A DNA stretch of 64,000 bases from Pelagomonas calceolata. Lineage: Eukaryota; Sar; Pelagophyceae; Pelagomonadales; Pelagomonadaceae. The stretch is from the NCBI GenBank assembly GCA_918797485.1, contig CAKKNE010000004.1, forward strand, positions 2,666,001-2,730,000, given 5' to 3'. The translations under genes were made by a program, and so were the position numbers. This document shows positions 1 to 64,000 of this stretch, piece after piece (position 1 is the first letter of the stretch; every line of letters starts with the position of its first letter). The notes beneath the pieces were generated by a model. That model was not told where the DNA came from. It saw nothing but the letters and a program-made list of their open reading frames with translations, and did no database searches.

Positions 1-2730
1 CCGGCGCCCGTCCTCCAAGCGAGCGACAGAGCCGTCCGCGAGCAACAGCCGCCGCGGTCGCCCCTCGAGAAGCTCGAGTCGCTCGCGGCCGACGGCGACA
101 GCGACGACGAGTCCGCGTCGATGCCCCGCGACAGCGACGACGCATCGAGCGCGGCGTCGCCGCCGGCGCGGCCGAATGTCCGCGACGACGACGGGCCCGC
201 GTCGCCGACGACGATGGAGGCCGTCGGCCTGCTCGTCGAGCACGCCGCGCGGCTCGAGGACGAGGTCCGGCGCCGCACGGGCGTCCTCGAGGACGAGGTG
301 ATCCGGCTGCGGACCGAGGGCGCGGCCCAGGAGACGGCCGCGCTCCGGGGCGAGCTCGCGGAGCTCCGGGCGGCGATCCTTGGCGCCGTCCGGCGCGACC
401 CCGAGCCGCACGACGAGATTGAGAGACTGCGGGACGAGGTCGCAGAGCTCCGGGCCTCGGCGCGCCTGCCGCCCGAGGACTTAGGTGATGCGCTCGCCGC
501 CGTCACGCGCGCCGCCGTCGACAAGGTCGCCGCCGTGCGGAACCAGGTGGCAGATCGGCACTGGGTACCGGAGGACGCCGTGGCGCCGACCGGCGTCGAA
601 CAAGCTTCGGCAGATCGGCACCGAGCACAGGATGACGACGCCGCAGAGCGGACTGGCGTCGAACAAGCGTCGCCGGTAGGAGACGCGGCCGAGGACCCCT
701 GGGCGCCGCTGACGACGGCCGACGGCCACGTCTACTGGTACCACACGGAGACGCACGAGACGACGTGGGAGCGGCCCGTGCCTCCTACGGCGCCGGCGGG
801 CGCGGCGGAGGAGCTGGCGGCGACGGCCCGCGCGCTCGCCGCGCGGGACGCCCGGATCGCCGAGCTCGAGGCGAGGCTGGAGGCGGCCGCGGCGCCCGTC
901 CCGGAGCCTACGCGGCAACCCGCCGCCGCCCCGGCGCCGCCGGCGGGCGCCTGGGCGCCGCTGACGGCGCCGACGGGCGACGTCTACTGGTACCATACCG
1001 AGACGCACGAGACGACGTGGGAGCGGCCCGTGCCCGTGGCTGCGCCGACGCCTGCTCCGCAACCCGTCGCCGCGCCGGAGGCCGTTCCTACCGCGCCGGC
1101 GCCCGTCTTTGCCCCGGCGCACACGGCTGCGCCGGAGCCCGCGTCTACGGCGGGCGGTCTCGCGGCGCAGCTCGAGCTGTGCTCGGCGCTCCAGGGCCTC
1201 GGCACGCTGCTGGACGGCCCGGACGCAGCCGCCGCGCCGCCGAGGCCCGACGACGCCAAGCTGGAGGGCCTCGTCGGCGACCTCATCGGCGCGCTGAAGA
1301 CCGACGCGGGCAAGCGCGACTTCGAGCGCCTCGCGGCGCAGCAGGCCGCGCGGGACGCCGACGCGCCTGCGGAGCCGGACGACTTCGTCTGGACGCCCGC
1401 CCGGCCGCCGACGCCTCCGGCCGCCCCCGCCGCGCCGACGCCTTCGGCTCAACACGAGTTCCAGTCGCGCCGCGCGTCGCTCAAGCGCGTGGTCCGTGAC
1501 GAGGCGCCGGCGCCCGACGCGCCCGCGCGCGCCGCAGTCGAGGAAACACGAGCCGAGGCCGAGGCCGAGAAAGCTCTGCGCGCCGAGAACGCGCGCCTCC
1601 GCGAGGAAATGGAGCGCGCCGCGGCGGCGCGCGAAGCCGAGAACGCACGCCTCCGCGCGGAGATGGAAGAGCTCCGGCGCGCCGCGGAACGGCCGGCGCC
1701 GCGCGACGACGCGACGACGGCCGCCGCGGCCCCGATCCTCGCCGAGCTCGAGGCGCGCGCCGCTCGCTTGCGCGAGCTCGAGGAGGCAGCCGTCGCGTCG
1801 GCCGCGGCGCGCGCCGCGGCGGATGCCGCGGCGGCGGCGCGCTGCGACCGCGCGTTCACGGCCATGGACGCCGCGGCGCAGGCCGCCTCCGAGGCGGCGG
1901 CGGCGGCCGCGCTGCCCGTGTTGCCTCCGGCCGCTCCCGCCGCGCCCACAGTAGCCGCGCTGCCCGTGGCACCGGCCGCCGCGCCGACGCCTCCGGCCGC
2001 TCCGGCCGCGCCCACGGTACCTGCGGAGCCCGCGTCGGCGCGACACGAGTTCCAGTCGCGCCGGGCGTCGCTCAAGCGCGTGGCACCGACGCGAGAACCG
2101 CCATCACCATCGCCGGAGCCTGCCTCCGAGGGCGGCCTCCGCCCGTCGGCGAGCAGTTCTTCGCTCGAAGATCAGATCGCCGCCGGCCGCCGGAACCTGC
2201 GCAAGTCGCCGCCGCCGTCGCCGTCGCCCGCCCACAACACGCGCAAGAGCGTCGAGTCGTACCTGGCGGCGCGGTGGCGCGCCGCGGCCACGGAGCCAGA
2301 CCCGCCGCTCGCGGACGAAGCCGCGTGCCCGCTCGACGGCGGCGACCTCGGCCCGCGCCTCGAGGCCTTCGAGTCGGAGTCGATCGCGTCGTCGACCGAC
2401 AGCTCGACCGCCGCCTCCTCCTCCGTCGAGCGGCCGCGGTCGTTGCTGTCGAAGGCGCGCGCCGTCAACGGCGGGACGCGACCGGCGGAACCGGAACCGG
2501 CGCCGGCGCCGGCTCCGCAAGCGCCTGAGGAGTCCTCCGACGCGGGATCGGCCGAGCCGGCCGAGGACCCCGCCGTCCTGGCCGCTGCCCAGACGCGCCT
2601 CGCGGCGTCTGAGGCCGAGCTTGCGGGGCTCCTCGAGGCGCTCGCGCAGACGCGCCGGGACGTCGCCGAGACGCGACGCGTTGTCGACGACGAGTCGAAG
2701 GCGTCGGTGGCGTCGTCAATTGGCGAGTAA
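1..2730 (+). CDS. WW-domain coiled-coil protein (5' partial)
   Basis: The frame is open from base 1 with no stop, so the gene runs in from the left and the ATG at 121 is probably internal. Two nearly identical WW domains (bases about 700-777 and 949-1029) each carry the two Trp and YWYH core expected for Pro-motif binding. An Ala/Glu-rich coiled coil follows (about 1530-1800), and the 13-residue motif HEFQSRRASLKRV occurs twice (1453-1491, 2044-2082). Bases 551-670 hold an imperfect 60-63 bp tandem repeat encoding GVEQAS units. The rest is Pro/Ala/Ser-rich low complexity. A cytoplasmic scaffold or adaptor role is inference; I do not recognise an orthologue. Confidence 0.75.
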   Translation, partial: PAPVLQASDRAVREQQPPRSPLEKLESLAADGDSDDESASMPRDSDDASSAASPPARPNVRDDDGPASPTTMEAVGLLVEHAARLEDEVRRRTGVLEDEVIRLRTEGAAQETAALRGELAELRAAILGAVRRDPEPHDEIERLRDEVAELRASARLPPEDLGDALAAVTRAAVDKVAAVRNQVADRHWVPEDAVAPTGVEQASADRHRAQDDDAAERTGVEQASPVGDAAEDPWAPLTTADGHVYWYHTETHETTWERPVPPTAPAGAAEELAATARALAARDARIAELEARLEAAAAPVPEPTRQPAAAPAPPAGAWAPLTAPTGDVYWYHTETHETTWERPVPVAAPTPAPQPVAAPEAVPTAPAPVFAPAHTAAPEPASTAGGLAAQLELCSALQGLGTLLDGPDAAAAPPRPDDAKLEGLVGDLIGALKTDAGKRDFERLAAQQAARDADAPAEPDDFVWTPARPPTPPAAPAAPTPSAQHEFQSRRASLKRVVRDEAPAPDAPARAAVEETRAEAEAEKALRAENARLREEMERAAAAREAENARLRAEMEELRRAAERPAPRDDATTAAAAPILAELEARAARLRELEEAAVASAAARAAADAAAAARCDRAFTAMDAAAQAASEAAAAAALPVLPPAAPAAPTVAALPVAPAAAPTPPAAPAAPTVPAEPASARHEFQSRRASLKRVAPTREPPSPSPEPASEGGLRPSASSSSLEDQIAAGRRNLRKSPPPSPSPAHNTRKSVESYLAARWRAAATEPDPPLADEAACPLDGGDLGPRLEAFESESIASSTDSSTAASSSVERPRSLLSKARAVNGGTRPAEPEPAPAPAPQAPEESSDAGSAEPAEDPAVLAAAQTRLAASEAELAGLLEALAQTRRDVAETRRVVDDESKASVASSIGE

Positions 2731-2835
2731 TTAATTAGTATGAATTCTTAGACTCGGTCTAGCCTCGCGGCGGCACCGCCGACACGGTCTCCTGGTGGTA
2801 TATATCGAAAAGTTGCTTAGGAATTCCCGGCAGAT

Positions 2836-4114
2836 CTAGCGCTGCGCCGGGTTTTGAGGCTGGTCCACGCCTGCCTCGTCGCGAATCTCCTGGCGTCGGA
2901 CGACGCCAACGCCCCCGAGCTCCGGCGGACCAATGTGGGCGTCGCGCGGGGGGTCGGCGGGGTGCGCCAGCTGCGGGATGTTCCCGCCGAGCGTCTCGAG
3001 GGGAATGGCCGCGGCGTTCATCTGGGCGACGGTCCGCGGCATGCCGCCGGGCCGACCGTAGCCGCGCGCGCCGCCGATCCGCGCCTCGCGACGGTAGGGC
3101 ACGGCGTAGGTTAACGTTCGGCGCGCCTCCAGGTCGTCGAACGTCAGCAAGCCGTCATCCAAGCGCGCCCGGTCCACCATCTTGGTGTAGGGGTCGTCCG
3201 GAGCGAGCATCGGCCCGACGATGCAGAAAGCGGCCGTGAGGCCACCGAAGAGGCTTAACCAGATGATAATCCGCCACCAATCATCCTCATCAATCCTATG
3301 GGCGCCGCCGTTCCTCGAAAGCTGTCGCAACATCGCGCGCATACCCAGTTCGTGAGCTTGCCGCGCGCCCGTCGGCCGCCGCGGGCTAAGCGGGTTCGGG
3401 ATGATCCCGCCGTTCAGGGACATGGCCCTCGCGAGCGCGGCTAAAATGTAAGCAGGCTTTCCATAAATAGCGTTAAAGCTAACAAGCGAGAGGCCGAGGA
3501 CAGTGTCTGTGCCCTGCATGTCCCTCACAGTAGCGAGATCGGCGGCGCTGAGACGGAGCCAGCCCGTCGTGAGGCGCTCGATGGAGTTGTCCATGAAGTT
3601 GATGTACAGGTCGTACCGCCCGCGCCACGCCAGCTCCATTAATACGGTGCACGATGTGCAGAAGATGCGTAGTTGGAACTTGTAGCTCTGGAAGATCGGG
3701 CCCGCGATGCGTTCGTACTCGTCCGGGTTGCCGATCATCGCGAGCGTCACGGCGCCGGACATGGCGAGCGCGATATCGAACGCGCCGAACATGCACGACG
3801 CCACGTAGCACGGGCCCCAGCCGCGTCGTGCCGCCCAAGTCGGCGACCGGTAGTCTAGACGCCGCGAGGACGTCCAGCGACAACCGCCCTACCCTCAACC
3901 GCTGCTGGCGCGCGCGGCCGGCGACGGGCGCGATCACTAACCGGGGGAGCCTTCGTTGATACCAGCGCGCGGCCGCCGCGTCGGGCCGGTCGAAGGGGAC
4001 GACATCCTTTGTGTTGTCGGTCGCCTCCTCCTTGCGGGGGGATCTGGTGGAGTGGGGCGAGCCGACGGACGCCTCAGAGCGCGTGCGCTCCATGCGCGCC
4101 GGCGCCGCGGCCAT
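2836..4114 (-). CDS. Polytopic membrane protein, unknown family, two exons
   Basis: The main exon is open from about 3854 to the TAG at 2836. It encodes a hydrophobic protein with several membrane segments, including one rich in Ile/Leu/Phe near its middle, and a Gly/Arg-rich tail. A second frame starting at 4114 (MAAAPARMERTRSE) supplies a plausible N-terminus. An acceptor (TCTAG) at 3855-3858 would restore the frame, but no GT donor of matching phase is obvious, so the junction between about 3860 and 3940 is unresolved. No family is recognised. The upstream start lies only 246 bp from the next gene on the same strand. Confidence 0.55.
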
Positions 4115-4360
4115 GTGGCAAGCGAGGGCTCTCCGGATATATCACTCGGTTTCACCTCTGAGACGTCCTGTCGAGCCGTCGGCTTCTCGGAAATCGCGCC
4201 ACAAGGCCAGAGCAAATTCTCACTGAGATCCCGCCGACGCCGACGCGCGACGCCGCAGCTGCCACAGACTCTGCAGTTGGCTATCTTGGGAAACCCGTTT
4301 TGATTGCGCCGATGGCGCGATGTTCTCTACGGCTTATACACAAAGACATTATATACGACA

Positions 4361-4981
4361 CTAGTATTGGGCCGCCAGAGGGACAACCTCCTCCTCCCAG
4401 TCCATCGCCCACGCGATCAGGAATACGGACGACAGCACCGGCAGGAAGTGCCAGAGCGTGTGCCACATAAGGTACGCGTCCAGGCAACCCTTCCGCGACG
4501 CGCGGCCCGAGAGGGCCTTGCAGGCCAGGCCGAGGGTCACGGCGAGCGCCCACGCGTTCCTAAGTGTCCGGGGAATCGTGACACTTCCGATCGCGAGCCG
4601 GAGCGCTAGGAGCGGTCCGCAGGCTAGCATCAATGCGCTGGCCAGCATGCGATCTGTGGCGTGCCACGGACTAGAGGCATCACCAAAAGCGCGCACGTCC
4701 GACAGATATGATACGGCGCTCTCGACGACAAGTGCCATTCCCAAGACCTGCCAATTGTAACCCGGGTCCCGGGCCCGCAGCCGCGCCGAGAGCGCGACCA
4801 TCGTGCTTCCCAGCAGCGCGTAGGCCCAGGGCGACGCGCGGTAGCAGCGCGCGAGCATCGTGTCGCCTTTGACCACCGCGTCGCGGTCCTCCGGGCGGTG
4901 GACGTGGCCGTAGAACAGCGTCGCCCAGAGCTTCGCCGCTCGGGTCCTAGCCGACGGCTTCGCGTCCTGCAGCAGCATCAC
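4361..4981 (-). CDS. Small polytopic membrane protein (possibly CREST-like)
   Basis: A 206-aa protein with about six hydrophobic segments. The last third has the pattern DAYLMWHTLWHFLP: an Asp plus two His in a membrane helix, reminiscent of the terminal His motif of CREST-superfamily hydrolases such as alkaline ceramidase and PGAP3. The first conserved acid/His cluster of that superfamily is not clearly seen, so this is a weak inference. The start ATG is doubled (MM). A CTAG-type motif lies 168 bp upstream (5149-5168). Confidence 0.6.
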   Translation of the reverse strand: MMLLQDAKPSARTRAAKLWATLFYGHVHRPEDRDAVVKGDTMLARCYRASPWAYALLGSTMVALSARLRARDPGYNWQVLGMALVVESAVSYLSDVRAFGDASSPWHATDRMLASALMLACGPLLALRLAIGSVTIPRTLRNAWALAVTLGLACKALSGRASRKGCLDAYLMWHTLWHFLPVLSSVFLIAWAMDWEEEVVPLAAQY

Positions 4982-5148
4982 GCTCGCTGCTACGCTCTCT
5001 GTGATTTCAAGTCCACGGCAAGCGCCACGGGTGTCGGAGTTGCCTCAGTCGCTCGGGCGTGTGTAAGACTGCAAGCAAATACCAGCGAGCGTTCTTTATG
5101 CAATATGCGCAAGGTGCAGCGTGTGTGGCCTCGGTCATCGATCAAAAA

Positions 5149-5168
5149 CTAGTGTGTCAATACGCTAG
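5149..5168. promoter_or_regulatory. CTAG-N12-CTAG upstream motif
   Basis: CTAG pair 168 bp upstream of the minus-strand gene starting at 4981. One of 14 such sites (see findings). Confidence 0.45.
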
Positions 5169-5232
5169 CTCGGATTTGCAGCGACACGTAAAACACAGGT
5201 TCTTACTTCTACTCGCCGCTTGTGGTCCGCGC

Positions 5233-5294
5233 CGGACGACAGGGTCGGGTCCGCGCACCCAAGGGAGGGGCGCGCGGCCGTCATGGGTCGTCCG
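5233..5294 (-). promoter_or_regulatory. SECIS element of MsrA mRNA
   Basis: Read on the minus strand it folds as: helix I of 8 perfect pairs (CGGACGAC at 5294-5287 with GTCGTCCG at 5240-5233); the core ATGA (5284-5281) facing GA (5246-5245); helix II of 10 pairs (CCGCGCGCCC 5277-5268 with GGGTGCGCGG 5260-5251); and a 7-nt apical loop CTCCCTT. This is the layout of a eukaryotic SECIS with a C-rich rather than AA apical loop. It begins 11 nt after the MsrA stop, which is unusually close. It explains reading of the in-frame TGA as Sec. Confidence 0.85.
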
Positions 5295-5305
5295 AGCGCG
5301 AGAAC

Positions 5306-6028
5306 TCACGGCGGGATCGGTTTCCGCTCCTCGCCGTAGAGCATCGAGTTCATCGAGAGCATCTTCGCCAGGTACTTTTGATGGTACTCTTCCGCTTGCC
5401 AGAAGGGCATCGCGGGTTCAATAGCTGTGTGGCGGCACCACTTCTTGCCGTCCGCAATCAGCTGGGCCTGCATCGTCTCCGCCGCTTCTCGCTGGGCCTC
5501 ATCATGATAAAAGACAGCGGACCGGTACTGGCGCATCGCGATGCCCGGCGTGTGCTCCCTCCAGAACTTCTCGAGGATGTCCTCGTACGTCAGTTCCTCG
5601 TTGAATTCGATCAGGATCGCCTCGGTATGGTCGCCGATGCGCTTATAGGTCGGCTCGAACCTGTGCATAAATCAACTAGTGAGTCGGGTGCGGCCATGTT
5701 GGCTGAAACGAGCGGTAATAGACCACGACGCCACGCCATCGAGCTGGCGTCGCGTCGATGGCGTGCATGGTGGAGACGCGTCGCGACAATTTGATTTGTT
5801 CACTGGCTCGAACAGTTCCCCACCGGTGTACCCCACAAGGGTCTTCTCGACGCCGGGCGTCGTGTCGAAGGACCCCTGCGGGTGCCAGAATCAGCCCATC
5901 GCTAGAGTGGCGACGCGCGGCGGCTGGTTGAGCGTGATCTTCGGCGTGTACAGCGGGCACGGCGTGACCCGTGAGTCCTGTAGAGCGGCCGCGCCGGAGG
6001 CCGCTAGTGCTAAGACTACAGCACGCAT
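5306..6028 (-). CDS. MSRA: Peptide methionine sulfoxide reductase A, selenoprotein
   Basis: Reduces methionine-S-sulfoxide. Exon 1 is 6028-5814 and exon 2 is 5660-5306; joined they give 189 aa with matching phase. The protein opens with a hydrophobic secretory-type leader (MRAVVLALAASGAAA). The family's catalytic GCFW motif reads G-TGA-FWHPQGSFD, with the TGA at codon 46 (5893-5891) where Cys is expected. The downstream blocks VGYTGG, FEPTYK, HTEAI, QYRSAVFYH and EYHQKY are canonical MsrA. With the SECIS at 5233-5294 this is a selenocysteine MsrA. The intron is an introner element whose target duplication supplies the GT. No resolving Cys is seen in the C-terminus. Confidence 0.93.
5661..5805. 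mobile_element. Introner element in MsrA intron
   Basis: A 145-bp element flanked by the 8-bp duplication GCTCGAAC (5653-5660 and 5806-5813). Its ends, CTGTGCATAAATCAA and the complement of CAGTGAACAAATCAA, are imperfect inverted repeats. The interior holds a hairpin of CACGCCATCGA and TCGATGGCGTG. The minus-strand intron spans 5813-5661: the duplication copy GTTCGAGC provides GT and the element end provides CACAG. Confidence 0.9.
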
Positions 6029-6322
6029 CGCTGCGTCTCACTTGCTCAGCCCACGGGTGCTACACGAGAGACTCCGTTGCAGTTATTCACCGATGCCTTC
6101 AGCCCGCGTCGATGGCGTGCAGAGCTCGTGACGCACACCGGAGAGCATAATCCTAGCGTACCGACACACACTAGCATTACAGGCACAACGCACAGCTCCA
6201 AATCGATCGATTAGACACTACACGATGGGCCACAACAACTCATTCGTGCATATCTGACAGCAGGGCACAACGGTAGCAGCGGTTCAGGCTCTGACAGCGC
6301 GCACCAACACTGCCTAGCAGAG

Positions 6323-7201
6323 ATGGCCCAAAGACCAACAAATCGTCCGGCGTGGATGTCCGAGGAAGCCTACGCCGAGGCAATCAAGCGAGTAGAGAGG
6401 CCGCCAGCGCCGGAGCCCGAGACCACGGAGACCGCGCTGCCGCCCGTCAGCACGGCGGCCGCGACGCGCGTCGTTTACATCGAGCGATTTGTGGATCCGC
6501 CGAACCCGTACTTGCCGGCGGAGGAGCGCAATGAATTAGATGTGGCCTATCGGGAACTGGGCGCGCGCTTCGGCTTCGCGCGGCGCGTGGCCGTGTCGCC
6601 GGCGGGCGACGTCGTCTGCGCGTTCGCGGAGCTGGAGGCGGCGGAGCGCTGCGTGCGGGCGCTCCACGGCCGCCGCGTGAAGGGCCGGCAGCTCTGTGCC
6701 GACTTTCTGCGCGAAGATGAGGAAGACGGCCCGCTCCTCGACGATCATGGAGTGCCGACGGCGCCGCCGCGGAAGCCGACGACGGTGCGCGTCGGCAATG
6801 CGTGGGGCGTGGGCGCGGGAGATGAGTTCGTGCGCCGCGCGGCGGACGCGATCGCCGTCGAGTGCTCGCGCTTCGGGCCCCTGCGGCGCGCCGTGGGCGA
6901 GGCCGAGGCCTGCGAGGTCTTGGTGCAATTCTCGTCTTCACTGAGTGCCGGCGAGTGCGCGCGGGAGCTGAGCGGGCTATCCTTCGACGGGCGTCCCTTG
7001 ACCTGCGTCCTCGACGACGACGACGTCGCTGCGGCGCCCGAGCCAACGGAGCTCAAATTCTGGCAACACGATCCCAATCGAAAGCCAAAGTCCCACCGCG
7101 ACCGGCCGCCGACGCCCGTCCCCGAGCGGTCCCGGTCCCGGTCCCGGTCGCGGTCGCCGCCGCAGGGACTCGTCGCTGACTACTCGTCGGACGACGACTG
7201 A
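6323..7201 (+). CDS. RRM and RS-tail RNA-binding protein
   Basis: 292 aa. The N-terminus RPAWMSEEAY is followed by an RRM-like fold (about residues 48-135) with a degenerate second RRM-like segment (about 153-235) in the arrangement of U2AF-large-subunit-type proteins. The C-terminus holds a WQHDPN-type linker and an alternating Arg-Ser run (about residues 271-282), ending in acidic residues. A role in pre-mRNA splicing is likely from the RS tail; the exact orthologue is not certain. It is divergent from MsrA (294-bp spacer) and convergent with PsbU (27-bp spacer). Confidence 0.8.
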   Translation: MAQRPTNRPAWMSEEAYAEAIKRVERPPAPEPETTETALPPVSTAAATRVVYIERFVDPPNPYLPAEERNELDVAYRELGARFGFARRVAVSPAGDVVCAFAELEAAERCVRALHGRRVKGRQLCADFLREDEEDGPLLDDHGVPTAPPRKPTTVRVGNAWGVGAGDEFVRRAADAIAVECSRFGPLRRAVGEAEACEVLVQFSSSLSAGECARELSGLSFDGRPLTCVLDDDDVAAAPEPTELKFWQHDPNRKPKSHRDRPPTPVPERSRSRSRSRSPPQGLVADYSSDDD

Positions 7202-7228
7202 CTAAGTGTTTGTTTGTGTTTTTACCAG

Positions 7229-7667
7229 CTAATTGACCACCAGTCGCGCCTCGTTGCGCTTGATGGCGGCCTTGATGTTGTCGTTGCCCTGGATGATGTC
7301 TTCCGCGTCGTAGAGGTCGCTCACCTTCTTGAAGCGGCCCTCGTAGCGCACGTGCTCGACGATGCGGGACGCGATCGTCGGGTACCTGTGTCATGTCGAA
7401 GGTGTCATGTTGATCGAAGGTGTCGGTGCCACGCCGCATATATCACATGCCCGGGCAGTCCATGTACGCCGGCGCCTGGGACGTGTTGATGTTGACCTTC
7501 GACGTCGGCTGCTCGACGGGCTTGGCCTTGAAGCCGCCCGGTGGGCCCTCGGCGGCCGCGGCGGTCGCGATCGTCGCCGTGCCGGCGGCGAGAGACTGGG
7601 TCCAGGCGCGCCGCGTCGTCGGCGTGAGCGCTGCGGCCGAGGCCACGATGAGGAAGATGCTACGCAT
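7229..7667 (-). CDS. PSBU: PsbU, photosystem II 12-kDa extrinsic protein
   Basis: Thylakoid-lumen subunit that stabilises the oxygen-evolving complex. Exons are 7667-7447 and 7385-7229 (125 aa); the 61-nt intron interrupts the Met codon of CPGMYPTIASRIV. The mature part has VNINTSQAPAYMDCPGM and the helix-hairpin-helix region KAAIKRNEARLVV. The leader is bipartite: a signal-like segment MRSIFLIVASAAA, then a twin-Arg lumen signal TTRRAWTQSLAAG ending in Ala-rich cleavage context. That pattern fits a red-type secondary plastid. The intron has no introner ends. Confidence 0.93.
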
Positions 7668-7963
7668 CACTGCCTGCCTCACGGCTTGCAAGCTTGGGAG
7701 CTCTGTCTTGTGTGAGGTGGGCACGCTTTCGCCGTCCGCCCGCAAGGTTACGCGCTGTATGCGGTTCACAGCGATGCAGCAACGTCCCAGAACGTGGTTT
7801 GCGCCGCTAGCCGCTGAGAACTGGGGATGCAATCCTGCTTTGGCAGAGCCTGTGCCCGGAGAGCCAGACTCAACTCGTCGGCTGCGCGTAGCAATTGATC
7901 ACTCACAGCTCATCACAGGCCCAGTGGTGACCTATCGAAGGGCTGAGGAGAGCTGGGGCATCA

Positions 7964-8965
7964 ATGCTGCTGCTCACGCGCCGCATCACACGCCACCCAG
8001 CAGTGCTTGCAAATGCTGCTCGCAAAACGTCTTGGGCGGCACCCGAGGCACCCTCGTGGTTGAGGAGAGTAGAACACTGGCTCCGTCCACCAGCGCCAAG
8101 CGGTGACCCATTGCAGCTTCTGCCGTGGGAATTGACGTCGCCCGCGGCGCTCGAGGTCGGCAGCGATTCGGCGCGCGACGCCGACTTGCTCGCGTATGCG
8201 GGCGTCGTCGTGCGACGGAACGCAGTCTGTCGCGACGCCGTCGCTGTCGCTCGGACGAGAGCGGAGGAGCTCGCGGCCGAGGCGACGCGTCGGGCGACTG
8301 CGAGGGGCGCCGACGCCGGCGACGCTTCGGCCGGGTTTCACTTCGCCGACGCGTCGCAGCGCGGGCCGTTCCGGCTCGACCTGAGGCTGGGCGGAGCATT
8401 GGAAGCGCCGCCGTTCGATTTGCCGCTTGACGCGATATGGCCACAGGTCCGAGCAGCGCTCGGCGAGGATGCCGTATTGAGGAGGGGCCTCGTCGTCGGC
8501 CTGCCGGGCGCCAGCGACCAAGCGTACCACGCCGACGCGCCGAGGGTTCCGCCTGAAGTCTGGGCCGAACACGAGAGTGCCACCCGAACGCAGCCGGCCC
8601 ATTCGCTGGTCGTGTTCCTGCCGCTCTGCGACCTGAACGAGGCGAACGGCCCGACGGCCTTCCTGCCCGGCTCGCACCAGCGCTGGACGAGCGATGCGTT
8701 AGAGGCCGAGGCGGACGCGCCCGGCTCCTCTACGGCCGGCGCGCCGGCCATCCTCGACGTGGACGCCGGCGACGCGATCATCTTCGACTCTCGGACGCAG
8801 CACGCGGGCGGCGCGAACCGCTCGAAACACGCGCGGCCGATCCTGTACCTCGTCTTCGCGCGGCCGTGGTTCGACGAGAAACTGCACCGGCGGCTCGTCG
8901 GGGGTGCCGGCGGCGGCGACGGCGTGCAACGGTTGTTTCCGGAGTTTTCTGCGTCTGGTGCGTGA
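7964..8965 (+). CDS. PhyH-like Fe(II)/2-oxoglutarate dioxygenase
   Basis: 333 aa. The family's iron ligands are visible: YHAD (about residue 188) and TQHAG (about residue 279), with a downstream Arg (ARPILYLVF) for 2-oxoglutarate. GPTAFLPGSHQRW is the typical phytanoyl-CoA dioxygenase signature. The N-terminus is basic and could be an organelle leader. The substrate cannot be told from sequence. It diverges from PsbU across 296 bp. Confidence 0.85.
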   Translation: MLLLTRRITRHPAVLANAARKTSWAAPEAPSWLRRVEHWLRPPAPSGDPLQLLPWELTSPAALEVGSDSARDADLLAYAGVVVRRNAVCRDAVAVARTRAEELAAEATRRATARGADAGDASAGFHFADASQRGPFRLDLRLGGALEAPPFDLPLDAIWPQVRAALGEDAVLRRGLVVGLPGASDQAYHADAPRVPPEVWAEHESATRTQPAHSLVVFLPLCDLNEANGPTAFLPGSHQRWTSDALEAEADAPGSSTAGAPAILDVDAGDAIIFDSRTQHAGGANRSKHARPILYLVFARPWFDEKLHRRLVGGAGGGDGVQRLFPEFSASGA

Positions 8966-9369
8966 GTTGTTGTTTAGATTGGTACAAATGGTGTGTCTGT
9001 CTTTCTGTGACGGTGCTAGGACTCGTGGGCGGAGCTCCAAATAAAACCGGCTAGTGTCTTACAGGTCGCTAGAAAAATCGGAGACGAGATTTGCGGTGCG
9101 CGCGAGGGAGTGGCCGCTACAGCATCTGGTTGCACAAGAGCTACTTGCCAGCCTCTCAGAGCAGCGCAACCAATCGCGAGCAGCTGTGAGACAGCGTAGG
9201 CGACGCACAGCCACCGGGTCACAAGGCCAGGATTTATCCGGCGCCATATATTGCCGCGCAGCCTCGGACACGCCCGGCAGGCGTCGTCTGCGCATAGGGC
9301 CAGCGCTGCCACGACCGCGCGGGTGTCGAAAAACCGTCGCCGCCGAACGAAAAGACAACGCCGGCCGCG
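8966..9369. other. Intergenic region with one CTAG motif
   Basis: 404 bp between two plus-strand genes. The only structured signal I see is the CTAG pair at 9051-9072; no credible ORF or RNA. Confidence 0.5.
9051..9072. promoter_or_regulatory. CTAG-N14-CTAG upstream motif
   Basis: Full-consensus copy with inner TGTCTTACAGG, 298 bp upstream of the gene at 9370. Confidence 0.5.
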
Positions 9370-10671
9370 ATGTCCGAGTTCGACGAGGAGGACCCCGAAA
9401 TCGCCGCCGCGTCGGCGCAGGGCGGCTACACGAATGATGAAAACGACAACGAGGGCTTCGTGAGCTTGGACGCGGTGAAGAAGCACTACCGGGGCGCCGA
9501 CGACGACGACGAGGAGTCGGACGATGGGTTGGACATCACTGAAAAATTAAGGAAGGAGATGACGTGTGCTGTGTGTTTATCTTTATTCCGCGATCCTATT
9601 GCATTAAGGTGCGGCCACGCGTACTGTCGAGCTTGTGCCGCTACGTTGAGACTACGTAGCGAACCGAAGCGCGCCCGGTGCCCCGCGTGCCGAGCGCCTT
9701 TACGTAAGGGTGAAGATGAAGAAACACCGACGTCCATACCTCTGAGAAATGCATGTAGACTCCTAAGAACGGCAGAAGAACGGGAAGCCGACGACTCCAT
9801 CCAGCGCGCGAGAGCCGCGGAGGAAGCGGCGGAAGAAAGACGGCGGGAAATCGACGACGCGTTAGGTGAGTGCCTCGTCGCGGCGTCGGCGAACGACCCG
9901 CCCGTCGGGTGGCGGCGCATCCAATTCGGGAAACGATTAGCTGTTTGTACTAGAAATGTCCGAAGAGAGGGCACGTCGCATCGCATCGCTCTAGCATTAA
10001 GGCTGGATCGGTGGGACATCGACCATGATTCAGCGAACTTTGGGGTCTGCGTCCTGAAGGCCGAGGACGACGAGGACACTCTGTCAGAGCCGTTGCCCGT
10101 GTGTCTCTCGACTACGGGAGACGACGACTGCCTGATCGCGCGGGACCACGCCGATCGGAGCGTGGTGCTCGAAGGCGAAAATGCGCCCTCGTTCGGGGGC
10201 CCCTGGGCGCAGACCGCGGCGTTGGTGCGGGGCGAGGCCTGGTTCGGCGATGTTGATGTGTGGGGCGGCGGCGAGCCCTGGGAGAGCGTCGGCGACTGGT
10301 TAGTGTTGGATTTGGTGGACGCGGAGTGCGGGTTGGAGTTGAGGATAGCCGTGCACCGCTCGCTGGACGCACAGGCGCCAGATGAGAGCGATGTGGAGTC
10401 GGCCGGGTCGCGGAGCTCGCGCTACGAGTCCGACGACGGGTTCATCGTGGCGAGCGACGAGGAGGACGCCGTCGAGGCGTCGGCGGACGCGGAGTTCTCT
10501 GACGAAGAGCCGCCGGCGCGCTTAACGGGCCACATGAGCCGCGAGGCGGCGCGGGCGGCTGTCGACTCGCCTTCCTTCTTAAACGGCCTCGGGGATGCGG
10601 CCGGCGCGTCGGACGACTCGGACGAGGACGAGGAGGAGGAGCCGATCCGGCGGAAGCGGCCTAGGCGATAA
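9370..10671 (+). CDS. RING-finger protein with acidic tail
   Basis: 433 aa. A C3HC4 RING (about residues 65-104) reads CAVCLSLFRDPIALRCGHAY with later CPAC, typical of E3 ubiquitin ligases. A helical charged linker follows, then a Trp-rich beta-type domain (residues about 175-330) of no family I recognise, then a long Asp/Glu/Ser tail ending in a basic cluster that may be a nuclear signal. It converges on the next gene with only 9 bp between stops. Confidence 0.8.
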   Translation: MSEFDEEDPEIAAASAQGGYTNDENDNEGFVSLDAVKKHYRGADDDDEESDDGLDITEKLRKEMTCAVCLSLFRDPIALRCGHAYCRACAATLRLRSEPKRARCPACRAPLRKGEDEETPTSIPLRNACRLLRTAEEREADDSIQRARAAEEAAEERRREIDDALGECLVAASANDPPVGWRRIQFGKRLAVCTRNVRREGTSHRIALALRLDRWDIDHDSANFGVCVLKAEDDEDTLSEPLPVCLSTTGDDDCLIARDHADRSVVLEGENAPSFGGPWAQTAALVRGEAWFGDVDVWGGGEPWESVGDWLVLDLVDAECGLELRIAVHRSLDAQAPDESDVESAGSRSSRYESDDGFIVASDEEDAVEASADAEFSDEEPPARLTGHMSREAARAAVDSPSFLNGLGDAAGASDDSDEDEEEEPIRRKRPRR

Positions 10672-10680
10672 CCTTACTCA

Positions 10681-11385
10681 CTAGTGGTGGTCGTGGTCGT
10701 GGCCGCACGTCTCCGAGGCCTCGACCGCGTCCAGGTCGCGGACGTACTTCATCCGGCGCCAGTCCGCGGGCTTGCCCTTCAGCGAGCCCTCGGCCGTCGT
10801 CTCCGAGGTGAACTTCATCACATAAGTACCGTACTGGCCCCAGTTAATGGTCAGCTCGTCTCCAGACAGAGACCAGTGCGAGTGCGCCGGGTAGGAGTGG
10901 CACGAGAAGTGGTTGTAGCCGTCTCCTCTGAACTGCACCGCGAAGCGGCCCGACGCGTACTCGAAGCTCCACTCCGTGCCGCCTCCCGTTGGAGAGAGCA
11001 ATTTGAGCTCGACCGGTGAGAGTGGTCTGATAGCCTTCATGCGCCGCCAGTCATTTGGACCCGTGCAGGCCGCATTGTCCGCCCAGCGCGCTCCACTCAA
11101 CTCCCTTAGCACGGCATCTGTTACGTCGAGCTTATAATCCCCGAACCGGCCCCAGCTAATCGCTATCGAGGACCCGTTGGGCAGGACGCACCACCGCGAC
11201 GCGGCCGCGTATTGGGGCGAGTAGAAGACGCCGCCCGGTCGTAAACAGACCTCGAACTCGCCGCCACTATGACTAAATGTGTACCACGCGGCGAATTGGG
11301 CGTTGTCCTGGGGTTTCGGCCTATTCATGTTGACCAGGTCGGCGAACTTGGGTGTTAGGCCGGCGGCGGCTAGTTGCGCGGCCAT
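10681..11385 (-). CDS. Protein with duplicated ~100-residue WG/WRRM domain
   Basis: 234 aa made of two similar halves. Each has a pattern of aromatic residues, then ISWGRFGDYKLDV or INWGQYGTYVMKF, then about 20 residues later a WRRMK-x-R-L motif. The C-terminus is His-rich (GHDHDHH) and could bind metal. I do not recognise the family; no signal peptide or membrane segment is visible. It diverges from the kinase-like gene at 11856. Confidence 0.75.
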   Translation of the reverse strand: MAAQLAAAGLTPKFADLVNMNRPKPQDNAQFAAWYTFSHSGGEFEVCLRPGGVFYSPQYAAASRWCVLPNGSSIAISWGRFGDYKLDVTDAVLRELSGARWADNAACTGPNDWRRMKAIRPLSPVELKLLSPTGGGTEWSFEYASGRFAVQFRGDGYNHFSCHSYPAHSHWSLSGDELTINWGQYGTYVMKFTSETTAEGSLKGKPADWRRMKYVRDLDAVEASETCGHDHDHH

Positions 11386-11855
11386 GGTGCTTGCTTGCGT
11401 GCTTGCGCGCGCGCGGTGATATGAGTGATGGCTGGTATTCCTGCTTGCGTGCTTTCGCGCGCGCGCAGTGAGATGAGTGATGGCTGGCTCTCAAAGGATG
11501 CTGCACAGCTGTGGCCTCCGCTGACTTTTTCGTCGAGCGCAGGTGGAGCGTATGGCTGATAGATGCCTCTGCGCGTGCAGAGCGTACGTATAAGCACTTG
11601 TGGGACGCGCTTCAGGGCTTTTTTGGGTTTATGAAATCAAACTAGCGGCATGTAAGACACTAGCAAGCTATAAAAACGAGCGCGGCGCAAAAGTCTCATC
11701 TACCGCAGTAATTGCAAGGACAGGACGCAAATCGATCGCCTAGACGGCAGCGCTCCAGCTGGAGCCGCTTCGGGCAGCGAAAAAGCAGCTTCAGGGGCAG
11801 CACTCAAAGAGGCATCTAGGAGCCCTTGGTCGACGCGCGCGCATTGATGCTATAA
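11386..11855. repeat. Divergent intergenic region with tandem 50-bp duplication
   Basis: Two near-identical tandem units occupy about 11389-11488. Each runs TGCTTGCGTGCTT, a CGCGCG run, then GATGAGTGATGGCTGG. The CTAG motif 11642-11663 lies between the two start codons. No ORF is supported. Confidence 0.7.
11642..11663. promoter_or_regulatory. CTAG-N14-CTAG upstream motif
   Basis: Reverse orientation (inner GTAAGACA), 193 bp upstream of 11856 and 257 bp upstream of 11385. Confidence 0.5.
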
Positions 11856-12827
11856 ATGGCGGCGCAGCTACTGAAGACGCCCATCAAGCGCGTCAACATC
11901 ACCGTCACCGACGACGCCACGGCCCTCGAGGCCGTCAAGCGCCTCGTCACCGGCCACGAGACCAAACTACAAATCGTGCCCTCGGACTCGCCGCACCGCT
12001 GCGTCACTTGGGATGGTGGCGACCACGTCCTCGTCAGACTCTACAAGCCCCTGCGATGCGATGCGGCCCTCGAGGTTGATATAACAGAGGCGATCGGCCC
12101 GAAGATTCTCGGAACCTTTGTGAACGGCCACGTCGAGGAGTACTACGTCTACCACACGCCGGCCAAAGTGCACGAGAAACCGGACGCTATTGATGGGCTC
12201 GCGCGGGCGCTGGCGGCGGTGCACTCCCTCAAATGTGATTCAGACAAGCCGCGGTCGTGGATTGGTTTGAGGCGCGCGTGTGAAACTGCGAGGACCCTGA
12301 GCTTCGGCGAGCGCGGCCACCTCGTCAAGACGAGATATAAAGACGTCTCTCCGATCCTCGACTCGGCACTGCTCGTCCGGAACCTCGACCAGCTCGAGGC
12401 GAGGGTGCCGCCCAAGGCACATGTGTGTCTGTGCCACGGCGCCGCCGCGGCGCATTTGATACTGCGGTCCGACGACGCCGACGCGCGACTAGTCGACTGG
12501 GGCGCGGCGGGCGTCGACTACGCCGCGTGGGACTTAGCAAGGGCGCTCCACGACGACTGTGAGGACCTTCCCGAACTATCGGACCGGCGCGCCTTTGTGC
12601 AAGAGTACCTGGCGACGCTTCATGACGAACCGCCGTCTCCTACAAAGGTGAATGCCCTGGTCAACGACATCCAGTATTTTACGATCTGCGACAACTACCT
12701 CCGCGGCTTCTTACTGGTAGAGCGGGCCCACGCCGCGGCGAAGGACGTGGATGCGGCCGACCTGTTGTCCAGGGCGGCCATGAGATTGCGCCAGGCGCGC
12801 GCGCAGCAGTACGTCGTGGTCTGGTAA
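11856..12827 (+). CDS. Choline/ethanolamine kinase-like protein, catalytic Asp missing
   Basis: 323 aa. The kinase fold is recognisable from the choline-kinase C-lobe pattern: LCHGAAAAHLIL, then RLVDWGAAGVDYAAWDLA, then the helical C-terminal part. In active family members the first block is CHNDLxxxNIL; here the catalytic Asp of HND and the metal-binding Asn are replaced (HGA, AAH), while VDW keeps the second Asp. The N-lobe LVRLYK keeps a possible ATP-binding residue. It is therefore probably a pseudokinase or has altered chemistry; that is inference. Confidence 0.75.
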   Translation: MAAQLLKTPIKRVNITVTDDATALEAVKRLVTGHETKLQIVPSDSPHRCVTWDGGDHVLVRLYKPLRCDAALEVDITEAIGPKILGTFVNGHVEEYYVYHTPAKVHEKPDAIDGLARALAAVHSLKCDSDKPRSWIGLRRACETARTLSFGERGHLVKTRYKDVSPILDSALLVRNLDQLEARVPPKAHVCLCHGAAAAHLILRSDDADARLVDWGAAGVDYAAWDLARALHDDCEDLPELSDRRAFVQEYLATLHDEPPSPTKVNALVNDIQYFTICDNYLRGFLLVERAHAAAKDVDAADLLSRAAMRLRQARAQQYVVVW

Positions 12828-13240
12828 TGTGTTATGTTGACTTTTCGTTGTCGTCACGGCGATTTGGGGCTCGTGGTCGATCGCGCGGTTCTGTCTCGAC
12901 GAGCACAGGTGGCACTCATAAGAGGGCGCGTGCGGGGCAGGGACGAACCGTCTCCACACCTGTCTGGTTTACGTGCGGGGCGTTCCTGGCCTTTGCCGCA
13001 GATTTTTGCTGCCAGTGCACAGCTGGCCTGGGACGACCGCACCGGCTTAAAGGGACACGCATAGGACTGCTCCATACTTCACCATCTCTGGCCCCAAGAC
13101 CGGAGAACTGCGTGCAGCAGGCAGGGCAGCAAGAGAGCAGGCAGGGCAGCAAGCGGTGAGGGCAGCTCCATCTACCACGCCCAGACCTCTTGTCTGTACG
13201 GATTCGGTCGTTTAGGTCTTGGCGGGCTTGTGCGAGGTGA
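12828..13240. other. Intergenic region with short direct repeat
   Basis: 413 bp between two plus-strand genes. A short tandem duplication of GCAGGCAGGGCAGCAAG lies near 13117-13152. No ORF or RNA gene is supported. Confidence 0.5.
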
Positions 13241-14803
13241 GTGGGCAGCCTGATGGATGCCTACCAGGCCGCCTCCACGCTCATCGTCATAATCGCGGCG
13301 ACGGCCTGGATCCTGCGGCCGCGCAAGCCACCACTACGAGACGCCGCCGATGCAACGCAATGGCGCATTCTCGCGACCACACTGAACTGCGCCGAGCAGG
13401 GCTCGGTGCAGGCGCTGTTAGGGGAAGAACAAAAAAGCTCTCTGGAGAAGTGGCTGCCGCGCGGCGCGGACATGTATGCGGTGGCGGTCCAGGAGTGCGG
13501 CTGCTGGGCGGAGTTGAGGAGGACCGTCGAGGCCCACCTCGGCTCGACGTACGCGCTCGTTTCATATGAAAAGATCGGCGAGAAGCGCGTGCGGGGCCGC
13601 ATCGCCGTGGCCGTCTTCGCTCGCAAGTGTGATGTGGACGACGGTTTAGTGGAAGAAGTCAGCACGAAGAAGATGCTCATGGACGTCGGGTCGACCGGCA
13701 AGGGCGCGTCGACGAAGGGCGGCGTGTCCATCGAGGTGCAGGTTGGAGGGCGCTCATTATGCTTCTTAGGGGCGCACCTCCCGGCGGACGCCGGAGGTCG
13801 CGCCCAGCACACGTTGCGGAACGCCTGCGCTGCAGCTCTCCTAGGTGGCGATGATTTCGTGAAGCTGCAGGAGCGGTGCCACGTCTTCTTCCTGGGGGAC
13901 TTGAACTATCGGGCCGTGCCTCATGATTTGACGCACGCTCGCGACAGTACATTGAAGCGCGTCGCCTACGCGTCGTCGAAGCCGTCGAAGACCGCCTGGG
14001 CCGCCGCGACGCGCGACGACGAGTTGATTAGAGACAGACGAAGCGGCCGCGCGCTCTGCGGCTTTCGAGAAGCTCCGATCTATTTCGCGCCGACTTTTAG
14101 AAGGGTGCCGGGCGTCGCGCTGCCCGGTCGGGAGGCCGACGCGGCGGCGCTGTGTGACGCGTATACGCTGTTCAAGTCGAACGAAGGCGCCGCGACGGTC
14201 GAGGAGGCATTACAACTCGCCCGGCGGAAGCGCTCGCCGCCGGCGCAGGCGGCGTCGGCCGCGGGCCTGCGATATCCGTCCTGGACGGATCGGGTGCTCG
14301 TGGCGTCGCCGCCCGCCGACGACGCGGCGCTCGAGCTCTTAGCGTACGACGCTCCCGAGTTCCCGTTGCAGAGCGACCACCGGCCGGCGCGGCTGCGGTG
14401 CGCGCTTTTGAGGGAGCCGCCCGCGGAGACCTACGCCGGGGCGCTGCGGGTGACGCTCGAAGACTTGTGCTTCGAGCCGTCGAGCGACGACGACGCGGCG
14501 GAGCTCGACCGGCTCGTTTCTGGCCTCGTGCCCGACGCGCCGGCGCCGGCGCTTGATACTGTTTCCGTCTCGCTCGGCGCCGCGACGGCGTCGGCGCCCT
14601 GGGCCGCGCGCGCCGTGTCGGTGGAGGCCGAGCGCGCGCCGCGCCACTGCGTCGTGGCGCTCGAACTTGGAGCCGCGCTCGTCGCGCTGCCGGCGCGGGA
14701 CTGGAGCCGGCGCTTCCGGGAGCCGGTCGTGCGCTTCGGCCGGAGCCGCGGCGTGCTCTCGGGGCGTTTGCGCGTCGAGGCGTCTTTTTCTTCCGGTGTC
14801 TAA
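13241..14803 (+). CDS. Inositol polyphosphate 5-phosphatase
   Basis: 520 aa. It removes the 5-phosphate of inositol phosphates or phosphoinositides. The catalytic motifs are clear: GDLNYR (about residue 220), SWTDRVL (about 346) and SDHRPA (about 379). An N-terminal hydrophobic span (STLIVIIAATAWIL) suggests a membrane anchor. The C-terminal 130 residues after the IPPc domain resemble a beta-type ASH/C2-like extension but are not securely identified. No intron is needed. Confidence 0.9.
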   Translation: MGSLMDAYQAASTLIVIIAATAWILRPRKPPLRDAADATQWRILATTLNCAEQGSVQALLGEEQKSSLEKWLPRGADMYAVAVQECGCWAELRRTVEAHLGSTYALVSYEKIGEKRVRGRIAVAVFARKCDVDDGLVEEVSTKKMLMDVGSTGKGASTKGGVSIEVQVGGRSLCFLGAHLPADAGGRAQHTLRNACAAALLGGDDFVKLQERCHVFFLGDLNYRAVPHDLTHARDSTLKRVAYASSKPSKTAWAAATRDDELIRDRRSGRALCGFREAPIYFAPTFRRVPGVALPGREADAAALCDAYTLFKSNEGAATVEEALQLARRKRSPPAQAASAAGLRYPSWTDRVLVASPPADDAALELLAYDAPEFPLQSDHRPARLRCALLREPPAETYAGALRVTLEDLCFEPSSDDDAAELDRLVSGLVPDAPAPALDTVSVSLGAATASAPWAARAVSVEAERAPRHCVVALELGAALVALPARDWSRRFREPVVRFGRSRGVLSGRLRVEASFSSGV

Positions 14804-14816
14804 CTTTAAGTTTGGT

Positions 14817-14836
14817 CTAGCGGCATAAGACACTAG
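14817..14836. promoter_or_regulatory. CTAG-N12-CTAG upstream motif
   Basis: Reverse orientation (inner ATAAGACA), 167 bp upstream of 15003. Confidence 0.45.
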
Positions 14837-15002
14837 AAAACAGGCTTTGGATTTGCCAGAGTGCCACAGGCGGTTGTGTCTGCTCCTGTGGTAGCACGCT
14901 CAGTAAGTTCTGCCCTGGAGCTTTCAAGGAGAAAGCCCCGCCGACCGGATACACCTTTTCGGCTGCCGACATCGATTAAGTGATTGGGCTGCCCCACTGT
15001 CG

Positions 15003-16613
15003 ATGGCAGACGCCGATAAAAATGACGATCCGACCACAAAAGCGAATGCGTGCCAGCGGCGCTGCTGCCCCGCCCCCTCCTTCAAAAACCCTGAGGTCCT
15101 GGGGTTTATGTGGGACCGCATCGGCGCCACCGTGTTATTTATCACCATCCTCACGGTGCTGCCGGGCTTAACGGTGCTGGCGCGACGGGAAGGCGGCTGC
15201 TACAAGTACGACTGCCCCTATGCCAACGAAGATGATGACGATTTGTGTGATTTTATGGGTGGCGACCGCGAGCGCGGGCGCTGGTACTGCAAGGACCCAG
15301 GCGACGTGCGGCACCCGCAGGACAAGCTCTGCGCGAAGGATCCACAGTGCAAGGTCTACGGGCTGTCGCCGGCGTCGACGATCCCATTCGTCGCGACGGT
15401 GTCAGGCTTGTGCTGCGCGGTACTGATGCCGCTCGTCGGCGCCTTTGTCGACCACTCGCCGAAGCGCTGGGAGGCCCTTGTCGCGACGGCGGCACTGCTT
15501 ATTGCGGCGAACGCGTTGCAGATCTCGCTCGGGCCCCGGACCTGGTTCGCCGCGGGCCTGATCCAGGCCACGGTCGGCGCGGGCAGCTACATGGCGCACC
15601 AGGCGTGTCTCTTCGCATATATTCCGGAGATGGTCGCCGACCCGAGTGAGGTGCCGAGCGTGACGGGCGTGCTTAAGGCCTGGGAGTCGCTCGCGATTAT
15701 CCTCTACTTGGTTATAGTTGGAGCCGGCGTCGGGCCCCTCTTCACCCGCGAGGGGCCGTCGGGCGAGGTCGATCTGGCCCGCGTCGGTCAGGTCGTGGCT
15801 GTCGTCGTCGGGGCGCCGTTGATGGTCCTCGGAATGTTCCGCTACCTAGGCCGTAGGCCGGCGCTCCAGGAACTGCCTGAGGGCCGGAGCCTCTGGTCTA
15901 TCGGGTTCTACCGCGTCGCCGCCACCGTAAAGACGCTCCGCACAGAATTCAGAACGCTCGGCTGCTTCTATCTCGGCTACGCCTTCTGGGAGAGCGCGAA
16001 CACCGCCGTCGTATCCTTGACCGGAGCATACGTATTGGAGCAGCTCGGCATGGACGCGGGCGACTTCATTATCATTGCCCTCCTATTTGTGCTGTGCGCG
16101 ATTCCAGGGGCGATAACGTCGATCAAGATCGCCGACAAAGAGTGGCTCTCGCTGAAGGCTTCTGTGGCTGGAGCCCTGGTCTTGTCGAGCGTATGTCTTT
16201 GCTGCGTGTCCGCGTTTGTGTACTCGTCAGGTACGGGCCCGTACGTCTTCGCCATCGTGCCCTTCCTGGGCTTCGCCAACGGCTGGGTCTACCCGGCGCA
16301 ACGGAATTTACTGGTCGCATTGATACCCGGCGGGTGCGAGGCCGAGATGATGGGCTTCTTCCAGTTCAGTGCCATGTCGCTCTCGTGGGCCCCGTCCCTG
16401 GTATTCCTCGCCATGGGTGAGACGACGGGGGAGTATCGCGAAGCGATTCTCGTCTGCCCGATCTTCTGGCTCGGCGGGCTAGCGGTCCTCTACTTCTGCG
16501 TCGACGTCGACAAGGGCCTCGAAGAGGTCGAGGCGACGCTGGACAAGCGCTTCAAGTCCGGCGCCGCGGCCGCGCCCGCCGCCGCCCCCCAGGCGGCGCC
16601 GGAGAAGGCCTGA
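15003..16613 (+). CDS. Atg22/UMF1-like major facilitator
   Basis: 536 aa with about 12 predicted membrane helices. A Cys/Asp-rich loop after the first helix and the core blocks (YIPEM, FYLGYAFWESANT, GFANGWVYPAQRN, GFFQFSAMSLSW) match the vacuole-effluxer Atg22 branch of the MFS. In yeast such proteins export amino acids from vacuoles; the substrate here is unknown. The C-terminus is a short Ala/Pro tail. Confidence 0.8.
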   Translation: MADADKNDDPTTKANACQRRCCPAPSFKNPEVLGFMWDRIGATVLFITILTVLPGLTVLARREGGCYKYDCPYANEDDDDLCDFMGGDRERGRWYCKDPGDVRHPQDKLCAKDPQCKVYGLSPASTIPFVATVSGLCCAVLMPLVGAFVDHSPKRWEALVATAALLIAANALQISLGPRTWFAAGLIQATVGAGSYMAHQACLFAYIPEMVADPSEVPSVTGVLKAWESLAIILYLVIVGAGVGPLFTREGPSGEVDLARVGQVVAVVVGAPLMVLGMFRYLGRRPALQELPEGRSLWSIGFYRVAATVKTLRTEFRTLGCFYLGYAFWESANTAVVSLTGAYVLEQLGMDAGDFIIIALLFVLCAIPGAITSIKIADKEWLSLKASVAGALVLSSVCLCCVSAFVYSSGTGPYVFAIVPFLGFANGWVYPAQRNLLVALIPGGCEAEMMGFFQFSAMSLSWAPSLVFLAMGETTGEYREAILVCPIFWLGGLAVLYFCVDVDKGLEEVEATLDKRFKSGAAAAPAAAPQAAPEKA

Positions 16614-16699
16614 CCACCACTTCCAATTCATCGACCCCATCTTTTCGTTCGCACCCCGTAGTTCCGGCAAGTTTCAATCTTAATTGATTTTACTACACA

Positions 16700-17081
16700 C
16701 TAGTCTAAGTCGACCGTCGTCCACTCGCGCACGTGCGAGCCGGCGACGACGTGCGGGCCGTACGGGTCTTTCGCTTTGAACTCGTCCGCGGCCTCGCGGT
16801 CGGTGAAAACAAACATGGCGCCGTCGACGGGATCAGTGAACGCACCCGCGGACAGGACGCGGCCCTCGGCCGCAAACTCCTTGATGAGACCGAGGTGGCC
16901 CGCTCTGTACGGGTCGCGCTTCTCGAGCACGTCCCTGTGCGGATATCAACCAGTGACTCCCACGCCATCGAGCAGACGCAATCACGGGGCCAACATCGCG
17001 TCGATGGCGTGTAGCGCGTTGCAATTTCTACGCAGCGCGAGACGGAGTGTAGTCGTAGAATAACACGAAGCGCGAGACCAT
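16700..17081 (-). CDS. YCII-family small protein
   Basis: 90 aa from exons 17081-17044 and 16934-16700, whose phases agree. The spliced N-terminus MVSRFVLFYDYTPDVLEKR runs into HLGLIKEFAAEGRVLSAGAF, the typical YCII ferredoxin-like fold, with the family His (HLG) and Asp (FTDP) residues. The biochemical role of most YCII proteins is unclear. Its single intron is an introner element lacking a recognisable duplication. Confidence 0.88.
16935..17035. mobile_element. Introner element in YCII intron
   Basis: 101 bp beginning CTGTGCGGATATCAA and ending AATTTCTACGCAG, degenerate inverted ends, with the internal CACGCCATCGA and TCGATGGCGTG arms. The intron is 17043-16935. The two 8-bp flanks do not match, so this copy is older or rearranged. 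Confidence 0.75.
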
Positions 17082-17386
17082 CTTCGGCGGCGACGAGAGA
17101 AGACGTCTCGCGGCGACAGCGCGTCGCGCACTTCGCACCAGCACTGGCACCATTGTGAGAGCAGTCTTTGGTTTTGCGCTTCCTAAGACGTAGGCGTCGT
17201 GGAAAGCTCAATGCTTTGCAAGAATGGGTTCTCAAGAGTTGCCGCGAAACAGCCAAGTGATAGCTAAGCCCCTCTGCAGCGATTGCGGCGGGGTTGCTTG
17301 GGCTGCCTGCTTGCTAGTGTCTTACAGGCCCCTAGCAGCTCGTCGACGCACGTTAAATAGGTCATTAGTAAAAGGGAAACGAGCGC
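17082..17386. other. Intergenic region with CTAG motif
   Basis: 305 bp between the YCII start and the eIF5 stop, both on the minus strand. Only the CTAG pair at 17314-17335 is notable. Confidence 0.5.
17314..17335. promoter_or_regulatory. CTAG-N14-CTAG upstream motif
   Basis: Full consensus (inner TGTCTTACAGGCCC), 233 bp upstream of the YCII start at 17081. Confidence 0.5.
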
Positions 17387-18731
17387 CTACTCCTCCTCCG
17401 TGTCGGATTCCGCCTCGCGGAGCCACGTGACGAACGGTTCCGAAGCCGCGAGGAACGCCGCCGACGCCTGGGCATCCACGGCAGGAGGCTTGTGCACGTC
17501 CGGGTCGATACCATCGACACCGGCATCGTGCCACTTGAGGATGTCCTCCTCCTCGACGACGTCGTCGTCGTATAAAGCTTTCAGGACGAGCGCGAACTTC
17601 GCAGTGAGAGGAGGCTTTTGTATGAGACAGAACTTCTCCAAGCCATAGATCAAGGAATAAGGTTGGGCGTCCTTGGCGAAGGCCTTCAGCAGAGGAGCTC
17701 TCTCGGGTAACTGCTTCAGTAGAGTAGAACCATCTTCAAAAGCAGCAGCACATAGAATAAAACCTCTTTCATTCCTCGGCAGCGCGCAGAAGGTCTGGAC
17801 CGCTCTGAGTTCCGACACGGTCTCGCCGACGGGTTTGCCGCCGGCGACGAACTCGCGGATGCCCCGGATCGCCGAGCCCAATGGACCGGCCTCCTCGGGA
17901 TTCTCGTCCTCGTCCTCCTCGGACTCCTCAGCAGCTTTCTCGACGGCAGCGGCCCCGTTGCCTTCCTCGGAGGACTTCTTCTTCTTCTTCTCCTTCTTCT
18001 CCTTCTTCTCCTTCTTCTTCTTGTCGTCGTCGCCGTCCTTGTCCTGCGGGGGAGCGACGCCGTCGCGGAGCTGCCTCTGTACGTTCGCGAGGCGCGCGGA
18101 CTCTCTCGTGATCGTGACGACGGCGTCGCGGCGACATGCGGCCGCGTCGACGCCGTCGAGGCGGCGGCGCGTCGGCGGCGTATCCGGTAATGTCTGAAGG
18201 CGCCGCGGACGCCGCTAACAGTACCTTTTTCGACTTTTTCTTGTCGCCCTTGTCCTTCTTATCTTTCGCTTTAGCTTTTTTCTCGATCTTGTGTTGTTTC
18301 AAGATGTAGGTCGTCAACTTATGCTGCATGTCGCACGGCTCGCGCGCGCCGCACGCGAGGCAGTTGTGGTAGATTATTTCATGCTTGATCTTGTACGACG
18401 TTTCGGGCAGTTTGCAGGCCGGACATAAGACGAACTTCTCGATGTATACGGATAGTTTATCTTGGAGTACTCTAGTTTCATGAGCGCCGTTCACGATCGA
18501 CCGCTCCGTATCGTCATTATACGTCGTCTGCGCGCCCAATTCACAGCCGAAGAACTTCGTCACCTCGCCGGGCGGGCGGTGCAACGACGACGCGACGTCG
18601 ACCATGTTGGGGATCGCCGTCTTGATGCCGTTGCCGCGGCCCTCGACCTTGCCGATGATGCGCGGCATCTTGTAGCGGTATTCCGGGTCGTCGATGGCCT
18701 GGGCGCCCGCTATATTTATTATTTGAGCCAT
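17387..18731 (-). CDS. EIF5: Translation initiation factor eIF5
   Basis: GTPase-activating protein for eIF2 in start-codon selection. Exon 1 (18731-18225) carries the eIF2beta-like N-domain and the C-x2-C / C-x2-C zinc ribbon (CPACK, CLACG). Exon 2 ends at 17387 and carries the C-terminal W2/HEAT domain after a Lys/Glu-rich linker. The linker's low-complexity stretch (17979-18022) is coding. Donor GTACTG at 18224 is clear. The acceptor is not: CAG at 18194 gives a 31-nt intron, AG at 18101 gives 124 nt, and both keep frame. Confidence 0.9.
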
Positions 18732-19328
18732 GGTCTAGATCTCTATCGTGATTATTGCTGCTGGGCTTGCCGTACAGTGTACGGCCTCGCTCTTGCTCTA
18801 CGCTTCTCGCGCTCCGGCATGCACACCAAGTGGTGTCGCATGGACCGTCTACGGTTGAGAATGGCTCCAGCTTTTTGTGCTGCGCTTGTTATGGCAGGTT
18901 AATTGCTGATGCTGAATCGCCGCCGGCAGAGCAATCGCAGTCTCGAAAGAAGCCTATGGGCCGTCGCAAAGCCCTCGCGAGACGTCTATCGTCGACAATC
19001 GGCAACTTTTGGACGTTTGCGTTTAAACAAAAGCTCTCAATCAAATCGGGTTTCAAGCCGCACCGCGGACGCGCAATCGGAGCTGCTGCCGCATTTCTGC
19101 AGCTGTGGACGCATTGACGTCATACAGTGACCGGTTTGAAGCCGCTGCTGCTGCGCGAGCGCAAACGAAGCGCCAGAGCGCAAGTTATCACACCTCCTGT
19201 GATACACAGCCACCCAAAAGCCGCGCGCGAGGCACCGCATCCGTGCCTACAGCTTGTAGTAAACTCACGGGCCGGCACTCGTTCGCGTCGCGCCACAAAA
19301 AATCCGTGCATACCGCCGTGCAGCAACC
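18732..19328. other. Divergent intergenic region
   Basis: 597 bp between eIF5 and the Tma46-like gene. It contains a perfect 17-bp palindrome GCCGTACAGTGTACGGC at about 18769-18785. Small ORFs here have no coding character. No CTAG motif is present. Confidence 0.5.
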
Positions 19329-19931
19329 ATGCCCTCGAAAAAGAAGGGCCCCAGCGAACAAAAATCCAAAAAAGCCATCGCCGAGGCGAAGCGCATCCGT
19401 GCCGCCGACCAGACCTTCGGCATCAAAAATAAAGGTAAAAGTGCGAAGGCGAAGCAATATGTGTCGAGGGTCGAGCACTCGCTGACGGGCAACGAAAAGA
19501 AAGCTCAACAGGAACGAAAGGAGAAATTGAAGGCGAAGCGCGAACAACGGGAAGCCGAAGAAAGGGAAGAAAGGGCGTTATTTTCGGAGACCACAGATGT
19601 GATGAAGGTCAAGAAGAAGGGCCAGTCTTCTAGTGTTCAGAAAGCGGACGAGGACTTGTCGGAGGAGATGGAGAAGGCTCTGCTCCGGGCGAAGGAGCTG
19701 TTTGATGCCGGCGCGATGAGCATGCAGGACTACCAGAACTACCGGGAACAGATCCTTGCGCCCGACTCCGATGAGGAGGACGAGGACGGTGGTGACGAGG
19801 CGACGGCGTCGGAGGCGGAGTCGGAGCCGGACCCGCGGCTGGAGTTGAAAAGGGAGGACCTGTACCTCGAGGGCGCGGACGACGATATTGATATTGACGC
19901 GCTGCCGGACGATGATGGGGATGCGGAGTAA
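19329..19931 (+). CDS. Tma46/ZC3H15-like N-terminal protein without zinc fingers
   Basis: 200 aa, highly charged. The N-terminus (basic, then DQTFGIKNKGKSAKAKQYV) resembles the start of the Tma46/ZC3H15 (DFRP1) family, partners of the DRG GTPase on ribosomes. The CCCH zinc fingers of that family are absent, and the protein ends in an acidic Asp/Glu tail. It could be a short family variant or an unrelated ribosome-associated protein. Confidence 0.6.
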   Translation: MPSKKKGPSEQKSKKAIAEAKRIRAADQTFGIKNKGKSAKAKQYVSRVEHSLTGNEKKAQQERKEKLKAKREQREAEEREERALFSETTDVMKVKKKGQSSSVQKADEDLSEEMEKALLRAKELFDAGAMSMQDYQNYREQILAPDSDEEDEDGGDEATASEAESEPDPRLELKREDLYLEGADDDIDIDALPDDDGDAE

Positions 19932-19967
19932 CTTATATTGTAGTTGGTTATTGCGCGTCGCGTCGCG

Positions 19968-20281
19968 GCGACGGCGTGGGGGTGGAGAGGCGTGGTGGCG
20001 GCGTCGGCGCGCCAGTCGCCGATGTCCGCGCGGGCCATGGAACGTCGCGACATCGACGCCACCGCAGCGGCTCGTAGAGGGCACTAGACTGTGCGGGGAA
20101 ATTGACGGCGGCGCCGGCGCCGGCGCCTAAGCATAGCGGGCACCAGCGACGGCGTGGGGTGGAAGCGCGTGGTGGCGGCGTCGGCGCGCCAGTCGCCGAT
20201 GTCCGCGCGGGCCATGGAACGTCGCGACATCGACGCCACCGCAGCGGCTCGTAGAGGGCACTAGACTGTGCGGGGAAATTG
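19968..20281. repeat. Two tandem ~136-bp repeat units
   Basis: Unit 1 is about 19968-20104 and unit 2 about 20146-20281, nearly identical (period 178 bp). Each starts GCGACGGCGTGGGG and ends CTAGACTGTGCGGGGAAATTG. A third partial end copy (CACCAGACTGTGCGGGG) follows at 20286-20302. The interior includes inverted segments (GTCGCGACATCGACGCC). The unit lies in the 608-bp spacer upstream of TMEM231 and may affect its promoter. Confidence 0.85.
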
Positions 20282-20539
20282 CGGGCACCAGACTGTGCGG
20301 GGTTTGGGGGCAAAACTGTCTGCTGGTCGACGCGCGCACGCGCCAGCGAGGGAGCGCACGCCGACGCCGGCCCGCGGACGCACGTAACGCGTGCGCAAAG
20401 AGCTGCTACCGACGCGGGGCTGCATAAAAAGCGCACGCGACGGGGCCTAGCACATAGAGGGTGGGCCGGGCTGCCTGAGGCGATTCAGCGCGCGGCCGCC
20501 GCTGCGACCTGAACGGGCGCGCCGCCGCGACCCACAAAA

Positions 20540-21538
20540 ATGGCCGTCGAGGTCTACCACGAGCCGCTGTGTAGGCGGTACTACGCAAGTCGCTGCTCGT
20601 GCGCCTACTTCTTCTTCCTACTCATAGCATTGGTCGGATTGATTCTACCCTTCTTCCTGGCCTACACGAACGTGCCGAGTTTCTGGCTCAAGACACATAC
20701 GTATCGCGAGCAGCCGTCCATAACCTTCCAGCATAAAGTACTCGGTACGCTACAAGGTACGAAACAAATCCGAGGTATTGATAGACAGATGCAGATCGTC
20801 TTCTCGTCCATGACCGACGTCGAAAATCTATACGGCCCCGAGTTACGCGTCTGCAACCTCCAGAACATCGAGCTCGACTTCAACAGGGACGGCGTCACGG
20901 ACGAGTTCCACTTCACGGCCTTGTGTCCCCTGGCGAAGGGCGAAACTATATTGGGGGCTTCCGTTGCGACCTTCTTCCGGACGAAGCTATCGTCTCGTGC
21001 AAGAGTGGATTTTGACAGTCTAGCCATTGCGGAGCACCGCGACGGCATGGGCGGCGGGTCGCTCTTCGTCGATGGGGATTATATCTTAAAGCAGAAGTGG
21101 CCCTTCCGCGCGAAGGGCGGCTACTACTTACCTTATAAAAGGTTCCCTTTACTCGATCCGAGCGACCACAAGATCAAGCTGCAGGAGACGCTGCTGCCCA
21201 ATATCATTTTTGGGTACCGGAACCGGAACAACACGCTGGACTATGTCCAGCAATACAAGGTCTGGACGCCGTCGCCGGGCGTGCCGGACAACCACGGGGC
21301 CTACGCGAATTTCAACTTGACGATGGTCCTGCGCGTGCCGCAGCAGGACGTCCTCTACACGCCGACGGCTTCCGAAGTCTTGAAAGATGCGTGGTTGAAA
21401 TATCTGGCCATCTTCGTCGTCGTCAAGTACCTCCTCGAGTTCTTCGCGAGCTTCGTGGCCTACAACCAGCTCGTCGACACCACCATGAGAGTGGAAACTC
21501 CTCACGAGCGCGAGGGCGTCAAGGCCACCAGCCTCTAG
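20540..21538 (+). CDS. TMEM231: TMEM231, ciliary transition-zone membrane protein
   Basis: 332 aa with the family layout: a short N-terminus with CRRYY, one membrane helix (FFFLLIALVGLILPFFLAY), FWLKTHTYREQPSITFQH (the hallmark WLK-x3-Y-x-EQP block), a long lumenal domain with NRDGVTDEFHF, a C-terminal helix and VYNQ-like VAYNQLVDTT. TMEM231 belongs to the MKS/B9 transition-zone complex that gates ciliary membranes. Its presence implies that the organism makes, or recently made, a flagellum. Confidence 0.9.
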   Translation: MAVEVYHEPLCRRYYASRCSCAYFFFLLIALVGLILPFFLAYTNVPSFWLKTHTYREQPSITFQHKVLGTLQGTKQIRGIDRQMQIVFSSMTDVENLYGPELRVCNLQNIELDFNRDGVTDEFHFTALCPLAKGETILGASVATFFRTKLSSRARVDFDSLAIAEHRDGMGGGSLFVDGDYILKQKWPFRAKGGYYLPYKRFPLLDPSDHKIKLQETLLPNIIFGYRNRNNTLDYVQQYKVWTPSPGVPDNHGAYANFNLTMVLRVPQQDVLYTPTASEVLKDAWLKYLAIFVVVKYLLEFFASFVAYNQLVDTTMRVETPHEREGVKATSL

Positions 21539-21565
21539 GCCCCGGCGTAAAGTTCATTCCCAAAG

Positions 21566-23074
21566 TTAGTCTTCTGCCAGTGCGTCGTCCGCGTCGGAGC
21601 CGTCCGCCAGCGCTCCGGAAGTCGAGCTCCGGGCCGTCGCCAGGGCCTCGTCGAGTTCCGCTTCGGCGGCGGCGAGAGCACTCCGAAACGCCTCGGCCTT
21701 GCCCCGGTAGTTCCCCGTGAGCGGCGCGGCGTCGAACTTCGACAGCGCGTCCTCGGCGGCGTCCTCAGCGGCGCGGAGTCGAACCTCGGAAGCGGGGAGG
21801 TCGTCGGTGGTCACGCGCAGCGCGGCCGCGTCGCTCACGAGCACGGGCGACGCGGCGGACGCGAAGGCCGCGGCGAGGGCGTCGATCGGCGATGACCCGG
21901 GCGCGTGCTCGGCGACTGGCGATGGCTTGGCGATGGGCGACGGCTCGGCCGCGTCTGATGGGGCGGCAGCGTCGGCGGCCGCGTCGGCGTCCGCGAGCGC
22001 GCGCAGAAACTCGTCCTTCGCCGGAGCGTCGTCGGCCGGCGGCGCCGCGGCATCCATGTCCTGTCGCAACTTGGCCTTGAGCCGCTCGAGGACGGCGTCC
22101 GAGTCGTCGGCAGCGTCAGCCTCCGAAGTAGGCTCCGCCGTAGGCTCGGTCGCATCGGCGGCCGCGGGCGCCCGGGGCGCCAGCGGATCCTCGTAGTAGC
22201 CGACGCCGCGGTCGCCCCTCTTAAAGACCATGCCCGGCCGCGAGCCCGCGTAGGCCGCGGCGGGCTCGTACCGCACCTCGGGAGCAACACGCGGCTTTGG
22301 CTTGTAAGGGTTTGTGAGGGTGCGCGCCGCGGCGACGCCGCCGCCGGCCGGCCGTATTGCCGACCCACTTGCACTCAGCGCCGCCTCGGGCGCACGCGCC
22401 CGTGATGCGCCCGACGCGCGCTCGGGCGACTCCGCCAATTTCGTAGCGACAACCTTCCGCAGCGGCACCGGGTCCTTCGGTTTGAGAATGGACGATATAG
22501 CGACAGCATGCTCGGTGTGCTCCTCCAATCTCGTGGGAGAGGCCTCCTCTTGGACAAACGCCGGCGCGACGACGGCCAGCGCGTCGTCCAAAGAAAATAG
22601 AGACGGGTTCGCCACCTTCTTGGGGGCCGTCTCCTGCTCCCAGCTCTTCCTTACGAGCTCTTCTGACGCGCGGACCTGCCGCCGGTGGTCCAGATCTTGC
22701 TGTTCTCGGTTAATAGCATGCTCGCGGTGGCGCCACTGTTGCAACGTGACGCGCTCCTCCGACGTCAATCGAGGCTTGAGCGGTTTCTGAGTACTGGTGA
22801 AAACCGGCCGCGGTGCTTTTTTAAGCCGCCTTTTAGCCTTGGCCACGGCCTGCTGGCGCGCGGCGACGCGCCGCTGGACCGGATCGTCGCGACAGTCGCG
22901 CTTCGCCTCCTCCTCGCGCCGATACGTCTCGGCGGCGGCGCGCTGCTCCAACCTAATCTGCCTGCGCTCCTTGTTCTCCTGCCAGAAGCGCTGGCTGCGA
23001 GACCGCTGCGCTAATACATTAGCGCGCGTCCCCGGGCCGAGGCCCTGTATTGTATCGGAGTCGAACTTGAGCAT
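21566..23074 (-). CDS. Charged coiled-coil protein, unknown
   Basis: 502 aa. The N-terminal third is very basic and helical (RSQRFWQENKERRQIRLEQ), the middle has Arg/Tyr-rich patches, and the C-terminal half is Ala/Asp/Pro-rich. No domain is recognised. It converges on TMEM231 with a 27-bp gap. A cytoskeletal or flagellar role would suit its neighbour but is speculation. Confidence 0.65.
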   Translation of the reverse strand: MLKFDSDTIQGLGPGTRANVLAQRSRSQRFWQENKERRQIRLEQRAAAETYRREEEAKRDCRDDPVQRRVAARQQAVAKAKRRLKKAPRPVFTSTQKPLKPRLTSEERVTLQQWRHREHAINREQQDLDHRRQVRASEELVRKSWEQETAPKKVANPSLFSLDDALAVVAPAFVQEEASPTRLEEHTEHAVAISSILKPKDPVPLRKVVATKLAESPERASGASRARAPEAALSASGSAIRPAGGGVAAARTLTNPYKPKPRVAPEVRYEPAAAYAGSRPGMVFKRGDRGVGYYEDPLAPRAPAAADATEPTAEPTSEADAADDSDAVLERLKAKLRQDMDAAAPPADDAPAKDEFLRALADADAAADAAAPSDAAEPSPIAKPSPVAEHAPGSSPIDALAAAFASAASPVLVSDAAALRVTTDDLPASEVRLRAAEDAAEDALSKFDAAPLTGNYRGKAEAFRSALAAAEAELDEALATARSSTSGALADGSDADDALAED

Positions 23075-23540
23075 CGCGTCGATGGCGTTTGGCTCTGAGA
23101 GCTTCTCTGGCCCACAGTTGTCGCTCAGCGGCGCTTGTCGACGCTAGCTATCGTGGGTGGCTGCCCTTTGTGTGGCTGCCCCTTGTCTTGTCCCGGCGCG
23201 CGGACGCTTGGACCGGCGTGGCGCCCGGTGGCCACGGCTCTACTCCTGGCGACGCCTGCTACCTGCCTCGGGCGAAACCGGAGCGTTTCGAGCCCAAGCT
23301 TCGGCAGTCACAAAACGGCTAATCCCCGCACGTTATCCTGCGCGACGCGACGGCGCGAACGTTGCCCATTGTTCGGGGGATGCCTCCTGCACGGGGTGTG
23401 CTGTCATGAAAGGCGCGGCCCGCGCCCGCCGCCGACGAATCGGCGACGCGCGGCGTGTCTCCCCCTCTAGTCCTAGCACCGGTCGCCACACAAATCGGGA
23501 CCGAGCGAAAGACGGAAAACGGATATACTTACGGACGTGC
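23075..23540. other. Intergenic region
   Basis: 466 bp upstream of the coiled-coil gene and downstream of the dehydrogenase gene. It contains one GCGTCGATGGCG motif near its left end; nothing else supported. Confidence 0.45.
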
Positions 23541-24542
23541 TCAGGGCGCGCCGAGCGACGGCCCGACGCGCGCGATATTCGTCGGCCCCGCCTGGTTCGT
23601 CGGCCACGCAATGATGTCCTGGATCTGTACGTGTGCTGGGCGCGTCGCCGCATAGATAATTTGATCGGCGATGTCGTCCGCGACCATAGGTACCAAATTA
23701 TCATACACACTCTTGGCCTTGGCCGCCGCGTTGTCCGAGGCTTCGAACCGTACTAAGCTAAATTCAGTTTCCGCGAATCCTGGAGAAATACAGGTGACCC
23801 GAATAGGCGTGCCGACGAGGTCGTGCCTTGCTGCGGACGTGAACGCCGTGACGGCTGACTTGGAGGCACAGTAGCCACTCCCACCACCATACGCGTAGTG
23901 GCCCGCAATACTACCAACATTGATGACGTGGCCCCTTCCTCTCTGTTTCATGCCCTTCGTGAATAATGTAGTAGCTATTATCAGCGCGGTCACGTTCGTC
24001 GTCATCATCCGCACGATGTCGGACGTCACGTTTTCCTCGACGCTGTTCTTGCCTAGAGCTAGGCCCGCGTTGTTGACCAGGATGTCCACGTTCCGGAACT
24101 GCTCGGGAAGCAATTGGTCCATCCTTTCGACTTTTTCGATGTCCATCATGTCCAGCACGAGGCAGAAAACTTCTGTGCCGTATTTAGCTTTCAGTTCACT
24201 AGCTAAAGCTTCCAAGCGGTCGCCGCGGCGCGCCACTATGATCAATTTGCAGCCGAGCTCGGCGAAGCGCCACGCGGTGGCCTTGCCTGTGTGGAAATCA
24301 AAATTCACGGCGCGTCCGTGCCAAATCTTCGCGTCGACCTCCACGCCATCGACGCGACGCCTGCTCGATGGCGTGGCAGTGCCGGTTCCTCACCGCTCGA
24401 CGGAGCCAGCACGGCAGCGCACCCGACGCAGTGGTTGATTTCCACACAGGGCCTTGCCGAATCCGCTCGACGCTCCCGTTACCAACGCGGTCCAGCCCTT
24501 TATGTCCTGGGGCGTGTAGAGGGCCGACGGGTTGCTGGACAT
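23541..24542 (-). CDS. Short-chain dehydrogenase (YdfG-like)
   Basis: NAD(P)H-dependent oxidoreductase. Exon 1 is 24542-24458 and exon 2 is 24286-23541. The spliced protein reads TGASSGFGKATAWRF (cofactor loop), then NNAGLALG, and catalytic GYCASK with an upstream Ser (NVGSIAG), closest to 3-hydroxy-acid dehydrogenases. The frame stays open to an upstream ATG at 24689; that longer form starts MRLSLLGLGAF and contains HVAAFSAAR, like a plastid signal-cleavage motif. The intron is an introner and uses a GC donor (GCAAGG). Confidence 0.88.
24287..24449. mobile_element. Introner element, intact ends, in SDR intron
   Basis: 163 bp with perfect 15-bp inverted ends (CTGTGTGGAAATCAA) and a perfect 8-bp duplication GGCCTTGC (24279-24286 and 24450-24457). 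The interior hairpin arms CACGCCATCGA and TCGATGGCGTG are present. On the minus strand the intron is 24457-24287, beginning GCAAGGCC and ending CACACAG: a GC-AG intron. Confidence 0.95.
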
Positions 24543-24739
24543 GGTTAGTGCTGTGAATTTTTTGTGCAGTGGTGCTGTGCGTCGAGTCGTCTGTCTGCGT
24601 AATGACTGCAGTTTGCGCGCTGCTGAGAAGGCTGCGACGTGAGAGGAGGTCGCTGTAAATGCGCCAAGCCCGAGCAACGACAGCCGCATGCAGAGATGTG
24701 GCTGGCAGCGAACAAATTTGTCGAGGCCACCAAAGGGAG

Positions 24740-24763
24740 CTAGCGTCATGTAAGACACACTAG
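24740..24763. promoter_or_regulatory. CTAG-N16-CTAG upstream motif
   Basis: Reverse orientation (inner GTAAGACA), 198 bp upstream of the ATG at 24542, or 51 bp upstream of the ATG at 24689. Confidence 0.45.
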
Positions 24764-24786
24764 CAAATCGATTTTCAGTCTAGGCC

Positions 24787-25986
24787 TTACCCAGGACTCG
24801 CCGGAAGGGTCTTCGCGTCGTCGTCCTCCGCCACCTCGTCCGCGAGGCGCCGTCGATTGCGCAAATCGTCGATCGCGCTCCGCAGCGCGAAGTTCGGGAT
24901 CAGCGCCTTCGTTTCCAAAACACACCCGGTCTTCGGCGACGTGTCCTTCGTCATCAACCAGACCGATATGGCGTCCCGTTCGTACGTGTGGCCGTCGCCA
25001 CAAAACACGGGGTCGCGCATCAATTCCCGCGTGATCGGGCAGACGTAGCCGTCCGGGACGTGTACTGAGGCTTTCAACCTCTTCTCTTTGGCCAACGTGA
25101 CTCTACGTAAAGCCGCCCGCAAGTCTCTTTCTAGAGAAGCGAGTTCCTCAACCTCCATACCAGATAACCCTCGCCCGCGCAACCGCCGCAGGTCTCTTTT
25201 CAGTGAAGTTTCCTTCTCTCTGAGTTTGGACGCCACGGTCTGGGCCTGCATCAACTCAGCTAAAAGTTGGTTCGACTGGGCGCGCGCCGCGTCCGCCTCC
25301 CTTTGAGCTCTCTCCCGCTTCTGCTGCTCCTGTCTACGCCCTTTAGCTGCCTCGTCGAGTCTCGCAGCAACAATATCCACAGCCTGCGGCGTCGGGCAGG
25401 CCGGCGGCTCGTCGTCCCGCATCCTACGTTCGGCGGCGTCGGCGGCCCGCTCGCGGTAGCCGCTCCGCACCTCCTCGAGCAGCTCCTGGGCCGGGTCCCG
25501 CCTTCTAGGTGAGCGTCTAGGCACCTCCACTGCTGGTAACGCCGCACTACGGATGGACGGCGGCGGTCTGCGGGAGGAAGCCTGGGCCGCCGCCGCGTGG
25601 CGCCGCCCCAAGCCGCGCAGCCGCTGGACCATCTGGCCGTGGCCCGCGGAAATACCTGCTTCGAAGGCTCCTTCGTCATGAGCACCAGCGTCCACCAACA
25701 ACGCACAGAGCTCCTCGTCGCCGCGCCGACAGGCGGCATGCAACGCCGATTCTCCATTCCGAGACGTGCCCATGGCGTCGCCGCCATGGGCTAGAAGCAG
25801 CGCCGCGACGCCCCGGTGGCCAGAGCGACACGCAGCTATTAAAGGCGTCTCGCCCTCGTCGCCGTTCCGCCAGTTCACGTCGGCGCCGATCGACAGTAAC
25901 GACTCGACCTCCTCCTCCCTTCCTCCTTTCGCGGCCGCCCAGAGGAAGGACTCCTTCATCCTATCTAATTGATGGCCGATGTCCAT
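24787..25986 (-). CDS. Ankyrin-repeat U-box E3 ubiquitin ligase
   Basis: 399 aa from the ATG at 25986, chosen because ankyrin sequence starts soon after; the open frame extends to 26154 without support. Three ankyrin repeats (ADVNWRNGDEGETPLIAAC, then ESALHAACRRGDEELCALL) are followed by a long charged coiled coil and a C-terminal U-box (GYVCPITRELMRDPVFCGDG, HTYERDAI). The architecture matches substrate-binding E3 ligases. Confidence 0.88.
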   Translation of the reverse strand: MDIGHQLDRMKESFLWAAAKGGREEEVESLLSIGADVNWRNGDEGETPLIAACRSGHRGVAALLLAHGGDAMGTSRNGESALHAACRRGDEELCALLVDAGAHDEGAFEAGISAGHGQMVQRLRGLGRRHAAAAQASSRRPPPSIRSAALPAVEVPRRSPRRRDPAQELLEEVRSGYRERAADAAERRMRDDEPPACPTPQAVDIVAARLDEAAKGRRQEQQKRERAQREADAARAQSNQLLAELMQAQTVASKLREKETSLKRDLRRLRGRGLSGMEVEELASLERDLRAALRRVTLAKEKRLKASVHVPDGYVCPITRELMRDPVFCGDGHTYERDAISVWLMTKDTSPKTGCVLETKALIPNFALRSAIDDLRNRRRLADEVAEDDDAKTLPASPG

Positions 25987-26312
25987 CGTGCGGCGTCTCG
26001 GCTGCCCTGGGCAAACTAGCGTCGATGGCGCCTCGCGAAGTGCTTTTTGGGGCTGCCCCGGCGGACGACGCGTCGACGGCGTCCCGCGGTGCTCTTCGGG
26101 GAACCTTGCGGTCTCCAGGGGTGTCACAGACCGAAGCCCAGCGCCCCCGAGCACACAACCGCTTGGCTAGAGTCTTACGGGCCGCTAGCTGCCTCACCGA
26201 GTGCTTTACGGGTGCCATAGCTCGCGCACCCGCGGTTTCAAGCGTCGCTCACGACCGCCCGGAAGCGTCTCGGGGCAGCCCTTCGGACGAGGAACACGTG
26301 GAGGCTGCCCAT
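25987..26312. other. Divergent promoter region with CTAG motif
   Basis: 326 bp between divergent starts, with the CTAG pair centrally placed at 26167-26188. Open frames running through it lack coding features. Confidence 0.5.
26167..26188. promoter_or_regulatory. CTAG-N14-CTAG upstream motif
   Basis: Inner AGTCTTACGGGCCG, 125 bp from the start at 26313 and 181 bp from the start at 25986. Confidence 0.5.
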
Positions 26313-28001
26313 ATGGCCCGAACACTGCTCCTGGTCCTGCTCGCGGCCGCGGCGGCGGAGGAATGTGTGGAAGACGAGGTAGACATCGCGCGCATTCATG
26401 CGACGGACGACGACGCCGCGGCGGACGTCGTGGCGGCGGTCTTGAGTGATGAGGCTGTCGTCGTCGAAGGCGTCGACGACGCCTTCCTCACTTTACTAAG
26501 TGAAGCGACGAACTGGACGCATCATGCTGGTATTAGGGAAGGGTTGCGGGACCTCGTTCCCTCTTTACGTTTAGTGAACGGCTCGGCAGATGCGAGGTGG
26601 GGCTGTAGAACCGGCGGCTGCCGACTACGAGACATGCACAAAGATGCGCCATTACCAACCCTTGATAGCCTGTGCGTGCCTAGTTGGAGGTTGCAGGTCG
26701 AGGGTATCACAAGCTTCGTTTCATACAAAAGGACGCCGGCCGAGCGCGGCGTTTCGATCGGCGAGCCCTACGTGTCTTCAACAATTGCGGTAACCACATT
26801 GAAACCCGGGGATCTGCTCATCCACCCGGGCGGCTGGCGGCCTTACTATACCAAAGGTTCGAAGCGCGCGTTAACGGGCGCCCTAGCACTTGAGAATGCA
26901 GGAAAGAGACTGTGGAGCTCGCCAGCTAGAGTACGAGCGCGAGCTTCCGGACCGGCCTTCCCCTCGAAGAAGTTGTTGGAGGCCTGCCCCGACGTCTTGT
27001 CCTACGATGGCTTTTCACGAAGTGTAGATGAGGACGAGCATTGCCCCCTGCCCTCACAGCCGGGTTCCGGATGTGTTCAAACACCACCCCCGCCAAAGCT
27101 CAAATGGCCCACGTCAGACATAGACGTGGGCTACCACGCGGCGCCGGCAGCTTACGACGTCGACGGCGACGGCGACTTCGATCTGGTGATTGGCGACGCG
27201 GCCGGAAGGGTATCATATTACGAGAACACTGGCACGTCCAAAAAGCCGCAATTCGAATTTGTGAACTCAATCCACGCGCACGCGGCCATGGCCGCGCCGG
27301 CGTTAGCTGACTTAGACGGTGATTCGTACCCAGAATTAGCGGTAGGCGGCGCGGACCCGGCCATAGCCTTCTTCAACCTGACCTATGAACCATTTCATGA
27401 CACATTGCGACTCACGAGCGAGTGGCGCCACCTCGGTCCTATTTTTGTGGACGTCGACGACGACGGCGATCTGGATTTATTAGTTGCGGCGTCGGGGCTG
27501 TTCGATTCGGTCGGTTTGATAAAGAACGTGGGGTCACGAACCGCCCCAAGATTTGAGGTAAGAAGGGACGGCTACGCTAATGTAAGGCGGTTGGATCTAC
27601 TGGGTCTCGAGGCGCCGGCTTCGCGATTCGCGGTGGGCGCGCCCTCATATCTAGATCCAGAAAATAGAACCTGGGTCCCCACGTCATCTATAGCCGTCGG
27701 CGACGAGGGGCACGGATTGCATTACATGAGACTCATGAAGGACGCGGACCCCTACCTCGCGCGGACGCCCCTCTTCTGGACGGCGCCGCTACAAGATTTG
27801 GACCTGGAGGCTCTCGGCCGGTCGAAGACTTTTCCGCTGCCCGTGCACGAGGCCCCGGCGCCCTGCCTGGCGGACTTTAACGGCGACGGCGTCGACGACC
27901 TGATACTTGGTGGAAGGTACGGCACTTTACTGTACTTCGACGGTGCATTGCCTGCGCCGAAAAAGTGGGGCGGCAGAAAAGCGCCGCCGGTGCCCGAGTG
28001 A
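26313..28001 (+). CDS. Secreted FG-GAP/VCBS-repeat protein
   Basis: 562 aa from the ATG at 26313, chosen because it opens with a clean signal peptide (MARTLLLVLLAAAAA). The N-terminal 220 residues look like a cupin or oxygenase-type fold (HHAGIREGLRDL, LKPGDLLIHPGGW), not securely assigned. The C-terminal half has FG-GAP/VCBS repeats with Ca-binding loops DVDGDGDFD, DLDGDSYPE, DVDDDGDLD and DFNGDGVDD. Likely extracellular or wall-associated. Confidence 0.82.
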   Translation: MARTLLLVLLAAAAAEECVEDEVDIARIHATDDDAAADVVAAVLSDEAVVVEGVDDAFLTLLSEATNWTHHAGIREGLRDLVPSLRLVNGSADARWGCRTGGCRLRDMHKDAPLPTLDSLCVPSWRLQVEGITSFVSYKRTPAERGVSIGEPYVSSTIAVTTLKPGDLLIHPGGWRPYYTKGSKRALTGALALENAGKRLWSSPARVRARASGPAFPSKKLLEACPDVLSYDGFSRSVDEDEHCPLPSQPGSGCVQTPPPPKLKWPTSDIDVGYHAAPAAYDVDGDGDFDLVIGDAAGRVSYYENTGTSKKPQFEFVNSIHAHAAMAAPALADLDGDSYPELAVGGADPAIAFFNLTYEPFHDTLRLTSEWRHLGPIFVDVDDDGDLDLLVAASGLFDSVGLIKNVGSRTAPRFEVRRDGYANVRRLDLLGLEAPASRFAVGAPSYLDPENRTWVPTSSIAVGDEGHGLHYMRLMKDADPYLARTPLFWTAPLQDLDLEALGRSKTFPLPVHEAPAPCLADFNGDGVDDLILGGRYGTLLYFDGALPAPKKWGGRKAPPVPE

Positions 28002-28067
28002 TTGTTCTTCACGCCATCGACGCGACGCGGGGTCATGTACTAAGTGTATTTTTTACGACGAAACCTA

Positions 28068-29153
28068 CTACATCTTGTTCGGGTCGAAGTCCGCCTTCTT
28101 CGCCGTCGTCCCCGGCCGGAACCACTCCGCCAAATCAAACACGTCCGCCCACTCGAGTTTCTCCTTGCTCAAGTCATCTTTGGAGGCGCCGGCTTGCGTG
28201 ACACCAGTCGTGGGGCAGGCGTTGTCGATGGCGCAGAATTGACTGGGTTCTAAGCCCGCTTTCTTCGCGGCGGCGTCGGCCTTGGAACGCAATCCACTGT
28301 TGGTGTCGTAGTCGTCTTTATTGCGGGTATACAAAAAGGCGCCCTCGTAGGGCCCCTGCTGCGTGTCGCCTTTGTACGCGACCAACACGAAACTGCTATC
28401 AGCTCCCACAATGTACCACTGCTCCCGGAACTCCAGGCCGTACATTTTACCGCCCACGGTGTACGAGGCTTTGCCCTGGGGACCTCTCTCATCTATTATC
28501 ACTTCCTCTAATCGGTTCTGCCAGTAGCCCCCATTGTCGGGCTTCGGTACTCTAAATTCAATGTCATTCCGCATCCCATTGGGAGCAGTACTGAAGGTAT
28601 TAACCTGGCACGGGAAGCAGTCGTACTTCGCGTTGTAGCCGCGGACCTTCCACCACTTGCCCTCCAAGGCTTTCCGGTCGAAGTTACTTAACCTTTGAGG
28701 TGCCGTGGCGTAGAAGGCCGACGTGTCCTGTTTCACGCCCGTCACGACGCATTTTTTTTCTTCCAGCGTGCAAGACAGCCAATCATTTAACTTTTCCGAG
28801 CCGAAGCGCGCGAAGCACCGCGTCGCGCACTCCTGCTCGCCGCGGCAGTTGCCGAGGCACGTGACGCCCTTGAGGCATGAGGGATTCGTAAAGCACGCCT
28901 TCGATTGGTCCCCGCACTCGTCAAAAAAACATTCCGGCCGCGCCTCCATCGTGCCGCCCTTGGCCGCGAACTCCTCGAAGCCTGCACTCGTCTCTTCGGC
29001 CACGCCTGCCAAGGGTGCAAGTGTTAATCCGACGGCGGCCAATGCGGCGCCTAGGGCTTTCGCCTGCTTTTGGATCGTGGGCAGCTTGGTTGGTTTCAAG
29101 GCTGTGGTTGCTGCCGCTACGAGGAGGAGTTTGAGGCTCCTGGTCGGCGCCAT
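28068..29153 (-). CDS. Violaxanthin de-epoxidase family enzyme (VDE or VDL)
   Basis: 361 aa from the ATG at 29153. The leader is bipartite (MAPTRSLKLLLVAAATTA, then a second hydrophobic lumen signal ending AGVAEE). A Cys-rich domain (CFFDEC, CFTNPSCLKGVTCLGNC, ECATRC) precedes a lipocalin domain (EGKWWKVRGYNAKYDCFPCQ, YWQNR, EQWYIVG). The Glu-rich tail of canonical VDE is missing, so a VDE-like enzyme (VDL, linked in diatoms to fucoxanthin synthesis) is at least as likely. Acts in the thylakoid lumen. Confidence 0.92.
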   Translation of the reverse strand: MAPTRSLKLLLVAAATTALKPTKLPTIQKQAKALGAALAAVGLTLAPLAGVAEETSAGFEEFAAKGGTMEARPECFFDECGDQSKACFTNPSCLKGVTCLGNCRGEQECATRCFARFGSEKLNDWLSCTLEEKKCVVTGVKQDTSAFYATAPQRLSNFDRKALEGKWWKVRGYNAKYDCFPCQVNTFSTAPNGMRNDIEFRVPKPDNGGYWQNRLEEVIIDERGPQGKASYTVGGKMYGLEFREQWYIVGADSSFVLVAYKGDTQQGPYEGAFLYTRNKDDYDTNSGLRSKADAAAKKAGLEPSQFCAIDNACPTTGVTQAGASKDDLSKEKLEWADVFDLAEWFRPGTTAKKADFDPNKM

Positions 29154-29427
29154 CGCGTCCGCTGCTGCAAGAGCTGCAGGGCTTGAGGCTGCTGCTCTTC
29201 GGGCTGCAGCGTTACACTGCAACCAATGCTGTGTCCGAGCAGGTATTTTGCAATTAGTGGTTGTATGCACAGGTCAGTGAGTTTAGGCACGCACGATACG
29301 CGTCGTGCGCAGAGCGCCTCAATCTTGCGCAATCAACTCGTACGGGTTTGGTCGACAGTGAGGCACTGCATAAAAAACAAGAAGGATAATTAGGCTTCGA
29401 TCGTCGGCGGCGCGGCGACGGCGTTCC

Positions 29428-29736
29428 TTAGTCGTCATCATCATCATCATCGTCGTCGTCGTCGTCCGCGCTCCACTTCGTCCAGTCGACGTGCTCGACC
29501 AATTTCCCACCGTTCGCCGCGCTCCAGAGCGCGTCGGTCCCCTTGGAAAATAAAAGCTCCGTGACGATCGCGCCGGCGACGATGAACGTCACCATCGACG
29601 AGTTGCTCTTGAGGTACGTGTCGTAGAAGGAGGCGTAGGACATTTGTCGACTACGGCCCGCGCCGGGCCGCGCAGCCCGTGCGGCCGCCGTGGGCGCCCG
29701 CGCGGCGGCTTGCCTGAAGGCGCGCGCGGCGAGCAT
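29428..29736 (-). CDS. QCR9: Complex III subunit 9 (QCR9/UQCR10-like)
   Basis: 102 aa. An Ala/Arg-rich mitochondrial presequence precedes MSYASFYDTYLKSNSSM, a single membrane helix and the family tail TDALWSAANGGKLVEHVDW. It ends in an Asp run encoded by a GAT/GAC microsatellite (about 29431-29465), which is unusual for this subunit. Part of the respiratory bc1 complex in the inner membrane. Confidence 0.85.
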   Translation of the reverse strand: MLAARAFRQAAARAPTAAARAARPGAGRSRQMSYASFYDTYLKSNSSMVTFIVAGAIVTELLFSKGTDALWSAANGGKLVEHVDWTKWSADDDDDDDDDDDD

Positions 29737-30100
29737 GGCTGTTGGAGGAAGCTAGGCTTGTTTGTTGGGGCTAGGCCGCGGCGCGCCTTGTCAACGCTAG
29801 CGCAGACTTATGGTGATGCGTACAAGACGTAGAACCCAGCGATTGAGTTCCTGGTGCCTCAGCGGCGGCGTTATGGCAAAGTTGAGCGCCTGCAGAAACG
29901 AGCTAGTGGGCGTGTTGCGCTAGCTCGATTATTTTTGTCGCAACTCGGGCGGCTTAGCGGCACACAAACGAGTGTCCAAACGACCGGTTTCTTCTCTTTA
30001 TCGCCTGCCACTTCGCGCCCGCCCAGCTTCGAGCCGAAACGCGACAGCTGCGGTGCCCCCGTCAAGTGCAGCGCTGTGCACACGCCGTCGACGCGACCAC
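29737..30100. other. Divergent promoter region with CTAG motif
   Basis: 364 bp between divergent starts at 29736 and 30101, with a CTAG pair near the middle (29903-29923). Nothing else supported. Confidence 0.5.
29903..29923. promoter_or_regulatory. CTAG-N13-CTAG upstream motif
   Basis: Divergent-inner copy (TGGGCGTGTTGCG), 167 and 178 bp from the two divergent starts. Confidence 0.4.
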
Positions 30101-30745
30101 ATGGCGGCCAACGAGCTCACGGCCGAAGAAAGATGTAAAAAGGAACTCGCGGGCATTTTTGACGGCGTCGACTACACGGCCCATTTACCAGAGATCCAGC
30201 CCATGCCGCCCTCGTTCTTTTTGTACGGTTTACCGGGCTGCGGCAAGAGCTATGTCGGTAAGAAGCTGGCGGAGATGGGGTATCGGTTCGAGGAGGGCGA
30301 CGATTGGCTTACAGGAGATATGCGCGCGGCACTTAGTAGGGGCGAGGGCTTCACACCTCAACAGCGAGACGCCTACTGCGAGCGCATCATCGAACGGATC
30401 AATACTATCAACATGGAAGAGATCCACGGTCAGAGAAGGCCTTTGGCCGTGGCGCAAGCGATGTTCAAACGCAAGCATCGGCGGAAAATTCATGAAAAGT
30501 GCCCGCAGATCAGCTTCATTCAAGTCAAGTGCGCCGAGGACGTGCGGTTGCAGAGGCTCGAAGCGCGGACCGAGGGCATCGGTAGAGAACTGGGCGAGAA
30601 GATGCGGGCGGACTTCCAGGAGGGGCAGGACACGATCCTGCGGACGGACTGTGGCGGCTTGAATACGCGGCTCGAGGCGCTCGTCAAGCTCGGGTACCTG
30701 CTCCGGGGCGACCACTTGTCTGACGCCGACCCGCCTCTTCCCTGA
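30101..30745 (+). CDS. Gluconokinase-like P-loop kinase
   Basis: 214 aa. Walker A is YGLPGCGKSYVGKKLAEMGY, followed by FEEGDDWLTGDMR, which matches the gluconokinase/shikimate-kinase branch (acidic substrate-binding DD after the second strand). Later blocks QRRPLAVAQAMFKRKHR and FIQVKCAEDVRLQRL fit the lid and base-binding parts. The substrate is not settled from sequence. The short N-terminal extension has no obvious leader. Confidence 0.75.
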   Translation: MAANELTAEERCKKELAGIFDGVDYTAHLPEIQPMPPSFFLYGLPGCGKSYVGKKLAEMGYRFEEGDDWLTGDMRAALSRGEGFTPQQRDAYCERIIERINTINMEEIHGQRRPLAVAQAMFKRKHRRKIHEKCPQISFIQVKCAEDVRLQRLEARTEGIGRELGEKMRADFQEGQDTILRTDCGGLNTRLEALVKLGYLLRGDHLSDADPPLP

Positions 30746-31035
30746 TCGGCACGCCTACGGTCGCGGCGATGGCGTGCTGGTGGGGCCAACACCGCCTTGC
30801 GCTGTCGACGCCGCGCCGCGCGGGTAGATGCCGCGTCGATCGCGTCCGCCCGGACGGCCCGGACCCCCCGACGCCGTCGACGCGGCGGTCGACTAGAGTC
30901 TAGAGGTCCTAAATGTTGTAAAGTTTCAAGAAACACGATGCCGCGTCATTATAGACCAACAGGTTACACAATCAAGCTCTCTCACGTCAAGCAACGCGTC
31001 GACCGGTACAGCGACCGGTACGACGCGCACGGCGC

Positions 31036-31654
31036 CTAGGCCGTCGCCTCCTTGAGGTATTTGATGAGCTCGCCGCGCTCCTTCTCCTTCTTGATGCCCG
31101 CGAAGACCATCTTCGTGCCTGCGTGTGGAGGGTATCAGAGTCGCCTCGAACTATAAATAACGCCGGAGTCGCACCCTTGATAAACTTCTTCGGCACCTTC
31201 AGCCAGGCGTCCATGGCCTCGTCGTCCCAGGTCACGTCGGCATTCTTAAAGGCCCCCGAGTAGTCGTAGCCCTTCACCTGGCCCGCCTTGTTCCCAAAAA
31301 TGCCGTGGAGGTTCGGGCCCTGCTTCGAGTTGCCGCCGGCGTCCACCGTGTGGCAGGCGCTGCACCTGTGTTGACGACGCCATCGATGCGACGTCTCTCG
31401 CGCGCCGCGGCGGCCGGCGAGCGCGCGCGGCACGGACGTCTCGGAAGAGCAGCGTCGCTTGCAGCAGCGCGCGCGCCGCGGCCGCGGGAGCCGTCGCAAC
31501 GCGCGCTGTGCTGATTCGTGTCCGTCGTCGCGAGCACGTAAGTGCTGCGTGCTGCTCTCCAGTTGTGCCATGCCAAACTCACGACGGAAGCGATTTGCGC
31601 TGCGACGCTGCAATGCTACTTAGTTTTAAAGATCTTTGCTCCTTTCGCGCTCAT
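31036..31654 (-). CDS. CYTC: Cytochrome c (mitochondrial)
   Basis: Electron carrier between complexes III and IV. Exons 31654-31620, 31365-31175 and 31118-31036 join in phase to 102 aa. The first exon is tiny (35 nt: MSAKGAKIFKTK), then CSACHTVDAGG (heme CxxCH), GPNLHGIFGNKAGQ, and the Met ligand in GTKMVFAGIKK. The first intron (254 nt) contains a CATCGATGGCG motif near its acceptor but no full introner ends; the second is 56 nt. Confidence 0.95.
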
Positions 31655-32032
31655 ATCGGCTTGCCAATCGCTATCGATGTGCGAGTTCTATTCACTTTGC
31701 TGGCCAACTCACAGCTCACTGCGACCTCCAAAGCAAGTCCTCATCCTACAGGCGGATGAGAATCGAGCATTGACGCACTCCTGTTCGATGCGTTAAATTC
31801 GCACGACAGCTCCGCGAGCCGCCGCGGCAGGGCACGGGTTTCCCAGCATTTGCAAATTTTGGCAAAAAAAAAACGTGCCGATCGACCGTAGCGCGACGTG
31901 TGAGATCCAGAATCTCCTCCCTGTGCTGGTCTGAAGCGCCATTGGCGGCCGATTTGACAAATTACAATTTGTGAGCCTGAAACCCAAAGTGGCTCAGACT
32001 GGTGCTTGTGCTACAACGCGCCGCCCGCGACA
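31655..32032. other. Divergent intergenic region
   Basis: 378 bp, locally AT-richer than its surroundings, with an A9 run near 31864. No ORF, RNA or CTAG pair is supported. Confidence 0.45.
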
Positions 32033-32338
32033 ATGAAGCTCGCGGCGGCCGCGCGACCTGCCAAGCTCGACGTGCGTTCTCTCACGAAAGCGAACTTAGA
32101 CGCATCGGGCGTGGCCGACGCGTCGCCGCTGACGACGATGCGGTTCGCCGCGATCGTGCTCTCGGCGACGCTCCTCGCCAAGGCCGACGCTCCTAGGGCC
32201 GGCGCCACCTTGTGGGGTGGAGCCGTACTGGTCTCCGCGGGCGTCATCGCGTTTGCGACGTCCCCGCCAGCGATGAAGGAACGACGGCCGTCGCGCAAGG
32301 CGCACGTGAGCGACCCCATCCCCGAAGAAGAGGCATAA
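32033..32338 (+). CDS. Small membrane protein, unknown
   Basis: 101 aa from the ATG at 32033 (MKLAAAARPAKLDV). It has two hydrophobic stretches (MRFAAIVLSATLLA and LWGGAVLVSAGVIAFA) and an Arg/Glu-rich tail ending DPIPEEEA. The tail-coding sequence CCCCATCCCCGAAGA is repeated just after the stop (about 32381-32395). No family recognised; coding status moderately supported by composition only. Confidence 0.5.
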   Translation: MKLAAAARPAKLDVRSLTKANLDASGVADASPLTTMRFAAIVLSATLLAKADAPRAGATLWGGAVLVSAGVIAFATSPPAMKERRPSRKAHVSDPIPEEEA

Positions 32339-32470
32339 CGAGGCGCGGGTGTTTTATAAGGAAAGAGGGAGCCGGGCGAACCCCATCCCCGAAGAGGCCA
32401 AAATAATGGTGCGGACGTTATATGGTACAGGCGGGAAAAAGAGAAAAAAGGGAACTTCTCAGGCAGATGC

Positions 32471-33760
32471 TCAGGCGACCTCCTGCCGCGGCGGCGTGTC
32501 GCGGTCGTCGTCGTCGTCGTCGGACGACGACTCGTTCGACGGCGTGTTGACGGCGTAGTACGCGTCGTAGTCCTCGTCGGCGTCGTCGTAGGCGTCGTCG
32601 TCGTCGTCAAAATCGTCCTCCTCGGCGTCGTCGGCGCACTGGGAGCGGGGTACCAGCACTCTAGACCCGTAGGCGTCGCGCCGCACCTCCCAGGGCTCGT
32701 CCTCCCAGTTCGGGAGCGGTTGCGGCGCTGGTTGAGAGGGCGCCCAGTCGTGGCGGCAAAAAGCCAAGACCTGCGGGTGTCGGGCGCGCTGGGCTCCACC
32801 GCGCACGCCATTTTATGGCGGGAAGTGGGAATATTGGCGCTCTATCTCTCTGCCGCGATGACGTTGCGTCGGGTCGTCGCGACTACCATTTGCGTAGCAC
32901 GAGCGGTCTAGCGATCGCGGTGATTGAGTAAGACACTGGTTCCGTACGTAGTACAGCGCCTCGACGGGCAGGTGGCCCAGACCGATCTCCGTGGCGGGCC
33001 GCAGCATCTTGGCGGCCCGACATTTTGCTAATTCTACAGCCATCGCTCTGAAAGCAGGAGGAAACTGCGCATGCGAGTGGGGCGTCCAGAGGAGTAGCCG
33101 GACATCATACGTCACCTTGCCCACAAATTCTCTTCTAGGTCTCCACGCCACGTCTCCCCAGTAGCCTACTCTCGCGAAGGGGGCCCCGCCGGTATGCGCC
33201 ACGCCGCAGAGCACTTTGAGGTGCGCGTCCTCCCTTGTGACACCTCTGTGTCTTTGGTTGCTGTAGACGACGCCCTCGGCGTCTTCTGAATGTACATATA
33301 TACCGAGCTTCGTGAGCGCGGCATGCTGTTTTGTACTTGTCGGAGCCATGCGTACTGGTTCTGTGAAGGTGAGATCTCTCGGCTCCGACGTGGCGGGAGG
33401 CGCCTCGCCGGAATAGCGGACGCGCCACTCGCGCGGGGGCTTGAGCGGAGAAAAATATTTCCTCATCTCCAACCGGTCTCGCTCCTCCGGCAACGGCGCG
33501 AAGCCCTGGTCGCTCGTGAGAACTTTTGTCGTGCCCAAAGCGCCTCTGACGGAGACGCCTCGTATCGTCAGGGACTCGATCGGTACGGAACCAGTGAGTT
33601 CTACATCAAAAACGATGCCATGAAACGCGTGATCATCATTATCAATTGTGTCGAGGGCAAAATTTCCTGAAGAGACGTAGTCCGAGGTCTGCTGCCGGTT
33701 CTGGGCTCTCAACTCGAAGAACTCGGCGGGGCGCTCTCTTAGGGGCCAGGCGGTGGCCAT
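32471..33760 (-). CDS. Unknown two-exon protein with acidic C-terminus
   Basis: Exon 1 (33760-32948) and exon 2 (32770-32471) join in phase at LYY/VLAFCRHDW, giving 370 aa. The N-terminal 270 residues are a globular beta-rich domain of no family I recognise (GIVFDVELTG, REWRVRYSGEAP, YDVRLLLWTPH). The C-terminus is a long Asp/Glu/Tyr run. The ATG at 33760 is chosen because upstream frame is Arg/Ala-rich and promoter-like. The 177-nt intron carries no introner ends. Confidence 0.65.
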
Positions 33761-34186
33761 GGCGTGGCCTGAGGTTTGAGCGGGGTCTTCTACACTACAA
33801 GACTTGCGCGTCGCCGCCGCGGCGCGAGGCCTTCGGCGGCTTTTGGCTGCTTTTTGGGCCCAGTAGCAGTGCCTCGGAGCAGGCTGGGTGCGGCGCTGGC
33901 GGCGTCCGCAGGGACTGGAACGCAGGGAGGCCGAGAAAGCGCTTGAAATGCGAGCTCCTGCCGCAGATTTAGCTCTGTTGGGGGGTCTCCGCGCGGCGTA
34001 TGGCCCCAAAAAGCGGGATGGGCTGCACCCCGCACCATTCAACCGCACACGCGCCCGGTTGAACTCGAGCCCTGCAACACCCAAGCGAAGGCCGGGAGCG
34101 CTCCAAACCACAGGCACCGCGGGCACGCCAGTCGACGAGCCCCCAGACACATTTGAAACGAGAGACGCGAGACGACAAAAACCAAG
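33761..34186. other. Intergenic region between two minus-strand genes
   Basis: 426 bp. Long GC-rich frames are open on both strands but show no domain or consistent codon pattern. No CTAG pair. Confidence 0.4.
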
Positions 34187-35164
34187 TTAGGACACCTCCG
34201 CCACACGGGAGGTAGAGGAAAAGGCCCAGGCGTCGGGCCAGTCCTCGGGCCGCGCCACGAGGAACTCGCAGATCGCGTCGAGCTGCGCGCTCAGCATGTG
34301 CGTCCCCGCGTGTGTATCACAACCGCGTTCCCGCGCCGCTCTTAAAAAGGCCGTCTCCTCGGGCGTGTGGACGACCTCGCAACAAACCAAAGGAGGCCTC
34401 AGCAAGTCGCGCGGCACGGGGTCCGGGTCCGACGCGTTGTGCCCTAGGGACGTGCACTGTATCAGCAAATCCACGTCGTTCAGCGAAGAAGGTAGTGCAT
34501 CGAGCGCCCGGACGCCGGGGATACGAGCCGCCAACGCTTGAGCTCGTGCCTTCGTGCGGTTCACTACACAAACCGACCGCGCCCCGTTCTGCACGAGTCC
34601 GTAAGCAACCGCGCGCGCGGCGCCGCCCGCCCCCACCAACAAGCACCTTTGATTGCGCACGGCGTTGGCGCCGCGCTGTTGGATCAAGCCGCCCACAAAA
34701 CCATCACCGTCCATGTTCGTGCCAATCATCGCACCCTTGTGGAAGCGGACGACGTTGCAGCATCCTACCGCTCGGGCCGCCGCCGTTAGATGCGTGCACG
34801 ATCTTAGTATTGATTCTTTATGAGGCCTTGTGACGATGAGGCCGTCGCAATTGGTGGTCTGCGCGAGGCCATTAACGAGGGCGTCCAGGCCCTTTGGCGG
34901 GACATCTAACGGCAATAACACACTATCGGCATCCTTACAAGAGGCCTTGCGGTCCTTCAGCCTTGTCAAAGCTTGAGGGAAGTCCATTGGTGAGCGCGTG
35001 ACGTCGATCGGCTGGCCGACAATGAACAAAGCTCGCGCCGCCGGCGACACTCTACTCACCGATGATCGATGCGTCAGCGGCTTCAAGGCTTTGTGCATTT
35101 GGCCCATGATGTCGGCTATCGATTGCTCGAAGCGGCTCTCGAGGCCGTCGAGGTGGGAAGCCAT
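34187..35164 (-). CDS. Shikimate/quinate dehydrogenase family enzyme
   Basis: 325 aa. Catalytic Lys in TRPHKE and Asp in GTNMDGDGF match the AroE active site; the cofactor loop is VGAGGAARAVAYGL, and NRTKARAQALA follows, which favours NADP. The substrate-side motif near the N-terminus (GQPIDVTRSPMDFPQAL) replaces the usual GxPxxHSxSP, so quinate or another cyclitol is possible. Unlike the AROM pentafunctional polypeptide common in stramenopiles, this is a stand-alone domain. Confidence 0.85.
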   Translation of the reverse strand: MASHLDGLESRFEQSIADIMGQMHKALKPLTHRSSVSRVSPAARALFIVGQPIDVTRSPMDFPQALTRLKDRKASCKDADSVLLPLDVPPKGLDALVNGLAQTTNCDGLIVTRPHKESILRSCTHLTAAARAVGCCNVVRFHKGAMIGTNMDGDGFVGGLIQQRGANAVRNQRCLLVGAGGAARAVAYGLVQNGARSVCVVNRTKARAQALAARIPGVRALDALPSSLNDVDLLIQCTSLGHNASDPDPVPRDLLRPPLVCCEVVHTPEETAFLRAARERGCDTHAGTHMLSAQLDAICEFLVARPEDWPDAWAFSSTSRVAEVS

Positions 35165-35273
35165 GCTTGGGCAGCCGCGACGCGTACGGGGCTTCTTCCT
35201 TGCGTGGTTTGCGTTGGAGCGAGGCAGCGGTGCGAGGGATTACGGCGCTTTTCGGCTCAAAATCGATGGCTTG

Positions 35274-35294
35274 CTAGTACCTTACGGCCGCTAG
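35274..35294. promoter_or_regulatory. CTAG-N13-CTAG upstream motif
   Basis: Lies between divergent starts, 110 bp from 35164 and 162 bp from 35456. Inner TACCTTACGGCCG. Confidence 0.5.
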
Positions 35295-35455
35295 CTCTTC
35301 GACGCGGCCGTCGCGAGTTCAAGCCAGCGAGCAGCGTGCAGAGGCATTTGCGAGCCTCGATTCATAGCGCATAGATAGCGTGTCAGCTGGCGGAGCTGTT
35401 ACACGCACCGGCGGAGCTCAAGTCGCGAGCCACAGACCTGAAACGCAACCAACCC

Positions 35456-35644
35456 ATGCTCAGCTGGAGCGACCTCCCGCCCTTCGTGCAAAATTTAGCC
35501 ATCGTCGTCGGCTTCGTGGCCCTCGCGACGTACGTCGACGTCCTCCTGCCGCGCGCGGGCCCCGTCAAGCTCGACGACCCGCACGCGCACTACGTCGCCG
35601 ACAAGGACTACAACGGGAGTTGGCGGAGAAAGAAGGACGAATGA
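35456..35644 (+). CDS. Small single-span protein overlapping mARC
   Basis: 62 aa: a hydrophobic span (NLAIVVGFVALATYVDVLL) then a charged tail rich in His, Asp and Lys. The layout resembles accessory subunits of mitochondrial complexes, but I do not recognise it. Its TGA overlaps the ATG of the next gene as ATGA (35641-35644), and the CTAG motif sits 162 bp upstream of this ORF, so it is the better-placed first cistron. Confidence 0.6.
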   Translation: MLSWSDLPPFVQNLAIVVGFVALATYVDVLLPRAGPVKLDDPHAHYVADKDYNGSWRRKKDE

Positions 35645-36747
35645 TCTACTTGCTCTTAGTAGCATTGGCGGAGGCGCGCCGGAAGGTTGAACCCATTGTA
35701 GAGGAGCCCACCGCACCTCTATGGATACCGCTCGTCATCGCGGTCTGCATCATTCTCGGTACGCTAGCACTCTTACCGAGGAAGCCGCGCGAGGAAGAGA
35801 AACCGCTCGCGACCGTCATGATTACGCATATCACGGTCTACCCCGTCAAGTCCTGCAAGGGTGTTAAGCTCGCGACATGTTCGTTGGATGCGACGTGCGG
35901 CCTGCAAGATGATAGGAGGTACGCGTTCGTCGATGCGCACGGTGTGTTTCTGTCGCAAAGACGCTTCCCGAAATTATGTTTGGTGACGCCCACCTACCCC
36001 ATCGGTGGCGCATTATCTTTGAAGGCGCCGGGCCAACCATTACTCAAAGTACCGGTCAATGACGAAGGTCCCACAAAGACGTGTCGGATCTGGTCCGATT
36101 CGGTAATAGCCGTGGACCAGGGTGACGAGGCAGCAAAGTGGATCTCGGACTACCTGAAGACGCCGGGTCTACGGCTGATGCGCTTCCCCGACAAGGCTTT
36201 TCGTAGAGTAGACATCAAATACGCGAAAAGGTCATGTGAGACAGCCTTTAGTGACGGTTTTCCCATCCTCCTGGCGAACGACGCCTCGTTAGCTGATTTA
36301 AATGCTCGGCTAGCTAAAAACAACAGTCCACCCATACCGATGGACCGGTTCCGGCCGAATCTTGTCGTGAGCGGCGCTCAGGCGTGGGCTGAGGACGCGT
36401 GGGGTTCCATGACATGTAACGACTTGGAGCTGAAGGTCGTCAAGCCCTGCTCGCGCTGCAAGATCCCGACCATCGACCAGGCTACGGGAAGGACTGGAGC
36501 GCCTTCTGGCACGGGCGACGAGGGCGGCGGCCCCGGCCAGGCGGAGCCGAACAAAACTCTGAAGACGTTTCGATCTGGGGCCGTCTTAGCTGATCGCGAT
36601 CCGTTCTTCGCCGCCCCAAAGCGCAAAAACGACGTCTTCTTCGGCCAGAACCTCGTGCACTTCGCGCCCGGCGCGGAGGTCGCGGTCGGCGACCGGTTCG
36701 CTTGTTCTCCAAAGGTTGTTGAGGAGGGAGGATGCGTCGTGAGCTAG
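35641..36747 (+). CDS. mARC-like MOSC molybdenum enzyme
   Basis: 368 aa. An N-terminal membrane anchor (WIPLVIAVCIILGTLALL) leads into the MOSC N-barrel (ITVYPVKSCKGV) and MOSC domain with FRPNLVVSGAQAWAEDAWGSM and the Mo-binding Cys context KPCSRCKIPTID. This fits mitochondrial amidoxime-reducing components, which reduce N-hydroxylated compounds with cytochrome b5. The start overlaps the stop of the small upstream ORF by four bases. If there is no dicistronic mRNA, an unseen intron could fuse or separate the two. Confidence 0.85.
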   Translation: MIYLLLVALAEARRKVEPIVEEPTAPLWIPLVIAVCIILGTLALLPRKPREEEKPLATVMITHITVYPVKSCKGVKLATCSLDATCGLQDDRRYAFVDAHGVFLSQRRFPKLCLVTPTYPIGGALSLKAPGQPLLKVPVNDEGPTKTCRIWSDSVIAVDQGDEAAKWISDYLKTPGLRLMRFPDKAFRRVDIKYAKRSCETAFSDGFPILLANDASLADLNARLAKNNSPPIPMDRFRPNLVVSGAQAWAEDAWGSMTCNDLELKVVKPCSRCKIPTIDQATGRTGAPSGTGDEGGGPGQAEPNKTLKTFRSGAVLADRDPFFAAPKRKNDVFFGQNLVHFAPGAEVAVGDRFACSPKVVEEGGCVVS

Positions 36748-37129
36748 TTTGCCGCTCCCTCTAGAGGTTAACAGAGTCTATTTATCGTACATAGCGCGTC
36801 GATGGCCTAGCATGGGAAGAGCACTAGCAACCAAGCAGCCTCTGCGAAAAAATTACCACGCTCCTCATCTATTCACGTAGTGTCTCTGGCGGTCAGATTT
36901 GTGTTTTACATCTACCAGACATATCAGTTCTCCAGGAGGCGCCGGTACACGCGTAGGAACAAACTCTGCCTTTTGGTTCGCCCGCAGCGGCAAAGCCCTC
37001 GCCACGCGCCGCGCCGTCGACGCGACCTCGGCGAGCGTTCTTAATCAACATCACGACCGTGTAAGGTCAGGTCTCTCGCTCAAGAGCACGTCCCAACGTC
37101 CGACCGTGACTCCGACGCGAAAAAAAAAC
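36748..37129. other. Intergenic region with CTAG motif
   Basis: 382 bp between plus-strand genes. CTAG pair at 36807-36827 and an A8 run just before the next ATG. Confidence 0.5.
36807..36827. promoter_or_regulatory. CTAG-N13-CTAG upstream motif
   Basis: 303 bp upstream of 37130; the inner part diverges from consensus (CATGGGAAGAGCA). Confidence 0.35.
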
Positions 37130-38008
37130 ATGGGCTGCGACGGCGGCAACTGCGGCGGCACCCCTTCAGTAATTTTCGGCTACGTCGGCACGGCCATCCT
37201 GCTCAAGTTCCTCTTCGGCATCGACGACGTCGTCTGGCTGGCGCCGTTCATGGCGCGCGAGGTGAGCCACGGAAGACTAGTCATCGCGGTCAAGTACGTC
37301 CTCATCAACTTCACGATATGTGGAATAGCGGTCGCGCTCGCGTCGATCGTGCACGTGTCCATCCACCACGGCGCCAGGCACGCCGAGGATCTCGCGGACA
37401 AGATCATCGCGTGCTTCGCGTCGGCCCTACTCCTACTCTACGCCTACTACATCGCGCAGCAGGACGGGGTGTGCGGCGAGCTGGAAGAGAGTGACGACCC
37501 GCCGGACAAGTCTGAATATACACCGTTGCACGAGGTCGAGGAGGACGAGGAGGATCCCTTGACGCGGCGGCGGAGCGGCCTCACGGGACTCGACGCGCCG
37601 ATGGGCGAGGACTTTGAGGACGAGGCCGATGATCTGGGCTGCCACGAGCGGCTCGTCGTCGGCTGCCTCTCGAGCGGCCTCGAGCCGTCGTCGCCCGGGA
37701 AAGATGAAGCTAGAAGGCGCTTCGTCATCGTGGCGGTGCTCGGGAATCTCGACGACTTCCTGATGTACTTTTCGATCGTGGTGTCGCTGCATTTCTGCTG
37801 GTGGGAATTTATTCTGGGGACGACGATCGGGGCCATCTGCATCGCGACGGCGCTGGGCACGTGCCTCTGGTGCTCGCCTAGATTAGCGGACAAGGTCGCT
37901 TCCTTACCGCTCGTCCCAGTTGTCGTGATCATGGCTATATATATTGCCGTGCAGGCCTTCGTGCCGGCGATGAACCCGTCGCCGCGGAACAGTGCCGGTG
38001 CTTGCTAG
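37130..38008 (+). CDS. Membrane protein with two G-DD repeats (transporter-like)
   Basis: 292 aa. Two similar halves each start a hydrophobic block with a paired acid: GIDDVVWLAPFM and GNLDDFLMYFSIVV. They are separated by an acidic cytosolic loop. Duplicated DD motifs at helix starts are seen in cadmium-resistance (CadD)/LysE-type and related cation transporters; a metal-transport role is inference. The start at 37130 follows an A-rich leader and encodes a Cys/Gly-rich N-terminus. Confidence 0.65.
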   Translation: MGCDGGNCGGTPSVIFGYVGTAILLKFLFGIDDVVWLAPFMAREVSHGRLVIAVKYVLINFTICGIAVALASIVHVSIHHGARHAEDLADKIIACFASALLLLYAYYIAQQDGVCGELEESDDPPDKSEYTPLHEVEEDEEDPLTRRRSGLTGLDAPMGEDFEDEADDLGCHERLVVGCLSSGLEPSSPGKDEARRRFVIVAVLGNLDDFLMYFSIVVSLHFCWWEFILGTTIGAICIATALGTCLWCSPRLADKVASLPLVPVVVIMAIYIAVQAFVPAMNPSPRNSAGAC

Positions 38009-38035
38009 ACTGTATAAATTCACACAAATGATAGG

Positions 38036-41000
38036 TTATGATGCGCCCCCGAAGTGCACATTTGACGCATCGGAAGTAGAGAGCAGCGGCACGCCGAGGG
38101 CCTGGAGCTTCTTAAGAGCCGTCGCCTCCGCCTTCCGCGCGGCGGACTTGTCCTTTACAGTAACCACTAAGGCGTCGCCGATATCATACGTCCGCCCGTG
38201 CTTCTTCAGGCGGTCGCGCACGGAGTCCGTCTCGCCCACATATAAACCGTCGGACGTAGAAAAGGCGTAGACGCACGACGTACCTATCAATCGGGGCGGC
38301 GGCGCTTTATCTCTAGGTAAGGTTTCCGGTACCAACCCTTGGTCCGAGAGGGCGTCAAAGGCCGAAGCAAGCAGGTCCACCTCATCCTGTTGGACAGAGG
38401 GCACGTCCCTTCCAAGCGTAAGCGCCGCCCGCTCCACGATCCTGGAAGGGACCTCCGCAGCGACAGCAGCATCTAACGCGAGAGAGTCGACACAAACACC
38501 CTCGTCACAACTGTGGTTGCCTCCCATCCTCCACTTCTTCACATCATCTCTAGAATCCTCCTCCAGGATCTCATGTAGATGCGTCGCGAAGACGCCCCGC
38601 ATCTTTCTATCCGTAAGTTCATCTAGAACAGCACCGCCGATGGCGGCACCTTCGGTAGAAGACGTCCCGCGGCCCAATTCATCGACCAACACCAATGAAT
38701 CAGGTGAACATTCCCGGAAGAGCTGCGCCACGGCGTCCATTTCTCGCTCGAAAGAACTTTTCCCGTAGAGGGGCGCGTCGCCCGTGGCGTGTCGCAGTAG
38801 AATGCCGTCCCAGTGCGGCACGGTACCTTCACTGATCGGTGCACATAGACCCGACGCTCCCAATAAAGCTGCGGCGGCCGTACTTCGTAACAGTGTACTT
38901 TTGCCGGACGCGTTCGGTCCTGTTAAAAAGGCCATTTGTCCACTTGCTAGGGAGACGTCGTTCGGGACTGACGAACCACGGTCGAGCCAGAAGGGCGTCA
39001 GGCCCTTTAGCGTCAGAGTCTTTCCCGAAGCAGGTAAAGACCATCCTTTCTCTCGAGAAGCTTCGGCGTGGTCCAGAGCCGCTGCGCCACATTCACACAC
39101 GGATATACAGGCCACGGCCGTGTCCAAATGTTGAGAGTAGACGGTCTCGCTCAATTCACGTAGAGACGCCCTTACCACAAGTGACGCGTCGCTACAAGCA
39201 GCGCAGTACGCGTCATTGGCGTCGAGGGCTCGCTGCGACGTCCTTCGTCGTGGCAGCGGCTGGCGGAACCGATCTCTAGGTGCTACTTCATCACCAGAAG
39301 GCGCCCCGCGCAGGCAGACGACGTTGTTCGCCACCTGTGTGGAAATCAAAATTTTACGGCGCGTTCCTCCACGCCATCGACGCGACGCCTGCTCGATGGC
39401 GTGACGATGCGTTCCTCACCGCTAGGCCGAGACGCACATGTTGATTTCCACACAGTTCGCCACATCATACAAGACGTCGTCGCCGTCCGGGAATTCCGCG
39501 ACGGCATTCTCGAGTTCCGTCAGACAAGCATCGACCCGAGCGTAGGCGTCCCTAACCTCAGGACGGTGGTCCCGCAGTACCACGCCTCTAAAGACCTCGT
39601 TTCTCTCAATGAACGCGGCAGGGAGTCTATCAGAAGATGAAACGGCGTCGTCCTGGTCGATACTTACCACTGATGAAATGACACCTTCCAAACGCGCCGC
39701 AGCATCTACGAGATCGTCTCCCTCCAACGAGAACACCCCGCCCGCCTCGCTCGCGTCAAGTAACTCGAGCAAAGGTCTAGAAATGGACGAAGGCGCCTCA
39801 CTAATCGCCTGGCGGCATGCGACAGATGCCCTGTGGGCGTCGCGAAACAGTAACGCATTCGCCTCCTTCTCCGCTAACAAACGTACTAGTTTCTGCCTCG
39901 GGAGATTCGGCGCATCATCCAAAGGTAAAGGCGGGCACGCCTCATCTAATAATGCTGATAGTAGCGACCGCATCGCTGTTGCTGGTTGCTCGGACGGTGG
40001 CGCTAACAACCATCTCCGTAGAAATCGCTGCGAGGCCGCGCGAGCACCTCTAGATGGTAGTAACCTAGGAACTAATGCAGGCACGAGCTCGTCGTCAGCC
40101 AAGCCGACGTCCCTAGCTGTGGAAGCAAACAAAGGCCGCTGTGTTCTTGGAGTTGATACCCGTACTTCCTCTGCAAATGACAAAGGGTCCTCGACGCACA
40201 AGACGGATCGAGCCACCTCCTCGGCGAATAAACGTACGCGACCTTCCGTAGTACCGGGGTCCTCCAATCGCACGGCCCGGTCGTCATCGAGTCGCTCCCG
40301 GTCATCTACTAAAGCTAGAGCGTTCCGCTTCGCCGCGTTCCTCCTATTAATCTCTTGAGCTTTCGACCCACTAGCTTTACAATCGAAATAGAAGGCCGGC
40401 GCCGCGGCACCTCCACGAGCACTTACGGCGGCTCGACACCCGTCGGGCGTCAATGAATCGTAGACGCAAGCAGTCCTCGCGTCGACATCCAAACATATCA
40501 CCGACGCACCTGATTCACCAACAGCAGAAGCGACGAACTGCGGCCCCTCGCAGCGCCACTCGAGATCATTTCTACTGAGAGCCTGGTTCTGCACATATGT
40601 GGAAGCGCCCGGTGCTACCACTTGTGCTAAGTACCTTTCTTTCTTGCGACGAGGATCAGCACAGAACCGTTCTTCATAGACCGCCACGGTTAAGCCGTTT
40701 CGGGTCAAGCCATCGAGCGTCTGCTGCAAATTCCGCCAGGGACACCCCGCTCTTACTTTGTCGCCCATCGGATTTAAACCGCAGTGCTCCACGAGCAACG
40801 TAGCGTCGACGCCCCACGCTTCGTAGAACTCGCCGACGCGCACGAGTAAAACTTTCGTGGGGTGCTCGAGTTTCCACTCTAAGGTCTCCAGTAGGAGTGT
40901 TTTCCTTCCATTTGCAGGGGGTTTATCTAGACTGTCGTGGGGGAAGCCGAGGGCGTTCGTTGCTAAGCGGTCGCTCAGGGCCTGGGCCGCGGGCCTTCGG

Positions 41001-41134
41001 AGGTTTTCTATTTGTCTCGTCCAGTAGCCGTCGAGCTGCGTCGGCGCGGCGGCGAGCGAGAGTCTTCGTCTTAGGCGCGTCGCGGGTCTCAGGGCGGCGG
41101 CGAGGCGCAGCATTATTATGAACCAGCGCGGCAT
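38036..41134 (-). CDS. MSH1: MSH1-type organellar MutS with GIY-YIG domain
   Basis: Exons 41134-39464 and 39334-38036 give 989 aa. N-terminal basic leader (MLRLAAALRPATRLRRRL) suggests organelle import. MutS domain I is clear (LVRVGEFYEAWGVDATLL); the ATPase has FLTGPNASGKSTLL (Walker A), LVLVDELGRGTSS and FATHLHEI. The C-terminus is a GIY-YIG nuclease-like domain (CVYAFSTSDGLYVGETDSV), the hallmark of plant MSH1, which guards organelle genomes against rearrangement. The intron in between is a young introner. Start may be 41134 or 41113. Confidence 0.95.
39335..39455. mobile_element. Introner element, intact ends, in MSH1 intron
   Basis: 121 bp with perfect 15-bp inverted ends and perfect duplication TTCGCCAC (39327-39334, 39456-39463). 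On the minus strand the intron 39463-39335 begins GTGGCGAA and ends CACACAG. Removing it restores DVLYD/VANNVVC, one exact duplication copy remaining. Confidence 0.96.
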
Positions 41135-41621
41135 GCGCTTTCCTACCCAGCGCTGCAGCTTGTTAGAGCGCTGCGCGGCCCGCGCTCCGCTGCCCTAGGA
41201 GGCTGCCGCTTTTTGAAACCAGTGGTCCAAGGAGAGCTGCCAGCTGCGACAATGCAGCAGTTGTAGCACTGAGACCAAGAGCACTACCGCAGGTCTCTGT
41301 GAACGAGCGCTGAGAGTCTGGCTCGCTCCGTGTGCCCCCTGTTGGTCCAAAAACTCCGCCCGCGCCTGGAGCTAGCGGCGTGAGACACTAGCAATGGTGC
41401 GACGCGTCCTGCTTGCTTTGGGGTAAGCATAGTCCCAGCGTACCAATTGCCTTCGGGGAAACGCGATCCGCGGGACCACCGCGCGCCGACAGGCACCGCG
41501 GGGCAGAGACGCGAGTCACGCGAGTGACGCGACCGTGCCCACGAGTCCTCGCAGGATAGATTCGCAGGACAGAACACACGCCACCGCGACGCCATCGACG
41601 AGACAACGTAATTACAACACT
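41135..41621. other. Intergenic region with CTAG motif
   Basis: 487 bp between MSH1 start and GGPPS stop (both minus). CTAG pair at 41372-41391 and a CGCCATCGACGAGA motif near the right end; nothing else supported. Confidence 0.5.
41372..41391. promoter_or_regulatory. CTAG-N12-CTAG upstream motif
   Basis: Reverse orientation (inner GAGACA), 238 bp upstream of the MSH1 start. Confidence 0.45.
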
Positions 41622-42663
41622 CTAGAGCGAGTCGTACCGCCGCAGCGGCTCCACGGGCAGCGGCTTGGACGACTCGGCGACCTGCGCGTCGAGCTTCTCC
41701 ACGAGCTTCACCAGCTGGTCGTGGCCACCCAATGCCGCAATAGCGGACGCGATGTCGCCCTTGATCGCCGCGAGGGCCGCGCGCGTCTTCTCGAAACTGC
41801 CGACGGACTCCATGAACTCCACGGCGTGCTTTTTCACATCAATATTCTCGGTCTTCTGCTTCAGGATGTTTAGTAACCGGGTATCGTCCGGTCTCGCCCT
41901 TATAGCGTGCAGGATCGGATAACTAAACTTTCCTTCAGTCAAATCCTCGCAGTAGCTCTTGCTGAGCGCGTACTCGTCGCTCTTGAGGTTCACGAGGTCG
42001 TCCCTTATTTGGAAGTAGAGCGCTAATTGATCGACTAGTTCGCGGAACTCGCTCTTGTCTCGTGCCGAGAACGCGGCCATGAGGCCGACGGCCAGCCGAA
42101 ACAACCCGCCGGTCTTGTCGAGCACCATGCTGTAGTACTCTTTTTCTGAAGGGACCTTCTGCGTGTCGCGCCACACGATGTCCTGGCCCTGGCCCCTATG
42201 TAAATTGAGCAGCTCTTCCACAAAGACCGACAGCGCCTCCGGCGAGCCTAATCTATGACATTCTTCCAAGGCTACAAAGTACGCGTAGTTCGCCGCGTTC
42301 AGCGTGTAGGGCACGCCGAAGATGGCGTGGGCCACGGGCTTGCCCCGTCTCAGTTGCGACCCGTCCTCGATGTCGTCGACGAGCAAAGAGGCGTTGTGCA
42401 GGCGCGAGATGATGGACTTGATTTGCGTCACTTTCTCGGGCGGGATTTTGAGCCACACGTTGAACGCGTCGATCAGGGCGCCTCGGACGTCCTTGCCGGG
42501 CGTCTCGCCTGCGTGAGTCGGGTGGTCGCGTCGCGTCGGTGGCGTGCCATGATCCAGCGGATGCGCGGCGCGACAATTGATTCATGCACTGCGTCTCGCT
42601 GATGTAGGCGAAGGGCTCCAGGATCGATGCGTCGACGGCGTGGCTGACCGGCGGCGAGGTCAT
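41622..42663 (-). CDS. GGPPS: Geranylgeranyl diphosphate synthase
   Basis: Makes C20 prenyl diphosphate. Exons 42663-42600 and 42508-41622 give 316 aa. First Asp-rich motif is LLVDDIEDGSQLRRGKP, second is FQIRDDLVNLKSDE, and GQGQDIVWRD, CEDLTEGKFSYP are diagnostic of the eukaryotic type III (GGPS1/BTS1) enzyme rather than plastid GGPPS. No leader is visible, so cytosolic. The intron begins with GCGAGACG, a GC donor from an introner duplication; splicing restores EPFAYISETPGKDVRG. Confidence 0.94.
42509..42591. mobile_element. Introner element in GGPPS intron
   Basis: 83 bp, shortened, ends CTGCGTGAGTCGGG and TTGATTCATGCACTG, flanked by CGTCTCGC (42501-42508, 42592-42599). The minus-strand intron 42599-42509 starts with GC and ends ACGCAG. 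Confidence 0.9.
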
Positions 42664-43097
42664 GCTGCAGGCTGCAGTGCTGGGCTCTCCGCGGCAATTT
42701 GGTTGCACCGCTTGCTTGCTGCGCTTGCGATTTGCTCGGCCACGCTTTGCGCGTCGAATTTGCACCGCTTCGCGTGTTTTTGTGAGCTCTGATGGCAAAC
42801 ACAGCTTACCCCCCCTTTTTCGGTGAAGGCTAGTATGTAAGTGAGGCTAGTGGCTAGAGTGTTACAGCGGCACGTAGGTGATATTTGGGCCGCGCAGACC
42901 CCAATATCGCCCCGCAAACGTACAGAATCGCTCCAGAAGCTCCCCACAGCCCGCAGAGTCCCCGGCCCGATTTTTAGGCCGTAAAACCGCGCGCAAGGAA
43001 CTCTACGGCGAGGAACCGCCAATTTGCTCAAAACCACCCGCGGGCACCTCACCCCGCGCGTCCTAAGCACTCGAAACAAGACCACACAAGCACAGCC
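42664..43097. other. Divergent promoter region with CTAG cluster
   Basis: 434 bp between GGPPS and the SANT gene, with three CTAG half-sites at 42830-42857. Nothing else supported. Confidence 0.5.
42830..42857. promoter_or_regulatory. Triple CTAG upstream motif
   Basis: CTAG at 42830, 42847 and 42854, the last followed by AGTGTTACAGCGG, close to the inner consensus. 167 and 241 bp from the divergent starts. Confidence 0.45.
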
Positions 43098-44563
43098 ATG
43101 GCCAAGGACGACCAGCTCCCCCCGAAGAAGGCCAAGAAGGGCGCCGCCGAGCCCAAGAAGTCGCGCGAGGGCGAGAAGAAGCCCAAGTGGACGCCCGAGG
43201 AGGACGACGCCCTCAAGGGCCTCGTCGACGAGCTCGGCTCCCGCGGCGCCTGGCCCCAGATCGCCCAGCGCCTCGGCACGGGCCGCAGCCCCGCGGCCGT
43301 CGAGCAGCACTGGCGCGGCGGCGGCGGCGAGGCGCCGAAGAAGCCGATCAAGGAGAAGAAGAAGGCCGGCCCCCGCGGGTCGCCGGGGCCCAAGCCCACG
43401 GGCTCCGTCAAGGTCAAGACGGCCGCGGGCCGCGTCTGCTACGTCCTCGAGAAGAAGCAGCGCGGCTACTTCGCCGTCCGTTTGCCAGTGTAGAAATGAC
43501 CTTGAACTTGGCGCGGTCTTCATGAAGACGTCTTCGCGAGGCCGCGACGGCGTCGACGCGGCTGTTTCGTGAGAGAGCCGCGCCGTCGCCTCGACGGCGT
43601 CGACATTGGGTCTACGCGTCTCGCGAGCGAGCCACGGCACGACGCTGTCGTTCGACGCAGGTGGAGATGGACGGCAAGGCCAACAAGGAGGGCGGCGCCT
43701 TCGAGCGCAAGTCGCTCCGCCGCCCGCAGTTCGCGCCGGGCCAAGATGCTCTGCTCGACAGCGCGCCGCCGTCCGACTCGTTGGCCCAGGCCTTCTCGAC
43801 GAACCCGGCGGCCATCCGGGCCCGCAAGGCCCGCGAGGAGTCCAGAGCCCAGCACGGCCCGCCCGTCAAGGGCCCGCAAGCTCCGGCCATTACCGGAAGA
43901 GTGCGAGTCGTCGCCACGACGAACGCGGCGTCGCCGGGCGTCGCCGCCCTGCACAACGGCCGCACGGGCGTCGTCACGAAAAGAGCCGCGGGCTGGATCG
44001 AGGTCCAGCTCGACGCGACGCGCGACAAGCCGTCGGAGACGATCCCGTGCCGCAAGCGCGACCTCGTCAAGGTCGACGAGGCCGGGAGAGCCCTCGAGAC
44101 GCCCCAGGGCCCGGCGCCCGCGCTCAAGCGCAAGCCGAAGAAGGAGTGGGCCGAGCGCGCGCGCCGCGAGGCCGGGATGAGAGGTGACGTCGAGGAAGAA
44201 GAAGAGGAGGCGCCGCGCGTCGTGCAGCGCGTCAAGCCGGCCAAGAAGAAGGACGGCGGGCCGCCGCTGACGACGGCGGAGAAGGCCGCGGTGCTCCACG
44301 CCATCGCCCAGCTCGACGGCAAGGCCACCCAGAAGAAGGTCCGCCGCGCGGCGGAGTCGGCGCTCGGCGCTCCCGAAGGCGCGCTCGACGAGAAGAAGGC
44401 GGCCGTCAAGGAGGTCTGCGAGGACGAGATGTCGAAGCAGGCTTCGGAAAGCGCTCCCAAGAAGCGCAAGGCCTCGGGCATGTCCGCCGAGGAGGCGCTC
44501 CGCGCCGAGCTCAAGGCCCTCAAGGCCGAGAACAAGAAGCTCAAGCGCGAGAAGCAGAAGTAG
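43098..44563 (+). CDS. SANT/Myb-like and DEK-C-like nuclear protein, two exons
   Basis: Exon 1 (43098-43487) has a Lys-rich start and a SANT/Myb repeat with three spaced Trp (KWTPEEDD, AWPQIAQRLG, EQHWRGG). Exon 2 (43661-44563) has basic stretches, a KOW/Tudor-like segment (NGRTGVVTKRAAGWIEVQL) and a C-terminal helical domain like DEK-C (KATQKKVRRAAESALG) plus a Lys/Glu coil. I join them because donor GTGTAG at 43488 and acceptor CGCAG at 43658-43660 share phase and exon 2 has no own ATG at its edge. If not spliced, exon 1 alone ends at 43493. Chromatin role inferred. Confidence 0.7.
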
Positions 44564-44680
44564 GCGCGGCGCCCGGCTAAGAGACCCTTGTGCCCCCGAA
44601 TTTGACTCACTTGCCCGGGCCGTGTGGGATTGCTGTGGAGACGGTGTTGTTACGGTGCTAGGATGCTAGGACAATTTGGG

Positions 44681-45054
44681 CTAGGTTGGCATTAACCGGT
44701 TAATAACCGGTAATTTACCCATTATCACTCCTCGGAGGGGATTTGGGGTAAATAACCCGGTAAATTACCCGACGGGTTTTCGACTAAACCCGTTTAGTGC
44801 GATTAGCGAAAGACCCCTCCGGATGGGCGCAAGCAGCCCGTTGAGCTTTTGGATACGTACAGGTGCGCCAAGGCAAGTACCAAGTCATGTGGTCCGGCGC
44901 GGCCCAGGCCCGCGCCAGTGGCCCGCGAGGCCCCCTCCCCCTGCCCCTCTATAAGATCCCGGGGTAAATAACCCGTACTCACCGGTAATTACCCGGGTAA
45001 TTACCCCCGGCCGGCGCCTGGGGTAAATAACCCCTCAGGTAAATGCCAACCTAG
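44681..45054. mobile_element. MITE-like DNA transposon with AATTTGGG duplication
   Basis: 374 bp bounded by inverted ends CTAGGTTGGCATTAACC and GGTAAATGCCAACCTAG (16 of 17 matching) and by a perfect 8-bp duplication AATTTGGG (44673-44680, 45055-45062). The interior is packed with GGTAAATAACCC and GGTAATTACC palindromic modules able to form hairpins. It has no coding capacity, so it is a non-autonomous element; the 8-bp duplication is hAT-like but the ends differ from the introners here. It appears young because the duplication is intact. Confidence 0.93.
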
Positions 45055-45418
45055 AATTTGGGGGGGAGACATCGCGCGTCGCCGATTCATCGGCGGCGGG
45101 CGCGTGGAGCACTGGAGGGAGACTCGTCGTAGAAACCGCGAAAACCCGTCCAAGGCCCTAGGGCTAGGTCCAGTTTGAGGGGGTACCGGCGCGCTTCCAC
45201 GCTTCGAGCTAGCGGCGTGTAGACACTAGCACAAGCCATCGCATTGTGACTCGAGCCTCTACAGCCCGTATTGCCCCAAAATAATCCGTATTCTGAATCT
45301 ACGGATTCGCTGCAGTCTCGGCTCAACGTGGAAGTCGATAGGAGGACGTAAAACCGACGTCTAGAGGACTCATCTCAGGAGGCCACTCACACGGCGACGC
45401 TGCTCCACACGCGCAGCG
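45055..45418. other. Promoter region of the ankyrin gene
   Basis: 364 bp after the MITE. CTAG pair at 45209-45229; otherwise nothing supported. Confidence 0.45.
45209..45229. promoter_or_regulatory. CTAG-N13-CTAG upstream motif
   Basis: Reverse orientation (inner GTAGACA), 190 bp upstream of 45419. Confidence 0.45.
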
Positions 45419-48400
45419 ATGGGCTCAGCGCTCTCCTTCCGCCGGAAGCGGCCCGAGCCCGACGACCCGAGCAGCTCCGAGGAAGAGCCGCGAGACGCGA
45501 AACGCGTCAAGGCGGCGCCGTACGTGTTGACCGTGCTGCAGTCGTCCGAGAGCGTGACGAAGGTGCTCGCCTACACGGGCGCCGGCTGCGTGCTAACGCT
45601 GGAGACGCTCTCCGCGACGACGCATGCGACGATTCGGGGCCTGAGCCTTGAATTCGAGGCCCCGACCACGTCGGACGCGCTGCGCTGGGGGCTGATCCTC
45701 GCGGACCGCGCGGAGCTATTCGCCCTGCGGCGGGCGGGCACGCTCCAGAAAGATCGCTTGGCCTTCAGCACGACGTACTGTAGCGAGCCGGTGACGGGCC
45801 GGAGCAGCGACGTGGAGCACCTGCGCGAGGGCGTCGTGCGATTCGCGAGCCCTCGCTTACCGGTCGCGATCACCACTGAAGATGCCCTCGTCGACATCGC
45901 GCTCTCGGAGGAGAATCTGGACGCGCACGCGCGGCTCCATCGAGGCCTGCTCTGCCAGGGCGTGGTGCGGCTCGACCTGACGGCGCAGAAAGGCGACCTG
46001 CTCGGCCTCCGGAACCAGGCCCGCTACGAGGGCGACAGTCGCTGCGGCGGCAACTGGCAGTCTCCGCGCGCTGGCGTGATCGACGACGAAGTGGCCGCGG
46101 AGCTGATGCAGGCGATGGCGCCGACGGGCGGGCCCGAGTCGCTGCCGCGGTGCCTGCGCGAGGCGGCGACGCGCGACTACGCGCGGCTCGCGAACCAGCC
46201 TATGCCCGACATCGATCGACTCTTCGACCAGGTCGCCGCCGCCTCGGCGCACCTCGACGCGGCGACGCTGGGCCGCATCAGCGCCGCGTTTTGCTGGCGC
46301 TTTATACTGGCGCCGCCCACCGTCGCCACATCAGGCTATGCCGACGAAAACGCATTCTACTCGGTGTGCCAAGAGGCCGGCGTCTCCTCGCGCGTCGCAC
46401 GCTCATTATGGCGCGACGCGCTGCGGGGAGCCCTGCTCCCGTTCATGCCTACATATGTCAAGTCGGACGACCTCAACGACATTCCGGAGCATTGTCTCGT
46501 GCGCACATGTGACACGGCACTGCTCGAGATGCACTTTTACTTCCGCAACCGCTGCTGCGCGCATGCCGTGATCGAGCGCTTCGGCGGCAGCGTCGAGGCC
46601 ATCTTCGCCCGCGAGAATGAGGAAGTTTTGTATCGCGAGCGCTACGCCATGCTGTTCGGGTGCAGCGGCTCGATCGCGCTCGAGGTCCTCCGCCGGCTCA
46701 AGTTGCATGGGGCGCCGGGCGCCTTCGACGCGGCGGTCGCGTGTCTCACGTCCGAGGAGCGGCTGCCGTGCCTCGCCGATGGCGATTCGGTGCACGTCGC
46801 GCCCGAGTGGAGCGATCTATCGATTCGCGTCCTCCCGTGGGAGCCCGCCCGGTTCGCGCGGACGTGGTTAGGGGGGGGCAACGCCATTGTCACGATGGAG
46901 CAGACGGGCCTGGAAGCCGATATTCCCCTGTTCGCGCTTAGACGCGGCTACGCGAGCGACGCCACGCCGGCGGCGGCGCGCGTTCTCTGCGCCGCCGCGG
47001 CCGAGGGCCAGAACGAGATTTTGTTGCGCTTGCTCCAGGCGGCGCCGGCGTTCAAGGAGCACGCGATCGGCTTCACTGCACCGCGGTTCGGCGACATGGG
47101 TTCGGCGCTCGATTACAGCATCGCCGCGGGGAACGTCGTCGGCGCGGCGCTGTTCATGGGCGCGGGGGCGGGGAAGGGCGGCTTGGTCGCGGCGGGAGGC
47201 GTGGTCCGCTTTACCTCGCGAGCTTGCCGTTCCGACAGGGCTTACCTCGCCCCGGAGAGGAGCCCGGAGCTGCGGGCCGACATGTCTGCGGCGATTGGGA
47301 TGGTCGCGGACCTGAACCATGATCGGCGGTGGCGCGCGCCCGACGTGAGCGTCATCGAACGCGCGGCTACCCGCGGCGACGACGCCGCCGTGCAAGTGGA
47401 GACTATGAAGGCGACCTTCGCCTTGCGTCTCGCAAATAGGCTGCCTCAGCGCTGGAGGAGCAGGTTCGAGGCTGCTAGGGCGCGCGTCCGGAAGGAGACG
47501 TTTCTGGCCACGCAAGCCGCGGCATGGGGAGGGCATGCTTCGACGGTCCGCAAGTTATTATCAATCCAAGACATCAGCGTGGTCGATGATACGGTCGACG
47601 TCGAAGCCGTTGACAGTAGAACGGCCACGCTCCAGTATGCGGTATTCCAGGGCCACGCCGAGTGCGTCGCGGCGGTCCTAGACGGCTGGGTCGAGGGGTC
47701 CGGCGCAAGAAGAGCGCTCCGCTGGGCCTTGGCGCGGGCCGTCATCTGTGGCCACGCCCACATCCTGCGCCACTTGCGGGAACGCGGCTACAGCCTCTAC
47801 ACGCCAAACGACACGCCTGAGTTGACGCCATTGGGCTACGCGGCGCGCTTCGGCCAGCCGGAAGCCTGCGCCGCGTTGTGCGAGTGCCCCGACGTCGCGA
47901 GAGCGCTGCAGGAGAACCGGGAGGACAACGCGATATTATCTGCCTGCGACGGCCACCACTCGTCCGTCCTCCGCGTGCTCCTGGAGACGGCGCGCCAGTC
48001 GTCGTCGGCACATTCGTGGGACGCGTTCGAAGTGTGCCCGTTGGTAGCTTGTGCCATGTCGGACGACATCGCGTCGATGGAAATACTCGTAGAGTATGAT
48101 TATCCCGTTAACCGTCACCGTGAAAGCTCCATTAATCCGCTATGCGTCGCCGCGACGAGGGGATTCCGTGGCATGGTCGAGTTGCTGCTCTTCCATGGTG
48201 CCAGCGCCGCCGGCGAGGGTCCGCTCGACACCGCGCTCTCCAGGTGCATGGGCACGAACATGATCGACTGCGCGAGCGTGCGCCACAGGATGGCGCAGCG
48301 AATCCTTCAGGAGCGGCCGGCGGAGGTTTCTGGGTCTCTCGGTATGTCCCTTATCCATGGCGTCGTGAGAAATGCTAAGCTCGAGACATTGATTATGCTT

Positions 48401-48775
48401 TTGGATGCGGGCGCCCACGTCGGCGCAGTGGTGGATAATAGCATGGTTGCGACTGGCGGCTGGACCCCGCTGCACTACGCGGTGTATTTCTGCGTCGAGT
48501 CGCACATGAAGGACGCGGACGCGACATACGGCGGCGCGAAGCGAAGCAACGCGGACGCCGTCGTGCGCCTGCTGATCGAACGAGGGGCGCCGCTCGACAT
48601 GCAGTCGCGGGAGAGCCACTCGCTGAACCCGCAGCGTGTGGTTGTTGGCGGGTCTACGCCCCGCGACATCGCGATCGCGTGCGAGAATGGCGACGTCGCC
48701 GTCGCTGTTGCTGCACTCATCGACCACGCAGTGGCGAAGAGGGATGCCGCGCGCGCGGCCCTCCTCGGCGCGTGA
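45419..48775 (+). CDS. Large ankyrin-repeat protein
   Basis: 1118 aa, no introns. The N-terminus MGSALS fits an N-myristoylation site and is followed by a basic/acidic nuclear-like stretch. The first 520 residues are a Cys/Arg-rich globular region of no known family; ankyrin repeats fill the C-terminal half (for example LGYAARFGQPEACAALC, PLCVAATRGFRGMVELLLFH, TPLHYAVY, DAVVRLLIERGAPLDMQ). Likely a protein-interaction scaffold. It converges on the sulfotransferase gene (48-bp spacer). Confidence 0.85.
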   Translation: MGSALSFRRKRPEPDDPSSSEEEPRDAKRVKAAPYVLTVLQSSESVTKVLAYTGAGCVLTLETLSATTHATIRGLSLEFEAPTTSDALRWGLILADRAELFALRRAGTLQKDRLAFSTTYCSEPVTGRSSDVEHLREGVVRFASPRLPVAITTEDALVDIALSEENLDAHARLHRGLLCQGVVRLDLTAQKGDLLGLRNQARYEGDSRCGGNWQSPRAGVIDDEVAAELMQAMAPTGGPESLPRCLREAATRDYARLANQPMPDIDRLFDQVAAASAHLDAATLGRISAAFCWRFILAPPTVATSGYADENAFYSVCQEAGVSSRVARSLWRDALRGALLPFMPTYVKSDDLNDIPEHCLVRTCDTALLEMHFYFRNRCCAHAVIERFGGSVEAIFARENEEVLYRERYAMLFGCSGSIALEVLRRLKLHGAPGAFDAAVACLTSEERLPCLADGDSVHVAPEWSDLSIRVLPWEPARFARTWLGGGNAIVTMEQTGLEADIPLFALRRGYASDATPAAARVLCAAAAEGQNEILLRLLQAAPAFKEHAIGFTAPRFGDMGSALDYSIAAGNVVGAALFMGAGAGKGGLVAAGGVVRFTSRACRSDRAYLAPERSPELRADMSAAIGMVADLNHDRRWRAPDVSVIERAATRGDDAAVQVETMKATFALRLANRLPQRWRSRFEAARARVRKETFLATQAAAWGGHASTVRKLLSIQDISVVDDTVDVEAVDSRTATLQYAVFQGHAECVAAVLDGWVEGSGARRALRWALARAVICGHAHILRHLRERGYSLYTPNDTPELTPLGYAARFGQPEACAALCECPDVARALQENREDNAILSACDGHHSSVLRVLLETARQSSSAHSWDAFEVCPLVACAMSDDIASMEILVEYDYPVNRHRESSINPLCVAATRGFRGMVELLLFHGASAAGEGPLDTALSRCMGTNMIDCASVRHRMAQRILQERPAEVSGSLGMSLIHGVVRNAKLETLIMLLDAGAHVGAVVDNSMVATGGWTPLHYAVYFCVESHMKDADATYGGAKRSNADAVVRLLIERGAPLDMQSRESHSLNPQRVVVGGSTPRDIAIACENGDVAVAVAALIDHAVAKRDAARAALLGA

Positions 48776-48823
48776 CGACGTCCCTGGATCCTGTGATAAG
48801 ACCCCTCAAAATAATTAAGACTA

Positions 48824-51800
48824 CTAGGCGAGGATCGCGTCCACGTCGTGCGTCGCCCAGGCCGGCACCTCGCCCGCCTCGCCGTGGTTCTTGCCAGGCG
48901 CGTCGCCGTTCGTCCGCAAACAGACGCGCACGCGTCGGTGATGTAATTCGAGGATGTAGTAGTAGAGCTCCATGTCCCGCTTGTTGATGTCGTACAATAG
49001 CTCCAAATTGTGCGGCGACAGGGGCGCGGACTTCGATTTGCCGCCCTTGACCCTATCTTTTGGTACCGATTGATGCAAAGCGGGGAAATCCGTCTCGTCG
49101 GGATCGCGACCTGTGCGTAAATCAACCAGTGAGTTAGGTTATCGGTCGCGGGGACGACGTCGCGTCGATGGCGTAGGGTTCCCCGAAATGGATTTCCACA
49201 CAGACGGCGACTGGGATCCCCTTCAAAAAAGTCCGGCAGCAACAACCGAAACAACTGCGCCGTGTTTTCTAGGTCAGTCAAAATGCCAACATGAGCGTAG
49301 CGCTCCCGGACATTACGCTTCGCTATCTGCAGGGCCAGCTCCGGCCTGGAAGGGTCCCTACATTCCGGCCCGTGGCCGCAGAACCATCTCACCGTATAGT
49401 CGTGGCACTCGTCCGCGAGGAGCCGCATGGACTCGTTGTAGGATAACCTTTGAAAAATATCCCACTCCGTATCAGTAGCTCCTTCTTTTCGTTTTGGCAC
49501 GGGAAAGTCCTGGTACCTATGCTTCTCCGTCCTCGGATCCCAATTCCTAAAATCGCATCTACCGCCATCTAAACAAGCATCAAAATCCACCGCCGGGATT
49601 CGTTTCTTGTAGAACGCCTCGTAGTTGTACCTTGATATACATCTATCAATAGGATCCCGGATCAAGTTCACCAAGGCAACACCATCCGCATGTGTGGTCT
49701 CCACTCCTTCCGGGTAGTAGACGTGGCGCTGCGTCACGAACCGGGATTGCTTCCCATAATTTGCGAGGCGCGCCAAATATTTTTTCAGATCAGGAGCGTC
49801 GAGCCAGCGATGTTTGGCAACGTGGGGCGTCCACCACGTCACATCTGTAGAAGGTAGGTGGAACTTGTGCTTCGCCTGTGTGGTAATCAAAATTTCACGC
49901 CTGCTCGATGGCGTGGCGGCGTCGGTTCATCACCGCTCGACGGGGCCAGCACGGCCGCGTCATTGCCGAGAAATGGCGTAGTGCACCCGACACACTGGTT
50001 GATTTCCACACAGCGCAGAACCGTCTCGTTCAATTGGCCGCTCATCCACGACATGATCGACGCCGAACCAGATTTCGGGATGCGGTTATACAAGACGCCG
50101 CGGGGATGCTTCGGTTCACACAAAGGGTGCCACTTCGGCGCGTGGGACGACGGGTAGGCCCTCCTCAGCCTCTTCCTCTCGGCACTCGTCAAGACCTTGT
50201 GGACGCGCTTCGGCGGCTTCGGGGGTTTGGTATCGGGCGCCTTTTGTTGGGCGAGGTGGGCTCTTACTTTAGCCTTGTAGCGCTCCAGGACCTGCGACGT
50301 CGACGCGTCGCGGCGACGGCGTGGGGGGGCATCCACGAGACCTGATACGCCATCGACGCGACGCGCCGTCGAAGGCAGTGGACGCCGGACGCGTACCGAT
50401 AGCTCCGTCGAAGACAATGGCGGCGGCGTCGGCGGGTGCTCCTCCTCGACGACGACGGGCTTCACGTCGCACTTTCGCGTTTTCACGCGCGTCCGAGGGA
50501 TGATGCGATTCGAAGGGCACGTCGACCACGCCTCCAGGAAGTTGCAGAGGGCCTCCCACGTCTTTTTTGGAGGCGCCGTGTCCAGATCTTGTAGAACGAG
50601 CAATCGATGCGCCTCGTTTCTAGATGCGAAGAAGGCCACTATATCTGTATTTCGCTGTTCATACGCCTGAATCCACGCCTCCCGATCCAGCGGACCGAGG
50701 CCGTTCGCTCTCTCGTAGGAAGTACGCTGCTTGACTGTAGAACAAGAGAGCTCCCGCTCGACATCGTCCCACCACGCCGATGAATCTCGCACGGTCAGCA
50801 CGAAGCGCGCCCGCGGGTAACGCATAGCCAACTCCTCATACAACGACCCGGCGTTCCAGGGCGCGTCGTAGAACGTCCTGTAGTCATGAGCTATTTCTAG
50901 AGCTTTGGTACTGTCTAAGCTTCTAGCATAATCATCAAACGCAGTCAAGCGGGCTTTGACGTCGCACCTCGGCTCCAGTTTCAACGCATCCAGCATCATC
51001 GCTATGCGCTCACCGCCCGCTTTGGAAGCCGACAGTGCAAAAGTTTTGAAGGACAGGTCGTGTTTTTGGGGTTTGTGGACTAACGCACAGCCCGCGTCAC
51101 AAGACACGACATCGGAAATCTTCGAGCGGCAGAACAAATCCGAAGCGAGGTCCGCATGGTTTAAGGATACACTTTCAACGGCTCTCCTGAGAGCGATGGT
51201 CAACGACGGCTGGTCCCGCGATTCGCCAGTACGCTCGTACAACCTCATGAACGCGTCCACATAGAACCCCAGGAATTGCTGAGTACGAGGCGACGTACTA
51301 TCGAGAACGATCAGCGCGGAGTTGTGTTCTAGTTTGAGATGGTCTCGATGTGATTCCTGGCCGTCGAATTTATTGGTCAGTGCGACATCCACGCCGTTGC
51401 CCACTAAGAGTAATCTCTCTAGGAACGAAGCAGAACAAGGTCTGCTATCAAAGTCCATGAAGATCGTTGTACTGAAAGGACTTGAGGCCATCGCGTGGAC
51501 CTTGACCAACTTGGCTCTTGTTTTCAGCGGTAGCCTTTTGGTTGTAACGAGGGACCAGTCCTCGTACAGTAAAATGCGATCAAAAAAATTCGATAGGGTC
51601 TCCTTTTCTGTACTCGTAAGTTCATTGACCAGGACGCGTTCCGTGAAGAGTGCGAAGCCGTGCTTTCTCACTGACGCGTGGGCGCCTCGCGCGTCGGCGA
51701 TCCCTAATTGTTTGAGGTAGTCCACCGTCGGTAAAACCTCCCTTCTCACAAATTCCGGCGAGCCGGCCGCCGCGTACATGACACCAACGCCCTCTCTATG

Positions 51801-51953
51801 TATGGCGCGCTGCTGGATATGGCTTTTGACAAGTTTCTTGTAGACGTGTTCTCGGTCCGCATCCCAGGTGTCCGCGTCTTTGACGTCGTTGGCACTGATG
51901 CGCTCCGCGGCGACGGCGTACGCTAGCAGCAGCAATTTTTGCATGGCTGCCAT
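48824..51953 (-). CDS. Glycosyltransferase and sulfotransferase fusion enzyme
   Basis: Exons 51953-50022, 49875-49212 and 49110-48824 give 960 aa. After a signal-like start (MQKLLLLAYAVAA) comes a GT-A-like domain with a DxD (FMDFDSR), then a sulfotransferase-like domain (SASKAGGERIAMMLDAL as P-loop, FVLTVRDSSAWW as the 3'-phosphate site), a Pro/Arg linker, and a uronyl/heparan 2-O-type sulfotransferase (YNRIPKSGSASIMSW, VNLIRDPIDRCISRYNYEAF). It probably works in the Golgi on sulfated polysaccharide. Two introns are introners. Confidence 0.88.
49111..49203. mobile_element. Introner element, second sulfotransferase intron
   Basis: 93 bp, ends CTGTGCGTAAATCAACC and GGATTTCCACACAG. The duplication has diverged (GTCGCCGT against GTCGCGAT, 6 of 8). 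The intron 49211-49111 joins GDP to SRDPDETDF in phase. Confidence 0.88.
49876..50013. mobile_element. Introner element, first sulfotransferase intron
   Basis: 138 bp with 14 of 15 inverted-end matches (CTGTGTGGTAATCAA and TTGATTTCCACACAG) but no matching 8-bp flanks (GTTCTGCG against GCGAAGCA on the minus strand). The GT donor nevertheless sits exactly 8 nt before the element, as in the other copies. Confidence 0.88.
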
Positions 51954-52267
51954 ATGCCTGCTTTGCGCAGCCTTGGAGCTGAAAGCAGCGTTACGGGCAA
52001 TGCATTGCGGTCAGGTTCGGCCAACCAAGGCGTTCAGATGGCAGCGGTATGGAGCGATTGGCCCGAGGACGCGCCGCATAAATTTTCAGTCCTAGAGTGT
52101 CTGTCTCGCTAAGCGCGACTGCAGAGCAAAATCGGCGGTGCGAGCCTCAACGGCCCGCAGGCGTGCTGCCGACCCAATCACGATTCGCATCGATCACTGA
52201 TTCGACGCTACAGCCGAACAAGCCACGCGAGAAGGGGTCCTGTGTGCGCTGCACGCGGCACTTCACA
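51954..52267. other. Divergent intergenic region
   Basis: 314 bp. It holds one CTAG half-site followed by AGTGTCTGTCTCGCTAA (52092-52108), a decayed version of the upstream motif. Nothing else supported. Confidence 0.4.
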
Positions 52268-53812
52268 ATGCCGGTCTTCTGGCGCATAGCACTGCTCTAC
52301 GCCACAACCGCGGCCCTGCGACCCCCACTAACAAGTCGCCGCGCATCAATAAAACGCTACGAATCCCTCTTCGACGTCGCCGTCGACGCGACGCCCGCCG
52401 CGCAGCTCGCCGTGTGGCTTGAAGGCTGGCAATGCGCGAGCGACCCGCAGTTCCCCGTCGAAACAACCATCCAAGACGGCGCATTGCGGCTGCGGTACGC
52501 GGCGATGCCGTCGCACGGCGTCGATGTCATTGCGAGGCCGCCCGGCGCCGACGCGCCTACGACGAGATTGGTGGTCGAGCGCATCGGCGGCCCGGCGCCG
52601 TCGACGATTAACAGTTTACTGCGGAGCGCCGAAGATCGCATACTCGACGGTCTACGCCATGATCTGGAGCGGGACTTTGGTGCGTCATTGTTAAGGCCGC
52701 CCCCGGCACAACCACAACCACGCCAAAACCAGAAGATGCCCGACACGCTATATGATGGTACTTATGGAGACGCCTTCGAGCAGGAGGTCATCGACCTCGT
52801 CGAACCCAGTACTGAAGAGGACGAGAGCATCAGGAGTATGTTTGCTGAGGGCGAAAAGCTGGCCAGGAGGGCCGCCGGGTTGCCAGAAGACGACGCGTTG
52901 GACGTCGTCGAAGCGAATGGCGAGGCCCAGTTCGAGGTGCGGCTCGATCCTGGGATGAAGGGTGGCATCGACCTATTTGCGCCACCACCACAGATAGCCG
53001 GTGTGAGTGCACCGGTGCTAGACTTTGCAGATGTAGACGTATCACCTGAAGTATCAGCGCGTTTTGGCGTGCTGTTGCGGGAACTCCGGTTATCAGAAGA
53101 CCCGCAGTTGATTTTAGACGCCTACCGAGACGTGTTGCTAGACGACGCGTTTCCACTCTTAGCGAGGAAGGCCGTCACGGACGACGTGGAGAACTCCGAA
53201 GCTGTTGAAATATTAAATAAGGAGGCCCTCAAGCTAGCTACACAACTCGCGGAGATCGCGGCGGCCGCCGAAAAACAACATCTTGAAACCATAAGATTAT
53301 TGTGCGAAGCTGCCCGAGATCGGGGCGACGCTGGACTAAGGCAGGCCGCCCAGACGCACCGCGCGCGACTCGATGATGATTTTGTCGCATATATAAAACA
53401 CTCTGTGGCTGTGGAGGCGTCATCGCTAAGACAGCGCGGTGTGAGTGATCCAAGTAGGGAGCCGTCGGAGTGGCTCGCGGTGCTCGATGCCGTGCGCAAG
53501 GCCACGATTGCCGAACGGGGCAAGGACGTCCGGGCCGACGTCGAGATCGTGGAGTCTATATTAGCGTTGAATAATGCGGACGCGCGGAAGGAGTTATTGC
53601 GCTTGCACGTCGAGAGGTTGTCGCGGCAGCCGGGGCGCATGCGGGCCTTTTCGTCGGTGGTGGCGAACATCTGCGACAACTTGCTGGACGAAGACGCGGA
53701 GACGAGGCCGCCTCCAGAATTAGTGGAGAAGCTCGGCGATTTGCGTTCTGGTTTGATGGCTCTTGCTCCCGCCGTGGCGGATAGCGCCGGGGGTTGGATG
53801 GCGGAGGGGTAA
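52268..53812 (+). CDS. Plastid-type unknown protein
   Basis: 514 aa from the ATG at 52268, chosen for its leader (MPVFWRIALLYATTAALRPP), which looks like a signal plus transit segment. Residues 30-130 form a compact domain (DVAVDATPAAQLAVWLEGW, GVDVIARPPGA) also plausible in plastid proteins; the C-terminal half is helical with Leu/Ala heptads (EIAAAAEKQHLETIRLLCEAARDR). No family is recognised. Confidence 0.7.
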   Translation: MPVFWRIALLYATTAALRPPLTSRRASIKRYESLFDVAVDATPAAQLAVWLEGWQCASDPQFPVETTIQDGALRLRYAAMPSHGVDVIARPPGADAPTTRLVVERIGGPAPSTINSLLRSAEDRILDGLRHDLERDFGASLLRPPPAQPQPRQNQKMPDTLYDGTYGDAFEQEVIDLVEPSTEEDESIRSMFAEGEKLARRAAGLPEDDALDVVEANGEAQFEVRLDPGMKGGIDLFAPPPQIAGVSAPVLDFADVDVSPEVSARFGVLLRELRLSEDPQLILDAYRDVLLDDAFPLLARKAVTDDVENSEAVEILNKEALKLATQLAEIAAAAEKQHLETIRLLCEAARDRGDAGLRQAAQTHRARLDDDFVAYIKHSVAVEASSLRQRGVSDPSREPSEWLAVLDAVRKATIAERGKDVRADVEIVESILALNNADARKELLRLHVERLSRQPGRMRAFSSVVANICDNLLDEDAETRPPPELVEKLGDLRSGLMALAPAVADSAGGWMAEG

Positions 53813-54168
53813 TATTGTGTTTATTATTTCGTGTGTTCGTCGGCGCGGCGGCGACGGCGTGGGTGTTCCGCACAGCGAAACCCGCCGCTCGGAGAGCATG
53901 GGTGCGACGCCTCCACGAATGTGTGGAGCACACTTCTGCGAGTCCGCTCGGGCTAGTGTGTTGCTCTCACGCTAGACGAAGGGCACTCTGCTTTTGGAGG
54001 CGACATCTCAACAGCGAGGCATTGGCGTCACCGCAGCGCTCGCGCAGCACATCAAATTGCTCTTGGCAAGACCTCCACCGCGCACGAGGCAAGGAAATCC
54101 ATCACTCGCCGCGTACGCGACGAGACAAGTTGCCTCACAAAAACAGCTAATCACACCACACAACCACG
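53813..54168. other. Intergenic region with CTAG motif
   Basis: 356 bp upstream of the fusion enzyme. A GGCGGCGACGGCGTGGG motif follows the preceding stop; CTAG pair at 53953-53975. Confidence 0.5.
53953..53975. promoter_or_regulatory. CTAG-N15-CTAG upstream motif
   Basis: 194 bp upstream of 54169. Confidence 0.4.
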
Positions 54169-56658
54169 ATGGCCGACAAGTGGCGCGTCCCGCAGCGTCG
54201 TTTCATCGATCCAGATCGCCTGCGCAAGAGAACATACGCGCCCACACGCGCGCGCGCCGACAAAACCCCGAGAGTGGACTTCGCGCCGCACCGCAAAACG
54301 CCGTCACCACGACGCAGGTTCCCCCAGCTCAAGAAGACGCGCGCCGCGGCACCGCGCCTCCGCCTCCTCGCCTTCCCGAACTCCGGGAGCAGCGAGAACG
54401 TCTACACCGGCGTGGACAAGCTCAACGGCCGCGAGGACAACGTCCTGATGACGTGGGCGCGCAGGACCGGCGTCGAGGTCTGGGCCGCCCAGCCGCCGGG
54501 CCGCGACGCGCGCCTCAAGGAAACTGCATTAACTTCATGTGCAGAAGTAGCCAAAGGCGCTTACGACGCCGCTTCTACATTAGGCTTTTTTGAGGACGAC
54601 GCGCCCTGGGCCCTGTTCGCCCACTCCATGGGCTGCTGGAGTTCGTACGAGTTCGCGTTACTTGCTCGCTCAAACGGTAAAAGACCGCCGGCCGTGTTCG
54701 TCGCGAGCGGCTTTCCCTCGCCCTCGCTACCTCTCTCTGAAAGACCCTGGACGCCGTCGCGCGACTTGAACGATGCCGACTTCCGAGAGGAATGTAGGAA
54801 GTGGCGCATCAACGACGTCGTCTTCGGGAGCCAGATGTGGGCGACGTACGAGCCGCTGCTGCGGGCCGACTTCCGCTGCTTCGACGAGTACCCTGTTGGG
54901 GGTGATGCGGCTCCTCTATCATTCCCGGTCAAGGGCGTGTACGGTACGCAGGACGACCGCTGCACCTCTAGCAAACTCGAGACTTGGAGTAGTGTTGCTC
55001 CCGATTTTGAGTTACTTGGTAGTGTCGAGGGCCACCACTTGTTTGTGTACGACGAATCCGCAAGGAAGCAGTGGTTCGAGATGGTGGTGCAAGCGCTCGA
55101 CGGCGCCGTGTCTCCCATTGCCAGTGGACCGCCGCGCGCGCGCTACGAATGTACGGCGCCGAAGGGTGCGGCTGTCCGAGAAGGCTGCGACCTCAAAAGC
55201 CCTCTAGCGTCGTGGGATGTGGAAGAGGGTGGGATGATCGACGTCGAGGAGGAGAAGGAAAATAGTAAGGGTACCTTACGCTTACGCGTCGTCGCGTACA
55301 CGTCGCCGGGCTGCTCCCGCGAGGTTTGTGAAGGATGGGTCTCGAAGAAGCTGTTCGAGTTCCGCGGCGCGGCGCCCGGTGCTATTGCGCCTTCTGTACA
55401 GACTTCCAAAGTCCGTAGGGTGTCGCCGCCGCCGCCACCTATTCATACTGGGACGAAGGGCACGAAGAAGACGGTCACGGGCAAGCACGGCGCTTTGTTA
55501 AGGAAGGGCTGCGAGCTTTCGTCGGTGGAGACGGGTATCTCATTAGATCAGGGCGACCTGTGCTACGTCGCTGGAGAGGACGTCAATGAACAAAATATAG
55601 TAAGGGCCCACGTGGTTTTGAGATCGGCCAAAGGAGGTCCCTGGGAGGCGGTGGACGGCTGGTGCACGGCGAAGTTCTTGAGCGGTGCTGATGGAGAAGA
55701 GCCTCTGCCGGAGGTCGGTTCGAAACCTATCATCTCTATAAAATTCCCGCCGTGCACCGATACGGGACGCGTCTTGTTGTTCCCGGGCCAAGGAGCGCAA
55801 AAAGTAGGCATGCTGGCGCCGTATGAAGACGTCGCGGGCGTGCGCGAGATGTTTTCTGATGCGTCTGAAGTTTTTGGAAGAGATCTACTAGAACTGATCC
55901 AGAAGGGCCCGGAGACCGACCTAAACGACACGCGCTTCTCGCAGGTCTGCGTGTTCCTGACGAGCATGGCTGCTGTGGCCAAACTGCACCAGGACGACCC
56001 TACTGCTCTACAGAAAGTAACACATACGGCCGGTTTCTCATTAGGCGAGTACTCGGCGCTCACGTTCGCGGGCGTCATGGACATTGCTACTGCTGTTAGA
56101 TTGTTGAAGGTGCGGTCGGACGCCATGGGCGCCGCCTGTGATTTATCACCGTCCGGGATGATGACGGTGGTAGGGTACGAAGATGCTGATTTGCAGGCGT
56201 TACTACCGGATAAAGTGAGTGTGGCGAACCAGCTCTTCCCGAAGGGTAGAGTTGTTGCGGGTCCTCGGGATGCCCTCAAAGCGTTGGAAGCTGCAGTCAA
56301 GAAGGAGAAGCGGCCGGGCACGAAGACGATCATGCAGCCCGTGTCCGGGGCCTTCCACTCGCCGTTCATGGCATCTGCTGCCGACGCTTTACGTGAAGCG
56401 CTGGATGGTGTTTCATTGAACGCTCCGTCGCGTACCGTCTACTCGAACGTGACCGCGCGACCGCACGCCTCGGATCCACTCCAAATCAAAGACGCCCTCT
56501 GCAAGCAGCTCACGGCCGGCGTCTTGTGGGAGGATACCATAAAAGATATGATCAAGGCGGATATTGACGCGTTGTACGAGCCGGCGCCCGGGAAGCAGCT
56601 CACGTCGATGATGCGGCGCATCTCGGCCGCGCACCACCCGAAGATGAAGAACGTGTGA
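54169..56658 (+). CDS. Thioesterase / SH3-like / malonyl-CoA acyltransferase fusion
   Basis: 829 aa. Residues about 60-300 are a type II thioesterase (FPNSGSSEN, FAHSMGCWSS nucleophile Ser, GHHLFV catalytic His). Two SH3-like repeats follow (about 320-400 and 430-500; each has KGxxVREGCDL or LLRKGCEL and a GW-x-x-KF end). Residues about 530-829 are a FabD-type acyltransferase (LFPGQGAQKVGM, HTAGFSLGEYSAL with the nucleophile Ser, SGAFHSPFM His). The usual GHSLGE is GFSLGE. It should load and edit acyl chains for a fatty-acid or polyketide synthase. Confidence 0.92.
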   Translation: MADKWRVPQRRFIDPDRLRKRTYAPTRARADKTPRVDFAPHRKTPSPRRRFPQLKKTRAAAPRLRLLAFPNSGSSENVYTGVDKLNGREDNVLMTWARRTGVEVWAAQPPGRDARLKETALTSCAEVAKGAYDAASTLGFFEDDAPWALFAHSMGCWSSYEFALLARSNGKRPPAVFVASGFPSPSLPLSERPWTPSRDLNDADFREECRKWRINDVVFGSQMWATYEPLLRADFRCFDEYPVGGDAAPLSFPVKGVYGTQDDRCTSSKLETWSSVAPDFELLGSVEGHHLFVYDESARKQWFEMVVQALDGAVSPIASGPPRARYECTAPKGAAVREGCDLKSPLASWDVEEGGMIDVEEEKENSKGTLRLRVVAYTSPGCSREVCEGWVSKKLFEFRGAAPGAIAPSVQTSKVRRVSPPPPPIHTGTKGTKKTVTGKHGALLRKGCELSSVETGISLDQGDLCYVAGEDVNEQNIVRAHVVLRSAKGGPWEAVDGWCTAKFLSGADGEEPLPEVGSKPIISIKFPPCTDTGRVLLFPGQGAQKVGMLAPYEDVAGVREMFSDASEVFGRDLLELIQKGPETDLNDTRFSQVCVFLTSMAAVAKLHQDDPTALQKVTHTAGFSLGEYSALTFAGVMDIATAVRLLKVRSDAMGAACDLSPSGMMTVVGYEDADLQALLPDKVSVANQLFPKGRVVAGPRDALKALEAAVKKEKRPGTKTIMQPVSGAFHSPFMASAADALREALDGVSLNAPSRTVYSNVTARPHASDPLQIKDALCKQLTAGVLWEDTIKDMIKADIDALYEPAPGKQLTSMMRRISAAHHPKMKNV

Positions 56659-56937
56659 TTTTTTGAAGTCCGTCTGCGCCCTGTCCCTCCCCTTGTCCCC
56701 AGTCCCCACGTGTAAGGTTGTCGCGACGGCACTCGTCTTTTTTGCACCTCGTCCTCTTGCGAGGCATCATTGGTGTGGATGATGTATAGATATCCCTCCG
56801 CGTACAGCATGCGCGGGCCGCGGCTAAAAAAGAAATCGGGCAGCCTCTCGATCGGTGCGCTGCAAGCTTTTGTCCTCCTTTAGAAACGGCAGGGCACCCA
56901 CCAGTTGCTGCCCACCGCAGCGAACGCCTCGCACCAA

Positions 56938-57393
56938 ATGGATCCCAACGCCCAGCTGCTTCCACAACCGGGCTTTGCCCAGCCCTACACAGTGCATGTG
57001 GCAGGTCCCAATGATCCCCATGCCCAGCCCCAAATGGGCTTGGCCAACCTCGCCGCCTTGGCCGCGGCCGCGGTCGATCTTGCGCCGGAGCCTGCTGCCG
57101 ATCCTGCGCAGGCCAGGCCCGCCGCCTTCTTCGAGCTCCAGAAACTCCAGAAAGAGATCGCGGCCGTGTATACAACACCCGGCTACGGCAAGAACACCCG
57201 GATTGACGACGTGAGATCCATTATAGAGAAATACGGGTTTACAAATCGTGGTAAATCTTGGAAACGAGACGGGATAAGACTCTATCCACCTGAACATTTC
57301 CCCCCATTGCGGGGAAGTGCCATGCGCTCTTTTAATGGAATCAAGACCTACCTCGATTCCGCGCTCGCCGCAGCCTCGCCGAGCCACCCCTAG
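56938..57393 (+). CDS. Small Ala/Pro-rich protein, unknown
   Basis: 151 aa from the ATG at 56938. A Gln/Pro/Ala-rich N-terminus precedes a more conserved-looking charged part (FELQKLQKEIAAVY, IDDVRSIIEKYGFTNRGKSW). No family recognised. Codon use fits the neighbours, so it is probably real. Confidence 0.55.
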   Translation: MDPNAQLLPQPGFAQPYTVHVAGPNDPHAQPQMGLANLAALAAAAVDLAPEPAADPAQARPAAFFELQKLQKEIAAVYTTPGYGKNTRIDDVRSIIEKYGFTNRGKSWKRDGIRLYPPEHFPPLRGSAMRSFNGIKTYLDSALAAASPSHP

Positions 57394-57571
57394 TTTCAAC
57401 ACGCACGCAACGCGGAGGGTCGGCCGCGTTGTGAAGTGGCAAGAGCTCCGACGTTCGCCGGAACTGATGTGAACACGGCATGCTCTCGGCACGGCCTCTA
57501 GGCGCGGCCCCTTCCCCGCCCTCGCTAATGTTGTCATGTTAATCACTACCAATAGTATCTATGAGTATTAC

Positions 57572-59189
57572 TCACTTCCCCCCCTTCGCCTCGAGCTCGC
57601 TCATCTGCTTCATCATGTTCATGAGGTTTTGCGCCCCGCCCATCTGCTGCAACATGCGCGGGTCCATGGTCTTGTGGAGCTGCTGGAGCACTTGATTGGG
57701 GTTGCGCTGCATCTGCTTGACCTGTGCGTAAATCAACCAGTGAGTCGGGTGCACGACGCGACCGTGCTGACCGAATCGAGCGGTGAGAGAGCCGGCGTCG
57801 CGTCGATGGCGTGGAGGGCATGGAGACGCGTCGCGACGATTTGATTGATGCACCGTGCTTGACCATCTGTTCATCCCCTCCTTTCATCAGGCCCGACTTG
57901 CCCATTTTGGTTACTACTCCCTCGAACTGCTTGTGGCACCGCAGCAACATCTGCACTTCCATGGGGTGCGTCCCGGAACCGCGCGCGACGCGGTCGACGC
58001 GAGAAGGCGCCCGATTGAGATCAACTCGACCATCCAACTCGTCGTCCGTCATGCTATCCATCATGTACATGAACCGCTTCAACCGATTGCCGCCCTCGTC
58101 GCCTTCCCCGCCCATCTGCGGGATGCCGGGGATCATGGCCATGACTTTTGAGAGGGGGCCGAGCTTCATGACGTTCTCGAACTGCTCGTACATGTCGCGC
58201 AGCGTGAACTCGCCCTTGCTGAACTTCTCCATCATCTCGTCGTTTTTATCGTCGCCGATCGTATCTTTTATTTGTTTGACTAAGGTACTCATGTCGCCCA
58301 TGCCCAACAATCGCGACACGAAACTGCGCGCGACGAAGGGCTCGAAATCATCAAAATGTTCTCCCGAGCCTAGGAACAGTATCGGAGCGCCCGTCGCCGC
58401 GACCGCGGACAGGGCACCGCCGCCCTTCGCGTGCCCATCCAATTTCGTGACCACAACTGAGCCAATATCTATCGCCTCATGAAACGACGTCGCCTGTTCA
58501 TGCACGGCCTGGCCCTGCGTCGCATCCAGCACAAAGACCACGTTATCCGGCTCGATCGCGACTCTAATTTCTTGCATCTCCTCGAACAAGGCCGCCTCCT
58601 GGCGGTGTCGTCCCGACGTGTCGACGATGATGACCTCGTACTTCTCCTTGCGGAACTGCGCCACGCCTTCCGCCGCTATTGCTACAGGGTCGGCTTCGGT
58701 GTAAGACCCGTAGAAGGGACATCTCAACTTAGTAGCGTTCTGCTTCAATTGATCATAAGCTCCAGCACGAAAGGTATCCGCGCAGACCATGCAGCACTTG
58801 AAGCCTTTGCGCTGGTAATAGTTCGCAAATTTCGCGATTGTCGTCGTTTTTCCAGCACCCTGCAGTCCCACGAACATGATGACGTTCGGCTTGCCCTTCT
58901 TGACCTCATGTGGTGTTACTCCTGGATCTACTATGTTAACTAATTCGTCTACTACGGCTCTTTGTATCAGTTTTCTCCTATTTGCCCCAGCAACTTCCTC
59001 CTCGAGCGCAGCGCGCGTCTTGATGGCCTTCCTCAGTTGGCCGACGACTCTCACATTCACGTCGGCCTCCAACAAAGCGGCAGCGATGTCCTTTAACATC
59101 TTATCCAGCACTTCCTCGGAGATGACCGTCACGGACTGCATCTTCTGGAGCGCCGCCGTGAGCTTGCCGCCGAGCTCCTGGAGGACCAT
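57572..59189 (-). CDS. SRP54: Signal recognition particle 54-kDa subunit
   Basis: Exons 59189-57864 and 57721-57572 give 491 aa. It binds signal sequences and targets ribosomes to the ER. NG domain motifs: FVGLQGAGKTTTIAKFA (G1), VDTSGRH (G3), TKLDGHAKGG (G4). The Met-rich M domain is split by the introner and ends MLQQMGGAQNLMNMMKQM. This is the cytosolic, eukaryotic form (DPGVTPHEVKKGKPNVIMF), not plastid cpSRP54. Confidence 0.97.
57722..57855. mobile_element. Introner element in SRP54 intron
   Basis: 134 bp, ends CTGTGCGTAAATCAACC and GATTGATGCACCG, with perfect duplication TGCTTGAC (57714-57721, 57856-57863). The minus-strand intron starts GTCAAGCA and ends GCACAG, restoring EQM/VKQMQ. 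Confidence 0.94.
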
Positions 59190-59599
59190 GGTTGCGGTAG
59201 CGCGGCGGCGGCGTTATATCGCTGCGGTTTCGTTTCGCCAGGCGCTTTTGGCTTGCTTGGTTGCGGTGCTGCTGTCTGGCCCGCGGGGCAATCAGGGATC
59301 GCTGTCGTGGCCGCAACGTTGACTCGCCAGCACCTGGGGGCTATACAGTGGCCCTTGCTTGCTGTGCGAGACGTGTGCGGCGAGCTACAGCCGAGAGCCG
59401 AGGCGCAAGCAGCGGCTAGCATCCATGTGCGCTAGCTAAGCAGGCAAGCGCGCGGTACTGGCGCGTACGAGTGCCCGTCAGCCGCGCAAATTAGCCCTTA
59501 ATACTATATTCGAGGCCGACGGCCAGCGCTGCAACGCAAGCGCAGCGCAGTCCGCAGCACAGGCTCCACAAGCAAGCCTGCTTCCACAGCAGCCTCACC
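59190..59599. other. Divergent intergenic region
   Basis: 410 bp between SRP54 and aminopeptidase P. A CTAGC is present but not paired. No ORF or RNA supported. Confidence 0.45.
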
Positions 59600-61936
59600 A
59601 TGTCCGACGTGCCGGGTGCCTTCGCCGCGATGGCGCTCCAGCAGCAACAACCACTGGACAACGCCGTCGACGCGTCATCAAGACCGGAAGATTTATCATG
59701 CCCGTGCTGCTTCCGCCCCGGAAAGCTCTGCGACTCCTTCTCGCCGGAAGAAGCGCCCATGAAAATTAGAGGATTACGCGTCCTGATGGCCTCGCACGGC
59801 CTCGACGCTTACATCGTACCGAGCGGCGACGCCCACTCCTCAGAATACGTCGCGCCCTGCGACGAGCGGCGGGCCTGGCTCACGGGCTTTACGGGATCTG
59901 CTGGTACTGCTATTGTATCAATGAAAGAGGCGGCGCTGTGGACCGACGGAAGGTACTTCAACCAAGCGTCCACACAACTAGAAGGCTCGCCCTTCACACT
60001 GATGCGGCAGCACGAGCCGGGTGTACTGGACATGCCTGAATGGTGTCTTCAACAGGGTTCGAAGATCGGCATTTGTGGCGGTCTGTGTACGCTGCAGTTC
60101 TCCCAAAACTTCCGGGAGAAGGGTTTGGAGCTGGTACCGATCGCTACGGATTTCGTGGACGTGATCTGGGGCAGTCGCAGACCGAAGGTGCCCCGTAACC
60201 CGTGTCTGGAGCAGCCTCTCGCATTGACTGGTGAATCTGTGAAGAGCAAGTTGGAGAGAGTCAAGAAGGAGCTCAATGGTTCTGCGTTAGTCTTAAATGC
60301 CCTAGATCAGATCTGCTGGCTCACGAATTTACGAGGGTGCGACGTGGAATGCAACCCGGTCTTCTTCGCGTACGCCGTCGTGACGGACGAGCTCACGTTG
60401 TATTTGAGGTGTTTGGATCGGGAGCTATGTGGTAACGGCCTGGAGCAGCACGAATCAGATGAACGTATTGCGGTCTTGAAAGCGACGCTACTAGAACATT
60501 TCAGGAGCGAAGGTCTAGCTGCCAATCTGTTGCCTTACTCATCTTTCGACGCAGCGGAATGTGCCCAGCGATGTAGCGGTAGGAAAGTAGCCCTCGAGAA
60601 GGCGACATCTACGCTAGCGATGGCCGCGGCCATTCCTGAAGAACGTAGAGTGTTGGTGGACTGCTCGCCCGTCGAAATCTTCAAGGCCGTGAAGAACGAC
60701 GTCGAGATCGCGGGATTACGGAAGGCTGGGAGACGGGACTGCGCCGCGCTCGTCGGGTTCTACGGCTGGCTCGAGACGCGGCTGGGCCGCGTGGGCGGCG
60801 GCGTGCAAATTTCGGGCGCCTTCCCGTGACTGCGTCTGCTCGACGGCGTGAAGGTCGAACCACTGGTTGATTTCCACGCAACGAGAGCGTGTGTCGGGTC
60901 GCGGCGATGGCGTAGGGGTGGCGCCACACGCCATCGACGCGACCGCACCCCCGCACGCCATCGACGCGACGCCTGCTCGATGGCGTCTGACTGGTCGATG
61001 TCCGCGCAGGTCGACGAGTGCCAAGCGTGCGACGAAATTATGAGAAGAAGGCGCATGATGGGCGGCCCCCTCTACAAAGGTGATAGTTTTGACACCATTA
61101 GTAGCGTCGGTGCGAACGCGTCGATCATCCACTACAAACCTACACCTAATGATTGTGCGACCATAACAAACAAGGACGTCTACCTCTGCGACACCGGTGG
61201 TCAGTATGGAGACGGTACCACAGATATCACGAGGACGAATCATTTTGGGAAACCGTCCGAGGATGAAAGGAGGTGCTACACGCGAGTACTCCAGGGCCAC
61301 ATAGGGATGGCTCGAGCTGTTTTCCCCGAGGGCACTCCCGGGGTCATGTTCGACGCTCTCGCTCGAGCACCGTTGTGGCGAGATGGATTAAACTATTTAC
61401 ATGGCACGGGCCACGGCATGGGGAGTTACCTGAACGTCCACGAGGGCCCGTTCGGCGTCGGCGGCGGGGCGGTAACGGCAGATAAGCAGTTCGCCTTTCA
61501 CGCCGCGAAGCTGAGGTATCTGAATGAAATAAGGAGGGGCCACTACGTCAGTGACGAGCCGGGCTTCTACCAAGATGGCTCATTTGGGTTCCGCATCGAG
61601 TCGGACCTGGTCGCCGTGGTGGCGGAGACGAAGTACGCGTACGGTACGAGAGCTTGGCTCAAGTTCGAGTACCTGACGCCCTTGCCCTTTTCTCGGTCGC
61701 TGACGGACCCTTCTCTGTTACTCGAGGACGAAATACAGTGGATCGACGCCTTCCATTCTCAATGTTGGGCGACGGTGGCGCCGCTGTTGACTTCCAGTAA
61801 TTTGGATGATGCGCAGGACGCGGCTCGCGCGCGCCAGTGGCTCTGGCGCGAGACGCGGCCGCTGTCGGAGGAGGCGTGCCCGCCGGTGCCGCCCGCGATC
61901 GATCCCTCGAAGTGCCACAGCATCCTGGACTTCTAG
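59600..61936 (+). CDS. Xaa-Pro aminopeptidase (aminopeptidase P)
   Basis: Exons 59600-60802 and 61010-61936 give 709 aa. It removes the N-terminal residue before Pro. The N-domain starts MKIRGLRVLMASHGLDAYIV; the pita-bread domain has DTGGQYGDGTTDITRT (two metal Asp), GTGHGMGSYLNVHEGP (His), DEPGFY (Glu) and RIESDLV (Glu). It is the cytosolic XPNPEP1 type, with a 53-residue Cys-containing N-terminal extension and an extra stretch before DEPGFY. The intron is a composite of introner fragments. Confidence 0.94.
60803..61009. mobile_element. Composite introner fragments forming the aminopeptidase P intron
   Basis: 207-nt GT-AG intron. It contains one introner right end (CACTGGTTGATTTCCACGCA, 60870-60889) followed by a second element-like segment with two CACGCCATCGACGCGAC motifs and an end GGTCGATGTCCGCGCAG. 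No 8-bp duplication is seen. Reads as at least two insertions or a rearranged copy. Confidence 0.75.
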
Positions 61937-62315
61937 GTCTCCGCGTCGTCGCCGTCGCCGTCGTCGTGTTTAGTGTAGTATATATATAGCTATCATCTGG
62001 GTCTCGCGTGCGCGCGCCGCGTTCTCATTTTTTTTTGTAATCTTACCGCGTTTCGTAGAATACGAGTATTAACACCATCAGCCCGCGATTTCTAATTCCC
62101 GGACGACTCGCGTGCAAACCCCGTCCGATTCGCTCTCCGACTCCGAGTCACTCTGTGAAAATGCGCTGAGTGCGCAAGGAGTTGTCGGTTCTACAAGCAA
62201 CTACAGCGCGCGTCTCCATCTATTTTCGAAATTGCGCGGCTGCGGTCCATCGCTTTGCACCGCGTTGCAGATTTCACATAGAGACCAGCCAGGTCAACTG
62301 CACATATTCTCCGCC
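61937..62315. other. Intergenic region
   Basis: 379 bp with a TA-rich run (TATATATATAG near 61980) and T9 near 62029, typical of a terminator/promoter junction between two plus-strand genes. No gene supported. Confidence 0.45.
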
Positions 62316-63251
62316 ATGGCCCACCCGGCTGCCCGCGCCGTTGTACATATTCTGTTGCTGTGGGCGCGGCACGCGGCGGGAGGACCTCCCGACCACGCGT
62401 GCGTGGCGACCTGCTTCGGCGCATCATGTGACCATTGGGACGGCGGCGCGTGGGGCACCTGTGCGGACCTCGAGGCGACGTACGGCTGCGACTGCACCGG
62501 CTGCGAGTGTGATGGTGCGTACCCGGCGTCGTAAACCACAACACGCCATCGACGCGACGCATCGACCCACGCAGGCTGTCCCCAAGCGCCGTGCGACAAC
62601 CCGCTCTTCGACGCGGACGAGTGTCCGACGGCCGGCGACGCTACCTGCGACCCCGAGCTCAACGACGCCACCTGCGCCTACGACGGCGGCGACTGCTGCG
62701 CGTCGACGTGTCAAGGCGTGAACTGCGGTCCTTTCGACTGCCGCGACCCGGCCGAGGCCCGGCACCACGACGCACAACATGCCGAGGACGACCGCTGGCG
62801 CCAGCGCGGCCGCCGCGGCGTGAGCGGCGGCCTCGTCATCGTGATCATATTGGCGGTGGGGACCGCAGTGAGCTGTTGGCTGCGGCACAAAAGGTCCGTG
62901 CGGCTCGAGGCGATCCGAATGGCGATAAAGGAACGACCCGTCGGGGACGGCGACATTGCCGCTGCGGCAGCGATGGTCGCGACGCTCTCGCGGGACGTGT
63001 CGGGGGCCGAGTTCAGTGAGGAGGTGTGCCCGATTTGCCTCTACGAGCTCTGCGACGGCGACCACGGCCGCGAGGAGGCGGGCCTCGACGACGACGCGGT
63101 CGTCCTGCCGTGCGCCCACGCGTTCCACGGCCGCTGCCTCCGGCCCTGGTTCGCGTTGGCCTACTCGGACGCGCTGCGGGCGGGCGAGGCGCCGACCCTC
63201 GCGTGCCCGGTCTGCCGGGCCGTCGTGCCGGAAGGCGAGCCGGAAGCTTGA
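62316..63251 (+). CDS. LNR (Notch-type) receptor-like RING-H2 ubiquitin ligase
   Basis: Exons 62316-62514 and 62575-63251 give 291 aa. Signal peptide (AARAVVHILLLWARHA), a Cys-rich EGF-like or LNR region (CDNPLFDADECPTAGDATCD, CAYDGGDCC is the classic Lin-12/Notch repeat), one membrane helix (GGLVIVIILAVGTAVSCWL), then a cytosolic RING-H2 (CPICLYELCDGD, CAHAFHGRCLRPW, CPVC). It is probably a membrane E3 ligase facing the secretory pathway. The 60-nt intron contains ACGCCATCGACGCGACGC but no full introner ends. Confidence 0.9.
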
Positions 63252-63314
63252 TATTCGCTGTGTACATCGTGTCCCCATCCTCCCGTCTTATATTAATCAC
63301 AAGCAACATTAATA

Positions 63315-64000
63315 CTACCGCGCCGCGTCAAGCGCGGCGAGGATACATGCGTCTTCTCCAACGTCCGACGCGGGGCCAGGCGCGCACGCGCGCCCAAGCG
63401 GTTTGTCGGGCGCGAGGCCGCCGCGCGCGGCCGCCGGATCGCGAAGGTCGGCGAGCGTCGCTGGCGCTAAGTGTTTCTGGCGCGGACTCAGGAGCTCGGC
63501 GACGGTCAGGCGGAGCGCGCCGCCGTCCGGGAGCGGAAAGGCGTGCTGCACGAGCGCCTTGCCGAAGGTGCGCTCGCCGACGAATGTCGCGACGCCGTTG
63601 TCGCGCAGGGCGCTGGCGAATGCCTCGGCGGCCGACGCGGTCCCGCGGTTCGCCACCAACACCACCTTCGTCGGCGGCCGCGGCGCGGCGCCGGCCGGAG
63701 CTCGCGGGTAGAGGCGGTCCGTCCGAAATTCCTCGACGTCGTGGTCAGTATATTCCCCGCGCGAATTCGCCGTGAAGCAGAGCGGCGTCATGTCCTCGGC
63801 GCCGCCGCCGCGGGGCGGATGGAACGGCGCGGCGCGATATGCCCGGGTCGGCGGCAGAAAGTACGCGTCGTCGAAGAAGAGCGCGGACGCCCGGAGCGCC
63901 TCCTGCAGCTCGCCGCCGTTGTTGTTCCGGAGGTCCAGCACGAGCACGGGCGGCGCGTCGCGTTCGAGCAGCAGCGCCGCCAGTTTTGCGGCGGTCCCGC
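63315..64000 (-). CDS. C-terminal processing protease CtpA (5' partial)
   Basis: The frame is open to the right edge, so the gene continues beyond the window. The visible part is the S41 catalytic domain: LDLRNNNGG, ANRGTASAAEAFASAL (catalytic Ser) and VGERTFGKALVQ (catalytic Lys). In algae this class includes the lumenal D1 C-terminal processing protease; the leader and PDZ domain are not in the window, so the subtype is open. It converges on the RING ligase (63-bp spacer). Confidence 0.9.
   Translation of the reverse strand, partial: GTAAKLAALLLERDAPPVLVLDLRNNNGGELQEALRASALFFDDAYFLPPTRAYRAAPFHPPRGGGAEDMTPLCFTANSRGEYTDHDVEEFRTDRLYPRAPAGAAPRPPTKVVLVANRGTASAAEAFASALRDNGVATFVGERTFGKALVQHAFPLPDGGALRLTVAELLSPRQKHLAPATLADLRDPAAARGGLAPDKPLGRACAPGPASDVGEDACILAALDAAR

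Follow-up and report, generated by a model that had tools for sequence, protein, structure and literature searches.

Eight short sequences with shared ends lie inside seven genes of a 64,000-bp stretch of the Pelagomonas calceolata genome (contig CAKKNE010000004.1, positions 2,666,001–2,730,000; hereafter, the window), which raises the question of whether they are introners, i.e., transposable elements that form introns where they insert, as the original prediction held. All eight were located, starting at positions 5661, 16935, 24287, 39335, 42509, 49111, 49876, and 57722, with respective lengths of 145, 101, 163, 121, 83, 93, 138, and 134 bp, in agreement with the predicted range of 83–163 bp. 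The host genes, all on the minus strand, indeed number seven, since the elements at 49111 and 49876 sit in the same gene. The left 15-bp end is exact at 24287 and 39335 and carries one to three mismatches in five more elements, while most of it is gone at 42509, consistent with the shared but partly degenerate ends originally described. A perfect 8-bp target site duplication (TSD) was found at 5661, 24287, 39335, 42509, and 57722, and the octamers of the other three agree at 6/8 (49111), 1/8 (16935), and 3/8 (49876) positions; the predicted five perfect duplications and a sixth of 6/8 were thus recovered. The inner hairpin ascribed to all eight has both 11-bp arms exact in four elements (5661, 16935, 24287, and 39335), and a single arm is left in the other four, without a mismatch at 49876 and 57722 and with one at 42509 and 49111. 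The automatic parser missed 16935 and 42509, and both were parsed by hand. A blastn search with family copies revealed two more decayed pieces, possibly compound, at 60806–60880 and 60920–61009 (E=1e-11 and 4e-13, respectively), and an Rfam search of the window gave no match.

Each predicted intron, likewise on the minus strand, comprises an element and the 8 bp upstream of it. In the peptide methionine sulfoxide reductase (MsrA) gene, an element with decayed ends (5661–5805) corresponds to a predicted GT-AG intron at 5661–5813 with the TSD GCTCGAAC (8/8); the spliced protein has a PF01625 match spanning the join (E=4.7e-29) and aligns to MsrA chain 4w8c with no gap at the join. An old element with the end CTGTGCGGATATCAA and no recognisable TSD (16935–17035) lies in a YCII-domain gene, where the predicted GT-AG intron occupies 16935–17043 and PF03795 spans the join (E=6.9e-7). 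The element at 24287–24449, with perfect 15-bp terminal inverted repeats (TIRs), resides in a short-chain dehydrogenase gene; excision of the predicted GC-AG intron (24287–24457, TSD GGCCTTGC, 8/8) rejoins the glycine-rich TGASSGFGKATA motif, and the spliced protein has PF00106 across the join (E=1.7e-50) and an alignment to 3rku that is ungapped there. Perfect TIRs also bound the element of a MutS-family gene (39335–39455; predicted GT-AG intron 39335–39463, TSD TTCGCCAC, 8/8), in which all 300 of 300 tested codons are open in the spliced frame and the MutS_V match lies downstream of the join, not spanning it. In the polyprenyl synthetase gene, the element whose left TIR is mostly deleted (42509–42591) gives a predicted GC-AG intron at 42509–42599 (TSD CGTCTCGC, 8/8), and the PF00348 match (E=1.5e-69) starts 7 residues before the join and continues across it.

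The sulfotransferase-like gene contains two elements. For the downstream one (49111–49203; predicted GT-AG intron 49111–49211, TSD 6/8), the coding strand was called as minus and the frame is coherent, and a Pfam search of the spliced piece found no domain. The other (49876–50013; predicted GT-AG intron 49876–50021) has near-perfect TIRs (1+0 mismatches) and unrelated flanking octamers (3/8); its spliced frame is open for 300 codons, with PF03567 across the join (E=4e-5). Finally, a decayed element in the SRP54 gene (57722–57855) corresponds to a predicted GT-AG intron at 57722–57863 with the TSD TGCTTGAC (8/8); 342 residues of the spliced protein, spanning the join, were aligned to SRP54 chain 2j37, with one- and two-residue gaps near the join. 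Altogether, a Pfam or homologue alignment spans the predicted join in six of the eight introns. A duplication copy had been proposed as the 5' splice site in each case; this is so for six elements, while 16935 and 49876 have no recognisable duplication, yet a GT sits 8 bp upstream of each.

The 15-bp end was searched for in the complete assembly (32.4 Mb, 8 contigs), and, in line with the proposed family, it occurs exactly 790+772 (1,562) times, compared to 0+0 for the reversed sequence; with up to two mismatches, 1653+1597 ends (3,250) and 14+8 control matches were counted, so that exact ends make up about half of those recognised. A paired-end finder applied to 264 kb, comprising the window and two 100-kb stretches and not biased to intact ends, identified 19 elements with the true 15-mer and none with the reversed 15-mer or with any of 20 shuffled 15-mers, which excludes chance. 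A further sample of 60 loci on contig 1 was picked for an exact end and is biased to intact ends accordingly; four of these loci (L036, L052, L071, and L086) gave no parsed element. In total, 83 copies of 60–213 bp with 15-bp TIRs and an 8-bp TSD were parsed, and the commonest length, 203 bp, is that of the full-length element, CTGTGTGGAAATCAA...TTGATTTCCACACAG. All are too small to hold a transposase gene. The TSD matches at 7–8 of 8 positions in 42 of the 56 copies with a clear coding strand and near-perfect TIRs, and some near-perfect-TIR copies have none. Being short, with TIRs, a TSD of fixed length, and no internal transposase gene, these elements are miniature inverted-repeat transposable elements (MITEs), i.e., non-autonomous TIR transposons.

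The window introns are short and located in conserved genes, as could be expected of ordinary old introns whose common motifs arose by convergence or gene paralogy rather than by insertion. However, 17 full-length copies are 77–97% alike from end to end (median 91%), their 8-bp duplications are locus-specific, and, among 165 flanks of 140 bp compared, none from different places align over more than 44 bp, neighbouring copies excepted. The sequence in common is therefore the element itself, not that of paralogous genes, and an origin as old introns appears extremely improbable. Many near-identical predicted introns thus occupy unrelated sites, with the similarity ending at the intron.

The splicing geometry was analysed from DNA alone, with the coding strand called by codon usage only; 73 of the 83 elements had a clear coding strand, and the 10 unclear ones were set aside. 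The upstream 8-bp copy starts with GT or GC (GY) on the coding strand in 70/73 copies, against a 17.3% frequency of GY in coding sequence; the dinucleotides are GT in 53, GC in 17, and TT, TG, or GA in the remaining three. CAG at the 3' end with respect to the host gene, which the element end was predicted to supply, was found in 73/73 copies, while its counterpart at the 5' end, CTG, is kept in 58/73, so fixation is confined to the 3' end. Removal of the element and 8 bp keeps the frame (modulo 3) in 69/73 copies, the four exceptions being C3s 80045, L037:589 (TSD 8/8), L038:434, and L046:275, and the expectation that excision leaves the target in frame is borne out both here and by the aligned window joins. 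Genome-wide, GY is present at position -8 of 987 exact ends, RC at position -1 of 1002, and both in 494; in all, 1,495 of the 1,562 exact ends obey the GY rule on at least one strand, compared to a background of 31.6%, and 67 fit it on neither. The strand-specific GY at the right distance, the CAG fixation, and the frame continuity could each have failed, and all three agree with the introner reading. These are insertions in coding exons, with predicted intron boundaries drawn from the element and the target duplication.

The same GY rule could be expected of ordinary MITEs whose transposase prefers GY...RC targets, the match to splice sites being coincidental and the copies unspliced. RC is enriched about 1.4- to 1.9-fold at the octamer's far end (494/1,495 genome-wide and 18/73 in the sample, against a 17.5% background), which suggests that target choice by the transposase may be somewhat biased and that purging does not explain everything. 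On the other hand, a transposase is blind to the coding strand, yet GY is on the coding-strand side in 70/73 copies; CAG is fixed solely at the 3' end; and the conserved window genes, if unspliced, would run into a stop codon or shift frame. Unspliced MITEs with a target preference are therefore very unlikely to account for the family.

Spread at the RNA level, in which excised introns enter new mRNAs by reverse splicing and are then copied back, has been proposed for fungal introners (PMC9860276). Such a route would agree with the location of most copies in coding-looking DNA, 73/83 having a clear strand, in sampled DNA of which about 92% falls within some open reading frame of at least 150 codons regardless. 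However, reverse splicing should yield a single orientation and no TSD, whereas the Pelagomonas copies have locus-specific 8-bp duplications and inverted-repeat ends and occur in either orientation with respect to the gene (of the 47 copies unambiguous on both counts, 19 are forward and 28 reverse). We consider this route to have next to no probability.

The window elements are thus most probably introners, i.e., non-autonomous TIR transposons predicted to be spliced as introns, and we assign a probability of about 0.95 to this explanation. The family would be moved in trans by a transposase making an 8-bp staggered cut. Because the ends are inverted repeats, both finish in CACAG when read outwards, and either orientation could provide a 3' splice site; the duplicated 8 bp upstream would provide the 5' splice site if their first two bases on the coding strand are GT or, less well, GC. 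The spliceosome would then remove the 8-bp copy and the element, leaving one target copy and an exactly restored exon. Insertions without GY on the coding strand are rare (3/73), and presumably they remained unspliced and were purged rather than avoided through targeting. As for RNA folding, z was -4.16 for 39335 and -1.71, which is not unusual, for the decayed copy 5661, and one further fold (L089) was made with the downstream octamer in place of the upstream one; the hairpin is therefore not claimed to be needed for splicing.

In seven of the 56 clear-strand copies with near-perfect TIRs (0–1 changes in 30), the two flanking octamers agree at only 2–4/8 positions. GY is present at the 5' copy in 6/7 of them, and the frame is kept in 6/7. 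The exonic copy also starts with GY in 6/7, against 17% expected (p=1.6e-4); GY there is not needed for splicing. Drift erasing octamers while sparing TIRs is most unlikely. Such introner-born introns might have been overwritten in place, by gene conversion of old introners by young copies or by fusion of two introners that recombine within one gene, although we regard this as a tentative and rather doubtful idea. If it is true, the introns created by introner families are also renewed by them, and an intron gain cannot be dated by TIR similarity.

Transposons of the hAT superfamily generate 8-bp TSDs and have the end consensus C-N-G-N-G at their termini. The Pelagomonas introners have a TSD of the same length, and positions 1, 3, and 5 of their 5' TIR (C, G, and G) are nearly fixed (changed in 1, 0, and 0 of 73 copies), while position 2 is free (14/73); this likeness is suggestive only. 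Changes in the TIR overall show no 5' excess (26 copies at the 5' end and 19 at the 3' end, p=0.37), the difference residing at position 2, which varies at the 5' end only. Searches of the genome for transposase domains and hAT proteins found no autonomous element with introner ends, nor a hAT transposase within an element bearing them, although genes that are split by introns or very divergent could have gone undetected. A PF05699 search revealed two hAT elements whose ends match each other and whose frames are open, with weak domain matches (22.3 and 18.8 bits; cut-off 21.4); their ends, CAGGGCAGCAGAAG and CTAGGTTGCCATTA, are unlike the introner TIRs, and both were rejected as partners. A hAT protein match on contig 3 proved to be a remnant of this found type, not of an introner. 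PF10551, PF12762, and PF13359 had no matches in the genome and matched some of 14 control genomes, and PF21787 and PF18758 matched neither the genome nor the controls; these searches covered MULE, Merlin/IS1595, PIF/Harbinger, P, and KDZ, and intron-split genes could escape them. A 3.4-kb pair of facing ends (C1:549074–552510) was dismissed as an autonomous copy, since its right end belongs to a 71-bp element of its own (TSD 8/8), the only partner of its left end is weak, and the interval contains an Mpv17 gene; a 607-codon frame there had no Pfam match. Viruses were considered as carriers and rejected: an 18-mer of the TIR matched five viral contigs once each with no facing partner, which we read as chance, and neither a 21-mer from the right end nor a hairpin 20-mer matched any viral contig.

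Introners of the pelagophyte alga Aureococcus anophagefferens are reportedly short non-autonomous TIR transposons; they are said to carry one splice site and to co-opt the other from the duplicated target, with a phase bias of the introns that reportedly tracks the available splice-site sequence. The Pelagomonas family is alike at the level of this description, rather than of compared sequences, and has its own host, its own TIRs, and a 203-bp full-length form. Introners of this kind are already known in related algae, and the Pelagomonas family is a further member with unusually clear splicing rules. In the relevant passages of Guerin et al. (2022; PMC9481584), introns of P. calceolata peak at about 210 bp and are likened to Introner Elements; this matches the 211 bp of an introner intron (a 203-bp element and an 8-bp octamer), and those passages give the length peak but no TIRs, TSD, or splice rule. 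An Aureococcus sp. example with an 8-bp TSD in Gozashti et al. (2022; PMC9860276) brings both splice sites itself and lengthens the transcript by 12 bp, in which it differs from the Pelagomonas family; the main text of that paper contains no instance of the string 'Pelago'.

Based on the count of ends and the passages of PMC9481584 on introns, the family may, by a rough estimate, make up about a fifth of P. calceolata introns. It represents a clean natural experiment on intron birth: copies number well over a thousand, and many of those sampled keep both target copies, which gives a direct reading of the filter that new introns pass through. GT is about 7.5 times as likely as GC to be retained, other dinucleotides are retained only rarely, and the intron phases track GY availability (31/15/23 observed, about 28/17/23 expected). 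Assuming near-random insertion, most of the copies that landed in coding sequence would have been lost since.

All eight introner elements of the window, starting at positions 5661, 16935, 24287, 39335, 42509, 49111, 49876, and 57722, were found where the original prediction had placed them, and the duplications claimed for them were likewise recovered: the flanking 8-bp copies (octamers) agree at 8/8 positions in five elements and at 6/8 in one, while the remaining two have no recognisable target site duplication (TSD). The G+C content of the window is 62.5%, and the genome comprises 32,445,274 bases in 8 contigs; an excerpt of the genome paper for P. calceolata RCC100 gives 32.4 Mb, six nuclear contigs, organelles as contigs 7 and 8, and 63.6% G+C (PMC9481584). 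The window also carries a pair of decayed introner pieces near each other (60806-61009), in which the hairpin arm occurs several times, and isolated stretches that resemble the element's interior and lack recognised ends, at 28002-28028, 50306-50366, and 62526-62565.

A set of 83 parsed copies was assembled from 19 copies in 264 kb (the window plus 100 kb of contig 2 and 100 kb of contig 3, picked irrespective of elements) and 64 copies from 56 of 60 contig-1 loci picked for an exact end. The paired-end finder, which yielded these 19 copies with the true 15-mer, returned none in the same 264 kb with the reversed 15-mer or with 20 shuffled 15-mers. The consensus element is bounded by 15-bp terminal inverted repeats (TIRs) and contains a further, inner inverted repeat (CCACGCCATCGA.../...TCGATGGCGTGG). 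Elements measure 60-213 bp, and the most frequent length, 203 bp, gives with the additional 8 bp a full-length predicted intron of 211 bp, in agreement with the length peak (~210 bp) published in an excerpt of the genome paper (PMC9481584). Alignment of copies, as the original prediction had proposed, revealed end-to-end identities of 77-97% (median 91%) among 17 copies of 198-206 bp. The rival explanation of paralogy was addressed by comparing 165 flanks, each at most 140 bp long and lying outside the octamers: between different places no alignment at E<=1e-3 exceeded 44 bp, and the only longer matches represented exon common to neighbouring copies.

The coding strand of each copy was assigned by codon usage, as learned from 107 long ORFs and independently of the element itself, and was clear for 73 of the 83. 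Read on this strand, 53 copies have GT at the start of the upstream octamer, 17 have GC, and 3 have another dinucleotide, against a share of 17.3% for GT or GC (GY) among coding-strand dinucleotides; the odds ratio for over-use of GT versus GC was 7.5. The final three bases of the element are CAG in 73/73 and the outer five TIR positions at the 3' end show no changes, while CTG is kept at the 5' end in 58/73. Among the 1,562 exact ends of the whole genome, GY was present at -8 in 987, RC (the same on the other strand) at -1 in 1,002, and both in 494, making 1,495 (95.7%) splice-compatible on at least one strand, compared with a background of 31.6%.

Removal of 8 bp plus the element keeps the reading frame in 69/73 copies (chance, one third), namely in 47/48 with a TSD of 7-8/8, 13/14 with 5-6/8, and 9/11 with 1-4/8; for clean-TSD copies this test probes exon interruption and the absence of other frame shifts, and is alone no proof of splicing. 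Predicted intron phases 0, 1, and 2 (31/15/23) followed the expectation from GY codon positions (28/17/23, p=0.76). If the element is left in, every window gene hits a stop within it or changes frame. Predicted spliced proteins align across the join for 6/8 window introns, with Pfam matches to MsrA, YCII, SDR, polyprenyl synthetase, and sulfotransferase, and with the SRP54 join spanned via a solved homologue with small gaps nearby; the MsrA and SDR alignments have no gap at the join. No domain crosses the join at 39335 (MutS-like) or 49111 (a second sulfotransferase join).

The best explanation is that the family consists of non-autonomous TIR transposons inserted through a cut staggered by 8 bp, splicing itself being predicted. 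Both outward-facing ends carry CACAG, and the target duplication would provide GT or GC on the coding strand. Relative to the gene, 19 copies lie forward and 28 reverse among the 47 that are unambiguous on both counts. The mild enrichment of RC at the far end of the octamer (494/1,495 genome-wide, 18/73 in the sample) would put symmetric targeting at about 1.4- to 1.9-fold, and the rest of the strand-specific GY excess is taken to be due to selection.

Two features are not fully covered by standard accounts. Position 2 of the 5' TIR is changed in 14/73 copies, often in ends otherwise perfect and sometimes beside perfect TSDs (e.g., positions 386, 464, 414, and 452 of the extracted loci L032, L035, L075, and L088), while positions 1, 3, and 5 are nearly fixed. 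Its 3' counterpart, the A of AG, shows no changes (Fisher p=6e-5), a difference between the ends that we attribute to splicing. The excess over neighbouring positions, which this attribution does not account for, may reflect a transposase requirement for C-N-G-N-G, the pattern of hAT ends; alternatively, an unpaired acceptor A may favour splicing. The second feature is the occurrence of unrelated octamers (2-4/8 alike) beside near-perfect TIRs in 7 of 56 clear copies: window 49876-50013, contig-3 sample 26075 (L015:6075), L038:434, L044:410, L053:436, L072:313, and L087:439. Since GY nevertheless stands at the start of the upstream octamer in 6/7 and of the exonic octamer in 6/7, in-place replacement or fusion of introners is suggested.

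The 211-nt consensus intron RNA, given an arbitrary octamer, was predicted to fold over its whole length, with energies of -101.6 and -95.4 kcal/mol in the two orientations. Among three single copies, the folds of L089 (downstream octamer supplied; z=-4.43) and 39335 (z=-4.16) were better than all 200 shuffles, while that of the decayed copy 5661 was not (z=-1.71).

The original prediction had also proposed looking for an element combining introner ends with a transposase; none was found in the genome by searches that genes split by introns would escape. Two hAT elements were identified, on contig 4 (L023:3549-7199; TIR CAGGGCAGCAGAAG, 14/14 alike; TSD TTGCTCGC; 714-codon open frame) and contig 5 (L024:3021-5889; TIR CTAGGTTGCCATTA, 13/14 alike; TSD ACACTCGG; 832-codon open frame). 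Their PF05699 matches are weak, both being above the cut-off once, and one above and one below on re-scoring. A remnant of the contig-5 type at about C3:5199540 (L090, C3:5196501-5202000) retains one similar TIR at L090:3386 and a piece of the N-terminus that contains a stop. All three were rejected as the introner driver, since their ends differ from the introner ends. The MULE, IS1595/Merlin, and PIF profiles had no match in the genome, with some controls giving a signal; the P-type and KDZ profiles had none either, their controls being likewise silent. A weak match to the hAT protein (25% identity, E=0.05) at C1:5413081-5413257 falls in an open frame of 490 codons, and a frame of 607 codons at L046:584-2407 (minus strand; contig 1, ~549.4-551.2 kb), which matches no Pfam family, lies between two facing introner ends.

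Introners of this mechanism were reportedly described by Huff et al. in 2016. Excerpts of later papers already report introners working in this way (PMC9860276) and point to introners in the P. calceolata genome (PMC9481584). No description of the family's ends or rules was found in the titles and abstracts retrieved on introners, with Pelagomonas, TIR/transposase, or hAT/8 bp. The mechanism is known, and the P. calceolata family is not claimed as unpublished.

The genome search with the 15-bp ends, also envisaged in the original prediction, revealed 1,562 exact occurrences versus 0 for the backwards-read pattern, and 3,250 with up to two mismatches versus 22. These counts point to roughly 1,600 two-ended copies, or more if single-ended copies are many. 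With about 7,500 annotated introns, worked out as 16,667 x 0.45 from an excerpt of the genome paper (PMC9481584), introners would, as a rough estimate, account for about one fifth of the annotated introns of P. calceolata.
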